DNA of 64,000 bases, from assembly GCA_964019135.1 (NCBI GenBank), contig OZ025252.1, positions 46,164,959 through 46,228,958 on the forward strand, in the 5' to 3' direction. Below are positions 1-64,000 of the stretch, piece after piece. A program made the position numbers and the translations under genes. Origin of the DNA: Arenicola marina (lineage: Eukaryota > Annelida > Polychaeta > Arenicolidae). The first letter of the stretch is position 1; every line of letters starts with the position of its first letter. Under the pieces are notes generated by a model, which searched no databases, was not told the DNA's origin, and saw only the letters and a program-made list of their open reading frames with translations.

Positions 1-248
1 GTTTCCAGAGGCGTCAAGCACGTCGGCGCATCCAGCAGCAGAATCGCTCCCAATGTGCGTCACAGTCTCAACAGCTGCATGCCATCACTACCAACAGTAG
101 TTACCCAGCATCACAACACACGCCGGGATTCAACGAATGTAAAGATATCATTCATGCCACAAAGGCCATGGAACCGATGTGGTCTGATTACTGCCAGGTT
201 CCAGCGATCGCCATCCCGGATGAATACCTTCACCACTTTTCTGTCTAA
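1..248 (+). CDS. FoxQ2-like forkhead protein, copy 0 (3' fragment, type A)
   Basis: Only the last 81 codons and the stop are in the window, beginning inside codon 284 at the end of the forkhead tail (FQRRQARRR). Ser300 (RSQC), Asn315, Gln322 and an intact C-terminus ending HHFSV match copies 7 and 22. The spacer that follows also matches theirs, so this is a type A copy. Truncation is by the window edge, not by mutation. Confidence 0.93.
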   Translation, partial: FQRRQARRRIQQQNRSQCASQSQQLHAITTNSSYPASQHTPGFNECKDIIHATKAMEPMWSDYCQVPAIAIPDEYLHHFSV

Positions 249-359
249 CTAATACAAGAAACTGGTTGTCCTGTGTATAATTTAGCAGTGATTGCCAAGA
301 GTTTGTGTAACATTGTATCGAATATTTCATAACATGCATTGTACATAAGATCATCAATC

Positions 360-365
360 AATAAA
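360..365 (+). terminator. Poly(A) signal AATAAA (copy 0; same offset in every unit)
   Basis: A canonical AATAAA starts 112 nt after the ancestral stop codon. The same hexamer is kept at the same offset in all 29 gene ends of the window, for example 2609-2614, 13847-13852 and 63309-63314. It predicts a 3' UTR of about 130-140 nt. Confidence 0.75.
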
Positions 366-707
366 AACATTATTTATGCACAATATACATGAATCCCCTC
401 ATTTTCTTCATCCAAATCCATATCATCCAACTCAGCATATATCGAGGAAAATGAAGTCAGTAAACTATAACTTAACGACTACGTCCAGCAAACGCCATTT
501 CAATCAGAAAGACTCCGTTCGATGTATGACAAAATGCCGTATACATTTAGAAAGAATTAGCATAGCGACTAATTACAGCTCAACACGCAAGCACAGATTC
601 TTATGCAGCGTTGTTGTACTCGAAAAACGCCACCGGGCTTCAAAAAGCGCTATATATGATCCCCAAATATGTGTGACACCATATATGCCACGCAAATAAA
701 TGTGCCT

Positions 708-843
708 TATGATATGCCGCTACAATGGTAGTATTACATTTGAGTCAATACTTTCGCCCACTTCGAGGAATTCTCACACGATCAATGTCATAGCTTGGAT
801 CAACACCATTCTTATTTCATGGTATTTGCATATGATATGCCGC
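708..843 (+). repeat. 13-nt direct repeat TATGATATGCCGC within the spacer
   Basis: TATGATATGCCGC occurs at 708-720 and again at 831-843 (123 nt apart). Both are followed by a related TAC...ATGGTA string. The pair is present in most spacers; spacer 14 has lost the first copy (ATG to ATC near 32182). It may be a relic of an old internal duplication or a paired binding site. Confidence 0.6.
824..831 (+). promoter_or_regulatory. Octamer (POU-type) motif ATTTGCAT
   Basis: An exact match to the octamer recognised by POU factors lies 576 nt upstream of the copy 1 ATG and recurs at about the same place in other units. An 8-mer can occur by chance, and conservation between near-identical copies is weak evidence, so function is only possible. 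Confidence 0.3.
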
Positions 844-1002
844 CTACGATTTCATGGTAATGTTCAACCTAATAAATTCAATATGAAACCAAACAGAGTT
901 TCCAAAATATGCGCCTTTTAGTCATATTTAATTTAGTCAACGGTTCTGTGGCAGGATTCTATGTCATCTGTTATATTGTTTTACAGCCCCAGTTACGGTT
1001 CA

Positions 1003-1034
1003 TCCGTTAGAGCGGAGACCCTTCGAATCCGTGC
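1003..1034 (+). other. tRNA-like / hairpin stretch, possible degenerate SINE relic
   Basis: TCCG-TTAGAG-CGGA (1003-1016) can form a 4-bp hairpin. GTTAGAGCG resembles the D-arm/A-box end of a tRNA, and TTCGAATCC (1022-1030) resembles the T-loop/B-box. The two boxes are far too close for an intact tRNA and the T-stem does not pair, so this is at most a collapsed tRNA-derived element. It is present in every unit. Confidence 0.25.
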
Positions 1035-1095
1035 TGTAGGCAAATGTCATATGCCACTGTTATAACTAATCATGTCGTCCATCAAATTTGTGCTA

Positions 1096-1101
1096 CACGT
1101 G
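1096..1101 (+). promoter_or_regulatory. E-box CACGTG
   Basis: A perfect palindromic E-box lies about 300 nt upstream of the ATG. It is kept in both spacer variants even though the flanks differ (CTACACGTGG or GCACACGTGG). It is a candidate bHLH/bZIP site only. Confidence 0.35.
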
Positions 1102-1250
1102 GTCTTTATACTATTGCAATTAATGTGAGGCATTGAGCATCATTCGATTGCTTGCTGTCACCAACACCTCAAAATACTCAGATGTCAGATGTTAATCAAT
1201 TGATGTCATCACCTGGCCATATTAAACATTTATCGAAATGTTTCAGAAAT

Positions 1251-1262
1251 TAATTGCAATTA
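1251..1262 (+). promoter_or_regulatory. Perfect 12-nt palindrome TAATTGCAATTA (homeodomain-type)
   Basis: The sequence equals its own reverse complement and contains opposed TAAT/ATTA homeodomain cores. It sits about 26 nt upstream of the TATA box in every unit. A related ATTGCAATTAAT occurs at 1113-1124. Position next to the core promoter and invariance across the copies make it the best candidate proximal element. Confidence 0.4.
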
Positions 1263-1287
1263 CATTAAATTGACACGAAAAGTGAAG

Positions 1288-1324
1288 TATAAAATGATCT
1301 GCTCCGTCTAGTTCATCATCATTC
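1288..1324 (+). promoter_or_regulatory. Core promoter, copy 1 (TATA + initiator)
   Basis: TATAAAA at 1288-1294 and TCATTC at 1319-1324, an exact match to the arthropod-type initiator TCAKTY. With +1 at A1321 the TATA box begins at -33, which is standard spacing. The predicted 5' leader is 79 nt. No downstream promoter element is evident at +28. Upstream haplotype ii. Confidence 0.7.
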
Positions 1325-1325
1325 G

Positions 1326-1388
1326 ATGTCAAGCACTGCCATTGTGAAGGGCATTAGAATACTTTATCGGCTGTCGATATCAAGTTAA
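1326..1388 (+). other. Short upstream ORF in the 5' leader (20 codons)
   Basis: An ATG at 74 nt before the main start opens a 20-codon ORF, out of frame with the forkhead ORF, ending in TAA 11 nt before the main ATG. If transcription starts at the predicted initiator this ATG is only about 5 nt from the cap and would often be skipped. It is present in all complete units except copy 25, where it is ACG. Confidence 0.4.
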
Positions 1389-1399
1389 GTAGCATAGAA

Positions 1400-2497
1400 A
1401 TGGCTCTTGAAGGATGTATGAGATCCCACAATTCGCAGAAGAGCGGTCACCACGCACATGCTGAATATAGCTTGGAGTACTTGGAGGCGCACCTGACGCT
1501 ATCTTCGGAGTTTGCTGACATTGATATAGACTTCTACATTGACGATATTGTTCACAGCTGTTGCGATCTCATCAATTTAGAGGTGCCTGATTGTCAGCTT
1601 TGTACCAGCTCAGAACTCAAGGCACTGGATCACCACCAGCCCAGCTCTACTGACATGGAAGACGATAAACTATCATTCGCTTCACCACTACACCCGAGTC
1701 CCCAATCGTCACCAGTGACGTCCCAACATACTCTGTACAACGTGGCGGAGCCTGATAATGCATCATATGTGGATCCGAGTTTCTTGCTTATGGGAAACTG
1801 TTACAACCTTCCACAAGAAATAGCCACGCCTTGTCCAGGTCCCCACAACAATTATTTCTTTGACAACATCAGCTACTCTTGTCGAGTAGAGGCTCTGCAG
1901 ATTGCAGAACAAGATGATTACATGACCGTTTCTAATGGTGATGATGACCAAACCAAGACGGCAACGGTCAACACGTTGGCCATTCAGCAAAAGCCAACTG
2001 ATTCATTCATTGCCATGATAGCTAAGGCCATTATGAGTACATCAGACGGTGAAATGCTTGTGGCTGATATCTATCAATGGATTCTGGACAATTATCCTTA
2101 CTATCAGACGACCAAGTGCGCCTGGAGGATCAGCGTTCGTCACAACCTTTCCGTCAACGAGTGTTTCGTCAAGGGGCAACGCAGCAGAAGAAATCGGGGT
2201 TTCTATTGGTCCATCCATCCACTATCTGTAGAAGATTTCACCAACGGTTGTTTCCAGAGGCGTCAAGCACGTCGGCGCATCCAGCAGCAGCATCGCACCC
2301 AATGTGTGTCACAGTCTCAACAGCTGCATGCCATCACTACCAACAGTAGTTACCCAGCATCACAACACACCCCGGGATTCAACGAATGTAAAGATATCAT
2401 TCATGCCACAAAGGCCATGGAACCGATGTGGTCTGATTACTGCCAGGTTCCAGCGATCGCCATCCCGGATGAATACCTTCACCACTTTTCTGTCTAA
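1400..2497 (+). CDS. FoxQ2-like forkhead transcription factor, copy 1 (type B, reference)
   Basis: Intronless 365-codon ORF. The start is fixed by an in-frame TAG at 1355-1357 with no ATG between, and by good context (G at -3 and +4). Residues 1-197 are acidic and Ser/His-rich, with an EH1-like FYIDDIV at 45-51. The forkhead domain runs 198-290: KPTDSFIAMIAKAI helix 1, LVADIYQWILDNYPYY helix 2 region, WRISVRHNLSVNECFVK recognition helix, then GFYWSIHP and VEDFTNGCFQRRQARRR. The last segment is typical of FoxQ2 and doubles as a basic nuclear-localisation stretch. Expected role: sequence-specific DNA binding in the nucleus. Oddities: Ile244 replaces the conserved base-contacting Asn, and TD replaces the usual PY of KPPYSY. 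Type B marks: Asp49, Cys55, Pro126, Pro233, Thr237; private His298 and Val303. Fox identity is certain, the Q2 subfamily likely. Confidence 0.93.
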   Translation: MALEGCMRSHNSQKSGHHAHAEYSLEYLEAHLTLSSEFADIDIDFYIDDIVHSCCDLINLEVPDCQLCTSSELKALDHHQPSSTDMEDDKLSFASPLHPSPQSSPVTSQHTLYNVAEPDNASYVDPSFLLMGNCYNLPQEIATPCPGPHNNYFFDNISYSCRVEALQIAEQDDYMTVSNGDDDQTKTATVNTLAIQQKPTDSFIAMIAKAIMSTSDGEMLVADIYQWILDNYPYYQTTKCAWRISVRHNLSVNECFVKGQRSRRNRGFYWSIHPLSVEDFTNGCFQRRQARRRIQQQHRTQCVSQSQQLHAITTNSSYPASQHTPGFNECKDIIHATKAMEPMWSDYCQVPAIAIPDEYLHHFSV

Positions 2498-3648
2498 CTA
2501 ATACAAAAAACTGGTTGTCGTGTGTATAATTTAGCAGTGATTGGCAACAGTTTGTGTAACATTGTATCGAATATTTCATAACATGCATTGTACATAAGAT
2601 CATCAATCAATAAAAACATTATTTATGCACAATATACATGAATCCCCTCATTTTCTTCATCCAAATCCAAATCATCCAACTCAGCATATATCGAGGAAAA
2701 TGAAGTCAGTAAACTATAACTTAACGACTACGTCCAGCAAACGCCATTTCAATCAGAAAGACTCCGTTCGATGTATGACAAAATGCCGTATACATTTAGT
2801 AAGAATTAGCATAGCGACTAATTACAGCTCAACACGCAAGCACAGATTCTTATGCAGCGTTGTTGTACTCGAAAAACGCCACCGGACTTCAAAAAGCGTT
2901 ATATATGATCCCCAAATATGTGTGACACCATATATGCCACGCAAATAAATGTGCCTTATGATATGCCGCTACAATGGTAGTATTACATTTGAGTCAATAC
3001 TTTCGCCGACTTCGAGGAATTCTCACACGATCAATGTCATAGCTTGGATCAACACCATTCTTATTTCATGGTATTTGCATATGATATGCCGCCTACGATT
3101 TCATGGTAATGTTCAACCTAATAAATTCAATATGAAACCAAACAGAGTTTCCAAAATATGCGCCTTTTAGTCATATTTAATTTAGTCAACGGTTCTGTGG
3201 CAGGATTCTATGTCATCTGTTATATTGTTTTACATCCCCAGTTACGGTTCATCCGTTAGAGCGGAAACCCTTCGAATCCGTGCTGTAGGCAAATGTCATA
3301 TGCCACTGTTATAACTAATCATGTCGTCCATAAAATTTGTGCTACACGTGGTCTTTATACTATTGCAATTAATGTGAGGCATTGAGCATCATTCGATTGC
3401 TTGCTGTCACCAACACCTCAAAATACTCAGATGTCAGATGTTAATCAATTGATGTCATCACCTGGCCATATTAAACGTTTATCGGAATGTTTCAGAAGTT
3501 AATTGCAATTACATTAAATTGACACGAAAAGTGAAGTATAAAATGATCTGCTCCGTCTAGTTCATCATCATTCGATGTCAAGCACTTCCATTGTGAAGGG
3601 CATTAGAATACTTTATCGGCTGTCGATATCAAGTTAAGTAGCATAGAA
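2498..3648 (+). other. Spacer 1
   Basis: No gene. Poly(A) signal at 2609-2614. The 3' UTR carries the GTCGTG...GGCAAC variant and the 5' half is the alpha variant. The promoter half is haplotype ii (AGATGTCA, TTAATCAATTG) leading to copy 2. Confidence 0.75.
3537..3573 (+). promoter_or_regulatory. Core promoter, copy 2
   Basis: TATAAAA at 3537-3543 and initiator TCATTC at 3568-3573. Haplotype ii upstream. The promoter looks intact although the gene it serves carries a nonsense codon. Confidence 0.65.
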
Positions 3649-4746
3649 ATGGCTCTTGAAGGATGTATGAGATCCCACAATTCGCAGAAGAGCGGTCACC
3701 ACGCACATGCTGAATATAGCTTGGAGTACTTGGAGGCGCACCTGACGCTATCTTCGGAGTTTGCTGACATTGATATAGACTTCTACATTGACAATATTGT
3801 TCACAGCTGTTGCGATCTCATCAATTTAGAGGTGCCTGATTGTCAGCTTTGTACCAGCTCAGAACTCAAGGCACTGGATCACCACCAGCCCAGCTCTACT
3901 GACATGGAAGACGATAAACTATCATTCGCTTCACCACTACACCCGAGTCCCCAATCGTCACCAGTGACGTCCCAACATACTCTGTACAACGTGGCGGAGC
4001 CTGATAATGCATCATATGTGGATACGAGTTTCTTGCTTATGGGAAACTGTTACAACCTGCCACAAGAAATAGCCACGCCTTGTCCAGGTCCCCACAACAA
4101 TTATTTCTTTGACAACATCAGCTGCTCTTGTCGAGTAGAGGCTCTGCAGATTGCAGAACAAGATGATTACATGACCGTTTCTAATGGTGATGATGACCAA
4201 ATCAAGACGGCAACGGTCAACACGTTGGCCATTCAGCAAAAGCCAACTGATTCATTCATTGCCATGATAGCTAAGGCCATTATGAGTACATCAGACGGTG
4301 AAATGCTTGTGGCTGATATCTATCAATGGATTCTGGACAATTATCCTTACTATCAGAAGACCTAGTGCGCCTGGAGGATCAGCGTTCGTCACAACCTTTC
4401 CGTCAACGAGTGTTTCGTCAAGGGGCAACGCAGCAGAAGAAATCGGGGTTTCTATTGGTCCATCCATCCACTATCTGTAGAAGATTTCACCAACGGTTGT
4501 TTCCAGAGGCGTCAAGCACATCGGCGCATCCAGCAGCAGAATCGCACCCAATGTGCGTCACAGTCTCAACAGCTGCATGCCATCACTACCAACAGTAGTT
4601 ACCCAGCATCACAACACACCCCGGGATTCAACGAATGTAAAGATATCATTCATGCCACAAAGGCCATGGAACCGATGTGGTCTGATTACTGCCAGGTTCC
4701 AGCGATCGCCATCCCGGATGAATACCTTCACCACTTTTCTGTCTAA
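3649..4746 (+). pseudogene. FoxQ2-like copy 2 (type C), nonsense codon in the forkhead domain
   Basis: The frame opens normally but codon 239 is TAG (4363-4365) where other copies have AAG (Lys239). The 238-residue product stops just before WRISVRHNLS, so it lacks the recognition helix and wings and could not bind DNA as a forkhead. The downstream sequence stays in frame and otherwise undamaged to the normal stop at 4746, so the lesion is recent. Type C marks: Asn49, Cys55, Thr126, Cys159, Ile185, Lys237, as in copies 9 and 24, neither of which has the stop. A truncated protein with the EH1-like N-terminus could still be made. Confidence 0.88.
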
Positions 4747-5895
4747 CTAATACAAGAAACTGGTTGTCCTGTGTATAATTTAGCAGTGATTGCCAAGAGT
4801 TTGTGTAACATTGTATCGAATATTTCATAACATGCATTGTACATAAGATCATCAATCAATAAAAACATTATTTATGCACAATATACATGAATCCCTTCAT
4901 TCTCTTCGTCCAAATCCATATCATCCAACTCGGCATATATCGAGGAAAATGAAGTCAGTAAACTATAACTTAACGACTACGTCCAGCAAACGCCATTTCA
5001 ATCAAAAAGGCTCCGTTCGATCTATGACGAAATGCCGTATACATTTAGTAAGAATTAGCATAGCGACTATATACAGCTCAACACGCAAGCACAGATTCTT
5101 ATGCAGCGTTGTTGTACTCGAAAAACGCCACAGGGCTTCAAAAGGCGTTATATATGATCCCCAAATATGTGGGACACCATTTATGCCACGCAAATAAATA
5201 TGCCGTATGATATGCCGCTACAATGGTAGTATTACATTTGAGTCAATACTTTCGCCGACTTCGAGGAATTCGCACACGATCAATGTCATAGCTGTGATCA
5301 ACACCATTCTTATTTCACGGTATTTGCATATGATATGCCGCCAACGATTTCATGGTAATGTTCACCCTAATAAATTCAATATGAAACCAAATAGGGTTTC
5401 CAAAATATGCGCCTTTTAGTCATATTTAATTTAGTCAACGGTTCTGTGGCAGGATTCTGTCATCTGTTATATTGTTTTACATCTCCAGTTACGGTTCATC
5501 CGTTAGAGCGGAAACCCTTCGAATCCGTGCTGTAGGCAAATGTCATATGGCACTGTTATAACTAATCATGTCGTCCGTCAAATTTGTGGCACACGTGGTC
5601 TTGATACTATTGCAATTAATGTGAGACATTGAGCATCATTCGATTGCTTGCTGTCACCAACACCTCAAAATACTCAGACGTCAGATGTTAATTAATTGAT
5701 GTCATCACCTGGCCATGCTCCACCTTTATCGGAATTTGTCAGAAGTTAATTGCAATTACATTAAATTGACACGAAAAGTGAAGTATAAAATGATCTGCTC
5801 CGTCTAGTTCATCATCATTCGATGTCAAGTACTTCCATTGTGAAGGGCATTAGAATACTTTTTCGGCTGTCGATATCAAGTTAAGTAGCATAGAA
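4747..5895 (+). other. Spacer 2
   Basis: No gene. Poly(A) signal at 4858-4863. 3' UTR variant GTCCTG...GCCAAG; 5' half of the beta variant. The promoter half is haplotype i with the 2-nt deletion, matching spacer 24. Confidence 0.75.
5784..5820 (+). promoter_or_regulatory. Core promoter, copy 3
   Basis: TATAAAA at 5784-5790, TCATTC at 5815-5820. Haplotype i upstream (AGACGTCA, TTAATTAATTG, CATGCTCCACC). Confidence 0.65.
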
Positions 5896-6993
5896 ATGGC
5901 TCTTGAAGGATGTATGAGATCCCACAATTCGCAGAAGAGCGGTCACCACGCACACGCTGAATATAGCTTGGAGTACTTGGAGGCGCACCTGACGCTATCT
6001 TCGGAGTTTGCTGACATTGATATAGACTTCTACATTGACAATATTGTTCACAGCTGTTGCGATCTCATCAATTTAGAGGTGCCTGATTGTCAGCTTTGTA
6101 CCAGCTCAGAACTCAAGGCACTGGATCACCACCAGCCCAGCTCTACTGACATGGAAGACGATAAACTATCATTCGCTTCACCACTACACCCGAGTCCCCA
6201 ATCGTCACCAGTGACGTCCCAACATACTCTGTACAACGTGGCGGAGCCTGATAATGCATCATATGTGGGTACGAGTTTTTTGCTTATGGGAAACTGTTAC
6301 AACCTTCCCCAAGAAGTAGCCACGCCTTGTCCAGGTCCCCACAACAATTATTTCTTTGACAACATCAGCTACTCTTGTCGAGTAGAGGCTCTGCAGATTG
6401 CAGAACAAGATGATTACATGACCGTTTCTAATGGTGATGATGACCAAACCAAGACGGCAACGGTCAACACGTTGGCCATTCAGCAAAAGCCAACTGATTC
6501 ATTCATTGCCATGATAGCTAAGGCCATTATGAGTACATCAGACGGTGAAATGCTTGTGGCTGATATCTATCAATGGATTCTGGACAATTATGCTTACTAT
6601 CAGACGACCAAGTGCGCCTGGAGGATCAGCGTTCGTCACAACCTTTCCGTCAACGAGTGTTTCGTCAAGGGGCAACGCAGCAGAAGAAATCGGGGTTTCT
6701 ATTGGTCCATTCATCCACTATCTGTAGAAGATTTCACCAACGGTTGTTTCCAGAGGCGTCAAGCACGTCGGCGCATCCAGCAGCAGAATCGCACCCAATG
6801 TGCGTCACAGTCTCAACAGCTGCATGCCATCACTACCGACAGTAGTTACCCAGCATCACAACACACCCCGGGATTCAACGAATGTAAAGATATCATTCAT
6901 GCCACAAAGGCCATGGAACCGATGTGGTCTGATTACTGCCAGGTTCCAGCGATCGCCATCCCGGATGAATACCTTCACCACTTTTCTGTCTAA
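5896..6993 (+). CDS. FoxQ2-like forkhead transcription factor, copy 3 (type D)
   Basis: Full 365 aa. Type D marks: Asn49, Cys55, Gly125-Thr126 (VGTSF), Val141, Ala233, Thr237, Asp315, with Gln322 and an intact C-terminus. It resembles the F copies but keeps the last seven residues, so it may represent the state before the F truncation. The closest partner is copy 25. With Asn49 the EH1-like motif reads FYIDNIV, closer to the FSIDNIL consensus than in copy 1. Confidence 0.92.
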   Translation: MALEGCMRSHNSQKSGHHAHAEYSLEYLEAHLTLSSEFADIDIDFYIDNIVHSCCDLINLEVPDCQLCTSSELKALDHHQPSSTDMEDDKLSFASPLHPSPQSSPVTSQHTLYNVAEPDNASYVGTSFLLMGNCYNLPQEVATPCPGPHNNYFFDNISYSCRVEALQIAEQDDYMTVSNGDDDQTKTATVNTLAIQQKPTDSFIAMIAKAIMSTSDGEMLVADIYQWILDNYAYYQTTKCAWRISVRHNLSVNECFVKGQRSRRNRGFYWSIHPLSVEDFTNGCFQRRQARRRIQQQNRTQCASQSQQLHAITTDSSYPASQHTPGFNECKDIIHATKAMEPMWSDYCQVPAIAIPDEYLHHFSV

Positions 6994-8141
6994 CTAATAC
7001 AAGAAACTGGTTGTCGTGTGTATAATTTAGCAGTGATTGGCAACAGTTTGTGTAACATTGTATCGAATATTTCATAACATGCATTGTACATAAGATCATC
7101 AATCAATAAAAACATTATTTATGCACAATATACATGAATCCCTTCATTCTCTTCGTCCAAATCCATATCATCCAACTCGGCATATATCGAGGAAAATGAA
7201 GTCAGTAAACTATAACTTAACGACTACGTCCAGCAAACGCCATTTCAATCAAAAAGGCTCCGTTCGATCTATGACGAAATGCCGTATACATTTAGTAAGA
7301 ATTAGCATAGCGACTATATACAGCTCAACACGCAAGCACAGATTCTTATGCAGCGTTGTTGTACTCGAAAAACGCCACAGGGCTTCAAAAGGCGTTATAT
7401 ATGATCCCCAAATATGTGGGACACCATTTATGCCACGCAAATAAATATGCCGTATGATATGCCGCTACAATGGTAGTCTAACATTTGAGTCAATACTTTC
7501 GCCGACTTCGAGGAATTCGCACACGATCAATGTCATAGCTTTGATCAACACCATTCTTATTTCACGGTATTTGCATATGATATGCCGCCAACGATTTCAT
7601 GGCAATGTTCACCCTAATAAATTCAATATGAAACCAAATAGAGTTTCCAAAATATGCGCCTTTTAGTCATATTTAATTTAGTCAACGGTTCTGTGGCAGG
7701 ATTCTATGTCATCTGTTATATTGTTTTACATCCCCAGTTACGGTTCATCCGTTAGAGCGGAAACCCTTCGAATCCGTGCTGTAGGCAAATGTCATATGCC
7801 ACTGTTATAACTAATCATGTCGTCCATAAAATTTGTGCTACACGTGGTCTTTATACTATTGCAATTAATGTGAGGCATTGAGCATCATTCGATTGCTTGC
7901 TGTCACCAACACCTCAAAATACTCAGATGTCAGATGTTAATCAATTGATGTCATCACCTGGCCATATTAAACGTTTATCGGAATGTTTCAGAAGTTAATT
8001 GCAATTACATTAAATTGACACGAAAAGTGAAGTATAAAATGATCTGCTCCGTCTAGTTCATCATTCGATGTCAAGCACTGCCATTGTGAAGGGCATTAGA
8101 ATACTTTATCGGCTGTCGATATCAAGTTAAGTAGCATAGAA
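6994..8141 (+). other. Spacer 3
   Basis: No gene. Poly(A) signal at 7105-7110. 3' UTR variant GTCGTG...GGCAAC; beta 5' half with GTCTAAC in place of GTATTAC. Promoter half haplotype ii. One ATC of the CATCATCAT run is missing near 8060. Confidence 0.75.
8033..8066 (+). promoter_or_regulatory. Core promoter, copy 4 (TATA-Inr spacing shortened by 3 nt)
   Basis: TATAAAA at 8033-8039 and TCATTC at 8061-8066. A 3-nt deletion between them brings the TATA to about -30 instead of -33. No other copy has this change. Confidence 0.65.
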
Positions 8142-9239
8142 ATGGCTCTTGAAGGATGTATGAGATCCCACAATTCGCAGAAGAGCGGTCACCACGCACA
8201 TGCTGAATATAGCTTGGAGTACTTGGAGGCGCACCTGACGCTATCTTCGGAGTTTGCTGACATTGATATAGACTTCTACATTGACAATATTGTTCACAGC
8301 TGTTGGGATCTCATCAATTTAGAGGTGCCTGATTGTAAGCTTTTTACCAGCTCAGAACTCAAGGCACTGGATCACGACCAGCCCAGCTCTACTGACCTGG
8401 AAGACGATAAACTATCATTCGCTTCACCACTACACCCGAGTCCCCAATCGTCACCAGTGACGTCCCAACATACTCTGTACAACGTGGCGGAGCCTGATAA
8501 TGCATCATATGTGGATACGAGTTTCTTGCTTATGGGAAACTGTTACAACCTTCCACAAAGAATAGCCACGCCTTGTCCAGGTCCCCACAACAATTATTTC
8601 TTTGACAACATCAGCTACTCTTGTCGAGTAGAGGCTCTGCAGATTGCAGAACAAGATGATTACATGACCGTTTCTAATGGTGATGATGACCAAACCAAGA
8701 CGGCAACGGTCAACACGTTGGCCATTCAGCAAAAGCCAACTGATTCATTCATTGCCATGATAGCTAAGGCCATTATGAGTACATCAGACGGTGAAATGCT
8801 TGTGGCTGATATCTATCAATGGATTCTGGACAATTATGCTTACTATCAGACGACCAAGTGCGCCTGGAGGATCAGCGTTCGTCACAACCTTTCCGTCAAC
8901 GAGTGTTTCGTCAAGGGGCAACGCAGCAGAAGAAATCGGGGTTTCTATTGGTCCATCCATCCACTATCTGTAGAAGATTTCACCAACGGTTGTTTCCAGA
9001 GGCGTCAAGCACGTCGGCGCATCCAGCAGCAGAATCGCTCCCAATGTGCGTCACAGTCTCAACAGCTGCATGCCATCACTACCAACAGTAGTTACCCAGC
9101 ATCACAACACACGCCGGGATTCAACGAATGTAAAGATATCATTCATGCCACAAAGGCCATGGAACCGATGTGGTCTGATTACTGCCAGGTTCCAGCGATC
9201 GCCATCCCGGATGAATACCTTCACCACTTTTCTGTCTAA
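8142..9239 (+). CDS. FoxQ2-like forkhead transcription factor, copy 4 (type E)
   Basis: Full 365 aa, same protein as copies 10 and 26. Type E marks: Asn49, Trp55, Lys66, Phe68, Asp79, Leu86, Thr126, Arg140, Ala233, Thr237, Ser300. Arg140 (CAAAGAATA against CAAGAAATA) looks like a one-base slip plus a compensating slip rather than two independent substitutions. Confidence 0.92.
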   Translation: MALEGCMRSHNSQKSGHHAHAEYSLEYLEAHLTLSSEFADIDIDFYIDNIVHSCWDLINLEVPDCKLFTSSELKALDHDQPSSTDLEDDKLSFASPLHPSPQSSPVTSQHTLYNVAEPDNASYVDTSFLLMGNCYNLPQRIATPCPGPHNNYFFDNISYSCRVEALQIAEQDDYMTVSNGDDDQTKTATVNTLAIQQKPTDSFIAMIAKAIMSTSDGEMLVADIYQWILDNYAYYQTTKCAWRISVRHNLSVNECFVKGQRSRRNRGFYWSIHPLSVEDFTNGCFQRRQARRRIQQQNRSQCASQSQQLHAITTNSSYPASQHTPGFNECKDIIHATKAMEPMWSDYCQVPAIAIPDEYLHHFSV

Positions 9240-10388
9240 CTAATACAAGAAACTGGTTGTCCTGTGTATAATTTAGCAGTGATTGCCAAGAGTTTGTGTA
9301 ACATTGTATCGAATATTTCATAACATGCATTGTACATAAGATCATCAATCAATAAAAACATTATTTATGCACAATATACATGAATCCTTTCATTCTCTTT
9401 GTCCAAATCCATATCATCCAACTCGGCATATATCGAGGAAAATGAAGTCAGTAAACTATAACTTAACGACTACGTCCAGCAAACGCCATTTCAATCAAAA
9501 AGGCTCCGTTCGATCTATGACGAAATGCCGTATACATTTAGTAAGAATTAGCATAGCGACTATATACAGCTCAACACGCAAGCACAGATTCTTATGCAGC
9601 GTTGTTGTACTCGAAAAACGCCACAGGGCTTCAAAAGGCGTTATATATGATCCCCAAATATGTGGGACACCATTTATGCCACGCAAATAAATATGCCGTA
9701 TGATATGCCGCTACAATGGTAGTATTACATTTGAATCAATACTTTCGCCGACTTCGAGGAATTCGCACACGATCAATGTCATAGCTGTGATCAACACCAT
9801 TCTTATTTCACGGTATTTGCATATGATATGCCGCCAACGATTTCATGGTAATGTTCACCCTAATAAATTCAATATGAAACCAAATAGAGTTTCCAAAATA
9901 TGCGCCTTTTAGTCATATTTAATTTAGTCAACGGTTCTGTGGCAGGATTCTGTCATCTGTTATATTGTTTTACATCTCCAGTTACGGTTCATCCGTTAGA
10001 GCGGAAACCCTTCGAATCCGTGCTGTAGGCAAATGTCATATGGCACTGTTATAACTAATCATGTCGTCCGTCAAATTTGTGGCACACGTGGTCTTGATAC
10101 TATTGCAATTAATGTGAGACATTGAGCATCATTCGATTGCTTGCTGTCACCAACACCTCAAAATACTCAGACGTCAGATGTTAATTAATTGATGTCATCA
10201 CCTGGCCATGCTCCACCTTTATCGGAATTTGTCAGAAGTTAATTGCAATTACATTAAATTGACACGAAAAGTGAAGTATAAAATGATCTGCTCCGTCTAG
10301 TTCATCATCATTCGATGTCAAGTACTTCCATTGTGAAGGGCATTAGAATACTTTTTCGGCTGTCGATATCAAGTTAAGTAGCATAGAA
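9240..10388 (+). other. Spacer 4
   Basis: No gene. Poly(A) signal at 9351-9356. 3' UTR variant GTCCTG. 5' half of the gamma variant (AATCCTTTCATTCTCTTTG), which follows E and G copies. Promoter half haplotype i with the 2-nt deletion. Confidence 0.75.
10277..10313 (+). promoter_or_regulatory. Core promoter, copy 5
   Basis: TATAAAA at 10277-10283, TCATTC at 10308-10313. Haplotype i; the CRE-like AGACGTCA is at 10169-10176. Confidence 0.65.
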
Positions 10389-11465
10389 ATGGCTCTTGAA
10401 GGATGTATGAGATCCCACAATTCGCAGAAGAGCGGTCACCACGCACATGCTGAATATAGCTTGGAGTACTTGGAGGCGCACCTGACGCTATCTTCGGAGT
10501 TTGCTGACATTGATATAGACTTCTACATTGACAATATTGTTCACAGCTGTTGCGATCTCATCAATTTAGAGGTGCCTGATTGTCAGCTTTGTACCAGCTC
10601 AGAACTCAAGGCACTGGATCACCACCAGCCCAGCTCTACTGACATGGAAGACGATAAACTATCATTCGCTTCACCACTACACCCGAGTCCCCAATCGTCA
10701 CCAGTGACGTCCCAACATACTCTGTACAACGTGGCGGAGCCTGATAATGCATCATATGTGGGTACGAGTTTTTTGCTTATGGGAAACTGTTACAACCTTC
10801 CCCAAGAAGTAGCCACGCCTTGTCCAGGTCCCCACAACAATTATTTCTTTGACAACATCAGCTACTCTTGTCGAGTAGAGGCTCTGCAGATTGCAGAACA
10901 AGATGATTACATGACCGTTTCTAATGGTGATGATGACCAAACCAAGACGGCAACGGTCAACACGTTGGCCATTCAGCAAAAGCCAACTGATTCATTCATT
11001 GCCATGATAGCTAAGGCCATTATGAGTACATCAGACGGTGAAATGCTTGTGGCTGATATCTATCAATGGATTCTGGACAATTATCCTTACTATCAGACGA
11101 CCAAGTGCGCCTGGAGGATCAGCGTTCGTCACAACCTTTCCGTCAACGAGTGTTTCGTCAAGGGGCAACGCAGCAGAAGAAATCGGGGTTTCTATTGGTC
11201 CATTCATCCACTATCTGTAGAAGATTTCACCAACGGTTGTTTCCAGAGGCGTCAAGCACGTCGGCGCATCCAGCAGCAGAATCGCACCCAATGTGCGTCA
11301 CAGTCTCAACAGCTGCATGCCATCACTACCGACAGTAGTTACCCAGCATCACCACACACCCCGGGATTCAACGAATGTAAAGATATCATTCATGCCACAA
11401 AGGCCATGGAACCGATGTGGTCTGATTACTGCCAGGTTCCAGCGATCGCCATCCCGGATGAATAG
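10389..11465 (+). CDS. FoxQ2-like forkhead transcription factor, copy 5 (type F, C-terminus 7 aa short)
   Basis: Codon 359 is TAG (11463-11465) instead of TAC, giving 358 aa and dropping the terminal YLHHFSV. The forkhead domain is complete, so DNA binding should be unaffected. Marks: Asn49, Cys55, Gly125, Val141, Pro233, Thr237, Asp315, Pro322. Copies 13 and 14 share the truncation and Pro322; copies 11 and 27 share them plus a frameshift. Copy 5 differs from the other F copies by Pro233. Confidence 0.88.
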   Translation: MALEGCMRSHNSQKSGHHAHAEYSLEYLEAHLTLSSEFADIDIDFYIDNIVHSCCDLINLEVPDCQLCTSSELKALDHHQPSSTDMEDDKLSFASPLHPSPQSSPVTSQHTLYNVAEPDNASYVGTSFLLMGNCYNLPQEVATPCPGPHNNYFFDNISYSCRVEALQIAEQDDYMTVSNGDDDQTKTATVNTLAIQQKPTDSFIAMIAKAIMSTSDGEMLVADIYQWILDNYPYYQTTKCAWRISVRHNLSVNECFVKGQRSRRNRGFYWSIHPLSVEDFTNGCFQRRQARRRIQQQNRTQCASQSQQLHAITTDSSYPASPHTPGFNECKDIIHATKAMEPMWSDYCQVPAIAIPDE

Positions 11466-11486
11466 CTTCACCACTTTTCTGTCTAA

Positions 11487-12637
11487 CTAATACAAGAAAC
11501 TGGTTGTCGTGTGTATAATTTAGCAGTGATTGGCAACAGTTTGTGTAACATTGTATCGAATATTTCATAACATGCATTGTACATAAGATCATCAATCAAT
11601 AAAAACATTATTTATGCACAATATACATGAATCCCTTCATTCTCTTCGTCCAAATCCATATCATCCAACTCGGCATATATCGAGGAAAATGAAGTCAGTA
11701 AACTATAACTTAACGACTACGTCCAGCAAACGCCATTTCAATCAAAAAGGCTCCGTTCGATCTATGACGAAATGCCGTATACATTTAGTAAGAATTAGCA
11801 TAGCGACTATATACAGCTCAACACGCAAGCACAGATTCTTATGCAGCGTTGTTGTACTCGAAAAACGCCACAGGGCTTCAAAAGGCGTTATATATGATCC
11901 CCAAATATGTGGGACACCATTTATGCCACGCAAATAAATATGCCGTATGATATGCCGCTACAATGGTAGTCTAACATTTGAGTCAATACTTTCGCCGACT
12001 TCGAGGAATTCGCACACGATCAATGTCATAGCTTTGATCAACACCATTCTTATTTCACGGTATTTGCATATGATATGCCGCCAACGATTTCATGGCAATG
12101 TTCACCCTAATAAATTCAATATGAAACCAAATAGAGTTTCCAAAATATGCGCCTTTTAGTCATATTTAATTTAGTCAACGGTTCTGTGGCAGGATTCTAT
12201 GTCATCTGTTATATTGTTTTACATCCCCAGTTACGGTTCATCCGTTAGAGCGGAAACCCTTCGAATCCGTGCTGTAGGCAAATGTCATATGCCACTGTTA
12301 TAACTAATCATGTCGTCCATCAAATTTGTGCTACACGTGGTCTTTATACTATTGCAATTAATGTGAGGCATTGAGCATCATTCGATTGCTTGCTGTCACC
12401 AACACCTCAAAATACTCAGATGTCAGATGTTAATCAATTGATGTCATCACCTGGCCATATTAAACGTTTATCGGAATGTTTCAGAAGTTAATTGCAATTA
12501 CATTAAATTGACACGAAAAGTGAAGTATAAAATGATCTGCTCCGTCTAGTTCATCATCATTCGATGTCAAGCACTGCCATTGTGAAGGGCATTAGAATAC
12601 TTTATCGGCTGTCGATATCAAGTTAAGTAGCATAGAA
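11487..12637 (+). other. Spacer 5
   Basis: No gene. Poly(A) signal at 11598-11603. 3' UTR variant GTCGTG; beta 5' half with GTCTAAC. Promoter half haplotype ii. Homology to spacer 20 begins in its middle, marking the left edge of the 33.7-kb-offset duplication. Confidence 0.75.
12526..12562 (+). promoter_or_regulatory. Core promoter, copy 6
   Basis: TATAAAA at 12526-12532, TCATTC at 12557-12562. Haplotype ii. Confidence 0.65.
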
Positions 12638-13735
12638 ATGGCTCTTGAAGGATGTATGAGATCCCACAATTCGCAGAAGAGCGGTCACCACGCACATGCT
12701 GAATATAGCTTGGAGTACTTGAATGCGCACCTGACGTTATCTTCGGAGTTTGCTGACATTGATATAGACTTCTACATTGACAATATTGTTCACAGCTGTT
12801 GGGATCTCATCAATTTAGAGGTGCCTGATTGTAATCTTTTTACCAGCTCAGAACTCAAGGCACTGGATCACGACCAACCCAGCTCTACTAACCTGGAAGA
12901 CGATAAACTATCATTCGCTTCACCACTACACCCGAGTCCCCAATCGTCACCAGTGACGTCCCAACATACTCTGTTCAACGTGGCGGAGCCTGATAATGCG
13001 TCATATGTGGATACGAGTTTCTTGCTTATGGGAAACTGTTACAACCTTCCACAAGAAATAGCCACGCCTTGTCCAGGTCCCCACAACAATTATTTCTTTG
13101 ACAACATCAGCCACTCTTGTCGAGTAGAGGCTCTGCAGATTGCAGAACAAGATGATTACATGACCGTTTCTAATGGTGACGATGACCAAATCAAGACGGC
13201 AGCGGTCAACACGTTGGCCATTCAGCAAAAGCCAACTGATTCATTCATTGCCATGATAGCTAAGGCCATTATGAGTACATCAGACGGTGAAATGCTTGTG
13301 GCTGATATCTATCAATGGATTCTGGACAATTATCCTTACTATCAGAAGACCAAGTGCGCCTGGAGGATCAGCGTTCGTCACAACCTTTCCGTCAACGAGT
13401 GTTTCGTCAAGGGGCAACGCAGCAGAAGAAATCGGGGTTTCTATTGGTCCATCCATCCACTATCTGTAGAAGATTTCACCAACGGTTGTTTCCAGAGGCG
13501 TCAAGCACGTCGGCGCATCCAGCAGCAGAATCGCACCCAATGTGCGTCACAGTCTCAACAGCTGCATGCCATCACTACCAACAGTAGTTACCCAGCATCA
13601 CAACACACCCCGGGATTCAACGAATGTAAAGATATCATTCATGCCACAAAGGCCATGGAACCGATGTGGTCTGATTACTCCCAGGTTCCAGCGATCGCCA
13701 TCCCGGATGAATACCTTCACCACTTTTCTGTCTAA
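12638..13735 (+). CDS. FoxQ2-like forkhead transcription factor, copy 6 (type H)
   Basis: Full 365 aa. Type H marks shared only with copy 21: Asn66 (DCNLF), Phe113, His159, Ala189 and Ser348. It shares Asn29 (LNAH, GAG to AAT) with the G copies 12, 15 and 28. Also Trp55, Asp79, Glu140, Ile185, Pro233, Lys237. Private Asn85 (STNLEDD) separates it from copy 21. Confidence 0.92.
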   Translation: MALEGCMRSHNSQKSGHHAHAEYSLEYLNAHLTLSSEFADIDIDFYIDNIVHSCWDLINLEVPDCNLFTSSELKALDHDQPSSTNLEDDKLSFASPLHPSPQSSPVTSQHTLFNVAEPDNASYVDTSFLLMGNCYNLPQEIATPCPGPHNNYFFDNISHSCRVEALQIAEQDDYMTVSNGDDDQIKTAAVNTLAIQQKPTDSFIAMIAKAIMSTSDGEMLVADIYQWILDNYPYYQKTKCAWRISVRHNLSVNECFVKGQRSRRNRGFYWSIHPLSVEDFTNGCFQRRQARRRIQQQNRTQCASQSQQLHAITTNSSYPASQHTPGFNECKDIIHATKAMEPMWSDYSQVPAIAIPDEYLHHFSV

Positions 13736-14886
13736 CTAATACAAGAAACTGGTTGTCCTGTGTATAATTTAGCAGTGATTGCCAAGAGTTTGTGTAACAT
13801 TGTATCGAATATTTCATAACATGCATTGTACATAAGATCATCAATCAATAAAAACATTATTTATGCACAATATACATGAATCCCTTCATTCTCTTCGTCC
13901 AAATCCATATCATCCAACTCGGCATATATCGAGGAAAATGAAGTCAGTAAACTATAACTTAACGACTACGTCCAGCAAACGCCATTTCAATCAAAAAGGC
14001 TCCGTTCGATCTATGACGAAATGCCGTATACATTTAGTAAGAATTAGCATAGCGACTATATACAGCTCAACACGCAAGCACAGATTCTTATGCAGCGTTG
14101 TTGTACTCGAAAAACGCCACAGGGCTTCAAAAGGCGTTATATATGATCCCCAAATATGTGGGACACCATTTATGCCACGCAAATAAATATGCCGTATGAT
14201 ATGCCGCTACAATGGTAGTATTACATTTGAGTCAATACTTTCGCCGACTTCGAGGAATTCGCACACGATCAATGTCATAGCTTTGATCAACACCATTCTT
14301 ATTTCACGGTATTTGCATATGATATGCCGCCAACGATTTCATGGTAATGTTCACCCTAATAAATTCAATATGAAACCAAATAGAGTTTCCAAAATATGCG
14401 CCTTTTAGTCATATTTAATTTAGTCAACGGTTCTGTGGCAGGATTCTATGTCATCTGTTATATTGTTTTACATCCCCAGTTACGGTTCATCCGTTAGAGC
14501 GGAGACCCTTCGAATCCGTGCTGTAGGCAAATGTCATATGCCACTGTTATAACTAATCATGTCGTCCGTCAAATTTGTGGCACACGTGGTCTTTATACCA
14601 TTGCAATTAATGTGAGGCATTGAGCATCATTCGATTGCTTGCTGTCACCAACACCTCAAAATACTCAGACGTCAGATGTTAATTAATTGATGTCATCACC
14701 TGGCCATGCTCAAAGTTTATCGGAATTTGTCAGAAGTTAATTGCAATTACATTAAATTGACACGAAAAGTGAAGTCTAAAATTATCTGCTCCGTCTAGTT
14801 CATCATCATTCGATGTCAAGCACTGCCGTTCTGAAGGGCATTAGAATACTTTATCGGCTGTCGATATCAAGTTAAGTAGCATAGAA
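13736..14886 (+). other. Spacer 6
   Basis: No gene. Poly(A) signal at 13847-13852. 3' UTR variant GTCCTG; beta 5' half. Promoter half haplotype i in its A/K/L form (GCGGAGACC, TTATACCATT) without the 2-nt deletion. Confidence 0.75.
14775..14811 (+). promoter_or_regulatory. Core promoter, copy 7 (degenerate TATA: TCTAAAA)
   Basis: TCTAAAA at 14775-14781 replaces TATAAAA, followed by ATTATC in place of ATGATC. The initiator TCATTC at 14806-14811 is intact. The same change is in copies 18, 19 and 22. Weaker TATA-binding is expected. Confidence 0.65.
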
Positions 14887-15984
14887 ATGGCTCTTGAAGG
14901 ATGTATGAGATCCCACAATTCGCAGAAGAGCGGTCACCACGCACATGCTGAATATAGCTTGGAGTACCTGGAGGCGCACCTGACGCTATCTTCGGAGTTT
15001 GCTGACATTGATATAGACTTCTACATTGACGATATTGTTCACAGCTGTTGGGATCTCATCAATTTAGAGGTGCCTGATTGTAAGCTTTTTACCAGCTCAG
15101 AACTCAAGGCACTGGATCACGACCAGCCCAGCTCTACTGACCTGGAAGACGATAAACTATCATTCGCTTCACCACTACACCCGAGTCCCCAATCGTCACC
15201 AGTGACGTCCCAACATACTCTGTACAACGTGGCGGAGCCTGATAATGCATCATATGTGGATACGAGTTTCTTGCTTATGGGAAACTGTTACAACCTTCCA
15301 CAAAGAATAGCCACGCCTTGTCCAGGTCCCCACAACAATTATTTCTTTGACAACATCAGCTACTCTTGTCGAGTAGAGGCTCTGCAGATTGCAGAACAAG
15401 ATGATTACATGACCGTTTCTAATGGTGATGATGACCAAACCAAGACGGCAACGGTCAACACGCTGGCCATTCAGCAAAAGCCAACTGATTCATTCATTGC
15501 CATGATAGCTAAGGCCATTATGAGTACATCAGACGGTGAAATGCTTGTGGCTGATATCTATCAATGGATTCTGGACAATTATGCTTACTATCAGACGACC
15601 AAGTGCGCCTGGAGGATCAGCGTTCGTCACAACCTTTCCGTCAACGAGTGTTTCGTCAAGGGACAACGCAGCAGAAGAAATCGGGGTTTCTATTGGTCCA
15701 TCCATCCACTATCTGTAGAAGATTTCACCAACGGTTGTTTCCAGAGGCGTCAAGCACGTCGGCGCATCCAGCAGCAGAATCGCTCCCAATGTGCGTCACA
15801 GTCTCAACAGCTGCATGCCATCACTACCAACAGTAGTTACCCAGCATCACAACACACGCCGGGATTCAACGAATGTAAAGATATCATTCATGCCACAAAG
15901 GCCATGGAACCGATGTGGTCTGATTACTGCCAGGTTCCAGCGATCGCCATCCCGGATGAATACCTTCACCACTTTTCTGTCTAA
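14887..15984 (+). CDS. FoxQ2-like forkhead transcription factor, copy 7 (type A)
   Basis: Full 365 aa. Type A marks: Asp49, Trp55, Lys66, Phe68, Asp79, Leu86, Arg140, Thr237, Ser300. Here residue 233 is Ala, while partner copy 22 has Pro. Both share a synonymous AAGGGACAA in the wing region not seen elsewhere. Expression may be reduced because of the TCTAAAA promoter. Confidence 0.92.
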   Translation: MALEGCMRSHNSQKSGHHAHAEYSLEYLEAHLTLSSEFADIDIDFYIDDIVHSCWDLINLEVPDCKLFTSSELKALDHDQPSSTDLEDDKLSFASPLHPSPQSSPVTSQHTLYNVAEPDNASYVDTSFLLMGNCYNLPQRIATPCPGPHNNYFFDNISYSCRVEALQIAEQDDYMTVSNGDDDQTKTATVNTLAIQQKPTDSFIAMIAKAIMSTSDGEMLVADIYQWILDNYAYYQTTKCAWRISVRHNLSVNECFVKGQRSRRNRGFYWSIHPLSVEDFTNGCFQRRQARRRIQQQNRSQCASQSQQLHAITTNSSYPASQHTPGFNECKDIIHATKAMEPMWSDYCQVPAIAIPDEYLHHFSV

Positions 15985-17135
15985 CTAATACAAGAAACTG
16001 GTTGTCCTGTGTATAATTTAGCAGTGATTGCCAAGAGTTTGTGTAACATTGTATCGAATATTTCATAACATGCATTGTACATAAGATCATCAATCAATAA
16101 AAACATTATTTATGCACAATATACATGAATCCCCTCATTTTCTTCATCCAAATCCATATCATCCAACTCAGCATATATCGAGGAAAATGAAGTCAGTAAA
16201 CTATAACTTAACGACTACGTCCAGCAAACGCCATTTCAATCAGAAAGACTTCGTTCGATGTATGACAAAATGCCGTATACATTTAGAAAGAATTAGCATA
16301 GCGACTAATTACAGCTCAACACGCAAGCACAGATTCTTATGCAGCGTTGTTGTACTCGAAAAACGCCACCGGGCTTCAAAAAGCGCTATATATGATCCCC
16401 AAATATGTGTGACACCATATATGCCACGCAAATAAATGTGCCTTATGATATGCCGCTACAATGGTAGTATTACATTTGAGTCAATACTTTCGCCCACTTC
16501 GAGGAATTCTCACACGATCAATGTCATAGCTTGGATCAACACCATTCTTATTTCATGGTATTTGCATATGATATGCCACCTACGATTTCATGGTAATGTT
16601 CAACCTAATAAATTCAATATGAAACCAAACAGAGTTTCCAAAATATGCGCCTTTTAGTCATAATTAATTTAGTCAACGGTTCTGTGGCAGGATTCTATGT
16701 CATCTGTTATATTGTTTTACAGCCCCAGTTACGGTTCATCCGTTAGAGCGGAGACCCTTCGAATCCGTGCTGTAGGCAAATGTCATATGCCACTGTTATA
16801 ACTAATCATGTCGTCCATCAAATTTGTGCTACACGTGGTCTTCATACTATTGCAATTAATGTGAGGCATTGAGCATCATTCGATTGCTTGCTGTCACCAA
16901 CACCTCAAAATACTCAGATGTCAGATGTTAATCAATTGATGTCATCACCTGGCCATATTAAACATTTATCGGAATGTTTCAGAAATTAATTGCAATTACA
17001 TTAAATTGACACGAAAAGTGAAGTATAAAATGATCTGCTCCGTCTAGTTCATCATCATTCGATGTCAAGCACTGCCATTGTGAAGGGCATTAGAATACTT
17101 TATCGGCTGTCGATATCAAGTTAAGTAGCATAGAA
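15985..17135 (+). other. Spacer 7
   Basis: No gene. Poly(A) signal at 16096-16101. 3' UTR variant GTCCTG; alpha 5' half. It shares TCATAATTAATTT with spacer 22, where spacer 0 has TCATATTTAATTT. Promoter half haplotype ii in the B form. Confidence 0.75.
17024..17060 (+). promoter_or_regulatory. Core promoter, copy 8
   Basis: TATAAAA at 17024-17030, TCATTC at 17055-17060. Haplotype ii, B form. Confidence 0.65.
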
Positions 17136-18233
17136 ATGGCTCTTGAAGGATGTATGAGATCCCACAATTCGCAGAAGAGCGGTCACCACGCACATGCTGA
17201 ATATAGCTTGGAGTACTTGGAGGCGCACCTGACGCTATCTTCGGAGTTTGCTGACATTGATATAGACTTCTACATTGACGATATTGTTCACAGCTGTTGC
17301 GATCTCATCAATTTAGAGGTGCCTGATTGTCAGCTTTGTACCAGCTCAGAACTCAAGGCACTGGATCACCACCAGCCCAGCTCTACTGACATGGAAGACG
17401 ATAAACTATCATTCGCTTCACCACTACACCCGAGTCCCCAATCGTCACCAGTGACGTCCCAACATACTCTGTACAACGTGGCGGAGCCTGATAATGCATC
17501 ATATGTGGATCCGAGTTTCTTGCTTATGGGAAACTGTTACAACCTTCCACAAGAAATAGCCACGCCTTGTCCAGGTCCCCACAACAATTATTTCTTTGAC
17601 AACATCAGCTACTCTTGTCGAGTAGAGGCTCTGCAGATTGCAGAACAAGATGATTACATGACCGTTTCTAATGGTGATGATGACCAAACCAAGACGGCAA
17701 CGGTCAACACGTTGGCCATTCAGCAAAAGCCAACTGATTCATTCATTGCCATGATAGCTAAGGCCATTATGAGTACATCAGACGGTGAAATGCTTGTGGC
17801 TGATATCTATCAATGGATTCTGGACAATTATCCTTACTATCAGACGACCAAGTGCGCCTGGAGGATCAGCGTTCGTCACAACCTTTCCGTCAACGAGTGT
17901 TTCGTCAAGGGGCAACGCAGCAGAAGAAATCGGGGTTTCTATTGGTCCATCCATCCACTATCTGTAGAAGATTTCACCAACGGTTGTTTCCAGAGGCGTC
18001 AAGCACGTCGGCGCATCCAGCAGCAGAATCGCACCCAATGTGCGTCACAGTCTCAACAGCTGCATGCCATCACTACCAACAGTAGTTACCCAGCATCACA
18101 ACACACCCCGGGATTCAACGAATGTAAAGATATCATTCATGCCACAAAGGCCATGGAACCGATGTGGTCTGATTACTGCCAGGTTCCAGCGATCGCCATC
18201 CCGGATGAATACCTTCACCACTTTTCTGTCTAA
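17136..18233 (+). CDS. FoxQ2-like forkhead transcription factor, copy 8 (type B)
   Basis: Full 365 aa, same protein as copy 23. It differs from copy 1 by Asn298 and Ala303 only. Pro126 (VDPSF) is the B-type mark. Asp49 gives FYIDDIV in the EH1-like site. Confidence 0.92.
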   Translation: MALEGCMRSHNSQKSGHHAHAEYSLEYLEAHLTLSSEFADIDIDFYIDDIVHSCCDLINLEVPDCQLCTSSELKALDHHQPSSTDMEDDKLSFASPLHPSPQSSPVTSQHTLYNVAEPDNASYVDPSFLLMGNCYNLPQEIATPCPGPHNNYFFDNISYSCRVEALQIAEQDDYMTVSNGDDDQTKTATVNTLAIQQKPTDSFIAMIAKAIMSTSDGEMLVADIYQWILDNYPYYQTTKCAWRISVRHNLSVNECFVKGQRSRRNRGFYWSIHPLSVEDFTNGCFQRRQARRRIQQQNRTQCASQSQQLHAITTNSSYPASQHTPGFNECKDIIHATKAMEPMWSDYCQVPAIAIPDEYLHHFSV

Positions 18234-19384
18234 CTAATACAAGAAACTGGTTGTCGTGTGTATAATTTAGCAGTGATTGGCAACAGTTTGTGTAACATTG
18301 TATCGAATATTTCATAACATGCATTGAACATAAGATCATCAATCAATAAAAACATTATTTATGCACAATATACATGAATCCCCTCATTTTCTTCATCCAA
18401 ATCCAAATCATCCAACTCAGCATATATCGAGGAAAATGAAGTCAGTAAACTATAACTTAACGACTACGTCCAGCAAACGCCATTTCAATCAGAAAGACTC
18501 CGTTCGATGTATGACAAAATGCCGTATACATTTAGTAAGAATTAGCATAGCGACTAATTACAGCTCAACACGCAAGCACAGATTCTTATGCAGCGTTGTT
18601 GTACTCGAAAAACGCCACCGGGCTTCAAAAAGCGTTATATATGATCCCCAAATATGTGTGACACCATATATGCCACGCAAATAAATGTGCCTTATGATAT
18701 GCCGCTACAATGGTAGTATTACATTTGAGTCAATACTTTCGCCGACTTCGAGGAATTCTCACACGATCAATGTCATAGCTTGGATCAACACCATTCTTAT
18801 TTCATGGTATTTGCATATGATATGCCGCCTACGATTTCATGGTAATGTTCAACCTAATAAATTCAATATGAAACCAAACAGAGTTTCCAAAATATGCGCC
18901 TTTTAGTCATATTTAATTTAGTCAACGGTTCTGTGGCAGGATTCTATGTCATCTGTTATATTGTTTTACATCCCCAGTTACGGTTCATCCGTTAGAGCGG
19001 AAACCCTTCGAATCCGTGCTGTAGGCAAATGTCATATGCCACTGTTATAACTAATCATGTCGTCCATCAAATTTGTGCTACACGTGGTCTTTATACTATT
19101 GCAATTAATGTGAGGCATTGAGCATCATTCGATTGCTTGCTGTCACCAACACCTCAAAATACTCAGATGTCAGATGTTAATCAATTGATGTCATCACCTG
19201 GCCATATTAAACGTTTATCGGAATGTTTCAGAAGTTAATTGCAATTACATTAAATTGACACGAAAAGTGAAGTATAAAATGATCTGCTCCGTCTAGTTCA
19301 TCATCATTCGATGTCAAGCACTTCCATTGTGAAGGGCATTAGAATACTTTATCGGCTGTCGATATCAAGTTAAGTAGCATAGAA
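18234..19384 (+). other. Spacer 8
   Basis: No gene. Poly(A) signal at 18345-18350. 3' UTR variant GTCGTG; alpha 5' half. CATTGAACATAAG (18323 region) is shared with spacer 23; other spacers have CATTGTACATAAG. Promoter half haplotype ii. Confidence 0.75.
19273..19309 (+). promoter_or_regulatory. Core promoter, copy 9
   Basis: TATAAAA at 19273-19279, TCATTC at 19304-19309. Haplotype ii. Confidence 0.65.
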
Positions 19385-20482
19385 ATGGCTCTTGAAGGAT
19401 GTATGAGATCCCACAATTCGCAGAAGAGCGGTCACCACGCACATGCTGAATATAGCTTGGAGTACTTGGAGGCGCACCTGACGCTATCTTCGGAGTTTGC
19501 TGACATTGATATAGACTTCTACATTGACAATATTGTTCACAGCTGTTGCGATCTCATCAATTTAGAGGTGCCTGATTGTCAGCTTTGTACCAGCTCAGAA
19601 CTCAAGGCACTGGATCACCACCAGCCCAGCTCTACTGACATGGAAGACGATAAACTATCATTCGCTTCACCACTACACCCGAGTCCCCAATCGTCACCAG
19701 TGACGTCCCAACATACTCTGTACAACGTGGCGGAGCCTGATAATGCATCATATGTGGATACGAGTTTCTTGCTTATGGGAAACTGTTATAACCTTCCACA
19801 AGAAATAGCCACGCCTTGTCCAGGTCCCCACAACAATTATTTCTTTGACAACATCAGCTGCTCTTGTCGAGTAGAGGCTCTGCAGATTGCAGAACAAGAT
19901 TATTACATGACCGTTTCTAATGGTGATGATGACCAAATCAAGACGGCAACGGTCAACACGTTGGCCATTCAGCAAAAGCCAACTGATTCATTCATTGCCA
20001 TGATAGCTAAGGCCATTATGAGTACATCAGACGGTGAAATGCTTGTGGCTGATATCTATCAATGGATTCTGGACAATTATCCTTACTATCAGAAGACCAA
20101 GTGCGCCTGGAGGATCAGCGTTCGTCACAACCTTTCCGTCAACGAGTGTTTCGTCAAGGGGCAACGCAGCAGAAGAAATCGGGGTTTCTATTGGTCCATC
20201 CATCCACTATCTGTAGAAGATTTCACCAACGGTTGTTTCCAGAGGCGTCAAGCACGTCGGCGCATCCAGCAGCAGAATCGCACCCAATGTGCGTCACAGT
20301 CTCAACAGCTGCATGCCATCACTACCAACAGTAGTTACCCAGCATCACAACACACCCCGGGATTCAACGAATGTAAAGATATCATTCATGCCACAAAGGC
20401 CATGGAACCGATGTGGTCTGATTACTGCCAGGTTCCAGCGATCGCCATCCCGGATGAATACCTTCACCACTTTTCTGTCTAA
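19385..20482 (+). CDS. FoxQ2-like forkhead transcription factor, copy 9 (type C)
   Basis: Full 365 aa. Type C marks Cys159, Ile185, Pro233, Lys237. Private change Asp173 to Tyr (QDYYM). It keeps Lys239, so it shows the intact state of the allele broken in copy 2. Confidence 0.92.
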   Translation: MALEGCMRSHNSQKSGHHAHAEYSLEYLEAHLTLSSEFADIDIDFYIDNIVHSCCDLINLEVPDCQLCTSSELKALDHHQPSSTDMEDDKLSFASPLHPSPQSSPVTSQHTLYNVAEPDNASYVDTSFLLMGNCYNLPQEIATPCPGPHNNYFFDNISCSCRVEALQIAEQDYYMTVSNGDDDQIKTATVNTLAIQQKPTDSFIAMIAKAIMSTSDGEMLVADIYQWILDNYPYYQKTKCAWRISVRHNLSVNECFVKGQRSRRNRGFYWSIHPLSVEDFTNGCFQRRQARRRIQQQNRTQCASQSQQLHAITTNSSYPASQHTPGFNECKDIIHATKAMEPMWSDYCQVPAIAIPDEYLHHFSV

Positions 20483-21633
20483 CTAATACAAGAAACTGGT
20501 TGTCCTGTGTATAATTTAGCAGTGATTGCCAAGAGTTTGTGTAACATTGTATCGAATATTTCATAACATGCATTGTACATAAGATCATCAATCAATAAAA
20601 ACATTATTTATGCACAATATACATGAATCCCTTCATTCTCTTCGTCCAAATCCATATCATCCAACTCGGCATATATCGAGGAAAATGAAGTCAGTAAACT
20701 ATAACTTAACGACTACGTCCAGCAAACGCCATTTCAATCAAAAAGGCTCCGTTCGATCTATGACGAAATGCCGTATACATTTAGTAAGAATTAGCATAGC
20801 GACTATATACAGCTCAACACGCAAGCACAGATTCTTATGCAGCGTTGTTGTACTCGAAAAACGCCACAGGGCTTCAAAAGGCGTTATATATGATCCCCAA
20901 ATATGTGGGACACCATTTATGCCACGCAAATAAATATGCCGTATGATATGCCGCTACAATGGTAGTCTAACATTTGAGTCAATACTTTCGCCGACTTCGA
21001 GGAATTCGCACACGATCAATGTCATAGCTTTGATCAACACCATTCTTATTTCATGGTATTTGCATATGATATGCCGCCAACGATTTCATGGCAATGTTCA
21101 CCCTAATAAATTCAATATGAAACCAAATAGAGTTTCCAAAATATGCGCCTTTTAGTCATATTTAATTTAGTCAACGGTTCTGTGGCAGGATTCTATGTCA
21201 TCTGTTATATTGTTTTACATCCCCAGTTACGGTTCATCCGTTAGAGCGGAAACCCTTCGAATCCGTGCTGTAGGCAAATGTCATATGCCACTGTTATAAC
21301 TAATCATGTCGTCCATCAAATTTGTGCTACACGTGGTCTTTATACTATTGCAATTAATGTGAGGCATTGAGCATCATTCGATTGCTTGCTGTCACCAACA
21401 CCTCAAAATACTCAGATGTCAGATGTTAATCAATTGATGTCATCACCTGGCCATATTAAACGTTTATCGGAATGTTTCAGAAGTTAATTGCAATTACATT
21501 AAATTGACACGAAAAGTGAAGTATAAAATGATCTGCTCCGTCTAGTTCATCATCATTCGATGTCAAGCACTGCCATTGTGAAGGGCATTAGAATACTTTA
21601 TCGGCTGTCGATATCAAGTTAAGTAGCATAGAA
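20483..21633 (+). other. Spacer 9 (recombinant: C-type start, D-to-E-type end)
   Basis: No gene. Poly(A) signal at 20594-20599. The 3' UTR is C-like (GTCCTG...GCCAAG), whereas the far half (GTCTAAC near 20965, CATGGTATTTGC) matches the spacer between D and E genes, best spacer 25. This is the expected scar of losing one D unit by unequal exchange between about 20540 and 20965. Confidence 0.7.
21522..21558 (+). promoter_or_regulatory. Core promoter, copy 10
   Basis: TATAAAA at 21522-21528, TCATTC at 21553-21558. Haplotype ii. Confidence 0.65.
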
Positions 21634-22731
21634 ATGGCTCTTGAAGGATGTATGAGATCCCACAATTCGCAGAAGAGCGGTCACCACGCACATGCTGAAT
21701 ATAGCTTGGAGTACTTGGAGGCGCACCTGACGCTATCTTCGGAGTTTGCTGACATTGATATAGACTTCTACATTGACAATATTGTTCACAGCTGTTGGGA
21801 TCTCATCAATTTAGAGGTGCCTGATTGTAAGCTTTTTACCAGCTCAGAACTCAAGGCACTGGATCACGACCAGCCCAGCTCTACTGACCTGGAAGACGAT
21901 AAACTATCATTCGCTTCACCACTACACCCGAGTCCCCAATCGTCACCAGTGACGTCCCAACATACTCTGTACAACGTGGCGGAGCCTGATAATGCATCAT
22001 ATGTGGATACGAGTTTCTTGCTTATGGGAAACTGTTACAACCTTCCACAAAGAATAGCCACGCCTTGTCCAGGTCCCCACAACAATTATTTCTTTGACAA
22101 CATCAGCTACTCTTGTCGAGTAGAGGCTCTGCAGATTGCAGAACAAGATGATTACATGACCGTTTCTAATGGTGATGATGACCAAACCAAGACGGCAACG
22201 GTCAACACGTTGGCCATTCAGCAAAAGCCAACTGATTCATTCATTGCCATGATAGCTAAGGCCATTATGAGTACATCAGACGGTGAAATGCTTGTGGCTG
22301 ATATCTATCAATGGATTCTGGACAATTATGCTTACTATCAGACGACCAAGTGCGCCTGGAGGATCAGCGTTCGTCACAACCTTTCCGTCAACGAGTGTTT
22401 CGTCAAGGGGCAACGCAGCAGAAGAAATCGGGGTTTCTATTGGTCCATCCATCCACTATCTGTAGAAGATTTCACCAACGGTTGTTTCCAGAGGCGTCAA
22501 GCACGTCGGCGCATCCAGCAGCAGAATCGCTCCCAATGTGCGTCACAGTCTCAACAGCTGCATGCCATCACTACCAACAGTAGTTACCCAGCATCACAAC
22601 ACACGCCGGGATTCAACGAATGTAAAGATATCATTCATGCCACAAAGGCCATGGAACCGATGTGGTCTGATTACTGCCAGGTTCCAGCGATCGCCATCCC
22701 GGATGAATACCTTCACCACTTTTCTGTCTAA
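21634..22731 (+). CDS. FoxQ2-like forkhead transcription factor, copy 10 (type E)
   Basis: Full 365 aa with the same residues as copies 4 and 26 at every diagnostic site (Trp55, Lys66, Arg140, Ala233, Ser300). It follows a C copy directly, unlike copies 4 and 26, which follow D copies. Confidence 0.92.
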   Translation: MALEGCMRSHNSQKSGHHAHAEYSLEYLEAHLTLSSEFADIDIDFYIDNIVHSCWDLINLEVPDCKLFTSSELKALDHDQPSSTDLEDDKLSFASPLHPSPQSSPVTSQHTLYNVAEPDNASYVDTSFLLMGNCYNLPQRIATPCPGPHNNYFFDNISYSCRVEALQIAEQDDYMTVSNGDDDQTKTATVNTLAIQQKPTDSFIAMIAKAIMSTSDGEMLVADIYQWILDNYAYYQTTKCAWRISVRHNLSVNECFVKGQRSRRNRGFYWSIHPLSVEDFTNGCFQRRQARRRIQQQNRSQCASQSQQLHAITTNSSYPASQHTPGFNECKDIIHATKAMEPMWSDYCQVPAIAIPDEYLHHFSV

Positions 22732-23880
22732 CTAATACAAGAAACTGGTTGTCCTGTGTATAATTTAGCAGTGATTGCCAAGAGTTTGTGTAACATTGTA
22801 TCGAATATTTCATAACATGCATTGTACATAAGATCATCAATCAATAAAAACATTATTTATGCACAATATACATGAATCCTTTCATTCTCTTTGTCCAAAT
22901 CCATATCATCCAACTCGGCATATATCGAGGAAAATGAAGTCAGTAAACTATAACTTAACGACTACGTCCAGCAAACGCCATTTCAATCAAAAAGGCTCCG
23001 TTCGATCTATGACGAAATGCCGTATACATTTAGTAAGAATTAGCATAGCGACTATATACAGCTCAACACGCAAGCACAGATTCTTATGCAGCGTTGTTGT
23101 ACTCGAAAAACGCCACAGGGCTTCAAAAGGCGTTATATATGATCCCCAAATATGTGGGACACCATTTATGCCACGCAAATAAATATGCCGTATGATATGC
23201 CGCTACAATGGTAGTATTACATTTGAGTCAATACTTTCGCCGACTTCGAGGAATTCGCACACGATCAATGTCATAGCTGTGATCAACACCATTCTTATTT
23301 CACGGTATTTGCATATGATATGCCGCCAACGATTTCATGGTAATGTTCACCCTAATAAATTCAATATGAAACCAAATAGAGTTTCCAAAATATGCGCCTT
23401 TTAGTCATATTTAATTTAGTCAACGGTTCTGTGGCAGGATTCTGTCATCTGTTATATTGTTTTACATCTCCAGTTACGGTTCATCCGTTAGAGCGGAAAC
23501 CCTTCGAATCCGTGCTGTAGGCAAATGTCATATGGCACTGTTATAACTAATCATGTCGTCCGTCAAATTTGTGGCACACGTGGTCTTGATACTATTGCAA
23601 TTAATGTGAGACATTGAGCATCATTCGATTGCTTGCTGTCACCAACACCTCAAAATACTCAGACGTCAGATGTTAATTAATTGATGTCATCACCTGGCCA
23701 TGCTCCACCTTTATCGGAATTTGTCAGAAGTTAATTGCAATTACATTAAATTGACACGAAAAGTGAAGTATAAAATGATCTGCTCCGTCTAGTTCATCAT
23801 CATTCGATGTCAAGTACTTCCATTGTGAAGGGCATTAGAATACTTTTTCGGCTGTCGATATCAAGTTAAGTAGCATAGAA
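22732..23880 (+). other. Spacer 10
   Basis: No gene. Poly(A) signal at 22843-22848. 3' UTR variant GTCCTG; gamma 5' half. Promoter half haplotype i with the 2-nt deletion. Confidence 0.75.
23769..23805 (+). promoter_or_regulatory. Core promoter, copy 11
   Basis: TATAAAA at 23769-23775, TCATTC at 23800-23805. Haplotype i. The promoter is intact upstream of a frameshifted gene. Confidence 0.65.
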
Positions 23881-24956
23881 ATGGCTCTTGAAGGATGTAT
23901 GAGATCCCACAATTCGCAGAAGAGCGGTCACCACGCACATGCTGAATATAGCTTGGAGTACTTGGAGGCGCACCTGACGCTATCTTCGGAGTTTGCTGAC
24001 ATTGATATAGACTTCTACATTGACAATATTGTTCACAGCTGTTGCGATCTCATCAATTTAGAGGTGCCTGATTGTCAGCTTTGTACCAGCTCAGAACTCA
24101 AGGCACTGGATCACCACCAGCCCAGCTCTACTGACATGGAAGACGATAAACTATCATTCGCTTCACCACTACACCCGAGTCCCCAATCGTCACCAGTGAC
24201 GTCCCAACATACTCTGTACAACGTGGCGGAGCCTGATAATGCATCATATGTGGGTACGAGTTTTTTGCTTATGGGAAACTGTTACAACCTTCCCCAAGAA
24301 GTAGCCACGCCTTGTCCAGGTCCCCACAACAATTATTTCTTTGACAACATCAGCTACTCTTGTCGAGTAGAGGCTCTGCAGATTGCAGAACAAGATGATT
24401 ACATGACCGTTTCTAATGGTGATGATGACCAAACCAAGACGGCAACGGTCAACACGTTGGCCATTCAGCAAAAGCCAACTGATTCATTCATTGCCATGAT
24501 AGCTAAGGCCATTATGAGTACATCAGACGGTGAAATGCTTGTGGCTGATATCTATCAATGGATTCTGGACAATTATGCTTACTATCAGACGACCAAGTGC
24601 GCCTGGAGGATCAGCGTTCGTCACAACCTTTCCGTCAACGAGTGTTCGTCAAGGGGCAACGCAGCAGAAGAAATCGGGGTTTCTATTGGTCCATTCATCC
24701 ACTATCTGTAGAAGATTTCACCAACGGTTGTTTCCCGAGGCGTCAAGCACGTCGGCGCATCCAGCAGCAGAATCGCACCCAATGTGCGTCACAGTCTCAA
24801 CAGCTGCATGCCATCACTACCGACAGTAGTTACCCAGCATCACCACACACCCCGGGATTCAACGAATGTAAAGATATCATTCATGCCACAAAGGCCATGG
24901 AACCGATGTGGTCTGATTACTGCCAGGTTCCAGCGATCGCCATCCCGGATGAATAG
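23881..24956 (+). pseudogene. FoxQ2-like copy 11 (type F), 1-nt deletion in the forkhead domain
   Basis: One T is missing after Cys255 (GAGTGTTCG at 24641-24648, normally GAGTGTTTCG). The frame shifts right after the recognition helix, adds 21 foreign residues and stops at 24709-24711 (276 aa). Both wings and the basic tail are lost. In the original frame the rest stays open to the F-type TAG at 24954-24956. Further changes: Q286P (CCCGAGG) and Pro322. Copy 27 has the same deletion, so the two descend from one event. Confidence 0.88.
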
Positions 24957-24977
24957 CTTCACCACTTTTCTGTCTAA

Positions 24978-26128
24978 CTAATACAAGAAACTGGTTGTCG
25001 TGTGTATAATTTAGCAGTGATTGGCAACAGTTTGTGTAACATTGTATCGAATATTTCATAACATGCATTGTACATAAGATCATCAATCAATAAAAACATT
25101 ATTTATGCACAATATACATGAATCCCTTCATTCTCTTCGTCCAAATCCATATCATCCAACTCGGCATATATCGAGGAAAATGAAGTCAGTAAACTATAAC
25201 TTAACGACTACGTCCAGCAAACGCCATTTCAATCAAAAAGGCTCCGTTCGATCTATGACGAAATGCCGTATACATTTAGTAAGAATTAGCATAGCGACTG
25301 AATACAGCTCAACACGCAAGCACAGATTCTTATGCAGCGTTGTTGTACTCGAAAAACGCCACAGGGCTTCAAAAGGCGTTATATATGATCCCCAAATATG
25401 TGGGACACCATTTATGCCACGCAAATAAATATGCCGTATGATATGCCGCTACAATGGTAGTCTAACATTTGAGTCAATACTTTCGCCGACTTCGAGGAAT
25501 TCGCACACGATCAATGTCATAGCTTTGATCAACACCATTCTTATTTCACGGTATTTGCATATGATATGCCGCCAACGATTTCATGGCAATGTTCACCCTA
25601 ATAAATTCAATATGAAACCAAATAGAGTTTCCAAAATATGCGCCTTTTAGTCATATTTAATTTAGTCAACGGTTCTGTGGCAGGATTCTATGTCATCTGT
25701 TATATTGTTTTACATCCCCAGTTACGGTTCATCCGTTAGAGCGGAAACCCTTCGAATCCGTGCTGTAGGCAAATGTCATATGCCACTGTTATAACTAATC
25801 ATGTCGTCCATCAAATTTGTGCTACACGTGGTCTTTATACTATTGCAATTAATGTGAGGCATTGAGCATCATTCGATTGCTTGCTGTCACCAACACCTCA
25901 AAATACTCAGATGTCAGATGTTAATCAATTGATGTCATCACCTGGCCATATTAAACGTTTATCGGAATGTTTCAGAAGTTAATTGCAATTACATTAAATT
26001 GACACGAAAAGTGAAGTATAAAATGATCTGCTCCGTCTAGTTCATCATCATTCGATGTCAAGCACTGCCATTGTGAAGGGCATTAGAATACTTTATCGGC
26101 TGTCGATATCAAGTTAAGTAGCATAGAA
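24978..26128 (+). other. Spacer 11
   Basis: No gene. Poly(A) signal at 25089-25094. 3' UTR variant GTCGTG; beta 5' half with GCGACTGAATACAG (25295 region), a state found only here and in spacer 27. Promoter half haplotype ii. Confidence 0.75.
26017..26053 (+). promoter_or_regulatory. Core promoter, copy 12
   Basis: TATAAAA at 26017-26023, TCATTC at 26048-26053. Haplotype ii. Confidence 0.65.
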
Positions 26129-27226
26129 ATGGCTCTTGAAGGATGTATGAGATCCCACAATTCGCAGAAGAGCGGTCACCACGCACATGCTGAATATAGC
26201 TTGGAGTACTTGAATGCGCACCTGACGTTATCTTCGGAGTTTGCTGACATTGATATAGACTTCTACATTGACAATATTGTTCACAGCTGTTGGGATCTCA
26301 TCAATTTAGAGGTGCCTGATTGTAAGCTTTTTACCAGCTCAGAACTCAAGGCACTGGATCACGACCAGCCCAGCTCTACTGACCTGGAAGACGATAAACT
26401 ATCATTCGCTTCACCACTACACCCGAGTCCCCAATCGTCACCAGTGACGTCCCAACATACTCTGTACAACGTGGCGGAGCCTGATAATGCATCATATGTG
26501 GATACGAGTTTCTTGCTTATGGGAAACTGTTACAACCTTCCACAAAGAATAGCCACGCCTTGTCCAGGTCCCCACAACAATTATTTCTTTGACAACATCA
26601 GCTACTCTTGTCGAGTAGAGGCTCTGCAGATTGCAGAACAAGATGATTACATGACCGTTTCTAATGGTGATGATGACCAAACCAAGACGGCAACGGTCAA
26701 CACGTTGGCCATTCAGCAAAAGCCAACTGATTCATTCATTGCCATGATAGCTAAGGCCATTATGAGTACATCAGACGGTGAAATGCTTGTGGCTGATATC
26801 TATCAATGGATTCTGGACAATTATGCTTACTATCAGACGACCAAGTGCGCCTGGAGGATCAGCGTTCGTCACAACCTTTCCGTCAACGAGTGTTTCGTCA
26901 AGGGGCAACGCAGCAGAAGAAATCGGGGTTTCTATTGGTCCATCCATCCACTATCTGTAGAAGATTTCACCAACGGTTGTTTCCAGAGGCGTCAAGCACG
27001 TCGGCGCATCCAGCAGCAGAATCGCTCCCAATGTGCGTCACAGTCTCAACAGCTGCATGCCATCACTACCAACAGTAGTTACCCAGCATCACAACACACG
27101 CCGGGATTCAACGAATGTAAAGATATCATTCATGCCACAAAGGCCATGGAACCGATGTGGTCTGATTACTGCCAGGTTCCAGCGATCGCCATCCCGGATG
27201 AATACCTTCACCACTTTTCTGTCTAA
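26129..27226 (+). CDS. FoxQ2-like forkhead transcription factor, copy 12 (type G)
   Basis: Full 365 aa, same protein as copies 15 and 28. Type G combines Asn29 (also in H) with the E-type residues Trp55, Lys66, Phe68, Arg140, Ala233, Ser300. It reads as an H 5' end joined to an E body, which fits conversion between neighbours. Confidence 0.92.
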   Translation: MALEGCMRSHNSQKSGHHAHAEYSLEYLNAHLTLSSEFADIDIDFYIDNIVHSCWDLINLEVPDCKLFTSSELKALDHDQPSSTDLEDDKLSFASPLHPSPQSSPVTSQHTLYNVAEPDNASYVDTSFLLMGNCYNLPQRIATPCPGPHNNYFFDNISYSCRVEALQIAEQDDYMTVSNGDDDQTKTATVNTLAIQQKPTDSFIAMIAKAIMSTSDGEMLVADIYQWILDNYAYYQTTKCAWRISVRHNLSVNECFVKGQRSRRNRGFYWSIHPLSVEDFTNGCFQRRQARRRIQQQNRSQCASQSQQLHAITTNSSYPASQHTPGFNECKDIIHATKAMEPMWSDYCQVPAIAIPDEYLHHFSV

Positions 27227-28375
27227 CTAATACAAGAAACTGGTTGTCCTGTGTATAATTTAGCAGTGATTGCCAAGAGTTTGTGTAACATTGTATCGAA
27301 TATTTCATAACATGCATTGTACATAAGATCATCAATCAATAAAAACATTATTTATGCACAATATACATGAATCCTTTCATTCTCTTTGTCCAAATCCATA
27401 TCATCCAACTCGGCATATATCGAGGAAAATGAAGTCAGTAAACTATAACTTAACGACTACGTCCAGCAAACGCCATTTCAATCAAAAAGGCTCCGTTCGA
27501 TCTATGACGAAATGCCGTATACATTTAGTAAGAATTAGCATAGCGACTATATACAGCTCAACACGCAAGCACAGATTCTTATGCAGCGTTGTTGTACTCG
27601 AAAAACGCCACAGGGCTTCAAAAGGCGTTATATATGATCCCCAAATATGTGGGACACCATTTATGCCACGCAAATAAATATGCCGTATGATATGCCGCTA
27701 CAATGGTAGTATTACATTTGAGTCAATACTTTCGCCGACTTCGAGGAATTCGCACACGATCAATGTCATAGCTGTGATCAACACCATTCTTATTTCACGG
27801 TATTTGCATATGATATGCCGCCAACGATTTCATGGTAATGTTCACCCTAATAAATTCAATATGAAACCAAATAGAGTTTCCAAAATATGCGCCTTTTAGT
27901 CATATTTAATTTAGTCAACGGTTCTGTGGCAGGATTCTGTCATCTGTTATATTGTTTTACATCTCCAGTTACGGTTCATCCGTTAGAGCGGAAACCCTTC
28001 GAATCCGTGCTGTAGGCAAATGTCATATGGCACTGTTATAACTAATCATGTCGTCCGTCAAATTTGTGGCACACGTGGTCTTGATACTATTGCAATTAAT
28101 GTGAGACATTGAGCATCATTCGATTGCTTGCTGTCACCAACACCTCAAAATACTCAGACGTCAGATGTTAATTAATTGATGTCATCACCTGGCCATGCTC
28201 CACCTTTATCGGAATTTGTCAGAAGTTAATTGCAATTACATTAAATTGACACGAAAAGTGAAGTATAAAATGATCTGCTCCGTCTAGTTCATCATCATTC
28301 GATGTCAAGTACTTCCATTGTGAAGGGCATTAGAATACTTTTTCGGCTGTCGATATCAAGTTAAGTAGCATAGAA
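27227..28375 (+). other. Spacer 12
   Basis: No gene. Poly(A) signal at 27338-27343. 3' UTR variant GTCCTG; gamma 5' half. Promoter half haplotype i with the 2-nt deletion. Confidence 0.75.
28264..28300 (+). promoter_or_regulatory. Core promoter, copy 13
   Basis: TATAAAA at 28264-28270, TCATTC at 28295-28300. Haplotype i. Confidence 0.65.
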
Positions 28376-29452
28376 ATGGCTCTTGAAGGATGTATGAGAT
28401 CCCACAATTCGCAGAAGAGCGGTCACCACGCACATGCTGAATATAGCTTGGAGTACTTGGAGGCGCACCTGACGCTATCTTCGGAGTTTGCTGACATTGA
28501 TATAGACTTCTACATTGACAATATTGTTCACAGCTGTTGCGATCTCATCAATTTAGAGGTGCCTGATTGTCAGCTTTGTACCAGCTCAGAACTCAAGGCA
28601 CTGGATCACCACCAGCCCAGCTCTACTGACATGGAAGACGATAAACTATCATTCGCTTCACCACTACACCCGAGTCCCCAATCGTCACCAGTGACGTCCC
28701 AACATACTCTGTACAACGTGGCGGAGCCTGATAATGCATCATATGTGGGTACGAGTTTTTTGCTTATGGGAAACTGTTACAACCTTCCCCAAGAAGTAGC
28801 CACGCCTTGTCCAGGTCCCCACAACAATTATTTCTTTGACAACATCAGCTACTCTTGTCGAGTAGAGGCTCTGCAGATTGCAGAACAAGATGATTACATG
28901 ACCGTTTCTAATGGTGATGATGACCAAACCAAGACGGCAACGGTCAACACGTTGGCCATTCAGCAAAAGCCAACTGATTCATTCATTGCCATGATAGCTA
29001 AGGCCATTATGAGTACATCAGACGGTGAAATGCTTGTGGCTGATATCTATCAATGGATTCTGGACAATTATGCTTACTATCAGACGACCAAGTGCGCCTG
29101 GAGGATCAGCGTTCGTCACAACCTTTCCGTCAACGAGTGTTTCGTCAAGGGGCAACGCAGCAGAAGAAATCGGGGTTTCTATTGGTCCATTCATCCACTA
29201 TCTGTAGAAGATTTCACCAACGGTTGTTTCCAGAGGCGTCAAGCACGTCGGCGCATCCAGCAGCAGAATCGCACCCAATGTGCGTCACAGTCTCAACAGC
29301 TGCATGCCATCACTACCGACAGTAGTTACCCAGCATCACCACACACCCCGGGATTCAACGAATGTAAAGATATCATTCATGCCACAAAGGCCATGGAACC
29401 GATGTGGTCTGATTACTGCCAGGTTCCAGCGATCGCCATCCCGGATGAATAG
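28376..29452 (+). CDS. FoxQ2-like forkhead transcription factor, copy 13 (type F, C-terminus 7 aa short)
   Basis: 358 aa, ending at the F-type TAG in codon 359 (29450-29452). Gly125, Val141, Ala233, Thr237, Asp315, Pro322. The forkhead domain is complete and has no frameshift. Same protein as the adjacent copy 14, suggesting a very recent duplication of this unit. Confidence 0.88.
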   Translation: MALEGCMRSHNSQKSGHHAHAEYSLEYLEAHLTLSSEFADIDIDFYIDNIVHSCCDLINLEVPDCQLCTSSELKALDHHQPSSTDMEDDKLSFASPLHPSPQSSPVTSQHTLYNVAEPDNASYVGTSFLLMGNCYNLPQEVATPCPGPHNNYFFDNISYSCRVEALQIAEQDDYMTVSNGDDDQTKTATVNTLAIQQKPTDSFIAMIAKAIMSTSDGEMLVADIYQWILDNYAYYQTTKCAWRISVRHNLSVNECFVKGQRSRRNRGFYWSIHPLSVEDFTNGCFQRRQARRRIQQQNRTQCASQSQQLHAITTDSSYPASPHTPGFNECKDIIHATKAMEPMWSDYCQVPAIAIPDE

Positions 29453-29473
29453 CTTCACCACTTTTCTGTCTAA

Positions 29474-30622
29474 CTAATACAAGAAACTGGTTGTCGTGTG
29501 TATAATTTAGCAGTGATTGGCAACAGTTTGTGTAACATTGTATCGAATATTTCATAACATGCATTGTACATAAGATCATCAATCAATAAAAACATTATTT
29601 ATGCACAATATACATGAATCCCTTCATTCTCTTCGTCCAAATCCATATCATCCAACTCGGCATATATCGAGGAAAATGAAGTCAGTAAACTATAACTTAA
29701 CGACTACGTCCAGCAAACGCCATTTCAATCAAAAAGGCTCCGTTCGATCTATGACGAAATGCCGTATACATTTAGTAAGAATTAGCATAGCGACTATATA
29801 CAGCTCAACACGCAAGCACAGATTCTTATGCAGCGTTGTTGTACTCGAAAAACGCCACAGGGCTTCAAAAGGCGTTATATATGATCCCCAAATATGTGGG
29901 ACACCATTTATGCCACGCAAATAAATATGCCGTATGATATGCCGCTACAATGGTAGTATTACATTTGAGTCAATACTTTCGCCGACTTCGAGGAATTCGC
30001 ACACGATCAATGTCATAGCTGTGATCAACACCATTCTTATTTCACGGTATTTGCATATGATATGCCGCCAACGATTTCATGGTAATGTTCACCCTAATAA
30101 ATTCAATATGAAACCAAATAGAGTTTCCAAAATATGCGCCTTTTAGTCATATTTAATTTAGTCAACGGTTCTGTGGCAGGATTCTGTCATCTGTTATATT
30201 GTTTTACATCTCCAGTTACGGTTCATCCGTTAGAGCGGAAACCCTTCGAATCCGTGCTGTAGGCAAATGTCATATGGCACTGTTATAACTAATCATGTCG
30301 TCCGTCAAATTTGTGGCACACGTGGTCTTGATACTATTGCAATTAATGTGAGACATTGAGCATCATTCGATTGCTTGCTGTCACCAACACCTCAAAATAC
30401 TCAGACGTCAGATGTTAATTAATTGATGTCATCACCTGGCCATGCTCCACCTTTATCGGAATTTGTCAGAAGTTAATTGCAATTACATTAAATTGACACG
30501 AAAAGTGAAGTATAAAATGATCTGCTCCGTCTAGTTCATCATCATTCGATGTCAAGTACTTCCATTGTGAAGGGCATTAGAATACTTTTTCGGCTGTCGA
30601 TATCAAGTTAAGTAGCATAGAA
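29474..30622 (+). other. Spacer 13
   Basis: No gene. Poly(A) signal at 29585-29590. 3' UTR variant GTCGTG; beta 5' half. Promoter half haplotype i with the 2-nt deletion. This is the only spacer joining two F copies. Confidence 0.75.
30511..30547 (+). promoter_or_regulatory. Core promoter, copy 14
   Basis: TATAAAA at 30511-30517, TCATTC at 30542-30547. Haplotype i. Confidence 0.65.
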
Positions 30623-31699
30623 ATGGCTCTTGAAGGATGTATGAGATCCCACAATTCGCAGAAGAGCGGTCACCACGCACATGCTGAATATAGCTTGGAG
30701 TACTTGGAGGCGCACCTGACGCTATCTTCGGAGTTTGCTGACATTGATATAGACTTCTACATTGACAATATTGTTCACAGCTGTTGCGATCTCATCAATT
30801 TAGAGGTGCCTGATTGTCAGCTTTGTACCAGCTCAGAACTCAAGGCACTGGATCACCACCAGCCCAGCTCTACTGACATGGAAGACGATAAACTATCATT
30901 CGCTTCACCACTACACCCGAGTCCCCAATCGTCACCAGTGACGTCCCAACATACTCTGTACAACGTGGCGGAGCCTGATAATGCATCATATGTGGGTACG
31001 AGTTTTTTGCTTATGGGAAACTGTTACAACCTTCCCCAAGAAGTAGCCACGCCTTGTCCAGGTCCCCACAACAATTATTTCTTTGACAACATCAGCTACT
31101 CTTGTCGAGTAGAGGCTCTGCAGATTGCAGAACAAGATGATTACATGACCGTTTCTAATGGTGATGATGACCAAACCAAGACGGCAACGGTCAACACGTT
31201 GGCCATTCAGCAAAAGCCAACTGATTCATTCATTGCCATGATAGCTAAGGCCATTATGAGTACATCAGACGGTGAAATGCTTGTGGCTGATATCTATCAA
31301 TGGATTCTGGACAATTATGCTTACTATCAGACGACCAAGTGCGCCTGGAGGATCAGCGTTCGTCACAACCTTTCCGTCAACGAGTGTTTCGTCAAGGGGC
31401 AACGCAGCAGAAGAAATCGGGGTTTCTATTGGTCCATTCATCCACTATCTGTAGAAGATTTCACCAACGGTTGTTTCCAGAGGCGTCAAGCACGTCGGCG
31501 CATCCAGCAGCAGAATCGCACCCAATGTGCGTCACAGTCTCAACAGCTGCATGCCATCACTACCGACAGTAGTTACCCAGCATCACCACACACCCCGGGA
31601 TTCAACGAATGTAAAGATATCATTCATGCCACAAAGGCCATGGAACCGATGTGGTCTGATTACTGCCAGGTTCCAGCGATCGCCATCCCGGATGAATAG
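30623..31699 (+). CDS. FoxQ2-like forkhead transcription factor, copy 14 (type F, C-terminus 7 aa short)
   Basis: 358 aa with the TAG at codon 359 (31697-31699). Residues match copy 13 throughout. The pair is the only place where two copies of the same type sit side by side. Confidence 0.88.
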   Translation: MALEGCMRSHNSQKSGHHAHAEYSLEYLEAHLTLSSEFADIDIDFYIDNIVHSCCDLINLEVPDCQLCTSSELKALDHHQPSSTDMEDDKLSFASPLHPSPQSSPVTSQHTLYNVAEPDNASYVGTSFLLMGNCYNLPQEVATPCPGPHNNYFFDNISYSCRVEALQIAEQDDYMTVSNGDDDQTKTATVNTLAIQQKPTDSFIAMIAKAIMSTSDGEMLVADIYQWILDNYAYYQTTKCAWRISVRHNLSVNECFVKGQRSRRNRGFYWSIHPLSVEDFTNGCFQRRQARRRIQQQNRTQCASQSQQLHAITTDSSYPASPHTPGFNECKDIIHATKAMEPMWSDYCQVPAIAIPDE

Positions 31700-31720
31700 C
31701 TTCACCACTTTTCTGTCTAA

Positions 31721-32871
31721 CTAATACAAGAAACTGGTTGTCGTGTGTATAATTTAGCAGTGATTGGCAACAGTTTGTGTAACATTGTATCGAATATTTC
31801 ATAACATGCATTGTACATAAGATCATCAATCAATAAAAACATTATTTATGCACAATATACATGAATCCCTTCATTCTCTTCGTCCAAATCCATATCATCC
31901 AACTCGGCATATATCGAGGAAAATGAAGTCAGTAAACTATAACTTAACGACTACGTCCAGCAAACGCCATTTCAATCAAAAAGGCTCCGTTCGATCTATG
32001 ACGAAATGCCGTATACATTTAGTAAGAATTAGCATAGCGACTATATACAGCTCAACACGCAAGCACAGATTCTTATGCAGCGTTGTTGTACTCGAAAAAC
32101 GCCACAGGGCTTCAAAAGGCGTTATATATGATCCCCAAATATGTGGGACACCATTTATGCCACGCAAATAAATATGCCGTATCATATGCCGCTACAATGG
32201 TAGTCTAACATTTGAGTCAATACTTTCGCCGACTTCGAGGAATTCGCACACGATCAATGTCATAGCTTTGATCAACACCATTCTTATTTCACGGTATTTG
32301 CATATGATATGCCGCCAACGATTTCATGGCAATGTTCACCCTAATAAATTCAATATGAAACCAAATAGAGTTTCCAAAATATGCGCCTTTTAGTCATATT
32401 TAATTTAGTCAACGGTTCTGTGGCAGGATTCTATGTCATCTGTTATATTGTTTTACATCCCCAGTTACGGTTCATCCGTTAGAGCGGAAACCCTTCGAAT
32501 CCGTGCTGTAGGCAAATGTCATATGCCACTGTTATAACTAATCATGTCGTCCATCAAATTTGTGCTACACGTGGTCTTTATACTATTGCAATTAATGTGA
32601 GGCATTGAGCATCATTCGATTGCTTGCTGTCACCAACACCTCAAAATGCTCAGATGTCAGATGTTAATCAATTGATGTCATCACCTGGCCATATTAAACG
32701 TTTATCGGAATGTTTCAGAAGTTAATTGCAATTACATTAAATTGACACGAAAAGTGAAGTATAAAATGATCTGCTCCGTCTAGTTCATCATCATTCGATG
32801 TCAAGCACTGCCATTGTGAAGGGCATTAGAATACTTTATCGGCTGTCGATATCAAGTTAAGTAGCATAGAA
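31721..32871 (+). other. Spacer 14
   Basis: No gene. Poly(A) signal at 31832-31837. 3' UTR variant GTCGTG; beta 5' half with GTCTAAC. GCCGTATCATATG (32176 region) disrupts the first 13-nt direct repeat. Promoter half haplotype ii; AAAATGCTCAG replaces AAAATACTCAG near 32645. Confidence 0.75.
32760..32796 (+). promoter_or_regulatory. Core promoter, copy 15
   Basis: TATAAAA at 32760-32766, TCATTC at 32791-32796. Haplotype ii. Confidence 0.65.
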
Positions 32872-33969
32872 ATGGCTCTTGAAGGATGTATGAGATCCCA
32901 CAATTCGCAGAAGAGCGGTCACCACGCACATGCTGAATATAGCTTGGAGTACTTGAATGCGCACCTGACGTTATCTTCGGAGTTTGCTGACATTGATATA
33001 GACTTCTACATTGACAATATTGTTCACAGCTGTTGGGATCTCATCAATTTAGAGGTGCCTGATTGTAAGCTTTTTACCAGCTCAGAACTCAAGGCACTGG
33101 ATCACGACCAGCCCAGCTCTACTGACCTGGAAGACGATAAACTATCATTCGCTTCACCACTACACCCGAGTCCCCAATCGTCACCAGTGACGTCCCAACA
33201 TACTCTGTACAACGTGGCGGAGCCTGATAATGCATCATATGTGGATACGAGTTTCTTGCTTATGGGAAACTGTTACAACCTTCCACAAAGAATAGCCACG
33301 CCTTGTCCAGGTCCCCACAACAATTATTTCTTTGACAACATCAGCTACTCTTGTCGAGTAGAGGCTCTGCAGATTGCAGAACAAGATGATTACATGACCG
33401 TTTCTAATGGTGATGATGACCAAACCAAGACGGCAACGGTCAACACGTTGGCCATTCAGCAAAAGCCAACTGATTCATTCATTGCCATGATAGCTAAGGC
33501 CATTATGAGTACATCAGACGGTGAAATGCTTGTGGCTGATATCTATCAATGGATTCTGGACAATTATGCTTACTATCAGACGACCAAGTGCGCCTGGAGG
33601 ATCAGCGTTCGTCACAACCTTTCCGTCAACGAGTGTTTCGTCAAGGGGCAACGCAGCAGAAGAAATCGGGGTTTCTATTGGTCCATCCATCCACTATCTG
33701 TAGAAGATTTCACCAACGGTTGTTTCCAGAGGCGTCAAGCACGTCGGCGCATCCAGCAGCAGAATCGCTCCCAATGTGCGTCACAGTCTCAACAGCTGCA
33801 TGCCATCACTACCAACAGTAGTTACCCAGCATCACAACACACGCCGGGATTCAACGAATGTAAAGATATCATTCATGCCACAAAGGCCATGGAACCGATG
33901 TGGTCTGATTACTGCCAGGTTCCAGCGATCGCCATCCCGGATGAATACCTTCACCACTTTTCTGTCTAA
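32872..33969 (+). CDS. FoxQ2-like forkhead transcription factor, copy 15 (type G)
   Basis: Full 365 aa, with Asn29, Trp55, Lys66, Arg140, Ala233 and Ser300 as in copies 12 and 28. The gene is typical, but the spacer after it is chimeric. Confidence 0.92.
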   Translation: MALEGCMRSHNSQKSGHHAHAEYSLEYLNAHLTLSSEFADIDIDFYIDNIVHSCWDLINLEVPDCKLFTSSELKALDHDQPSSTDLEDDKLSFASPLHPSPQSSPVTSQHTLYNVAEPDNASYVDTSFLLMGNCYNLPQRIATPCPGPHNNYFFDNISYSCRVEALQIAEQDDYMTVSNGDDDQTKTATVNTLAIQQKPTDSFIAMIAKAIMSTSDGEMLVADIYQWILDNYAYYQTTKCAWRISVRHNLSVNECFVKGQRSRRNRGFYWSIHPLSVEDFTNGCFQRRQARRRIQQQNRSQCASQSQQLHAITTNSSYPASQHTPGFNECKDIIHATKAMEPMWSDYCQVPAIAIPDEYLHHFSV

Positions 33970-35120
33970 CTAATACAAGAAACTGGTTGTCCTGTGTATA
34001 ATTTAGCAGTGATTGCCAAGAGTTTGTGTAACATTGTATCGAATATTTCATAACATGCATTGTACATAAGATCATCAATCAATAAAAACATTATTTATGC
34101 ACAATATACATGAATCCTTTCATTCTCTTTGTCCAAATCCATATCATCCAACTCGGCATATATCGAGGAAAATGAAGTCAGTAAACTATAACTTAACGAC
34201 TACGTCCAGCAAACGCCATTTCAATCAAAAAGGCTCCGTTCGATCTATGACGAAATGCCGTATACATTTAGTAAGAATTAGCATAGCGACTAAGTACAGC
34301 TCAACACGCAAGCACAGATTCTTATGCAGCGTTGTTGTACTCGAAAAACGCCACCGGGCTTCAAAAAGCGTTATATATGATCCCCAAATATGTGTGACAC
34401 CATATATGCCACGCAAATAAATGTGCCTTATGATATGCCGCTACAATGGTAGTATTACATTTGAGTCAATACTTTCGCCGACTTCGAGGAATTCTCACAC
34501 GATCAATGTCATAGCTTGGATCAACACCATTCTTATTTCATGGTATTTGCATATGATATGCCGCCTACGATTTCATGGTAATGTTCAACCTAATAAATTC
34601 AATATGAAACCAAACAGAGTTTCCAAAATATGCGCCTTTTAGTCATATTTAATTTAGTCAACGGTTCTGTGGCAGGATTCTATGTCATCTGTTATATTGT
34701 TTTACATCCCCAGTTACGGTTCATCCGTTAGAGCGGAAACCCTTCGAATCCGTGCTGTAGGCAAATGTCATATGCCACTGTTATAACTAATCATGTCGTC
34801 CATCAAATTTGTGCTACACGTGGTCTTTATACTATTGCAATTAATGTGAGGCATTGAGCATCATTCGATTGCTTGCTGTCACCAACACCTCAAAATACTC
34901 AGATGTCAGATGTTAATCAATTGATGTCATCACCTGGCCATATTAAACGTTTATCGGAATGTTTCAGAAGTTAATTGCAATTACATTAAATTGACACGAA
35001 AAGTGAAGTATAAAATGATCTGCTCCGTCTAGTTCATCATCATTCGATGTCAAGCACTGCCATTGTGAAGGGCATTAGAATACTTTATCGGCTGTCGATA
35101 TCAAGTTAAGTAGCATAGAA
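33970..35120 (+). other. Spacer 15 (chimeric gamma-to-alpha)
   Basis: No gene. Poly(A) signal at 34081-34086. It starts as the gamma variant (AATCCTTTCATTCTCTTTG, AAAAAGGCTCC) but from about 34290-34370 onward follows the alpha variant (CCACCGGGC, TGTGTGACACC, AATGTGCC). The switch point carries a unique GCGACTAAGTACAG. Promoter half haplotype ii. Confidence 0.7.
35009..35045 (+). promoter_or_regulatory. Core promoter, copy 16
   Basis: TATAAAA at 35009-35015, TCATTC at 35040-35045. Haplotype ii. Confidence 0.65.
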
Positions 35121-36218
35121 ATGGCTCTTGAAGGATGTATGAGATCCCACAATTCGCAGAAGAGCGGTCACCACGCACATGCTGAATATAGCTTGGAGTA
35201 CTTGGAGGCGCACCTGACGTTATCTTCGGAGTTTGCTGACATTGATATAGACTTCTACATTGACAATATTGTTCACAGCTGTTGCGATCTCATCAATTTA
35301 GAGGTACCTGATTGTCAGCTTTGTACCAGCTCAGAACTCAAGGCACTGGATCACCACCAGCCCAGCTCTACTGACATGGAAGACGATAAACTATCATTCG
35401 CTTCACCACTACACCCGAGTCCCCAATCGTCACCAGTGACGTCCCAACATACTCTGTACAACGTGGCGGAGCCTGATAATGCATCATATGTGGATACGAG
35501 TTTCTTGCTTATGGGAAACTGTTACAACCTTCCACAAGAAATAGCCACGCCTTGTCCAGGTCCCCACAACAATTATTTCTTTGACAACATCAGCTACTCT
35601 TGTCGAGTAGAGGCTCTGCAGATTGCAGAACAAGATGATTACGTGACCGTTTCTAATGGTGATGATGACCAAATCAAGACGGCAACGGTCAACACGTTGG
35701 CCATTCAGCAAAAGCCAACTGATTCATTCATTGCCATGATAGCTAAGGCCATTATGAGTACATCAGACGGTGAAATGCTTGTGGCTGATATCTATCAATG
35801 GATTCTGGACAATTATCCTTACTATCAGAAGACCAAGTGCGCCTGGAGGATCAGCGTTCGTCACAACCTTTCCGTCAACGAGTGTTTCGTCAAGGGGCAA
35901 CGCAGCAGAAGAAATCGGGGTTTCTATTGGTCCATCCATCCACTATCTGTAGAAGATTTCACCAACGGTTGTTTCCAGAGGCGTCAAGCACGTCGGCGCA
36001 TCCAGCAGCAGAATCGCACCCAATGTGCGTCACAGTCTCAACAGCTGCATGCCATCACTACCAACAGTAGTTACCCAGCATCACAACACACCCCGGGATT
36101 CAACGAATGTAAAGATATCATTCATGCCACAAAGGCCATGGAACCGATGTGGTCTGATTACTGCCAGGTTCCAGCGATCGCCATCCCGGATGAATACCTT
36201 CACCACTTTTCTGTCTAA
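35121..36218 (+). CDS. FoxQ2-like forkhead transcription factor, copy 16 (type I)
   Basis: Full 365 aa, a type seen once. It is C-like (Asn49, Cys55, Thr126, Glu140, Ile185, Pro233, Lys237) but has Tyr159 rather than Cys, and private Val175 (DDYVT). Synonymous GAGGTACCT near codon 62 is also private. Confidence 0.92.
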   Translation: MALEGCMRSHNSQKSGHHAHAEYSLEYLEAHLTLSSEFADIDIDFYIDNIVHSCCDLINLEVPDCQLCTSSELKALDHHQPSSTDMEDDKLSFASPLHPSPQSSPVTSQHTLYNVAEPDNASYVDTSFLLMGNCYNLPQEIATPCPGPHNNYFFDNISYSCRVEALQIAEQDDYVTVSNGDDDQIKTATVNTLAIQQKPTDSFIAMIAKAIMSTSDGEMLVADIYQWILDNYPYYQKTKCAWRISVRHNLSVNECFVKGQRSRRNRGFYWSIHPLSVEDFTNGCFQRRQARRRIQQQNRTQCASQSQQLHAITTNSSYPASQHTPGFNECKDIIHATKAMEPMWSDYCQVPAIAIPDEYLHHFSV

Positions 36219-37367
36219 CTAATACAAGAAACTGGTTGTCCTGTGTATAATTTAGCAGTGATTGCCAAGAGTTTGTGTAACATTGTATCGAATATTTCAT
36301 AACATGCATTGTACATAAGATCATCAATCAATAAAAACATTATTTATGCACAATATACATGAATCCCTTCATTCTCTTCGTCCAAATCCATATCATCCAA
36401 CTCGGCATATATCGAGGAAAATGAAGTCAGTAAACTATAACTTAACGACTACGTCCAGCAAACGCCATTTCAATCAAAAAGGCTCCGTTCGATCTATGAC
36501 GAAATGCCGTATACATTTAGTAAGAATTAGCATAGCGACTAATTACAGCTCAACACGCAAGCACAGATTCTTATGCAGCGTTGTTGTACTCGAAAAACGC
36601 CACAGGGCTTCAAAAAGCGTTATATGTGATCCCCAAATATGTGTGACACCATATATGCCACGCCAATAAATATGCCGTATGATATGCCGCTACAATGGTA
36701 GTATTACATTTGAGTCAATACTTTCGCCGACTTCGAGGAATTCGCACACGATCAATGTCATAGCTTTGATCAACACCATTCTTATTTCACGGTATTTGCA
36801 TATGATATGCCGCCTACGATTTCATGGTAATGTTCACCCTAATAAATTCAATATGAAACCAAATAGAGTTTCCAAAATATGCGCCTTTTAGTCATATTTA
36901 ATTTAGTCAACGGTTCTGTGGAAGGATTCTGTCATCTGTTATATTGTTTTACATCCCCAGTTACGGTTCATCCGTTAGAGCGGAAACCCTTCGAATCCGT
37001 GCTGTAGGCAAATGTCATATGCCACTGTTATAACTAATCATGTCGTCCGTCAAATTTGTGGCACACGTGGTCTTTATACTATTGCAATTAATGTGAGACA
37101 TTGAGCATCATTCGATTGCTTGCTGTCACCAACACCTCAAAATACTCAGACGTCAGATGTTAATTAATTGATGTCATCACCTGGCCATGCTCAACCTTTA
37201 TCGGAATTTGTCAGAAGTTAATTGCAATTACATTAAATTGACACGAAAAGTGAAGTATAAAATGATCTGCTCCGTCTAGTTCATCATCATTCGATGTCAA
37301 GTACTTCCATTGTGAAGGGCATTAGAATACTTTTTCGGCTGTCGATATCAAGTTAAGTAGCATAGAA
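36219..37367 (+). other. Spacer 16
   Basis: No gene. Poly(A) signal at 36330-36335. 3' UTR variant GTCCTG; beta start. Later it has GCGACTAATTACAG, GTTATATGTGATCC and CACGCCAATAAA, shared only with spacer 19. Promoter half haplotype i, J form (CATGCTCAACC), with the 2-nt deletion and GTGGAAGG for GTGGCAGG. Confidence 0.75.
37256..37292 (+). promoter_or_regulatory. Core promoter, copy 17
   Basis: TATAAAA at 37256-37262, TCATTC at 37287-37292. Haplotype i, J form. Confidence 0.65.
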
Positions 37368-38465
37368 ATGGCTCTTGAAGGATGTATGAGATCCCACAAT
37401 TCGCAGAAGAGCGGTCACCACGCACATGCTGAATATAGCTTGGAGTACTTGGAGGCGCACCTGACGCTATCTTCGGAGTTTGCTGACATTGATATAGACT
37501 TCTACATTGACAATATTGTTCACAGCTGTTGCGATCTCATCAATTTAGAGGTGCCTGATTGTCAGCTTTGTACCAGCTCAGAACTCAAGGCACTGGATCA
37601 CCACCAGCCCAGCTCTACTGACATGGAAGATGATAAACTATCATTCGCTTCACCACTACACCCGAGTCCCCAATCGTCACCAGTGACGTCCCAACATGCT
37701 CTGTACAACGTGGCGGAGCCTGATAATGCATCATATGTGGGTACGAGTTTTTTGCTTATGGGAAACTGTTACAACCTTCCCCAAGAAGTAGCCACGCCTT
37801 GTCCAGGTCCCCACAACAATTATTTCTTTGACAACATCAGCTACTCTTGTGGAGTAGAGGCTCTGCAGATTGCAGAACAAGATGATTACATGACCGTTTC
37901 TAATGGTGATGATGACCAAACCAAGACGGCAACGGTCAACACGTTGGCCATTCAGCAAAAGCCAACTGATTCATTCATTGCCATGATAGCTAAGGCCATT
38001 ATGAGTACATCAGACGGTGAAATGCTTGTGGCTGATATCTATCAATGGATTCTGGACAATTATGCTTACTATCAGAAGACCAAGTGCGCCTGGAGGATCA
38101 GCGTTCGTCACAACCTTTCCGTCAACGAGTGTTTCGTCAAGGGGCAACGCAGCAGAAGAAATCGGGGTTTCTATTGGTCCATCCATCCACTATCTGTAGA
38201 AGATTTCACCAACGGTTGTTTCCAGAGGCGTCAAGAACGTCGGCGCATCCAGCAGCAGAATCGCGCCCAATGTGCGTCACAGTCTCAACAGCTGCATGCC
38301 ATCACTACCAACAGTAGTTACCCAGCATCACAACACACGCCGGGATTCAACGAATGTAAAGATATCATTCATGCCACAAAGGCCATGGAACCGATGTGGT
38401 CTGATTACTGCCAGGTTCCAGCGATCGCCATCCCGGATGAATACCTTCACCACTTTTCTGTCTAA
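37368..38465 (+). CDS. FoxQ2-like forkhead transcription factor, copy 17 (type J)
   Basis: Full 365 aa. J marks: Gly125, Val141, Gly162 (SCGVEA), Ala233, Lys237, Glu290 (RRQERRR) and Ala300. Glu290 puts an acidic residue in the basic tail. Private Ala111 separates it from copy 20. Confidence 0.92.
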   Translation: MALEGCMRSHNSQKSGHHAHAEYSLEYLEAHLTLSSEFADIDIDFYIDNIVHSCCDLINLEVPDCQLCTSSELKALDHHQPSSTDMEDDKLSFASPLHPSPQSSPVTSQHALYNVAEPDNASYVGTSFLLMGNCYNLPQEVATPCPGPHNNYFFDNISYSCGVEALQIAEQDDYMTVSNGDDDQTKTATVNTLAIQQKPTDSFIAMIAKAIMSTSDGEMLVADIYQWILDNYAYYQKTKCAWRISVRHNLSVNECFVKGQRSRRNRGFYWSIHPLSVEDFTNGCFQRRQERRRIQQQNRAQCASQSQQLHAITTNSSYPASQHTPGFNECKDIIHATKAMEPMWSDYCQVPAIAIPDEYLHHFSV

Positions 38466-39616
38466 CTAATACAAGAAACTGGTTGTCCTGTGTATAATTT
38501 AGCAGTGATTGCCAAGAGTTTGTGTAACATTGTATCGAATATTTCATAACATGCATTGTACATAAGATCATCAATCAATAAAAACATTATTTATGCACAA
38601 TATACATGAATCCCTTCATTCTCTTCGTCAAAATCCATATCATCCAACTCGGCGTATATCGAGCAAAATGAAGTCAGTAAACTTTAACCTAACGACTACG
38701 TCCAGCAAACGCCATTTCAATCGAAAAGGCTCCGTTCGATCTATGACGAAATGCCGTATACATTTAGTAAGAATTAGCATAGCGACTATATACAGCTCAA
38801 CACGCAAGCACAGATTCTTATGCAGCGTTGTTGTACTCGAAAAACGCCACAGGGCTTCAAAAGGCGTTATATATGATCCCCAAATATGTGGGACACCATT
38901 TATGCCACGCAAATAAATATGCCGTATGATATGCCGCTACAATGGTAGTATTACATTTGAGTCAATACTTTCGCCGACTTCGAGGAATTCGCACACGATC
39001 AATGTCATAGCTTTGATCAACACCATTCTTATTTCACGGTATTTGCATATGATATGCCGCCAACGATTTCATGGTAATGTTCACCCTAATAAATTCAATA
39101 TGAAACCAAATAGAGTTTCCAAAATATGCGCCTTTTAGTCATATTTAATTTAGTCAACGGTTCTGTGGCAGGATTCTATGTCATCTGTTATATTGTTTTA
39201 CATCCCCAGTTACGGTTCATCCGTTAGAGCGGAGACCCTTCGAATCTGTGCTGTAGGCAAATGTCATATGCCACTGTTATAACTAATCATGTCGTCCGTC
39301 AAATTTGTGGCACACGTGGTCTTTATACCATTGCAATTAATGTGAGGCATTGAGCATCATTCGATTGCTTGCTGTCACCAACACCTCAAAATACTCAGAC
39401 GTCAGATGTTAATTAATTGATGTCATCACCTGGCCATGCTCAACGTTTATCGGAATTTGTCAGAAGTTAATTGCAATTACATTAAATTGACACGAAAAGT
39501 GAAGTCTAAAATTATCTGCTCCGTCTAGTTCATCATCATTCGATGTCAAGCACTGCCGTTGTGAAGGGCATGAGAATACTTTATCGGCTGTCGATATCAA
39601 GTTAAGTAGCATAGAA
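38466..39616 (+). other. Spacer 17
   Basis: No gene. Poly(A) signal at 38577-38582. Beta 5' half with J-specific CGTCAAAATCC, GGCGTATATCGAGCAAAATG and AACTTTAACC. Promoter half haplotype i, A/K/L form. TAG to GAG at 39572-39574 removes the usual in-frame stop before the ATG of copy 18. Confidence 0.75.
39505..39541 (+). promoter_or_regulatory. Core promoter, copy 18 (degenerate TATA: TCTAAAA)
   Basis: TCTAAAA at 39505-39511; initiator TCATTC at 39536-39541. A T-to-G change creates a second leader ATG (39570-39572) inside the upstream ORF, which ends at 39605. Confidence 0.65.
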
Positions 39617-40714
39617 ATGGCTCTTGAAGGATGTATGAGATCCCACAATTCGCAGAAGAGCGGTCACCACGCACATGCTGAATATAGCTTGGAGTACCTG
39701 GAGGCGCACCTGACGCTATCTTCGGAGTTTGCTGACATTGATATAGACTTCTACATTGACGATATTGTTCACAGCTGTTGGGATCTCATCAATTTAGAGG
39801 TGCCTGATTGTCAGCTTTTGACCAGCTCAGAACTCGAGGCACTGGATCACCACCAGCCCAGCTCTACTGACATGGAAGATGATAAATTATCATTCGCTTC
39901 ACTACTACACCCGAGTCCCCAATCGTCACCAGTGACGTACCAACATACTCTGTACAACGTGGCGGAGCCTGATAATGCATCATATGTGGATACGAGTTTC
40001 TTGCTTATGGGAAACTGTTGCAACCTTCCACAAAGAATAGCCACGCCTTGTCCAGGTCCCCACAACAATTATTTCTTTGACAACATCAGCTACTCTTGTC
40101 GAGGAGAGGCTCCGCAGATTGCAGAAAAAGATGGTTACATGACCGTTTCTAACGGTGATGATGACGAAATCAAGACGGCAACGGTCAACACGTTGGCCAT
40201 TCAGCAAAAGCCAACTGATTCATTCATTGCCATGATAGCTAAGGCCATTATGAGTACATCAGACGGTGAAATGCTTGTGGCTGATATCTATCAATGGATT
40301 CTGGACAATTATCCTTACTATCAGAAGACCAAGTGCGCCTGGAGGATCAGCGTTCGTCACAACCTTTCCGTCAACGAGTGTTTCGTCAAGGGGCAACGCA
40401 GCAGAAGAAATCGGGGTTTCTATTGGTCCATCCATCCACTATCTGTAGAAGATTTCACCAACGGTTGTTTCCAGAGGCGTCAAGCACGTCGGCGCATCCA
40501 GCAGCAGAATCGCACCCAATGTGCGTCACAGTCTCAACAGCTGCATGCCATCACTACCAACAGTAGTTACCCAGCATCACAACACACCCCGGGATTCAAC
40601 GAATGTAAAGATATCATTCATGCCACAAAGGCCATGGAACCGATGTGGTCTGATTACTGCCAGGTTCCAGCGATCGCCATCCCGGATGAATACCTTCACC
40701 ACTTTTCTGTCTAA
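39617..40714 (+). CDS. FoxQ2-like forkhead transcription factor, copy 18 (type K, most divergent)
   Basis: Full 365 aa. Private N-terminal changes: Leu68, Glu74, Leu96, Tyr108, Cys135, Gly163, Pro166, Lys171, Gly173 and Glu184. The forkhead domain is unaltered (Pro233, Lys237, Ile244), as is the C-terminus. So the divergence is confined to the N-terminal region, which fits either relaxed constraint there or descent from a more distant unit. Confidence 0.92.
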   Translation: MALEGCMRSHNSQKSGHHAHAEYSLEYLEAHLTLSSEFADIDIDFYIDDIVHSCWDLINLEVPDCQLLTSSELEALDHHQPSSTDMEDDKLSFASLLHPSPQSSPVTYQHTLYNVAEPDNASYVDTSFLLMGNCCNLPQRIATPCPGPHNNYFFDNISYSCRGEAPQIAEKDGYMTVSNGDDDEIKTATVNTLAIQQKPTDSFIAMIAKAIMSTSDGEMLVADIYQWILDNYPYYQKTKCAWRISVRHNLSVNECFVKGQRSRRNRGFYWSIHPLSVEDFTNGCFQRRQARRRIQQQNRTQCASQSQQLHAITTNSSYPASQHTPGFNECKDIIHATKAMEPMWSDYCQVPAIAIPDEYLHHFSV

Positions 40715-41865
40715 CTAATACAAGAAACTGGTTGTCCTGTGTATAATTTAGCAGTGATTGCCAAGAGTTTGTGTAACATTGTATCGAATATTTCATAACA
40801 TGCATTGTACATAAGATCATCAATCAATAAAAACATTATTTATGCACAATATACATGAATCCCTTCATTCTCTTCGTCCAAATCCATATCATCCAACTCG
40901 GCATATATCGAGGAAAATGAAGTCAGTAAACTATAACTTAACGACTACGTCCAGCAAACGCCATTTCAATCAAAAAGGCTCCGTTCGATCTATGACGAAA
41001 TGCCGTATACATTTAGTAAGAATTAGCATAGCGACTATATACAGCTCAACACGCAAGCACAGATTCTTATGCAGCGTTGTTGTACTCGAAAAACGCCACA
41101 GGGCTTCAAAAGGCGTTATATATGATCCCCAAATATGTGGGACACCATTTATGCCACGCAAATAAATATGCCGTATGATATGCCGCTACAATGGTAGTAT
41201 TACATTTGAGTCAATACTTTCGCCGACTTCGAGGAATTCGCACACGATCAATGTCATAGCTTTGATCAACACCATTCTTATTTCACGGTATTTGCATATG
41301 ATATGCCGCCAACGATTTCATGGTAATGTTCACCCTAATAAATTCAATATGAAACCAAATAGAGTTTCCAAAATATGCGCCTTTTAGTCATATTTAATTT
41401 AGTCAACGGTTCTGTGGCAGGATTTTATGTCATCTGTTATATTGTTTTACATCCCCAGTTACGGTTCATCCGTTAGAGCGGAGACCCTTCGAATCCGTGC
41501 TGTAGGCAAATGTCATATGCCACTGTTATAACTAATCATGTCGTCCGTCAAATTTGTGGCACACGTGGTCTTTATACCATTGCAATTAATGTGAGGCATT
41601 GAGCATCATTCGATTGCTTGCTGTCACCAACACCTCAAAATACTCAGACGTCAGATGTTAATTAATTGATGTCATCACCTGGCCATGCTCAACGTTTATC
41701 GGAATTTGTCAGAAGTTAATTGCAATTACATTAAATTGACACGAAAAGTGAAGTCTAAAATTATCTGCTCCGTCTAGTTCATCATCATTCGATGTCAAGC
41801 ACTGCCGTTGTGAAGGGCATTAGAATACTTTATCGGCTGTCGATATCAAGTTAAGTAGCATAGAA
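40715..41865 (+). other. Spacer 18
   Basis: No gene. Poly(A) signal at 40826-40831. 3' UTR variant GTCCTG; beta 5' half. Promoter half haplotype i, A/K/L form; GGATTTTATG replaces GGATTCTATG near 41421. Confidence 0.75.
41754..41790 (+). promoter_or_regulatory. Core promoter, copy 19 (degenerate TATA: TCTAAAA)
   Basis: TCTAAAA at 41754-41760; initiator TCATTC at 41785-41790. Haplotype i. Confidence 0.65.
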
Positions 41866-42963
41866 ATGGCTCTTGAAGGATGTATGAGATCCCACAATTC
41901 GCAGAAGAGCGGTCACCACGCACATGCTGAATATAGCTTGGAGTACCTGGAGGCGCACCTGACGCTATCTTCGGAGTTTGCTGACATTGATATAGACTTC
42001 TACATTGACGATATTGTTCACAGCTGTTGGGATCTCATCAATTTAGAGGTGCCTGATTGTAAGCTTTTTACCAGCTCAGAACTCAAGGCACTGGATCACG
42101 ACCAGCCCAGCTCTACTGACCTGGAAGACGATAAACTATCATTCGCTTCAACACTACACCCGAGTCCCCAATCGTCACCAGTGACGTCCCAACATACTCT
42201 GTACAACGTGGCGGAGCCTGATAATGCATCATATGTGGATACGAGTTTCTTGCTTATGGGAAACTGTTACAACCTTCCACAAAGAATAGCCACGCCTTGT
42301 CCAGGTCCCCACAACAATTATTTCTTTGACAACATCAGCTACTCTTGTCGAGTAGAGGCTCTGCAGATTGCAGAACAAGATGATTACATGACCGTTTCTA
42401 ATGGTGATGATGACCAAACCAAGACGGCAACGGTCAACACGTTGGCCATTCAGCAAAAGCCAACTGATTCATTCATTGCCATGATAGCTAAGGCCATTAT
42501 GAGTACATCAGACGGTGAAATGCTTGTGGCTGATATCTATCAATGGATTCTGGACAATTATGCTTACTATCAGACGACCAAGTGCGCCTGGAGGATCAGC
42601 GTTCGTCACAACCTTTCCGTCAACGAGTGTTTCGTCAAGGGGCAACGCAGCAGAAGAAATCGAGGTTTCTATTGGTCCATCCATCCACTATCTGTAGAAG
42701 ATTTCACCAACGGTTGTTTCCAGAGGCGTCAAGCACGTCGGCGCATCCAGCAGCAGAATCGCTCCCAATGTGCGTCACAGTCTCAACAGCTGCATGCCAT
42801 CACTACCGACAGTAGTTACCCAGCATCACAACACACGCCGGGATTCAACGAATGTAAAGATATCATTCATGCCACAAAGGCCATGGAACCGATGTGGTCT
42901 GATTACTGCCAGGTTCCAGCGATCGCCATCCCGGATGAATACCTTCACCACTTTTCTGTCTAA
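41866..42963 (+). CDS. FoxQ2-like forkhead transcription factor, copy 19 (type L)
   Basis: Full 365 aa. A-like (Asp49, Trp55, Lys66, Arg140, Ala233, Ser300) with private Thr96 (FASTLHP), Asp315 as in D/F copies, and a synonymous CGAGGT in the wing. Likely a mosaic of A-type and D/F-type sequence. Confidence 0.92.
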   Translation: MALEGCMRSHNSQKSGHHAHAEYSLEYLEAHLTLSSEFADIDIDFYIDDIVHSCWDLINLEVPDCKLFTSSELKALDHDQPSSTDLEDDKLSFASTLHPSPQSSPVTSQHTLYNVAEPDNASYVDTSFLLMGNCYNLPQRIATPCPGPHNNYFFDNISYSCRVEALQIAEQDDYMTVSNGDDDQTKTATVNTLAIQQKPTDSFIAMIAKAIMSTSDGEMLVADIYQWILDNYAYYQTTKCAWRISVRHNLSVNECFVKGQRSRRNRGFYWSIHPLSVEDFTNGCFQRRQARRRIQQQNRSQCASQSQQLHAITTDSSYPASQHTPGFNECKDIIHATKAMEPMWSDYCQVPAIAIPDEYLHHFSV

Positions 42964-44112
42964 CTAATACAAGAAACTGGTTGTCCTGTGTATAATTTAG
43001 CAGTGATTGCCAAGAGTTTGTGTAACATTGTATCGAATATTTCATAACATGCATTGTACATAAGATCATCAATCAATAAAAACATTATTTATGCACAATA
43101 TACATGAATCCTTTCATTCTCTTCGTCCAAATCCATATCATCCAACTCGGCATATATCGAGGAAAATGAAGTCAGTAAACTATAACTTAACGACTACGTC
43201 CAGCAAACGCCATTTCAATCAAAAAGGCTCCGTTCGATCTATGACGAAATGCCGTATACATTTAGTAAGAATTAGCATAGCGACTAATTACAGCTCAACA
43301 CGCAAGCACAGATTCTTATGCAGCGTTGTTGTACTCGAAAAACGCCACAGGGCTTCAAAAAGCGTTATATGTGATCCCCAAATATGTGTGACACCATATA
43401 TGCCACGCCAATAAATATGCCGTATGATATGCCGCTACAATGGTAGTATTACATTTGAGTCAATACTTTCGCCGACTTCGAGGAATTCGCACACGATCAA
43501 TGTCATAGCTTTGATCAACACCATTCTTATTTCACGGTATTTGCATATGATATGCCGCCTACGATTTCATGGTAATGTTCACCCTAATAAATTCAATATG
43601 AAACCAAATAGAGTTTCCAAAATATGCGCCTTTTAGTCATATTTAATTTAGTCAACGGTTCTGTGGAAGGATTCTGTCATCTGTTATATTGTTTTACATC
43701 TCCAGTTACGGTTCATCCGTTAGAGCGGAAACCCTTCGAATCCGTGCTGTAGGCAAATGTCATATGCCACTGTTATAACTAATCATGTCGTCCGTCAAAT
43801 TTGTGGCACACGTGGTCTTTATACTATTGCAATTAATGTGAGACATTGAGCATCATTCGATTGCTTGCTGTCACCAACACCTCAAAATACTCAGACGTCA
43901 GATGTTAATTAATTGATGTCATCACCTGGCCATGCTCAACCTTTATCGGAATTTGTCAGAAGTTAATTGCAATTACATTAAATTGACACGAAAAGTGAAG
44001 TATAAAATGATCTGCTCCGTCTAGTTCATCATCATTCGATGTCAAGTACTTCCATTGTGAAGGGCATTAGAATACTTTTTCGGCTGTCGATATCAAGTTA
44101 AGTAGCATAGAA
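42964..44112 (+). other. Spacer 19
   Basis: No gene. Poly(A) signal at 43075-43080. Starts near-gamma (AATCCTTTCATTCTCTTCG), then matches spacer 16 (GCGACTAATTACAG, GTTATATGTGATCC, CACGCCAATAAA). Promoter half haplotype i, J form. Confidence 0.75.
44001..44037 (+). promoter_or_regulatory. Core promoter, copy 20
   Basis: TATAAAA at 44001-44007, TCATTC at 44032-44037. Haplotype i, J form. Confidence 0.65.
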
Positions 44113-45210
44113 ATGGCTCTTGAAGGATGTATGAGATCCCACAATTCGCAGAAGAGCGGTCACCACGCACATGCTGAATATAGCTTGGAGTACTTGGAGG
44201 CGCACCTGACGCTATCTTCGGAGTTTGCTGACATTGATATAGACTTCTACATTGACAATATTGTTCACAGCTGTTGCGATCTCATCAATTTAGAGGTGCC
44301 TGATTGTCAGCTTTGTACCAGCTCAGAACTCAAGGCACTGGATCACCACCAGCCCAGCTCTACTGACATGGAAGACGATAAACTATCATTCGCTTCACCA
44401 CTACACCCGAGTCCCCAATCGTCACCAGTGACGTCCCAACATACTCTGTACAACGTGGCGGAGCCTGATAATGCATCATATGTGGGTACGAGTTTTTTGC
44501 TTATGGGAAACTGTTACAACCTTCCCCAAGAAGTAGCCACGCCTTGTCCAGGTCCCCACAACAATTATTTCTTTGACAACATCAGCTACTCTTGTGGAGT
44601 AGAGGCTCTGCAGATTGCAGAACAAGATGATTACATGACCGTTTCTAATGGTGATGATGACCAAACCAAGACGGCAACGGTCAACACGTTGGCCATTCAG
44701 CAAAAGCCAACTGATTCATTCATTGCCATGATAGCTAAGGCCATTATGAGTACATCAGACGGTGAAATGCTTGTGGCTGATATCTATCAATGGATTCTGG
44801 ACAATTATGCTTACTATCAGAAGACCAAGTGCGCCTGGAGGATCAGCGTTCGTCACAACCTTTCCGTCAACGAGTGTTTCGTCAAGGGGCAACGCAGCAG
44901 AAGAAATCGGGGTTTCTATTGGTCCATCCATCCACTATCTGTAGAAGATTTCACCAACGGTTGTTTCCAGAGGCGTCAAGAACGTCGGCGCATCCAGCAG
45001 CAGAATCGCGCCCAATGTGCGTCACAGTCTCAACAGCTGCATGCCATCACTACCAACAGTAGTTACCCAGCATCACAACACACGCCGGGATTCAACGAAT
45101 GTAAAGATATCATTCATGCCACAAAGGCCATGGAACCGATGTGGTCTGATTACTGCCAGGTTCCAGCGATCGCCATCCCGGATGAATACCTTCACCACTT
45201 TTCTGTCTAA
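44113..45210 (+). CDS. FoxQ2-like forkhead transcription factor, copy 20 (type J)
   Basis: Full 365 aa, differing from copy 17 only by Thr111. Gly162, Glu290 and Ala300 are shared. The flanking spacers match those of copy 17, so the duplication is larger than the gene. Confidence 0.92.
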   Translation: MALEGCMRSHNSQKSGHHAHAEYSLEYLEAHLTLSSEFADIDIDFYIDNIVHSCCDLINLEVPDCQLCTSSELKALDHHQPSSTDMEDDKLSFASPLHPSPQSSPVTSQHTLYNVAEPDNASYVGTSFLLMGNCYNLPQEVATPCPGPHNNYFFDNISYSCGVEALQIAEQDDYMTVSNGDDDQTKTATVNTLAIQQKPTDSFIAMIAKAIMSTSDGEMLVADIYQWILDNYAYYQKTKCAWRISVRHNLSVNECFVKGQRSRRNRGFYWSIHPLSVEDFTNGCFQRRQERRRIQQQNRAQCASQSQQLHAITTNSSYPASQHTPGFNECKDIIHATKAMEPMWSDYCQVPAIAIPDEYLHHFSV

Positions 45211-46361
45211 CTAATACAAGAAACTGGTTGTCCTGTGTATAATTTAGCAGTGATTGCCAAGAGTTTGTGTAACATTGTATCGAATATTTCATAACATGCA
45301 TTGTACATAAGATCATCAATCAATAAAAACATTATTTATGCACAATATACATGAATCCCTTCATTCTCTTCGTCAAAATCCATATCATCCAACTCGGCGT
45401 ATATCGAGCAAAATGAAGTCAGTAAACTTTAACTTAACGACTACGTCCAGCAAACGCCATTTCAATCAAAAAGGCTCCGTTCGATCTATGACGAAATGCC
45501 GTATACATTTAGTAAGAATTAGCATAGCGACTATATACAGCTCAACACGCAAGCACAGATTCTTATGCAGCGTTGTTGTACTCGAAAAACGCCACAGGGC
45601 TTCAAAAGGCGTTATATATGATCCCCAAATATGTGGGACACCATTTATGCCACGCAAATAAATATGCCGTATGATATGCCGCTACAATGGTAGTATTACA
45701 TTTGAGTCAATACTTTCGCCGACTTCGAGGAATTCGCACACGATCAATGTCATAGCTTTGATCAACACCATTCTTATTTCACGGTATTTGCATATGATAT
45801 GCCGCCAACGATTTCATGGCAATGTTCACCCTAATAAATTCAATATGAAACCAAATAGAGTTTCCAAAATATGCGCCTTTTAGTCATATTTAATTTAGTC
45901 AACGGTTCTGTGGCAGGATTCTATGTCATCTGTTATATTGTTTTACATCCCCAGTTACGGTTCATCCGTTAGAGCGGAAACCCTTCGAATCCGTGCTGTA
46001 GGCAAATGTCATATGCCACTGTTATAACTAATCATGTCGTCCATCAAATTTGTGCTACACGTGGTCTTTATACTATTGCAATTAATGTGAGGCATTGAGC
46101 ATCATTCGATTGCTTGCTGTCACCAACACCTCAAAATACTCAGATGTCAGATGTTAATCAATTGATGTCATCACCTGGCCATATTAAACGTTTATCGGAA
46201 TGTTTCAGAAGTTAATTGCAATTACATTAAATTGACACGAAAAGTGAAGTATAAAATGATCTGCTCCGTCTAGTTCATCATCATTCGATGTCAAGCACTG
46301 CCATTGTGAAGGGCATTAGAATACTTTATCGGCTGTCGATATCAAGTTAAGTAGCATAGAA
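45211..46361 (+). other. Spacer 20
   Basis: No gene. Poly(A) signal at 45322-45327. J-specific 5' half as in spacer 17. The far half has CATGGCAATG and haplotype ii, as in spacer 5, so the left edge of the long-range duplication falls inside this spacer. Confidence 0.7.
46250..46286 (+). promoter_or_regulatory. Core promoter, copy 21
   Basis: TATAAAA at 46250-46256, TCATTC at 46281-46286. Haplotype ii. Confidence 0.65.
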
Positions 46362-47459
46362 ATGGCTCTTGAAGGATGTATGAGATCCCACAATTCGCAG
46401 AAGAGCGGTCACCACGCACATGCTGAATATAGCTTGGAGTACTTGAATGCGCACCTGACGTTATCTTCGGAGTTTGCTGACATTGATATAGACTTCTACA
46501 TTGACAATATTGTTCACAGCTGTTGGGATCTCATCAATTTAGAGGTGCCTGATTGTAATCTTTTTACCAGCTCAGAACTCAAGGCACTGGATCACGACCA
46601 GCCCAGCTCTACTGACCTGGAAGACGATAAACTATCATTCGCTTCACCACTACACCCGAGTCCCCAATCGTCACCAGTGACGTCCCAACATACTCTGTTC
46701 AACGTGGCGGAGCCTGATAATGCGTCATATGTGGATACGAGTTTCTTGCTTATGGGAAACTGTTACAACCTTCCACAAGAAATAGCCACGCCTTGTCCAG
46801 GTCCCCACAACAATTATTTCTTTGACAACATCAGCCACTCTTGTCGAGTAGAGGCTCTGCAGATTGCAGAACAAGATGATTACATGACCGTTTCTAATGG
46901 TGACGATGACCAAATCAAGACGGCAGCGGTCAACACGTTGGCCATTCAGCAAAAGCCAACTGATTCATTCATTGCCATGATAGCTAAGGCCATTATGAGT
47001 ACATCAGACGGTGAAATGCTTGTGGCTGATATCTATCAATGGATTCTGGACAATTATCCTTACTATCAGAAGACCAAGTGCGCCTGGAGGATCAGCGTTC
47101 GTCACAACCTTTCCGTCAACGAGTGTTTCGTCAAGGGGCAACGCAGCAGAAGAAATCGGGGTTTCTATTGGTCCATCCATCCACTATCTGTAGAAGATTT
47201 CACCAACGGTTGTTTCCAGAGGCGTCAAGCACGTCGGCGCATCCAGCAGCAGAATCGCACCCAATGTGCGTCACAGTCTCAACAGCTGCATGCCATCACT
47301 ACCAACAGTAGTTACCCAGCATCACAACACACCCCGGGATTCAACGAATGTAAAGATATCATTCATGCCACAAAGGCCATGGAACCGATGTGGTCTGATT
47401 ACTCCCAGGTTCCAGCGATCGCCATCCCGGATGAATACCTTCACCACTTTTCTGTCTAA
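46362..47459 (+). CDS. FoxQ2-like forkhead transcription factor, copy 21 (type H)
   Basis: Full 365 aa. Matches copy 6 (Asn29, Asn66, Phe113, His159, Ala189, Ser348) except Asp85 in place of Asn85. It lies exactly 33,724 bp after copy 6. Confidence 0.92.
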   Translation: MALEGCMRSHNSQKSGHHAHAEYSLEYLNAHLTLSSEFADIDIDFYIDNIVHSCWDLINLEVPDCNLFTSSELKALDHDQPSSTDLEDDKLSFASPLHPSPQSSPVTSQHTLFNVAEPDNASYVDTSFLLMGNCYNLPQEIATPCPGPHNNYFFDNISHSCRVEALQIAEQDDYMTVSNGDDDQIKTAAVNTLAIQQKPTDSFIAMIAKAIMSTSDGEMLVADIYQWILDNYPYYQKTKCAWRISVRHNLSVNECFVKGQRSRRNRGFYWSIHPLSVEDFTNGCFQRRQARRRIQQQNRTQCASQSQQLHAITTNSSYPASQHTPGFNECKDIIHATKAMEPMWSDYSQVPAIAIPDEYLHHFSV

Positions 47460-48610
47460 CTAATACAAGAAACTGGTTGTCCTGTGTATAATTTAGCAGT
47501 GATTGCCAAGAGTTTGTGTAACATTGTATCGAATATTTCATAACATGCATTGTACATAAGATCATCAATCAATAAAATCATTATTTATGCACGATATACA
47601 TGAATCCCTTCATTCTCTTCGTCCAAATCCATATCATCCAACTCGGCATATATCGAGGAAAATGAAGTCAGTAAACTATAACTTAACGACTACGTCCAGC
47701 AAACGCCATTTCAATCAAAAAGGCTCCGTTCGATCTATGACGAAATGCCGTATACATTTAGTAAGAATTAGCATAGCGACTATATACAGCTCAACACGCA
47801 AGCACAGATTCTTATGCAGCGTTGTTGTACTCGAAAAACGCCACAGGGCTTCAAAAGGCGTTATATATGATCCCCAAATATGTGGGACACCATTTATGCC
47901 ACGCAAATAAATATGCCGTATGATATGCCGCTACAATGGTAGTATTACATTTGAGTCAATACTTTCGCCGACTTCGAGGAATTCGCACACGATCAATGTC
48001 ATAGCTTTGATCAACACCATTCTTATTTCACGGTATTTGCATATGATATGCCGCCAACGATTTCATGGTAATGTTCACCCTAATAAATTCAATATGAAAC
48101 CAAATAGAGTTTCCAAAATATGCGCCTTTTAGTCATATTTAATTTAGTCAACGGTTCTGTGGCAGGATTCTATGTCATCTGTTATATTGTTTTACATCCC
48201 CAGTTACGGTTCATCCGTTAGAGCGGAGACCCTTCGAATCCGTGCTGTAGGCAAATGTCATATGCCACTGTTATAACTAATCATGTCGTCCGTCAAATTT
48301 GTGGCACACGTGGTCTTTATACCATTGCAATTAATGTGAGGCATTGAGCATCATTCGATTGCTTGCTGTCACCAACACCTCAAAATACTCAGACGTCAGA
48401 TGTTAATTAATTGATGTCATCACCTGGCCATGCTCAAAGTTTATCGGAATTTGTCAGAAGTTAATTGCAATTACATTAAATTGACACGAAAAGTGAAGTC
48501 TAAAATTATCTGCTCCGTCTAGTTCATCATCATTCGATGTCAAGCACTGCCGTTCTGAAGGGCATTAGAATACTTTATCGGCTGTCGATATCAAGTTAAG
48601 TAGCATAGAA
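47460..48610 (+). other. Spacer 21
   Basis: No gene. Poly(A) signal at 47571-47576, followed by ATCATT in place of AACATT. Beta 5' half with private GCACGATATAC. Promoter half haplotype i, A/K/L form. Confidence 0.75.
48499..48535 (+). promoter_or_regulatory. Core promoter, copy 22 (degenerate TATA: TCTAAAA)
   Basis: TCTAAAA at 48499-48505; initiator TCATTC at 48530-48535. Haplotype i. Confidence 0.65.
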
Positions 48611-49708
48611 ATGGCTCTTGAAGGATGTATGAGATCCCACAATTCGCAGAAGAGCGGTCACCACGCACATGCTGAATATAGCTTGGAGTACCTGGAGGCG
48701 CACCTGACGCTATCTTCGGAGTTTGCTGACATTGATATAGACTTCTACATTGACGATATTGTTCACAGCTGTTGGGATCTCATCAATTTAGAGGTGCCTG
48801 ATTGTAAGCTTTTTACCAGCTCAGAACTCAAGGCACTGGATCACGACCAGCCCAGCTCTACTGACCTGGAAGACGATAAACTATCATTCGCTTCACCACT
48901 ACACCCGAGTCCCCAATCGTCACCAGTGACGTCCCAACATACTCTGTACAACGTGGCGGAGCCTGATAATGCATCATATGTGGATACGAGTTTCTTGCTT
49001 ATGGGAAACTGTTACAACCTTCCACAAAGAATAGCCACGCCTTGTCCAGGTCCCCACAACAATTATTTCTTTGACAACATCAGCTACTCTTGTCGAGTAG
49101 AGGCTCTGCAGATTGCAGAACAAGATGATTACATGACCGTTTCTAATGGTGATGATGACCAAACCAAGACGGCAACGGTCAACACGCTGGCCATTCAGCA
49201 AAAGCCAACTGATTCATTCATTGCCATGATAGCTAAGGCCATTATGAGTACATCAGACGGTGAAATGCTTGTGGCTGATATCTATCAATGGATTCTGGAC
49301 AATTATCCTTACTATCAGACGACCAAGTGCGCCTGGAGGATCAGCGTTCGTCACAACCTTTCCGTCAACGAGTGTTTCGTCAAGGGACAACGCAGCAGAA
49401 GAAATCGGGGTTTCTATTGGTCCATCCATCCACTATCTGTAGAAGATTTCACCAACGGTTGTTTCCAGAGGCGTCAAGCACGTCGGCGCATCCAGCAGCA
49501 GAATCGCTCCCAATGTGCGTCACAGTCTCAACAGCTGCATGCCATCACTACCAACAGTAGTTACCCAGCATCACAACACACGCCGGGATTCAACGAATGT
49601 AAAGATATCATTCATGCCACAAAGGCCATGGAACCGATGTGGTCTGATTACTGCCAGGTTCCAGCGATCGCCATCCCGGATGAATACCTTCACCACTTTT
49701 CTGTCTAA
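48611..49708 (+). CDS. FoxQ2-like forkhead transcription factor, copy 22 (type A)
   Basis: Full 365 aa. As copy 7 (Asp49, Trp55, Lys66, Arg140, Ser300, synonymous AAGGGACAA) but Pro233 instead of Ala233. This is a single difference in helix 2 between otherwise matched partners. Confidence 0.92.
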   Translation: MALEGCMRSHNSQKSGHHAHAEYSLEYLEAHLTLSSEFADIDIDFYIDDIVHSCWDLINLEVPDCKLFTSSELKALDHDQPSSTDLEDDKLSFASPLHPSPQSSPVTSQHTLYNVAEPDNASYVDTSFLLMGNCYNLPQRIATPCPGPHNNYFFDNISYSCRVEALQIAEQDDYMTVSNGDDDQTKTATVNTLAIQQKPTDSFIAMIAKAIMSTSDGEMLVADIYQWILDNYPYYQTTKCAWRISVRHNLSVNECFVKGQRSRRNRGFYWSIHPLSVEDFTNGCFQRRQARRRIQQQNRSQCASQSQQLHAITTNSSYPASQHTPGFNECKDIIHATKAMEPMWSDYCQVPAIAIPDEYLHHFSV

Positions 49709-50859
49709 CTAATACAAGAAACTGGTTGTCCTGTGTATAATTTAGCAGTGATTGCCAAGAGTTTGTGTAACATTGTATCGAATATTTCATAACATGCATT
49801 GTACATAAGATCATCAATCAATAAAAACATTATTTATGCACAATATACATGAATCCCCTCATTTTCTTCATCCAAATCCATATCATCCAACTCAGCATAT
49901 ATCGAGGAAAATGAAGTCAGTAAACTATAACTTAACGACTACGTCCAGCAAACGCCATTTCAATCAGAAAGACTCCGTTCGATGTATGACAAAATGCCGT
50001 ATACATTTAGAAAGAATTAGCATAGCGACTAATTACAGCTCAACACGCAAGCACAGATTCTTATGCAGCGTTGTTGTACTCGAAAAACGCCACCGGGCTT
50101 CAAAAAGCGCTATATATGATCCCCAAATATGTGTGACACCATATATGCCACGCAAATAAATGTGCCTTATGATATGCCGCTACAATGGTAGTATTACATT
50201 TGAGTCAATACTTTCGCCCACTTCGAGGAATTCTCACACGATCAATGTCATAGCTTGGATCAACACCATTCTTATTTCATGGTATTTGCATATGATATGC
50301 CGCCTACGATTTCATGGTAATGTTCAACCTAATAAATTCAATATGAAACCAAACAGAGTTTCCAAAATATGCGCCTTTTAGTCATAATTAATTTAGTCAA
50401 CGGTTCTGTGGCAGGATTCTATGTCATCTGTTATATTGTTTTACAGCCCCAGTTACGGTTCATCCGTTAGAGCGGAGACCCTTCGAATCCGTGCTGTAGG
50501 CAAATGTCATATGCCACTGTTATAACTAATCATGTCGTCCATCAAATTTGTGCTACACGTGGTCTTTATACTATTGCAATTAATGTGAGGCATTGAGCAT
50601 CATTCGATTGCTTGCTGTCACCAACACCTCAAAATACTCAGATGTCAGATGTTAATCAATTGATGTCATCACCTGGCCATATTAAACATTTATCGGAATG
50701 TTTCAGAAATTAATTGCAATTACATTAAATTGACACGAAAAGTGAAGTATAAAATGATCTGCTCCGTCTAGTTCATCATCATTCGATGTCAAGCACTGCC
50801 ATTGTGAAGGGCATTAGAATACTTTATCGGCTGTCGATATCAAGTTAAGTAGCATAGAA
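49709..50859 (+). other. Spacer 22
   Basis: No gene. Poly(A) signal at 49820-49825. 3' UTR variant GTCCTG; alpha 5' half with TCATAATTAATTT as in spacer 7. Promoter half haplotype ii, B form. Confidence 0.75.
50748..50784 (+). promoter_or_regulatory. Core promoter, copy 23
   Basis: TATAAAA at 50748-50754, TCATTC at 50779-50784. Haplotype ii, B form. Confidence 0.65.
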
Positions 50860-51957
50860 ATGGCTCTTGAAGGATGTATGAGATCCCACAATTCGCAGAA
50901 GAGCGGTCACCACGCACATGCTGAATATAGCTTGGAGTACTTGGAGGCGCACCTGACGCTATCTTCGGAGTTTGCTGACATTGATATAGACTTCTACATT
51001 GACGATATTGTTCACAGCTGTTGCGATCTCATCAATTTAGAGGTGCCTGATTGTCAGCTTTGTACCAGCTCAGAACTCAAGGCACTGGATCACCACCAGC
51101 CCAGCTCTACTGACATGGAAGACGATAAACTATCATTCGCTTCACCACTACACCCGAGTCCCCAATCGTCACCAGTGACGTCCCAACATACTCTGTACAA
51201 CGTGGCGGAGCCTGATAATGCATCATATGTGGATCCGAGTTTCTTGCTTATGGGAAACTGTTACAACCTTCCACAAGAAATAGCCACGCCTTGTCCAGGT
51301 CCCCACAACAATTATTTCTTTGACAACATCAGCTACTCTTGTCGAGTAGAGGCTCTGCAGATTGCAGAACAAGATGATTACATGACCGTTTCTAATGGTG
51401 ATGATGACCAAACCAAGACGGCAACGGTCAACACGTTGGCCATTCAGCAAAAGCCAACTGATTCATTCATTGCCATGATAGCTAAGGCCATTATGAGTAC
51501 ATCAGACGGTGAAATGCTTGTGGCTGATATCTATCAATGGATTCTGGACAATTATCCTTACTATCAGACGACCAAGTGCGCCTGGAGGATCAGCGTTCGT
51601 CACAACCTTTCCGTCAACGAGTGTTTCGTCAAGGGGCAACGCAGCAGAAGAAATCGGGGTTTCTATTGGTCCATCCATCCACTATCTGTAGAAGATTTCA
51701 CCAACGGTTGTTTCCAGAGGCGTCAAGCACGTCGGCGCATCCAGCAGCAGAATCGCACCCAATGTGCGTCACAGTCTCAACAGCTGCATGCCATCACTAC
51801 CAACAGTAGTTACCCAGCATCACAACACACCCCGGGATTCAACGAATGTAAAGATATCATTCATGCCACAAAGGCCATGGAACCGATGTGGTCTGATTAC
51901 TGCCAGGTTCCAGCGATCGCCATCCCGGATGAATACCTTCACCACTTTTCTGTCTAA
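50860..51957 (+). CDS. FoxQ2-like forkhead transcription factor, copy 23 (type B)
   Basis: Full 365 aa with no amino-acid difference from copy 8 (Asp49, Cys55, Pro126, Pro233, Thr237, Asn298, Ala303). Confidence 0.92.
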   Translation: MALEGCMRSHNSQKSGHHAHAEYSLEYLEAHLTLSSEFADIDIDFYIDDIVHSCCDLINLEVPDCQLCTSSELKALDHHQPSSTDMEDDKLSFASPLHPSPQSSPVTSQHTLYNVAEPDNASYVDPSFLLMGNCYNLPQEIATPCPGPHNNYFFDNISYSCRVEALQIAEQDDYMTVSNGDDDQTKTATVNTLAIQQKPTDSFIAMIAKAIMSTSDGEMLVADIYQWILDNYPYYQTTKCAWRISVRHNLSVNECFVKGQRSRRNRGFYWSIHPLSVEDFTNGCFQRRQARRRIQQQNRTQCASQSQQLHAITTNSSYPASQHTPGFNECKDIIHATKAMEPMWSDYCQVPAIAIPDEYLHHFSV

Positions 51958-53108
51958 CTAATACAAGAAACTGGTTGTCGTGTGTATAATTTAGCAGTGA
52001 TTGGCAACAGTTTGTGTAACATTGTATCGAATATTTCATAACATGCATTGAACATAAGATCATCAATCAATAAAAACATTATTTATGCACAATATACATG
52101 AATCCCCTCATTTTCTTCATCCAAATCCAAATCATCCAACTCAGCATATATCGAGGAAAATGAAGTCAGTAAACTATAACTTAACGACTACGTCCAGCAA
52201 ACGCCATTTCAATCAGAAAGACTCCGTTCGATGTATGACAAAATGCCGTATACATTTAGTAAGAATTAGCATAGCGACTAATTACAGCTCAACACGCAAG
52301 CACAGATTCTTATGCAGCGTTGTTGTACTCGAAAAACGCCACCGGGCTTCAAAAAGCGTTATATATGATCCCCAAATATGTGTGACACCATATATGCCAC
52401 GCAAATAAATGTGCCTTATGATATGCCGCTACAATGGTAGTATTACATTTGAGTCAATACTTTCGCCGACTTCGAGGAATTCTCACACGATCAATGTCAT
52501 AGCTTGGATCAACACCATTCTTATTTCATGGTATTTGCATATGATATGCCGCCTACGATTTCATGGTAATGTTCAACCTAATAAATTCAATATGAAACCA
52601 AACAGAGTTTCCAAAATATGCGCCTTTTAGTCATATTTAATTTAGTCAACGGTTCTGTGGCAGGATTCTATGTCATCTGTTATATTGTTTTACATCCCCA
52701 GTTACGGTTCATCCGTTAGAGCGGAAACCCTTCGAATCCGTGCTGTAGGCAAATGTCATATGCCACTGTTATAACTAATCATGTCGTCCATCAAATTTGT
52801 GCTACACGTGGTCTTTATACTATTGCAATTAATGTGAGGCATTGAGCATCATTCGATTGCTTGCTGTCACCAACACCTCAAAATACTCAGATGTCAGATG
52901 TTAATCAATTGATGTCATCACCTGGCCATATTAAACGTTTATCGGAATGTTTCAGAAGTTAATTGCAATTACATTAAATTGACACGAAAAGTGAAGTATA
53001 AAATGATCTGCTCCGTCTAGTTCATCATCATTCGATGTCAAGCACTTCCATTGTGAAGGGCATTAGAATACTTTATCGGCTGTCGATATCAAGTTAAGTA
53101 GCATAGAA
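51958..53108 (+). other. Spacer 23
   Basis: No gene. Poly(A) signal at 52069-52074. 3' UTR variant GTCGTG with CATTGAACATAAG as in spacer 8; alpha 5' half. Promoter half haplotype ii. Confidence 0.75.
52997..53033 (+). promoter_or_regulatory. Core promoter, copy 24
   Basis: TATAAAA at 52997-53003, TCATTC at 53028-53033. Haplotype ii. Confidence 0.65.
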
Positions 53109-54206
53109 ATGGCTCTTGAAGGATGTATGAGATCCCACAATTCGCAGAAGAGCGGTCACCACGCACATGCTGAATATAGCTTGGAGTACTTGGAGGCGCA
53201 CCTGACGCTATCTTCGGAGTTTGCTGACATTGATATAGACTTCTACATTGACAATATTGTTCACAGCTGTTGCGATCTCATCAATTTAGAGGTGCCTGAT
53301 TGTCAGCTTTGTACCAGCTCAGAACTCAAGGCACTGGATCACCACCAGCCCAGCTCTACTGACATGGAAGACGATAAACTATCATTCGCTTCACCACTAC
53401 ACCCGAGTCCCCAATCGTCACCAGTGACGTCCCAACATACTCTGTACAACGTGGCGGAGCCTGATAATGCATCATATGTGGATACGAGTTTCTTGCTTAT
53501 GGGAAACTGTTACAACCTTCCACAAGAAATAGCCACGCCTTGTCCAGGTCCCCACAACAATTATTTCTTTGACAACATCAGCTGCTCTTGTCGAGTAGAG
53601 GCTCTGCAGATTGCAGAACAAGATGATTACATGACCGTTTCTAATGGTGATGATGACCAAATCAAGACGGCAACGGTCAACACGTTGGCCATTCAGCAAA
53701 AGCCAACTGATTCATTCATTGCCATGATAGCTAAGGCCATTATGAGTACATCAGACGGTGAAATGCTTGTGGCTGATATCTATCAATGGATTCTGGACAA
53801 TTATCCTTACTATCAGAAGACCAAGTGCGCCTGGAGGATCAGCGTTCGTCACAACCTTTCCGTCAACGAGTGTTTCGTCAAGGGGCAACGCAGCAGAAGA
53901 AATCGGGGTTTCTATTGGTCCATCCATCCACTATCTGTAGAAGATTTCACCAACGGTTGTTTCCAGAGGCGTCAAGCACGTCGGCGCATCCAGCAGCAGA
54001 ATCGCACCCAATGTGCGTCACAGTCTCAACAGCTGCATGCCATCACTACCAACAGTAGTTACCCAGCATCACAACACACCCCGGGATTCAACGAATGTAA
54101 AGATATCATTCATGCCACAAAGGCCATGGAACCGATGTGGTCTGATTACTGCCAGGTTCCAGCGATCGCCATCCCGGATGAATACCTTCACCACTTTTCT
54201 GTCTAA
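53109..54206 (+). CDS. FoxQ2-like forkhead transcription factor, copy 24 (type C)
   Basis: Full 365 aa. Cys159, Ile185, Pro233 and Lys237 as in copies 2 and 9. It has Asp173, where copy 9 has Tyr, and Lys239, where copy 2 has a stop, so it is the cleanest example of type C. Confidence 0.92.
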   Translation: MALEGCMRSHNSQKSGHHAHAEYSLEYLEAHLTLSSEFADIDIDFYIDNIVHSCCDLINLEVPDCQLCTSSELKALDHHQPSSTDMEDDKLSFASPLHPSPQSSPVTSQHTLYNVAEPDNASYVDTSFLLMGNCYNLPQEIATPCPGPHNNYFFDNISCSCRVEALQIAEQDDYMTVSNGDDDQIKTATVNTLAIQQKPTDSFIAMIAKAIMSTSDGEMLVADIYQWILDNYPYYQKTKCAWRISVRHNLSVNECFVKGQRSRRNRGFYWSIHPLSVEDFTNGCFQRRQARRRIQQQNRTQCASQSQQLHAITTNSSYPASQHTPGFNECKDIIHATKAMEPMWSDYCQVPAIAIPDEYLHHFSV

Positions 54207-55355
54207 CTAATACAAGAAACTGGTTGTCCTGTGTATAATTTAGCAGTGATTGCCAAGAGTTTGTGTAACATTGTATCGAATATTTCATAACATGCATTGT
54301 ACATAAGATCATCTATCAATAAAAACATTATTTATGCACAATATACATGAATCCCTTCATTCTCTTCGTCCAAATCCATATCATCCAACTCGGCATATAT
54401 CGAGGAAAATGAAGTCAGTAAACTATAACTTAACGACTACGTCCAGCAAACGCCATTTCAATCAAAAAGGCTCCGTTCGATCTATGACGAAATGCCGTAT
54501 ACATTTAGTAAGAATTAGCATAGCGACTATATACAGCTCAACACGCAAGCACAGATTCTTATGCAGCGTTGTTGTACTCGAAAAACGCCACAGGGCTTCA
54601 AAAGGCGTTATATATGATCCCCAAATATGTGGGACACCATTTATGCCACGCAAATAAATATGCCGTATGATATGCCGCTACAATGGTAGTATTACATTTG
54701 AGTCAATACTTTCGCCGACTTCGAGGAATTCGCACACGATCAATGTCATAGCTGTGATCAACACCATTCTTATTTCACGGTATTTGCATATGATATGCCG
54801 CCAACGATTTCATGGTAATGTTCACCCTAATAAATTCAATATGAAACCAAATAGAGTTTCCAAAATATGCGCCTTTTAGTCATATTTAATTTAGTCAACG
54901 GTTCTGTGGCAGGATTCTGTCATCTGTTATATTGTTTTACATCTCCAGTTACGGTTCATCCGTTAGAGCGGAAACCCTTCGAATCCGTGCTGTAGGCAAA
55001 TGTCATATGGCACTGTTATAACTAATCATGTCGTCCGTCAAATTTGTGGCACACGTGGTCTTGATACTATTGCAATTAATGTGAGACATTGAGCATCATT
55101 CGATTGCTTGCTGTCACCAACACCTCAAAATACTCAGACGTCAGATGTTAATTAATTGATGTCATCACCTGGCCATGCTCCACCTTTATCGGAATTTGTC
55201 AGAAGTTAATTGCAATTACATTAAATTGACACGAAAAGTGAAGTATAAAATGATCTGCTCCGTCTAGTTCATCATCATTCGACGTCAAGTACTTCCATTG
55301 TGAAGGGCATTAGAATACTTTTTCGGCTGTCGATATCAAGTTAAGTAGCATAGAA
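54207..55355 (+). other. Spacer 24
   Basis: No gene. Poly(A) signal at 54318-54323, preceded by private CATCTATCAATAAA. Beta 5' half; promoter half haplotype i with the 2-nt deletion, as in spacer 2. Confidence 0.75.
55244..55280 (+). promoter_or_regulatory. Core promoter, copy 25
   Basis: TATAAAA at 55244-55250, TCATTC at 55275-55280. Haplotype i. The leader ATG is ACG here (55282-55284), so the upstream ORF is lost. Confidence 0.65.
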
Positions 55356-56453
55356 ATGGCTCTTGAAGGATGTATGAGATCCCACAATTCGCAGAAGAGC
55401 GGTCACCACGCACATGCTGAATATAGCTTGGAGTACTTGGAGGCGCACCTGACGCTATCTTCGGAGTTTGCTGACATTGATATAGACTTCTACATTGACA
55501 ATATTGTTCACAGCTGTTGCGATCTCATCAATTTAGAGGTGCCTGATTGTCAGCTTTGTACCAGCTCAGAACTCAAGGCACTGGATCACCACCAGCCCAG
55601 CTCTACTGACATGGAAGACGATAAACTATCATTCGCTTCACCACTACACCCGAGTCCCCAATCGTCACCAGTGACGTCCCAACATACTCTGTACAACGTG
55701 GCGGAGCCTGATAATGCATCATATGTGGGTACGAGTTTTTTGCTTATGGGAAACTGTTACAACCTTCCCCAAGAAGTAGCCACGCCTTGTCCAGGTCCCC
55801 ACAACAATTATTTCTTTGACAACATCAGCTACTCTTGTCGAGTAGAGGCTCTGCAGATTGCAGAACAAGATGATTACATGACCGTTTCTAATGGTGATGA
55901 TGACCAAACCAAGACGGCAACGGTCAACACGTTGGCCATTCAGCAAAAGCCAACTGATTCATTCATTGCCATGATAGCTAAGGCCATTATGAGTACATCA
56001 GACGGTGAAATGCTTGTGGCTGATATCTATCAATGGATTCTGGACAATTATGCTTACTATCAGACGACCAAGTGCGCCTGGAGGATCAGCGTTCGTCACA
56101 ACCTTTCCGTCAACGAGTGTTTCGTCAAGGGGCAACGCAGCAGAAGAAATCGGGGTTTCTATTGGTCCATTCATCCACTTTCTGTAGACGATTTCACCAA
56201 CGGTTGTTTCCAGAGGCGTCAAGCACGTCGGCGCATCCAGCAGCAGAATCGCACCCAATGTGCGTCACAGTCTCAACAGCTGCATGCCATCACTACCGAC
56301 AGTAGTTACCCAGCATCACAACACACCCCGGGATTCAACGAATGTAAAGATATCATTCATGCCACAAAGGCCATGGAACCGATGTGGTCTGATTACTGCC
56401 AGGTTCCAGCGATCGCCATCCCGGATGAATACCTTCACCACTTTTCTGTCTAA
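55356..56453 (+). CDS. FoxQ2-like forkhead transcription factor, copy 25 (type D)
   Basis: Full 365 aa. As copy 3 (Gly125, Val141, Ala233, Thr237, Asp315, Gln322) with one private change, Glu278 to Asp (SVDDF), in the otherwise invariant FoxQ2 tail. It is the D unit that block 2 lacks. Confidence 0.92.
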   Translation: MALEGCMRSHNSQKSGHHAHAEYSLEYLEAHLTLSSEFADIDIDFYIDNIVHSCCDLINLEVPDCQLCTSSELKALDHHQPSSTDMEDDKLSFASPLHPSPQSSPVTSQHTLYNVAEPDNASYVGTSFLLMGNCYNLPQEVATPCPGPHNNYFFDNISYSCRVEALQIAEQDDYMTVSNGDDDQTKTATVNTLAIQQKPTDSFIAMIAKAIMSTSDGEMLVADIYQWILDNYAYYQTTKCAWRISVRHNLSVNECFVKGQRSRRNRGFYWSIHPLSVDDFTNGCFQRRQARRRIQQQNRTQCASQSQQLHAITTDSSYPASQHTPGFNECKDIIHATKAMEPMWSDYCQVPAIAIPDEYLHHFSV

Positions 56454-57604
56454 CTAATACAAGAAACTGGTTGTCGTGTGTATAATTTAGCAGTGATTGG
56501 CAACAGTTTGTGTAACATTGTATCGAATATTTCATAACATGCATTGTACATAAGATCATCAATCAATAAAAACATTATTTATGCACAATATACATGAATC
56601 CCTTCATTCTCTTCGTCCAAATCCATATCATCCAACTCGGCATATATCGAGGAAAATGAAGTCAGTAAACTATAACTTAACGACTACGTCCAGCAAACGC
56701 CATTTCAATCAAAAAGGCTCCGTTCGATCTATGACGAAATGCCGTATACATTTAGTAAGAATTAGCATAGCGACTATATACAGCTCAACACGCAAGCACA
56801 GATTCTTATGCAGCGTTGTTGTACTCGAAAAACGCCACAGGGCTTCAAAAGGCGTTATATATGATCCCCAAATATGTGGGACACCATTTATGCCACGCAA
56901 ATAAATATGCCGTATGATATGCCGCTACAATGGTAGTCTAACATTTGAGTCAATACTTTCGCCGACTTCGAGGAATTCGCACACGATCAATGTCATAGCT
57001 TTGATCAACACCATTCTTATTTCATGGTATTTGCATATGATATGCCGCCAACGATTTCATGGCAATGTTCACCCTAATAAATTCAAGATGAAACCAAATA
57101 GAGTTTCCAAAATATGCGCCTTTTAGTCATATTTAATTTAGTCAACGGTTCTGTGGCAGGATTCTATGTCATCTGTTATATTGTTTTACATCCCCAGTTA
57201 CGGTTCATCCGTTAGAGCGGAAACCCTTCGAATCCGTGCTGTAGGCAAATGTCATATGCCACTGTTATAACTAATCATGTCGTCCATCAAATTTGTGCTA
57301 CACGTGGTCTTTATACTATTGCAATTAATGTGAGGCATTGAGCATCATTCGATTGCTTGCTGTCACCAACACCTCAAAATACTCAGATGTCAGATGTTAA
57401 TCAATTGATGTCATCACCTGGCCATATTAAACGTTTATCGGAATGTTTCAGAAGTTAATTGCAATTACATTAAATTGACACGAAAAGTGAAGTATAAAAT
57501 GATCTGCTCCGTCTAGTTCATCATCATTCGATGTCAAGCACTGCCATTGTGAAGGGCATTAGAATACTTTATCGGCTGTCGATATCAAGTTAAGTAGCAT
57601 AGAA
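56454..57604 (+). other. Spacer 25
   Basis: No gene. Poly(A) signal at 56565-56570. 3' UTR variant GTCGTG; beta 5' half with GTCTAAC and CATGGTATTTGC as in the far half of spacer 9. Private TTCAAGATG. Promoter half haplotype ii. Confidence 0.75.
57493..57529 (+). promoter_or_regulatory. Core promoter, copy 26
   Basis: TATAAAA at 57493-57499, TCATTC at 57524-57529. Haplotype ii. Confidence 0.65.
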
Positions 57605-58702
57605 ATGGCTCTTGAAGGATGTATGAGATCCCACAATTCGCAGAAGAGCGGTCACCACGCACATGCTGAATATAGCTTGGAGTACTTGGAGGCGCACCTG
57701 ACGCTATCTTCGGAGTTTGCTGACATTGATATAGACTTCTACATTGACAATATTGTTCACAGCTGTTGGGATCTCATCAATTTAGAGGTGCCTGATTGTA
57801 AGCTTTTTACCAGCTCAGAACTCAAGGCACTGGATCACGACCAGCCCAGCTCTACTGACCTGGAAGACGATAAACTATCATTCGCTTCACCACTACACCC
57901 GAGTCCCCAATCGTCACCAGTGACGTCCCAACATACTCTGTACAACGTGGCGGAGCCTGATAATGCATCATATGTGGATACGAGTTTCTTGCTTATGGGA
58001 AACTGTTACAACCTTCCACAAAGAATAGCCACGCCTTGTCCAGGTCCCCACAACAATTATTTCTTTGACAACATCAGCTACTCTTGTCGAGTAGAGGCTC
58101 TGCAGATTGCAGAACAAGATGATTACATGACCGTTTCTAATGGTGATGATGACCAAACCAAGACGGCAACGGTCAACACGTTGGCCATTCAGCAAAAGCC
58201 AACTGATTCATTCATTGCCATGATAGCTAAGGCCATTATGAGTACATCAGACGGTGAAATGCTTGTGGCTGATATCTATCAATGGATTCTGGACAATTAT
58301 GCTTACTATCAGACGACCAAGTGCGCCTGGAGGATCAGCGTTCGTCACAACCTTTCCGTCAACGAGTGTTTCGTCAAGGGGCAACGCAGCAGAAGAAATC
58401 GGGGTTTCTATTGGTCCATCCATCCACTATCTGTAGAAGATTTCACCAACGGTTGTTTCCAGAGGCGTCAAGCACGTCGGCGCATCCAGCAGCAGAATCG
58501 CTCCCAATGTGCGTCACAGTCTCAACAGCTGCATGCCATCACTACCAACAGTAGTTACCCAGCATCACAACACACGCCGGGATTCAACGAATGTAAAGAT
58601 ATCATTCATGCCACAAAGGCCATGGAACCGATGTGGTCTGATTACTGCCAGGTTCCAGCGATCGCCATCCCGGATGAATACCTTCACCACTTTTCTGTCT
58701 AA
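57605..58702 (+). CDS. FoxQ2-like forkhead transcription factor, copy 26 (type E)
   Basis: Full 365 aa, same protein as copies 4 and 10 (Asn49, Trp55, Lys66, Arg140, Ala233, Ser300). It lies 35,971 bp after copy 10. Confidence 0.92.
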   Translation: MALEGCMRSHNSQKSGHHAHAEYSLEYLEAHLTLSSEFADIDIDFYIDNIVHSCWDLINLEVPDCKLFTSSELKALDHDQPSSTDLEDDKLSFASPLHPSPQSSPVTSQHTLYNVAEPDNASYVDTSFLLMGNCYNLPQRIATPCPGPHNNYFFDNISYSCRVEALQIAEQDDYMTVSNGDDDQTKTATVNTLAIQQKPTDSFIAMIAKAIMSTSDGEMLVADIYQWILDNYAYYQTTKCAWRISVRHNLSVNECFVKGQRSRRNRGFYWSIHPLSVEDFTNGCFQRRQARRRIQQQNRSQCASQSQQLHAITTNSSYPASQHTPGFNECKDIIHATKAMEPMWSDYCQVPAIAIPDEYLHHFSV

Positions 58703-59851
58703 CTAATACAAGAAACTGGTTGTCCTGTGTATAATTTAGCAGTGATTGCCAAGAGTTTGTGTAACATTGTATCGAATATTTCATAACATGCATTGTACAT
58801 AAGATCATCAATCAATAAAAACATTATTTATGCACAATATACATGAATCCTTTCATTCTCTTTGTCCAAATCCATATCATCCAACTCGGCATATATCGAG
58901 GAAAATGAAGTCAGTAAACTATAACTTAACGACTACGTCCAGCAAACGCCATTTCAATCAAAAAGGCTCCGTTCGATCTATGACGAAATGCCGTATACAT
59001 TTAGTAAGAATTAGCATAGCGACTATATACAGCTCAACACGCAAGCACAGATTCTTATGCAGCGTTGTTGTACTCGAAAAACGCCACAGGGCTTCAAAAG
59101 GCGTTATATATGATCCCCAAATATGTGGGACACCATTTATGCCACGCAAATAAATATGCCGTATGATATGCCGCTACAATGGTAGTATTACATTTGAGTC
59201 AATACTTTCGCCGACTTCGAGGAATTCGCACACGATCAATGTCATAGCTGTGATCAACACCATTCTTATTTCACGGTATTTGCATATGATATGCCGCCAA
59301 CGATTTCATGGTAATGTTCACCCTAATAAATTCAATATGAAACCAAATAGAGTTTCCAAAATATGCGCCTTTTAGTCATATTTAATTTAGTCAACGGTTC
59401 TGTGGCAGGATTCTGTCATCTGTTATATTGTTTTACATCTCCAGTTACGGTTCATCCGTTAGAGCGGAAACCCTTCGAATCCGTGCTGTAGGCAAATGTC
59501 ATATGGCACTGTTATAACTAATCATGTCGTCCGTCAAATTTGTGGCACACGTGGTCTTGATACTATTGCAATTAATGTGAGACATTGAGCATCATTCGAT
59601 TGCTTGCTGTCACCAACACCTCAAAATACTCAGACGTCAGATGTTAATTAATTGATGTCATCACCTGGCCATGCTCCACCTTTATCGGAATTTGTCAGAA
59701 GTTAATTGCAATTACATTAAATTGACACGAAAAGTGAAGTATAAAATGATCTGCTCCGTCTAGTTCATCATCATTCGATGTCAAGTACTTCCATTGTGAA
59801 GGGCATTAGAATACTTTTTCGGCTGTCGATATCAAGTTAAGTAGCATAGAA
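58703..59851 (+). other. Spacer 26
   Basis: No gene. Poly(A) signal at 58814-58819. 3' UTR variant GTCCTG; gamma 5' half. Promoter half haplotype i with the 2-nt deletion. Confidence 0.75.
59740..59776 (+). promoter_or_regulatory. Core promoter, copy 27
   Basis: TATAAAA at 59740-59746, TCATTC at 59771-59776. Haplotype i. Confidence 0.65.
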
Positions 59852-60927
59852 ATGGCTCTTGAAGGATGTATGAGATCCCACAATTCGCAGAAGAGCGGTC
59901 ACCACGCACATGCTGAATATAGCTTGGAGTACTTGGAGGCGCACCTGACGCTATCTTCGGAGTTTGCTGACATTGATATAGACTTCTACATTGACAATAT
60001 TGTTCACAGCTGTTGCGATCTCATCAATTTAGAGGTGCCTGATTGTCAGCTTTGTACCAGCTCAGAACTCAAGGCACTGGATCACCACCAGCCCAGCTCT
60101 ACTGACATGGAAGACGATAAACTATCATTCGCTTCACCACTACACCCGAGTCCCCAATCGTCACCAGTGACGTCCCAACATACTCTGTACAACGTGGCGG
60201 AGCCTGATAATGCATCATATGTGGGTACGAGTTTTTTGCTTATGGGAAACTGTTACAACCTTCCCCAAGAAGTAGCCACGCCTTGTCCAGGTCCCCACAA
60301 CAATTATTTCTTTGACAACATCAGCTACTCTTGTGGAGTAGAGGCTCTGCAGATTGCAGAACAAGATGATTACATGACCGTTTCTAATGGTGATGATGAC
60401 CAAACCAAGACGGCAACGGTCAACACGTTGGCCATTCAGCAAAAGCCAACTGATTCATTCATTGCCATGATAGCTAAGGCCATTATGAGTACATCAGACG
60501 GTGAAATGCTTGTGGCTGATATCTATCAATGGATTCTGGACAATTATGCTTACTATCAGACGACCAAGTGCGCCTGGAGGATCAGCGTTCGTCACAACCT
60601 TTCCGTCAACGAGTGTTCGTCAAGGGGCAACGCAGCAGAAGAAATCGGGGTTTCTATTGGTCCATTCATCCACTATCTGTAGAAGATTTCACCAACGGTT
60701 GTTTCCCGAGGCGTCAAGCACGTCGGCGCATCCAGCAGCAGAATCGCACCCAATGTGCGTCACAGTCTCAACAGCTGCATGCCATCACTACCGACAGTAG
60801 TTACCCAGCATCACCACACACCCCGGGATTCAACGAATGTAAAGATATCATTCATGCCACAAAGGCCATGGAACCGATGTGGTCTGATTACTGCCAGGTT
60901 CCAGCGATCGCCATCCCGGATGAATAG
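59852..60927 (+). pseudogene. FoxQ2-like copy 27 (type F), same 1-nt deletion as copy 11
   Basis: Same missing T after Cys255, giving a 276-residue product that stops at 60680-60682. The original frame stays open to the F-type TAG at 60925-60927. Q286P and Pro322 are shared with copy 11. It differs by Gly162 (GGA at 60335-60337), otherwise known only in J copies 17 and 20, suggesting a short conversion patch or recurrent mutation. Confidence 0.88.
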
Positions 60928-60948
60928 CTTCACCACTTTTCTGTCTAA

Positions 60949-62099
60949 CTAATACAAGAAACTGGTTGTCGTGTGTATAATTTAGCAGTGATTGGCAACA
61001 GTTTGTGTAACATTGTATCGAATATTTCATAACATGCATTGTACATAAGATCATCAATCAATAAAAACATTATTTATGCACAATATACATGAATCCCTTC
61101 ATTCTCTTCGTCCAAATCCATATCATCCAACTCGGCATATATCGAGGAAAATGAAGTCAGTAAACTATAACTTAACGACTACGTCCAGCAAACGCCATTT
61201 CAATCAAAAAGGCTCCGTTCGATCTATGACGAAATGCCGTATACATTTAGTAAGAATTAGCATAGCGACTGAATACAGCTCAACACGCAAGCACAGATTC
61301 TTATGCAGCGTTGTTGTACTCGAAAAACGCCACAGGGCTTCAAAAGGCGTTATATATGATCCCCAAATATGTGGGACACCATTTATGCCACGCAAATAAA
61401 TATGCCGTATGATATGCCGCTACAATGGTAGTCTAACATTTGAGTCAATACTTTCGCCGACTTCGAGGAATTCGCACACGATCAATGTCATAGCTTTGAT
61501 CAACACCATTCTTATTTCACGGTATTTGCATATGATATGCCGCCAACGATTTCATGGCAATGTTCACCCTAATAAATTCAATATGAAACCAAATAGAGTT
61601 TCCAAAATATGCGCCTTTTAGTCATATTTAATTTAGTCAACGGTTCTGTGGCAGGATTCTATGTCATCTGTTATATTGTTTTACATCCCCAGTTACGGTT
61701 CATCCGTTAGAGCGGAAACCCTTCGAATCCGTGCTGTAGGCAAATGTCATATGCCACTGTTATAACTAATCATGTCGTCCATCAAATTTGTGCTACACGT
61801 GGTCTTTATACTATTGCAATTAATGTGAGGCATTGAGCATCATTCGATTGCTTGCTGTCACCAACACCTCAAAATACTCAGATGTCAGATGTTAATCAAT
61901 TGATGTCATCACCTGGCCATATTAAACGTTTATCGGAATGTTTCAGAAGTTAATTGCAATTACATTAAATTGACACGAAAAGTGAAGTATAAAATGATCT
62001 GCTCCGTCTAGTTCATCATCATTCGATGTCAAGCACTGCCATTGTGAAGGGCATTAGAATACTTTATCGGCTGTCGATATCAAGTTAAGTAGCATAGAA
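60949..62099 (+). other. Spacer 27
   Basis: No gene. Poly(A) signal at 61060-61065. 3' UTR variant GTCGTG; beta 5' half with GCGACTGAATACAG as in spacer 11. Promoter half haplotype ii. Confidence 0.75.
61988..62024 (+). promoter_or_regulatory. Core promoter, copy 28
   Basis: TATAAAA at 61988-61994, TCATTC at 62019-62024. Haplotype ii. Confidence 0.65.
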
Positions 62100-63197
62100 A
62101 TGGCTCTTGAAGGATGTATGAGATCCCACAATTCGCAGAAGAGCGGTCACCACGCACATGCTGAATATAGCTTGGAGTACTTGAATGCGCACCTGACGTT
62201 ATCTTCGGAGTTTGCTGACATTGATATAGACTTCTACATTGACAATATTGTTCACAGCTGTTGGGATCTCATCAATTTAGAGGTGCCTGATTGTAAGCTT
62301 TTTACCAGCTCAGAACTCAAGGCACTGGATCACGACCAGCCCAGCTCTACTGACCTGGAAGACGATAAACTATCATTCGCTTCACCACTACACCCGAGTC
62401 CCCAATCGTCACCAGTGACGTCCCAACATACTCTGTACAACGTGGCGGAGCCTGATAATGCATCATATGTGGATACGAGTTTCTTGCTTATGGGAAACTG
62501 TTACAACCTTCCACAAAGAATAGCCACGCCTTGTCCAGGTCCCCACAACAATTATTTCTTTGACAACATCAGCTACTCTTGTCGAGTAGAGGCTCTGCAG
62601 ATTGCAGAACAAGATGATTACATGACCGTTTCTAATGGTGATGATGACCAAACCAAGACGGCAACGGTCAACACGTTGGCCATTCAGCAAAAGCCAACTG
62701 ATTCATTCATTGCCATGATAGCTAAGGCCATTATGAGTACATCAGACGGTGAAATGCTTGTGGCTGATATCTATCAATGGATTCTGGACAATTATGCTTA
62801 CTATCAGACGACCAAGTGCGCCTGGAGGATCAGCGTTCGTCACAACCTTTCCGTCAACGAGTGTTTCGTCAAGGGGCAACGCAGCAGAAGAAATCGGGGT
62901 TTCTATTGGTCCATCCATCCACTATCTGTAGAAGATTTCACCAACGGTTGTTTCCAGAGGCGTCAAGCACGTCGGCGCATCCAGCAGCAGAATCGCTCCC
63001 AATGTGCGTCACAGTCTCAACAGCTGCATGCCATCACTACCAACAGTAGTTACCCAGCATCACAACACACGCCGGGATTCAACGAATGTAAAGATATCAT
63101 TCATGCCACAAAGGCCATGGAACCGATGTGGTCTGATTACTGCCAGGTTCCAGCGATCGCCATCCCGGATGAATACCTTCACCACTTTTCTGTCTAA
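62100..63197 (+). CDS. FoxQ2-like forkhead transcription factor, copy 28 (type G)
   Basis: Full 365 aa, same protein as copies 12 and 15 (Asn29, Trp55, Lys66, Arg140, Ala233, Ser300). Last complete gene in the window. Confidence 0.92.
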   Translation: MALEGCMRSHNSQKSGHHAHAEYSLEYLNAHLTLSSEFADIDIDFYIDNIVHSCWDLINLEVPDCKLFTSSELKALDHDQPSSTDLEDDKLSFASPLHPSPQSSPVTSQHTLYNVAEPDNASYVDTSFLLMGNCYNLPQRIATPCPGPHNNYFFDNISYSCRVEALQIAEQDDYMTVSNGDDDQTKTATVNTLAIQQKPTDSFIAMIAKAIMSTSDGEMLVADIYQWILDNYAYYQTTKCAWRISVRHNLSVNECFVKGQRSRRNRGFYWSIHPLSVEDFTNGCFQRRQARRRIQQQNRSQCASQSQQLHAITTNSSYPASQHTPGFNECKDIIHATKAMEPMWSDYCQVPAIAIPDEYLHHFSV

Positions 63198-64000
63198 CTA
63201 ATACAAGAAACTGGTTGTCCTGTGTATAATTTAGCAGTGATTGCCAAGAGTTTGTGTAACATTGTATCGAATATTTCATAACATGCATTGTACATAAGAT
63301 CATCAATCAATAAAAACATTATTTATGCACAATATACATGAATCCTTTCATTCTCTTTGTCCAAATCCATATCATCCAACTCGGCATATATCGAGGAAAA
63401 TGAAGTCAGTAAACTATAACTTAACGACTACGTCCAGCAAACGCCATTTCAATCAAAAAGGCTCCGTTCGATCTATGACGAAATGCCGTATACATTTAGT
63501 AAGAATTAGCATAGCGACTATATACAGCTCAACACGCAAGCACAGATTCTTATGCAGCGTTGTTGTACTCGAAAAACGCCACAGGGCTTCAAAAGGCGTT
63601 ATATATGATCCCCAAATATGTGGGACACCATTTATGCCACGCAAATAAATATGCCGTATGATATGCCGCTACAATGGTAGTATTACATTTGAGTCAATAC
63701 TTTCGCCGACTTCGAGGAATTCGCACACGATCAATGTCATAGCTGTGATCAACACCATTCTTATTTCACGGTATTTGCATATGATATGCCGCCAACGATT
63801 TCATGGTAATGTTCACCCTAATAAATTCAATATGAAACCAAATAGAGTTTCCAAAATATGCGCCTTTTAGTCATATTTAATTTAGTCAACGGTTCTGTGG
63901 CAGGATTCTGTCATCTGTTATATTGTTTTACATCTCCAGTTACGGTTCATCCGTTAGAGCGGAAACCCTTCGAATCCGTGCTGTAGGCAAATGTCATATG
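63198..64000 (+). other. Spacer 28 (cut by the window edge)
   Basis: No gene. Poly(A) signal at 63309-63314. Gamma 5' half, then AGCTGTGATC and the 2-nt-deleted GATTCTGTC, as seen upstream of D and F copies. The window ends about 345 nt before the expected ATG of copy 29, predicted to be type F by comparison with spacer 12. Confidence 0.75.

Follow-up and report, generated by a model that had tools for sequence, protein, structure and literature searches.

Lineage-specific expansion of FoxQ2 genes has been reported in Spiralia, with 11 genes in Owenia and 13 in Paraescarpia (PMC9539403, PMC12828049), and 13 is the largest published count found in the available excerpts of this literature (PMC12828049). 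As these excerpts describe them, such genes resemble those examined here in being FoxQ2 or near it, in belonging to clade I, in being fast-evolving lineage-specific duplicates and, in some cases, in an N-terminal EH1-like motif. However, they amount to at most 13 paralogs, whereas the regular head-to-tail arrays of the Arenicola marina genome reach 84 and 103 copies, and one of them lacks the conserved recognition-helix Asn. A transcription factor in every tandem macrosatellite unit is known from DUX4/D4Z4, where DUX4, a retrogene, is said to contribute to zygote genome activation (PMC12376486, in excerpt); DUX4 is nevertheless a mammalian homeobox gene, and the units described here each carry their own poly(A) signal. 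Multicopy transcription factors of the early embryo also include the sea urchin homeobox genes hbox12/pmar1/micro1 (PMC5370098) and, in a brittle star, phb genes arranged in tandem (PMC11310086). According to the excerpted text, hbox12/pmar1 copy number differs among individuals (6–22 by qPCR), and hbox12-a acts as a repressor (PMC5370098). Unlike the present genes, these non-forkhead echinoderm genes have two exons, are often divergent with some head-to-tail pairs, and are scattered over scaffolds. The primate ELOA3 retrogene cluster similarly combines tandem transcription-regulator genes with concerted evolution and variable copy number (PMC10664989, in excerpt), yet ELOA3 is an elongation factor rather than a sequence-specific DNA-binding regulator. 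No report of a forkhead macrosatellite was found among titles and abstract openings in a largely open-access literature.

The window, that is, the whole 64,000-nucleotide stretch analysed (C5:46164959-46228958, on a 49.9-Mb contig of an 867-Mb genome), is the middle of a single head-to-tail array. Its full length (1-64000, + strand) is array interior, made up of 27 complete units of 2246-2249 bp, measured from ATG to ATG, and two partial ones. The first partial unit is the tail of a preceding copy, u00 (1-1399; ORF end, 3' part and spacer to the next ATG), and the other is the 28th, cut at position 64000 downstream of its complete ORF. All 28 forkhead reading frames lie on the + strand, with starts at 1400, 3649 and so on to 62100, and the copies share a mean pairwise identity of 98.1% (range 95.9-100%). 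An intronless frame of 365 aa is kept in 22 of them: u01 (1400-2497), u03 (5896-6993), u04 (8142-9239), u06 (12638-13735), u07 (14887-15984), u08 (17136-18233, which served as search query), u09 (19385-20482), u10 (21634-22731), u12 (26129-27226), u15 (32872-33969), u16 (35121-36218), u17 (37368-38465), u18 (39617-40714), u19 (41866-42963), u20 (44113-45210), u21 (46362-47459), u22 (48611-49708), u23 (50860-51957), u24 (53109-54206), u25 (55356-56453), u26 (57605-58702) and u28 (62100-63197). Among these, u18 has private changes 5' of the domain, of which 10 alter an amino acid and 2 are silent. The remaining six are shortened or broken. Three stop 7 codons early at 358 aa (u05, 10389-11465; u13, 28376-29452; u14, 30623-31699), two share an identical 1-bp deletion by which the frame is lost in the forkhead domain (276 aa; u11, 23881-24711; u27, 59852-60682), and u02 (3649-4365) has a nonsense codon at 239 within the domain (238 aa).

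The unit is self-contained. TATAAAA precedes the ATG in 24 of the 28 copies, by 112 bp in 23 (1288-1294 for copy 1) and by 109 bp in one, and AATAAA follows the stop position by 110-111 bp in all 28 (2609-2614 for copy 1), although neither is enriched in the spacer as a single motif. No other ATG-started ORF of at least 150 aa occurs on either strand of the window, the spacer carrying one of 107 aa. The original prediction of a tandem forkhead array with at least 28 copies, at least 22 of them full length, in intronless units of about 2.25 kb with their own signals and no other gene, is thus upheld in each of these respects. Tandem Repeats Finder, with a longest period of 500, listed nothing in the window.

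The array extends well beyond the window on both sides. Counting starts by a 45-base pattern with at most 3 mismatches, by which copies without that start are left uncounted, we located 84 gene starts on a single strand over about 193 kb (C5:46128133-46321246), three times the window count, so the expectation of a higher true copy number proved correct. No starts of this type were found on the opposite strand or elsewhere in the genome, and a reversed-pattern control gave none. Both ends, which the prediction had proposed to seek in the assembly, were approached: the left edge is degenerate, at about C5:46126537, and the last start lies at 46321202, with a probe from 46326000 free of any unit. 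The predicted homogeneity is not uniform along the array; start-to-start spacing is 2246-2250 bp in 67 of 83 intervals, whereas the right third includes spacings of about 1.5, 2.1, 2.2, 2.6 and 2.8 kb as well as a single 8.7-kb interval.

The array grew by block duplication, and its copies are mosaics of variants that decay towards the edges, where they are degenerate. Copies 22 units apart are mostly closer (about 99.7%) than adjacent ones (about 98.0%): u00-u05 and u22-u27 are 99.73-99.96% alike, as against 98.02% for the 28 neighbouring pairs. Further duplicated blocks occur at offsets of 15 and 16 units. Four-gamete conflicts affect 1562 of 5995 site pairs, with an Rm of 15. Head-to-tail, homogenised gene units of kilobase size in tens of copies are what characterizes macrosatellites of the DUX4 kind, and the array appears to be a gene macrosatellite evolving through unequal crossing-over and gene conversion.

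The encoded protein contains a forkhead domain (residues 197-294, positions 1988-2281 in copy 1), matched by Pfam Forkhead PF00250 over residues 197-279 with 95.1 bits (cut-off 27; E=2.8e-27). Nearly all of 46 distinct PDB sequence matches are named forkhead. An NCBIfam search returned one match, far below its cut-off, and structures predicted without alignment were of low quality (mean pLDDT 36.6 and 46.9). In the forkhead recognition helix, an Asn and a His contact core bases (PMC7062188, in excerpt). Here the His is kept and the Asn is replaced by Ile (residue 244, codon 2129-2131 in copy 1) in 41 of 41 copies read, namely all 28 in the window and 13 of 13 motif matches outside it, whereas the Asn is retained in all three aligned copies of the sister array on C19. 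Membership of the forkhead family is unaffected; standard DNA reading is doubtful, and the loss argues against the product as a conventional transcription factor. Judged from its sequence, a protein lacking the residue that reads the core adenine is probably not a standard FoxQ2 but one whose DNA specificity is altered or relaxed, or one that competes with related proteins. One other forkhead gene of the same genome has Gly at this position.

The genes seem to belong to the FoxQ2 class, in line with the predicted FoxQ2-like identity. In a tree of 23 forkhead domains, all from the same genome, 13 rows part from the 10 others at 100/99; the C5 and C19 genes fall in this FoxQ2-like group of 13, as sisters with support of 99/94. 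Wing 1 is two residues shorter than in FOXA in the alignments, a short wing 1 being what we take to be a FoxQ2 mark, although wing 1 is also short in the C2:50.0 gene, which falls outside the clade. The tree and the short wing bear out the predicted affinity; the name FoxQ2 itself leans on such hallmarks, the comparison rows all coming from this one genome. Part of the FoxQ2 class carries an EH1-like motif at the N- or the C-terminus. Here, such a motif lies near the N-terminus (FYIDDIV, residues 45-51, positions 1532-1552 in copy 1; many of the remaining copies read FYIDNIV), and a regex scan, which carries no statistics, found FYIDDIV or FYIDEIV in 3 of 3 C5 proteins, 0 of 3 from C19 and 0 of 4 from C9. 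The domain frame, judged from genomic sequence, runs uninterrupted in the 22 intact copies, which fits the rule of an intronless domain in clade I forkhead genes (PMC9539403, in excerpt). The same genome also has a gene of the FoxQ2-C type, a type described as lost in eleutherozoan echinoderms (PMC12828049, in excerpt). Together with mitochondrial COX1, in which AAA encodes the Lys of NHK and TGA encodes Trp, this gene speaks against a sea-urchin source of the DNA.

Selection on the C5 copies is weak or undetectable. Within the array, 48 amino-acid, 2 nonsense and 20 silent changes do not differ from neutral (p=0.19), nor does the silent to amino-acid balance of the domain alone (p=0.22). Variants are nonetheless fewer than at the spacer rate in the domain (11 vs 27.0, p=0.0004) and the C-terminal part (9 vs 19.3), and homogenisation could be the source of this low variation. 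Between the C5 and C19 domains (one copy each), pN is 0.27 with pS saturated (1.04), so that the domain was constrained over the longer term. The C19 array comprises 103 matches, all on the - strand, with frames of at least 485 aa in 84 of 95 scored. Further families include a FoxAB-like array on C8 with at least 35 matches (among 150 scored) and a FoxQ2-like cluster of 9 copies on C9.

Two alternatives concern what the array is. That haplotype copies or repeated contig ends were joined end to end in assembly could explain why u08 and u23, u10 and u26, and the partial u28 and u12 are 100% identical despite lying far apart. We consider such an artefact very improbable, as near-identical pairs occur at many offsets (including 2, 6, 7, 15, 16 and 22 units) alongside private variants, the degenerate edges are ordered, the right-end spacings are irregular, the window contains no N and the array is found at one place only. 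It is also quite unlikely that the gene is an orphan or fast-evolving forkhead of another class. FOXA3 is its best solved-structure match (89.5 bits), and for the tree, whose rows all come from this genome, the program flags long branches meeting at the C5 array and elsewhere; against this stands the 13 vs 10 split, which places the C5 gene on the same side as the C8:23.155-Mb gene, whose wing 1 is short and whose C-terminus bears an EH1-like motif.

For function we infer one of three explanations: dosage, neutrality or conflict. The general view of developmental transcription factors is that they are sensitive to dosage, and about 84 near-identical forkhead copies in one row, with about 100 in a second, related row, are far above the usual copying of such genes. 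We tentatively lean towards a FoxQ2-class gene macrosatellite maintained for regulator dosage, without calling it probable. If many copies of a short intronless gene served as templates at once, a forkhead regulator would be produced in a rapid and strong burst, and we propose that the arrays were kept for this reason. The analogy of other early regulators that are multicopy makes the early embryo or the germ line the most plausible setting, with the protein perhaps a re-targeted reader or a competitor of its relatives. The concentration of 84 starts at one place, the intact frames, the fixed TATA-like and AATAAA sites, the longer-term constraint and low variation of the domain, the second array of 103 and the lack of any T-box array favour dosage, while the near-neutral C5 changes, a pN/pS of 1.11 among C19 copies, the damaged copies, the Asn loss, the unenriched single motifs of the spacer and the expansion of homeobox genes weigh against it. 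These near-neutral substitutions (in C5 and in five C19 copies), the 6 of 28 impaired copies, the Asn replaced in all 41 copies read and the decaying edges also suit a forkhead copy caught in runaway unequal crossing-over, with frames preserved by homogenisation and copy number functionless. We hold this somewhat less likely than dosage; against it, arrays arose from two sister genes, each on its own contig, the FoxAB-like copies are constrained (pN/pS 0.46, p=0.0001, 8 copies), a T-box search of the same genome (17 matches, all 27 candidates scored) found no comparable array, and the domain varies less than the spacer. In a third reading, modelled on ampliconic sex-chromosome genes, the arrays would be amplified, fast-evolving germ-line regulators in an arms race of driver and suppressor, pitting C5, as a competitor with impaired base reading, against C19. 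Sister arrays on two contigs, DNA without similarity outside the domain between a C5 unit and a C19 stretch, amino-acid change at or above a near-neutral rate and an Asn replaced in C5 and kept in the three aligned C19 copies agree with it; we nevertheless hold it unlikely, there being no common spacer sequence to suggest cross-regulation. More speculatively, and with little confidence, one lineage may have repeatedly made rDNA-like forkhead dosage arrays on three contigs, of which two are FoxQ2-like and the third FoxAB-like; the 84-copy Asn-less array, encoding a competitor or re-targeted reader, would then oppose the 103-copy Asn-keeping one in a regulatory arms race or dosage balance. The three arrays form a natural experiment on how and why regulators become macrosatellites, in which early-embryo dosage, drift and conflict can be compared. 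The change of a DNA-reading residue shared within one array makes a direct binding test possible, and the unusual copy numbers suggest that extreme dosage of such regulators, or evolutionary conflict over them, is testable.

Pattern scans turned up 12 stretches in viral and 14 in prokaryotic contigs but no relative, so that, at the level of close similarity, nothing points to a viral or bacterial origin. Autoregulation is unsupported, as forkhead sites (RYAAAYA) are not enriched in the spacer (3 vs 3.3 expected). Homeobox genes are expanded too, with 27 matches within one stretch of C17, which shows that forkheads are not the only amplified genes of this genome.

The repeat extends well beyond the window along contig C5, which measures 49.9 Mb in a genome of 867 Mb and 762 contigs. 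A whole-genome search with a pattern of 45 bases taken at the beginning of the ORF (up to three mismatches) returned 84 matches, all on the + strand of C5:46128133-46321246, and neither this pattern elsewhere in the genome nor its reversed control gave any match. The original prediction that copy number exceeds that in the window is thus borne out by 84 gene starts, and both of the array ends that it proposed to find were approached. On the left, a truncated copy (identity 91.6% and 76.7%) comes before the first full unit, whose start is 46128133; on the right, no unit was seen in a probe at C5:46326000. Among 20 three-kilobase probes around the window, six matched the unit, the left-edge probe (L011) only partially. 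Most spacings (67/83) are 2246-2250 bp; irregular ones are confined to the right third, and copies near the right end contain deletions and recur in pairs of about 4.9 kb.

Within the window, 28 starts follow head to tail on the + strand at distances of 2246-2249 bp, with a mean pairwise identity of 98.1% (range 95.9-100%). A frame of 365 aa is present in 22 of the 28 copies, in agreement with the earlier count of at least 22 full-length copies; three have a 358-aa frame, two share a common 1-bp deletion and one has a nonsense codon within the domain. Domain profile matching assigns the domain clearly to Forkhead, and its nearest solved chain is FOXA3. AATAAA occurs 110-111 bp beyond the stop position in all 28 units, and TATAAAA lies 112 or 109 bp 5' of the ATG in 24; because neither motif exceeds chance frequency across the spacer, only their fixed position is suggestive. 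No second ORF of at least 150 aa from an ATG was found in the window. A same-strand spacer ORF of 107 aa (1226-1546 counted from the unit's ATG, for instance 18361-18681 of the window) lies shortly 3' of the poly(A) signal and has versions in copies beyond the window, and is probably due to chance.

When copies are numbered through the window (u01-u28, with u00 the tail of the preceding copy), the closest relatives are often distant ones. Copies u00-u05 are 99.73-99.96% identical to u22-u27 (u00 being a partial unit), u06-u08 are 99.82-100% identical to u21-u23 at an offset of 15, and u10-u12 are 99.96-100% identical to u26-u28 at an offset of 16 (u28 being partial), whereas the 28 neighbouring pairs average 98.02%, all of them below 99.5%. 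Four-gamete conflicts affect 1562 of 5995 informative-site pairs, with a minimum recombination count of 15. Because long-offset copies are more alike than neighbours and such conflicts exist, we infer that the array grew by unequal crossing-over of blocks together with gene conversion; its edge copies appear to escape homogenisation.

Coding variants among the 28 copies comprise 20 silent, 48 amino-acid and two nonsense changes. From the spacer spectrum, 16.4 silent changes would be expected (p=0.19; p=0.11 without u18). Relative to the number expected at spacer rate, which pseudocounts raise somewhat, variants are few in the domain (11 vs 27.0, p=0.0004) and also in the C-terminal part, which holds no domain (9 vs 19.3), while the N-terminal part is not low (50 vs 53.4). 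Domain variants show no skew to silent changes (4/11, p=0.22). In the related arrays on C19 and C8, five C19 copies carry 15 silent and 56 amino-acid changes (pN/pS 1.11), and constraint is detectable among eight C8 copies (39 silent, 63 amino-acid; pN/pS 0.46, p=0.0001). When a single C5 copy is compared with a single C19 copy, domain pN is 0.27 and pS is saturated at 1.04. The recent history may be purely neutral; we read these values as longer-term constraint on the domain and weak constraint on the individual copy, a pattern expected from redundancy. Copy u18 (window 39617-40714) has 10 private amino-acid and two private silent changes 5' of the domain, which may reflect either relaxed constraint or conversion of this tract by a copy that had diverged.

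The favoured reading, by analogy, is that of a gene macrosatellite, which would be maintained because it supplies dosage of a forkhead regulator that is fast and intronless; the array as a whole may instead be neutral, or may reflect conflict. For the dosage reading, comparisons are offered by passages in the literature describing 11 foxQ2 genes with staggered apical expression in Owenia (PMC9539403), a multicopy early regulator in sea urchins (PMC5370098) and the contribution of DUX4 of the D4Z4 repeats to zygote genome activation (PMC12376486). The COX1 gene of this assembly (C762) contains 13 in-frame TGA codons, and AAA encodes the conserved Lys of NHK; this codon use fits the invertebrate and not the echinoderm code. 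Taken with the presence of a FoxQ2-C type gene, it may point to a spiralian.

The recognition helix reads WRISVRHNLS, with Ile at the conserved Asn position, in all 28 window copies and in 13/13 motif matches from probes of C5 beyond the window, edge copies included (the motif was open to any residue at the Asn place, and edge copies without the stretch were uncounted). Asn is kept in the aligned copies from C19 (three), C9 (four) and the C8 array (three); in one further C19 copy (L034), Gln replaces His, the next contact residue. A passage in PMC7062188 describes the core contacts of this helix as strictly conserved, the Asn equivalent forming a bidentate bond to the invariant adenine of the forkhead site. 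The Asn is not absolutely conserved in this genome, since a single forkhead gene at C2:50013965-50014210 (L045) has Gly there.

To examine class, 23 forkhead domains encoded in this genome were placed in a tree, with locus L048 and further array copies left out and a midpoint root for drawing only. The C5 and C19 arrays are sisters (support 99/94). The tree program issued a warning about long branches that come together, which includes the C5 array. A group of 13 rows, separated from the remaining 10 at 100/99, contains C5, C19, the C9 cluster, a C11 gene and the genes at C8:14.6 Mb and C8:23.155 Mb. The C8 array is sister (98/91) to the C8:32.04 Mb gene, which we take to be FoxAB-like. In alignment to solved chains, wing 1 of C5 is two residues shorter than that of FOXA, presumably a FoxQ2 mark, and is also short in the C2:50.0 gene outside the 13-row group; FoxQ2 was absent from the molecule names of the solved-structure matches. 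The C8:23.155 Mb gene bears a C-terminal EH1-like motif, FDMESLL, and parts of PMC12828049 (see also PMC9539403) give a C-terminal EH-i-like motif as the mark of the FoxQ2-C group, there FoxQ2II.

A genome-wide Forkhead search gave 327 candidates, of which 150, all outside the C5 array, were scored: 95 on C19, 35 in one C8 stretch, nine on C9 and 11 elsewhere. The FoxQ2-like C19 array (C19:12958462 to about 13217000; L034, L035, L036) has 103 pattern matches, all on the - strand, a period of about 2488 bp and a 491-aa open frame, with frames of at least 485 aa in 84 of the 95 scored. The FoxAB-like C8 array (C8:23522776-23717230; L003-L009, L037, L038, L049), with at least 35 matches (33 -, 2 +), mixes open frames of about 390 aa with stop-bearing copies. 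The FoxQ2-like C9 group (C9:29058952-29579123; L030-L033) is a loose cluster of nine pattern matches on both strands over 0.52 Mb.

Gene-family expansion here is not confined to forkheads, because homeobox matches (at least 113, from 150 of 768 candidates scored) include an irregular cluster at C17:21614466-21826408 (both strands, at least 27 matches, eight with stops) and two groups, each with at least five homeobox-type matches that are near-equal and spaced at near-regular intervals (C14:3089904-3126338 and C19:17348663-17369212). T-box gave 17 matches (27/27 candidates scored) and no array. Among the three families, with 150/768 Homeobox candidates scored, regular arrays of tens of copies were seen for forkheads only. 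At the start of contig C1 (L001, C1:1-2000), repeats of a GGTTAGAATGGA-like motif were observed, and a segment of about 390 bp occurs there twice by eye.
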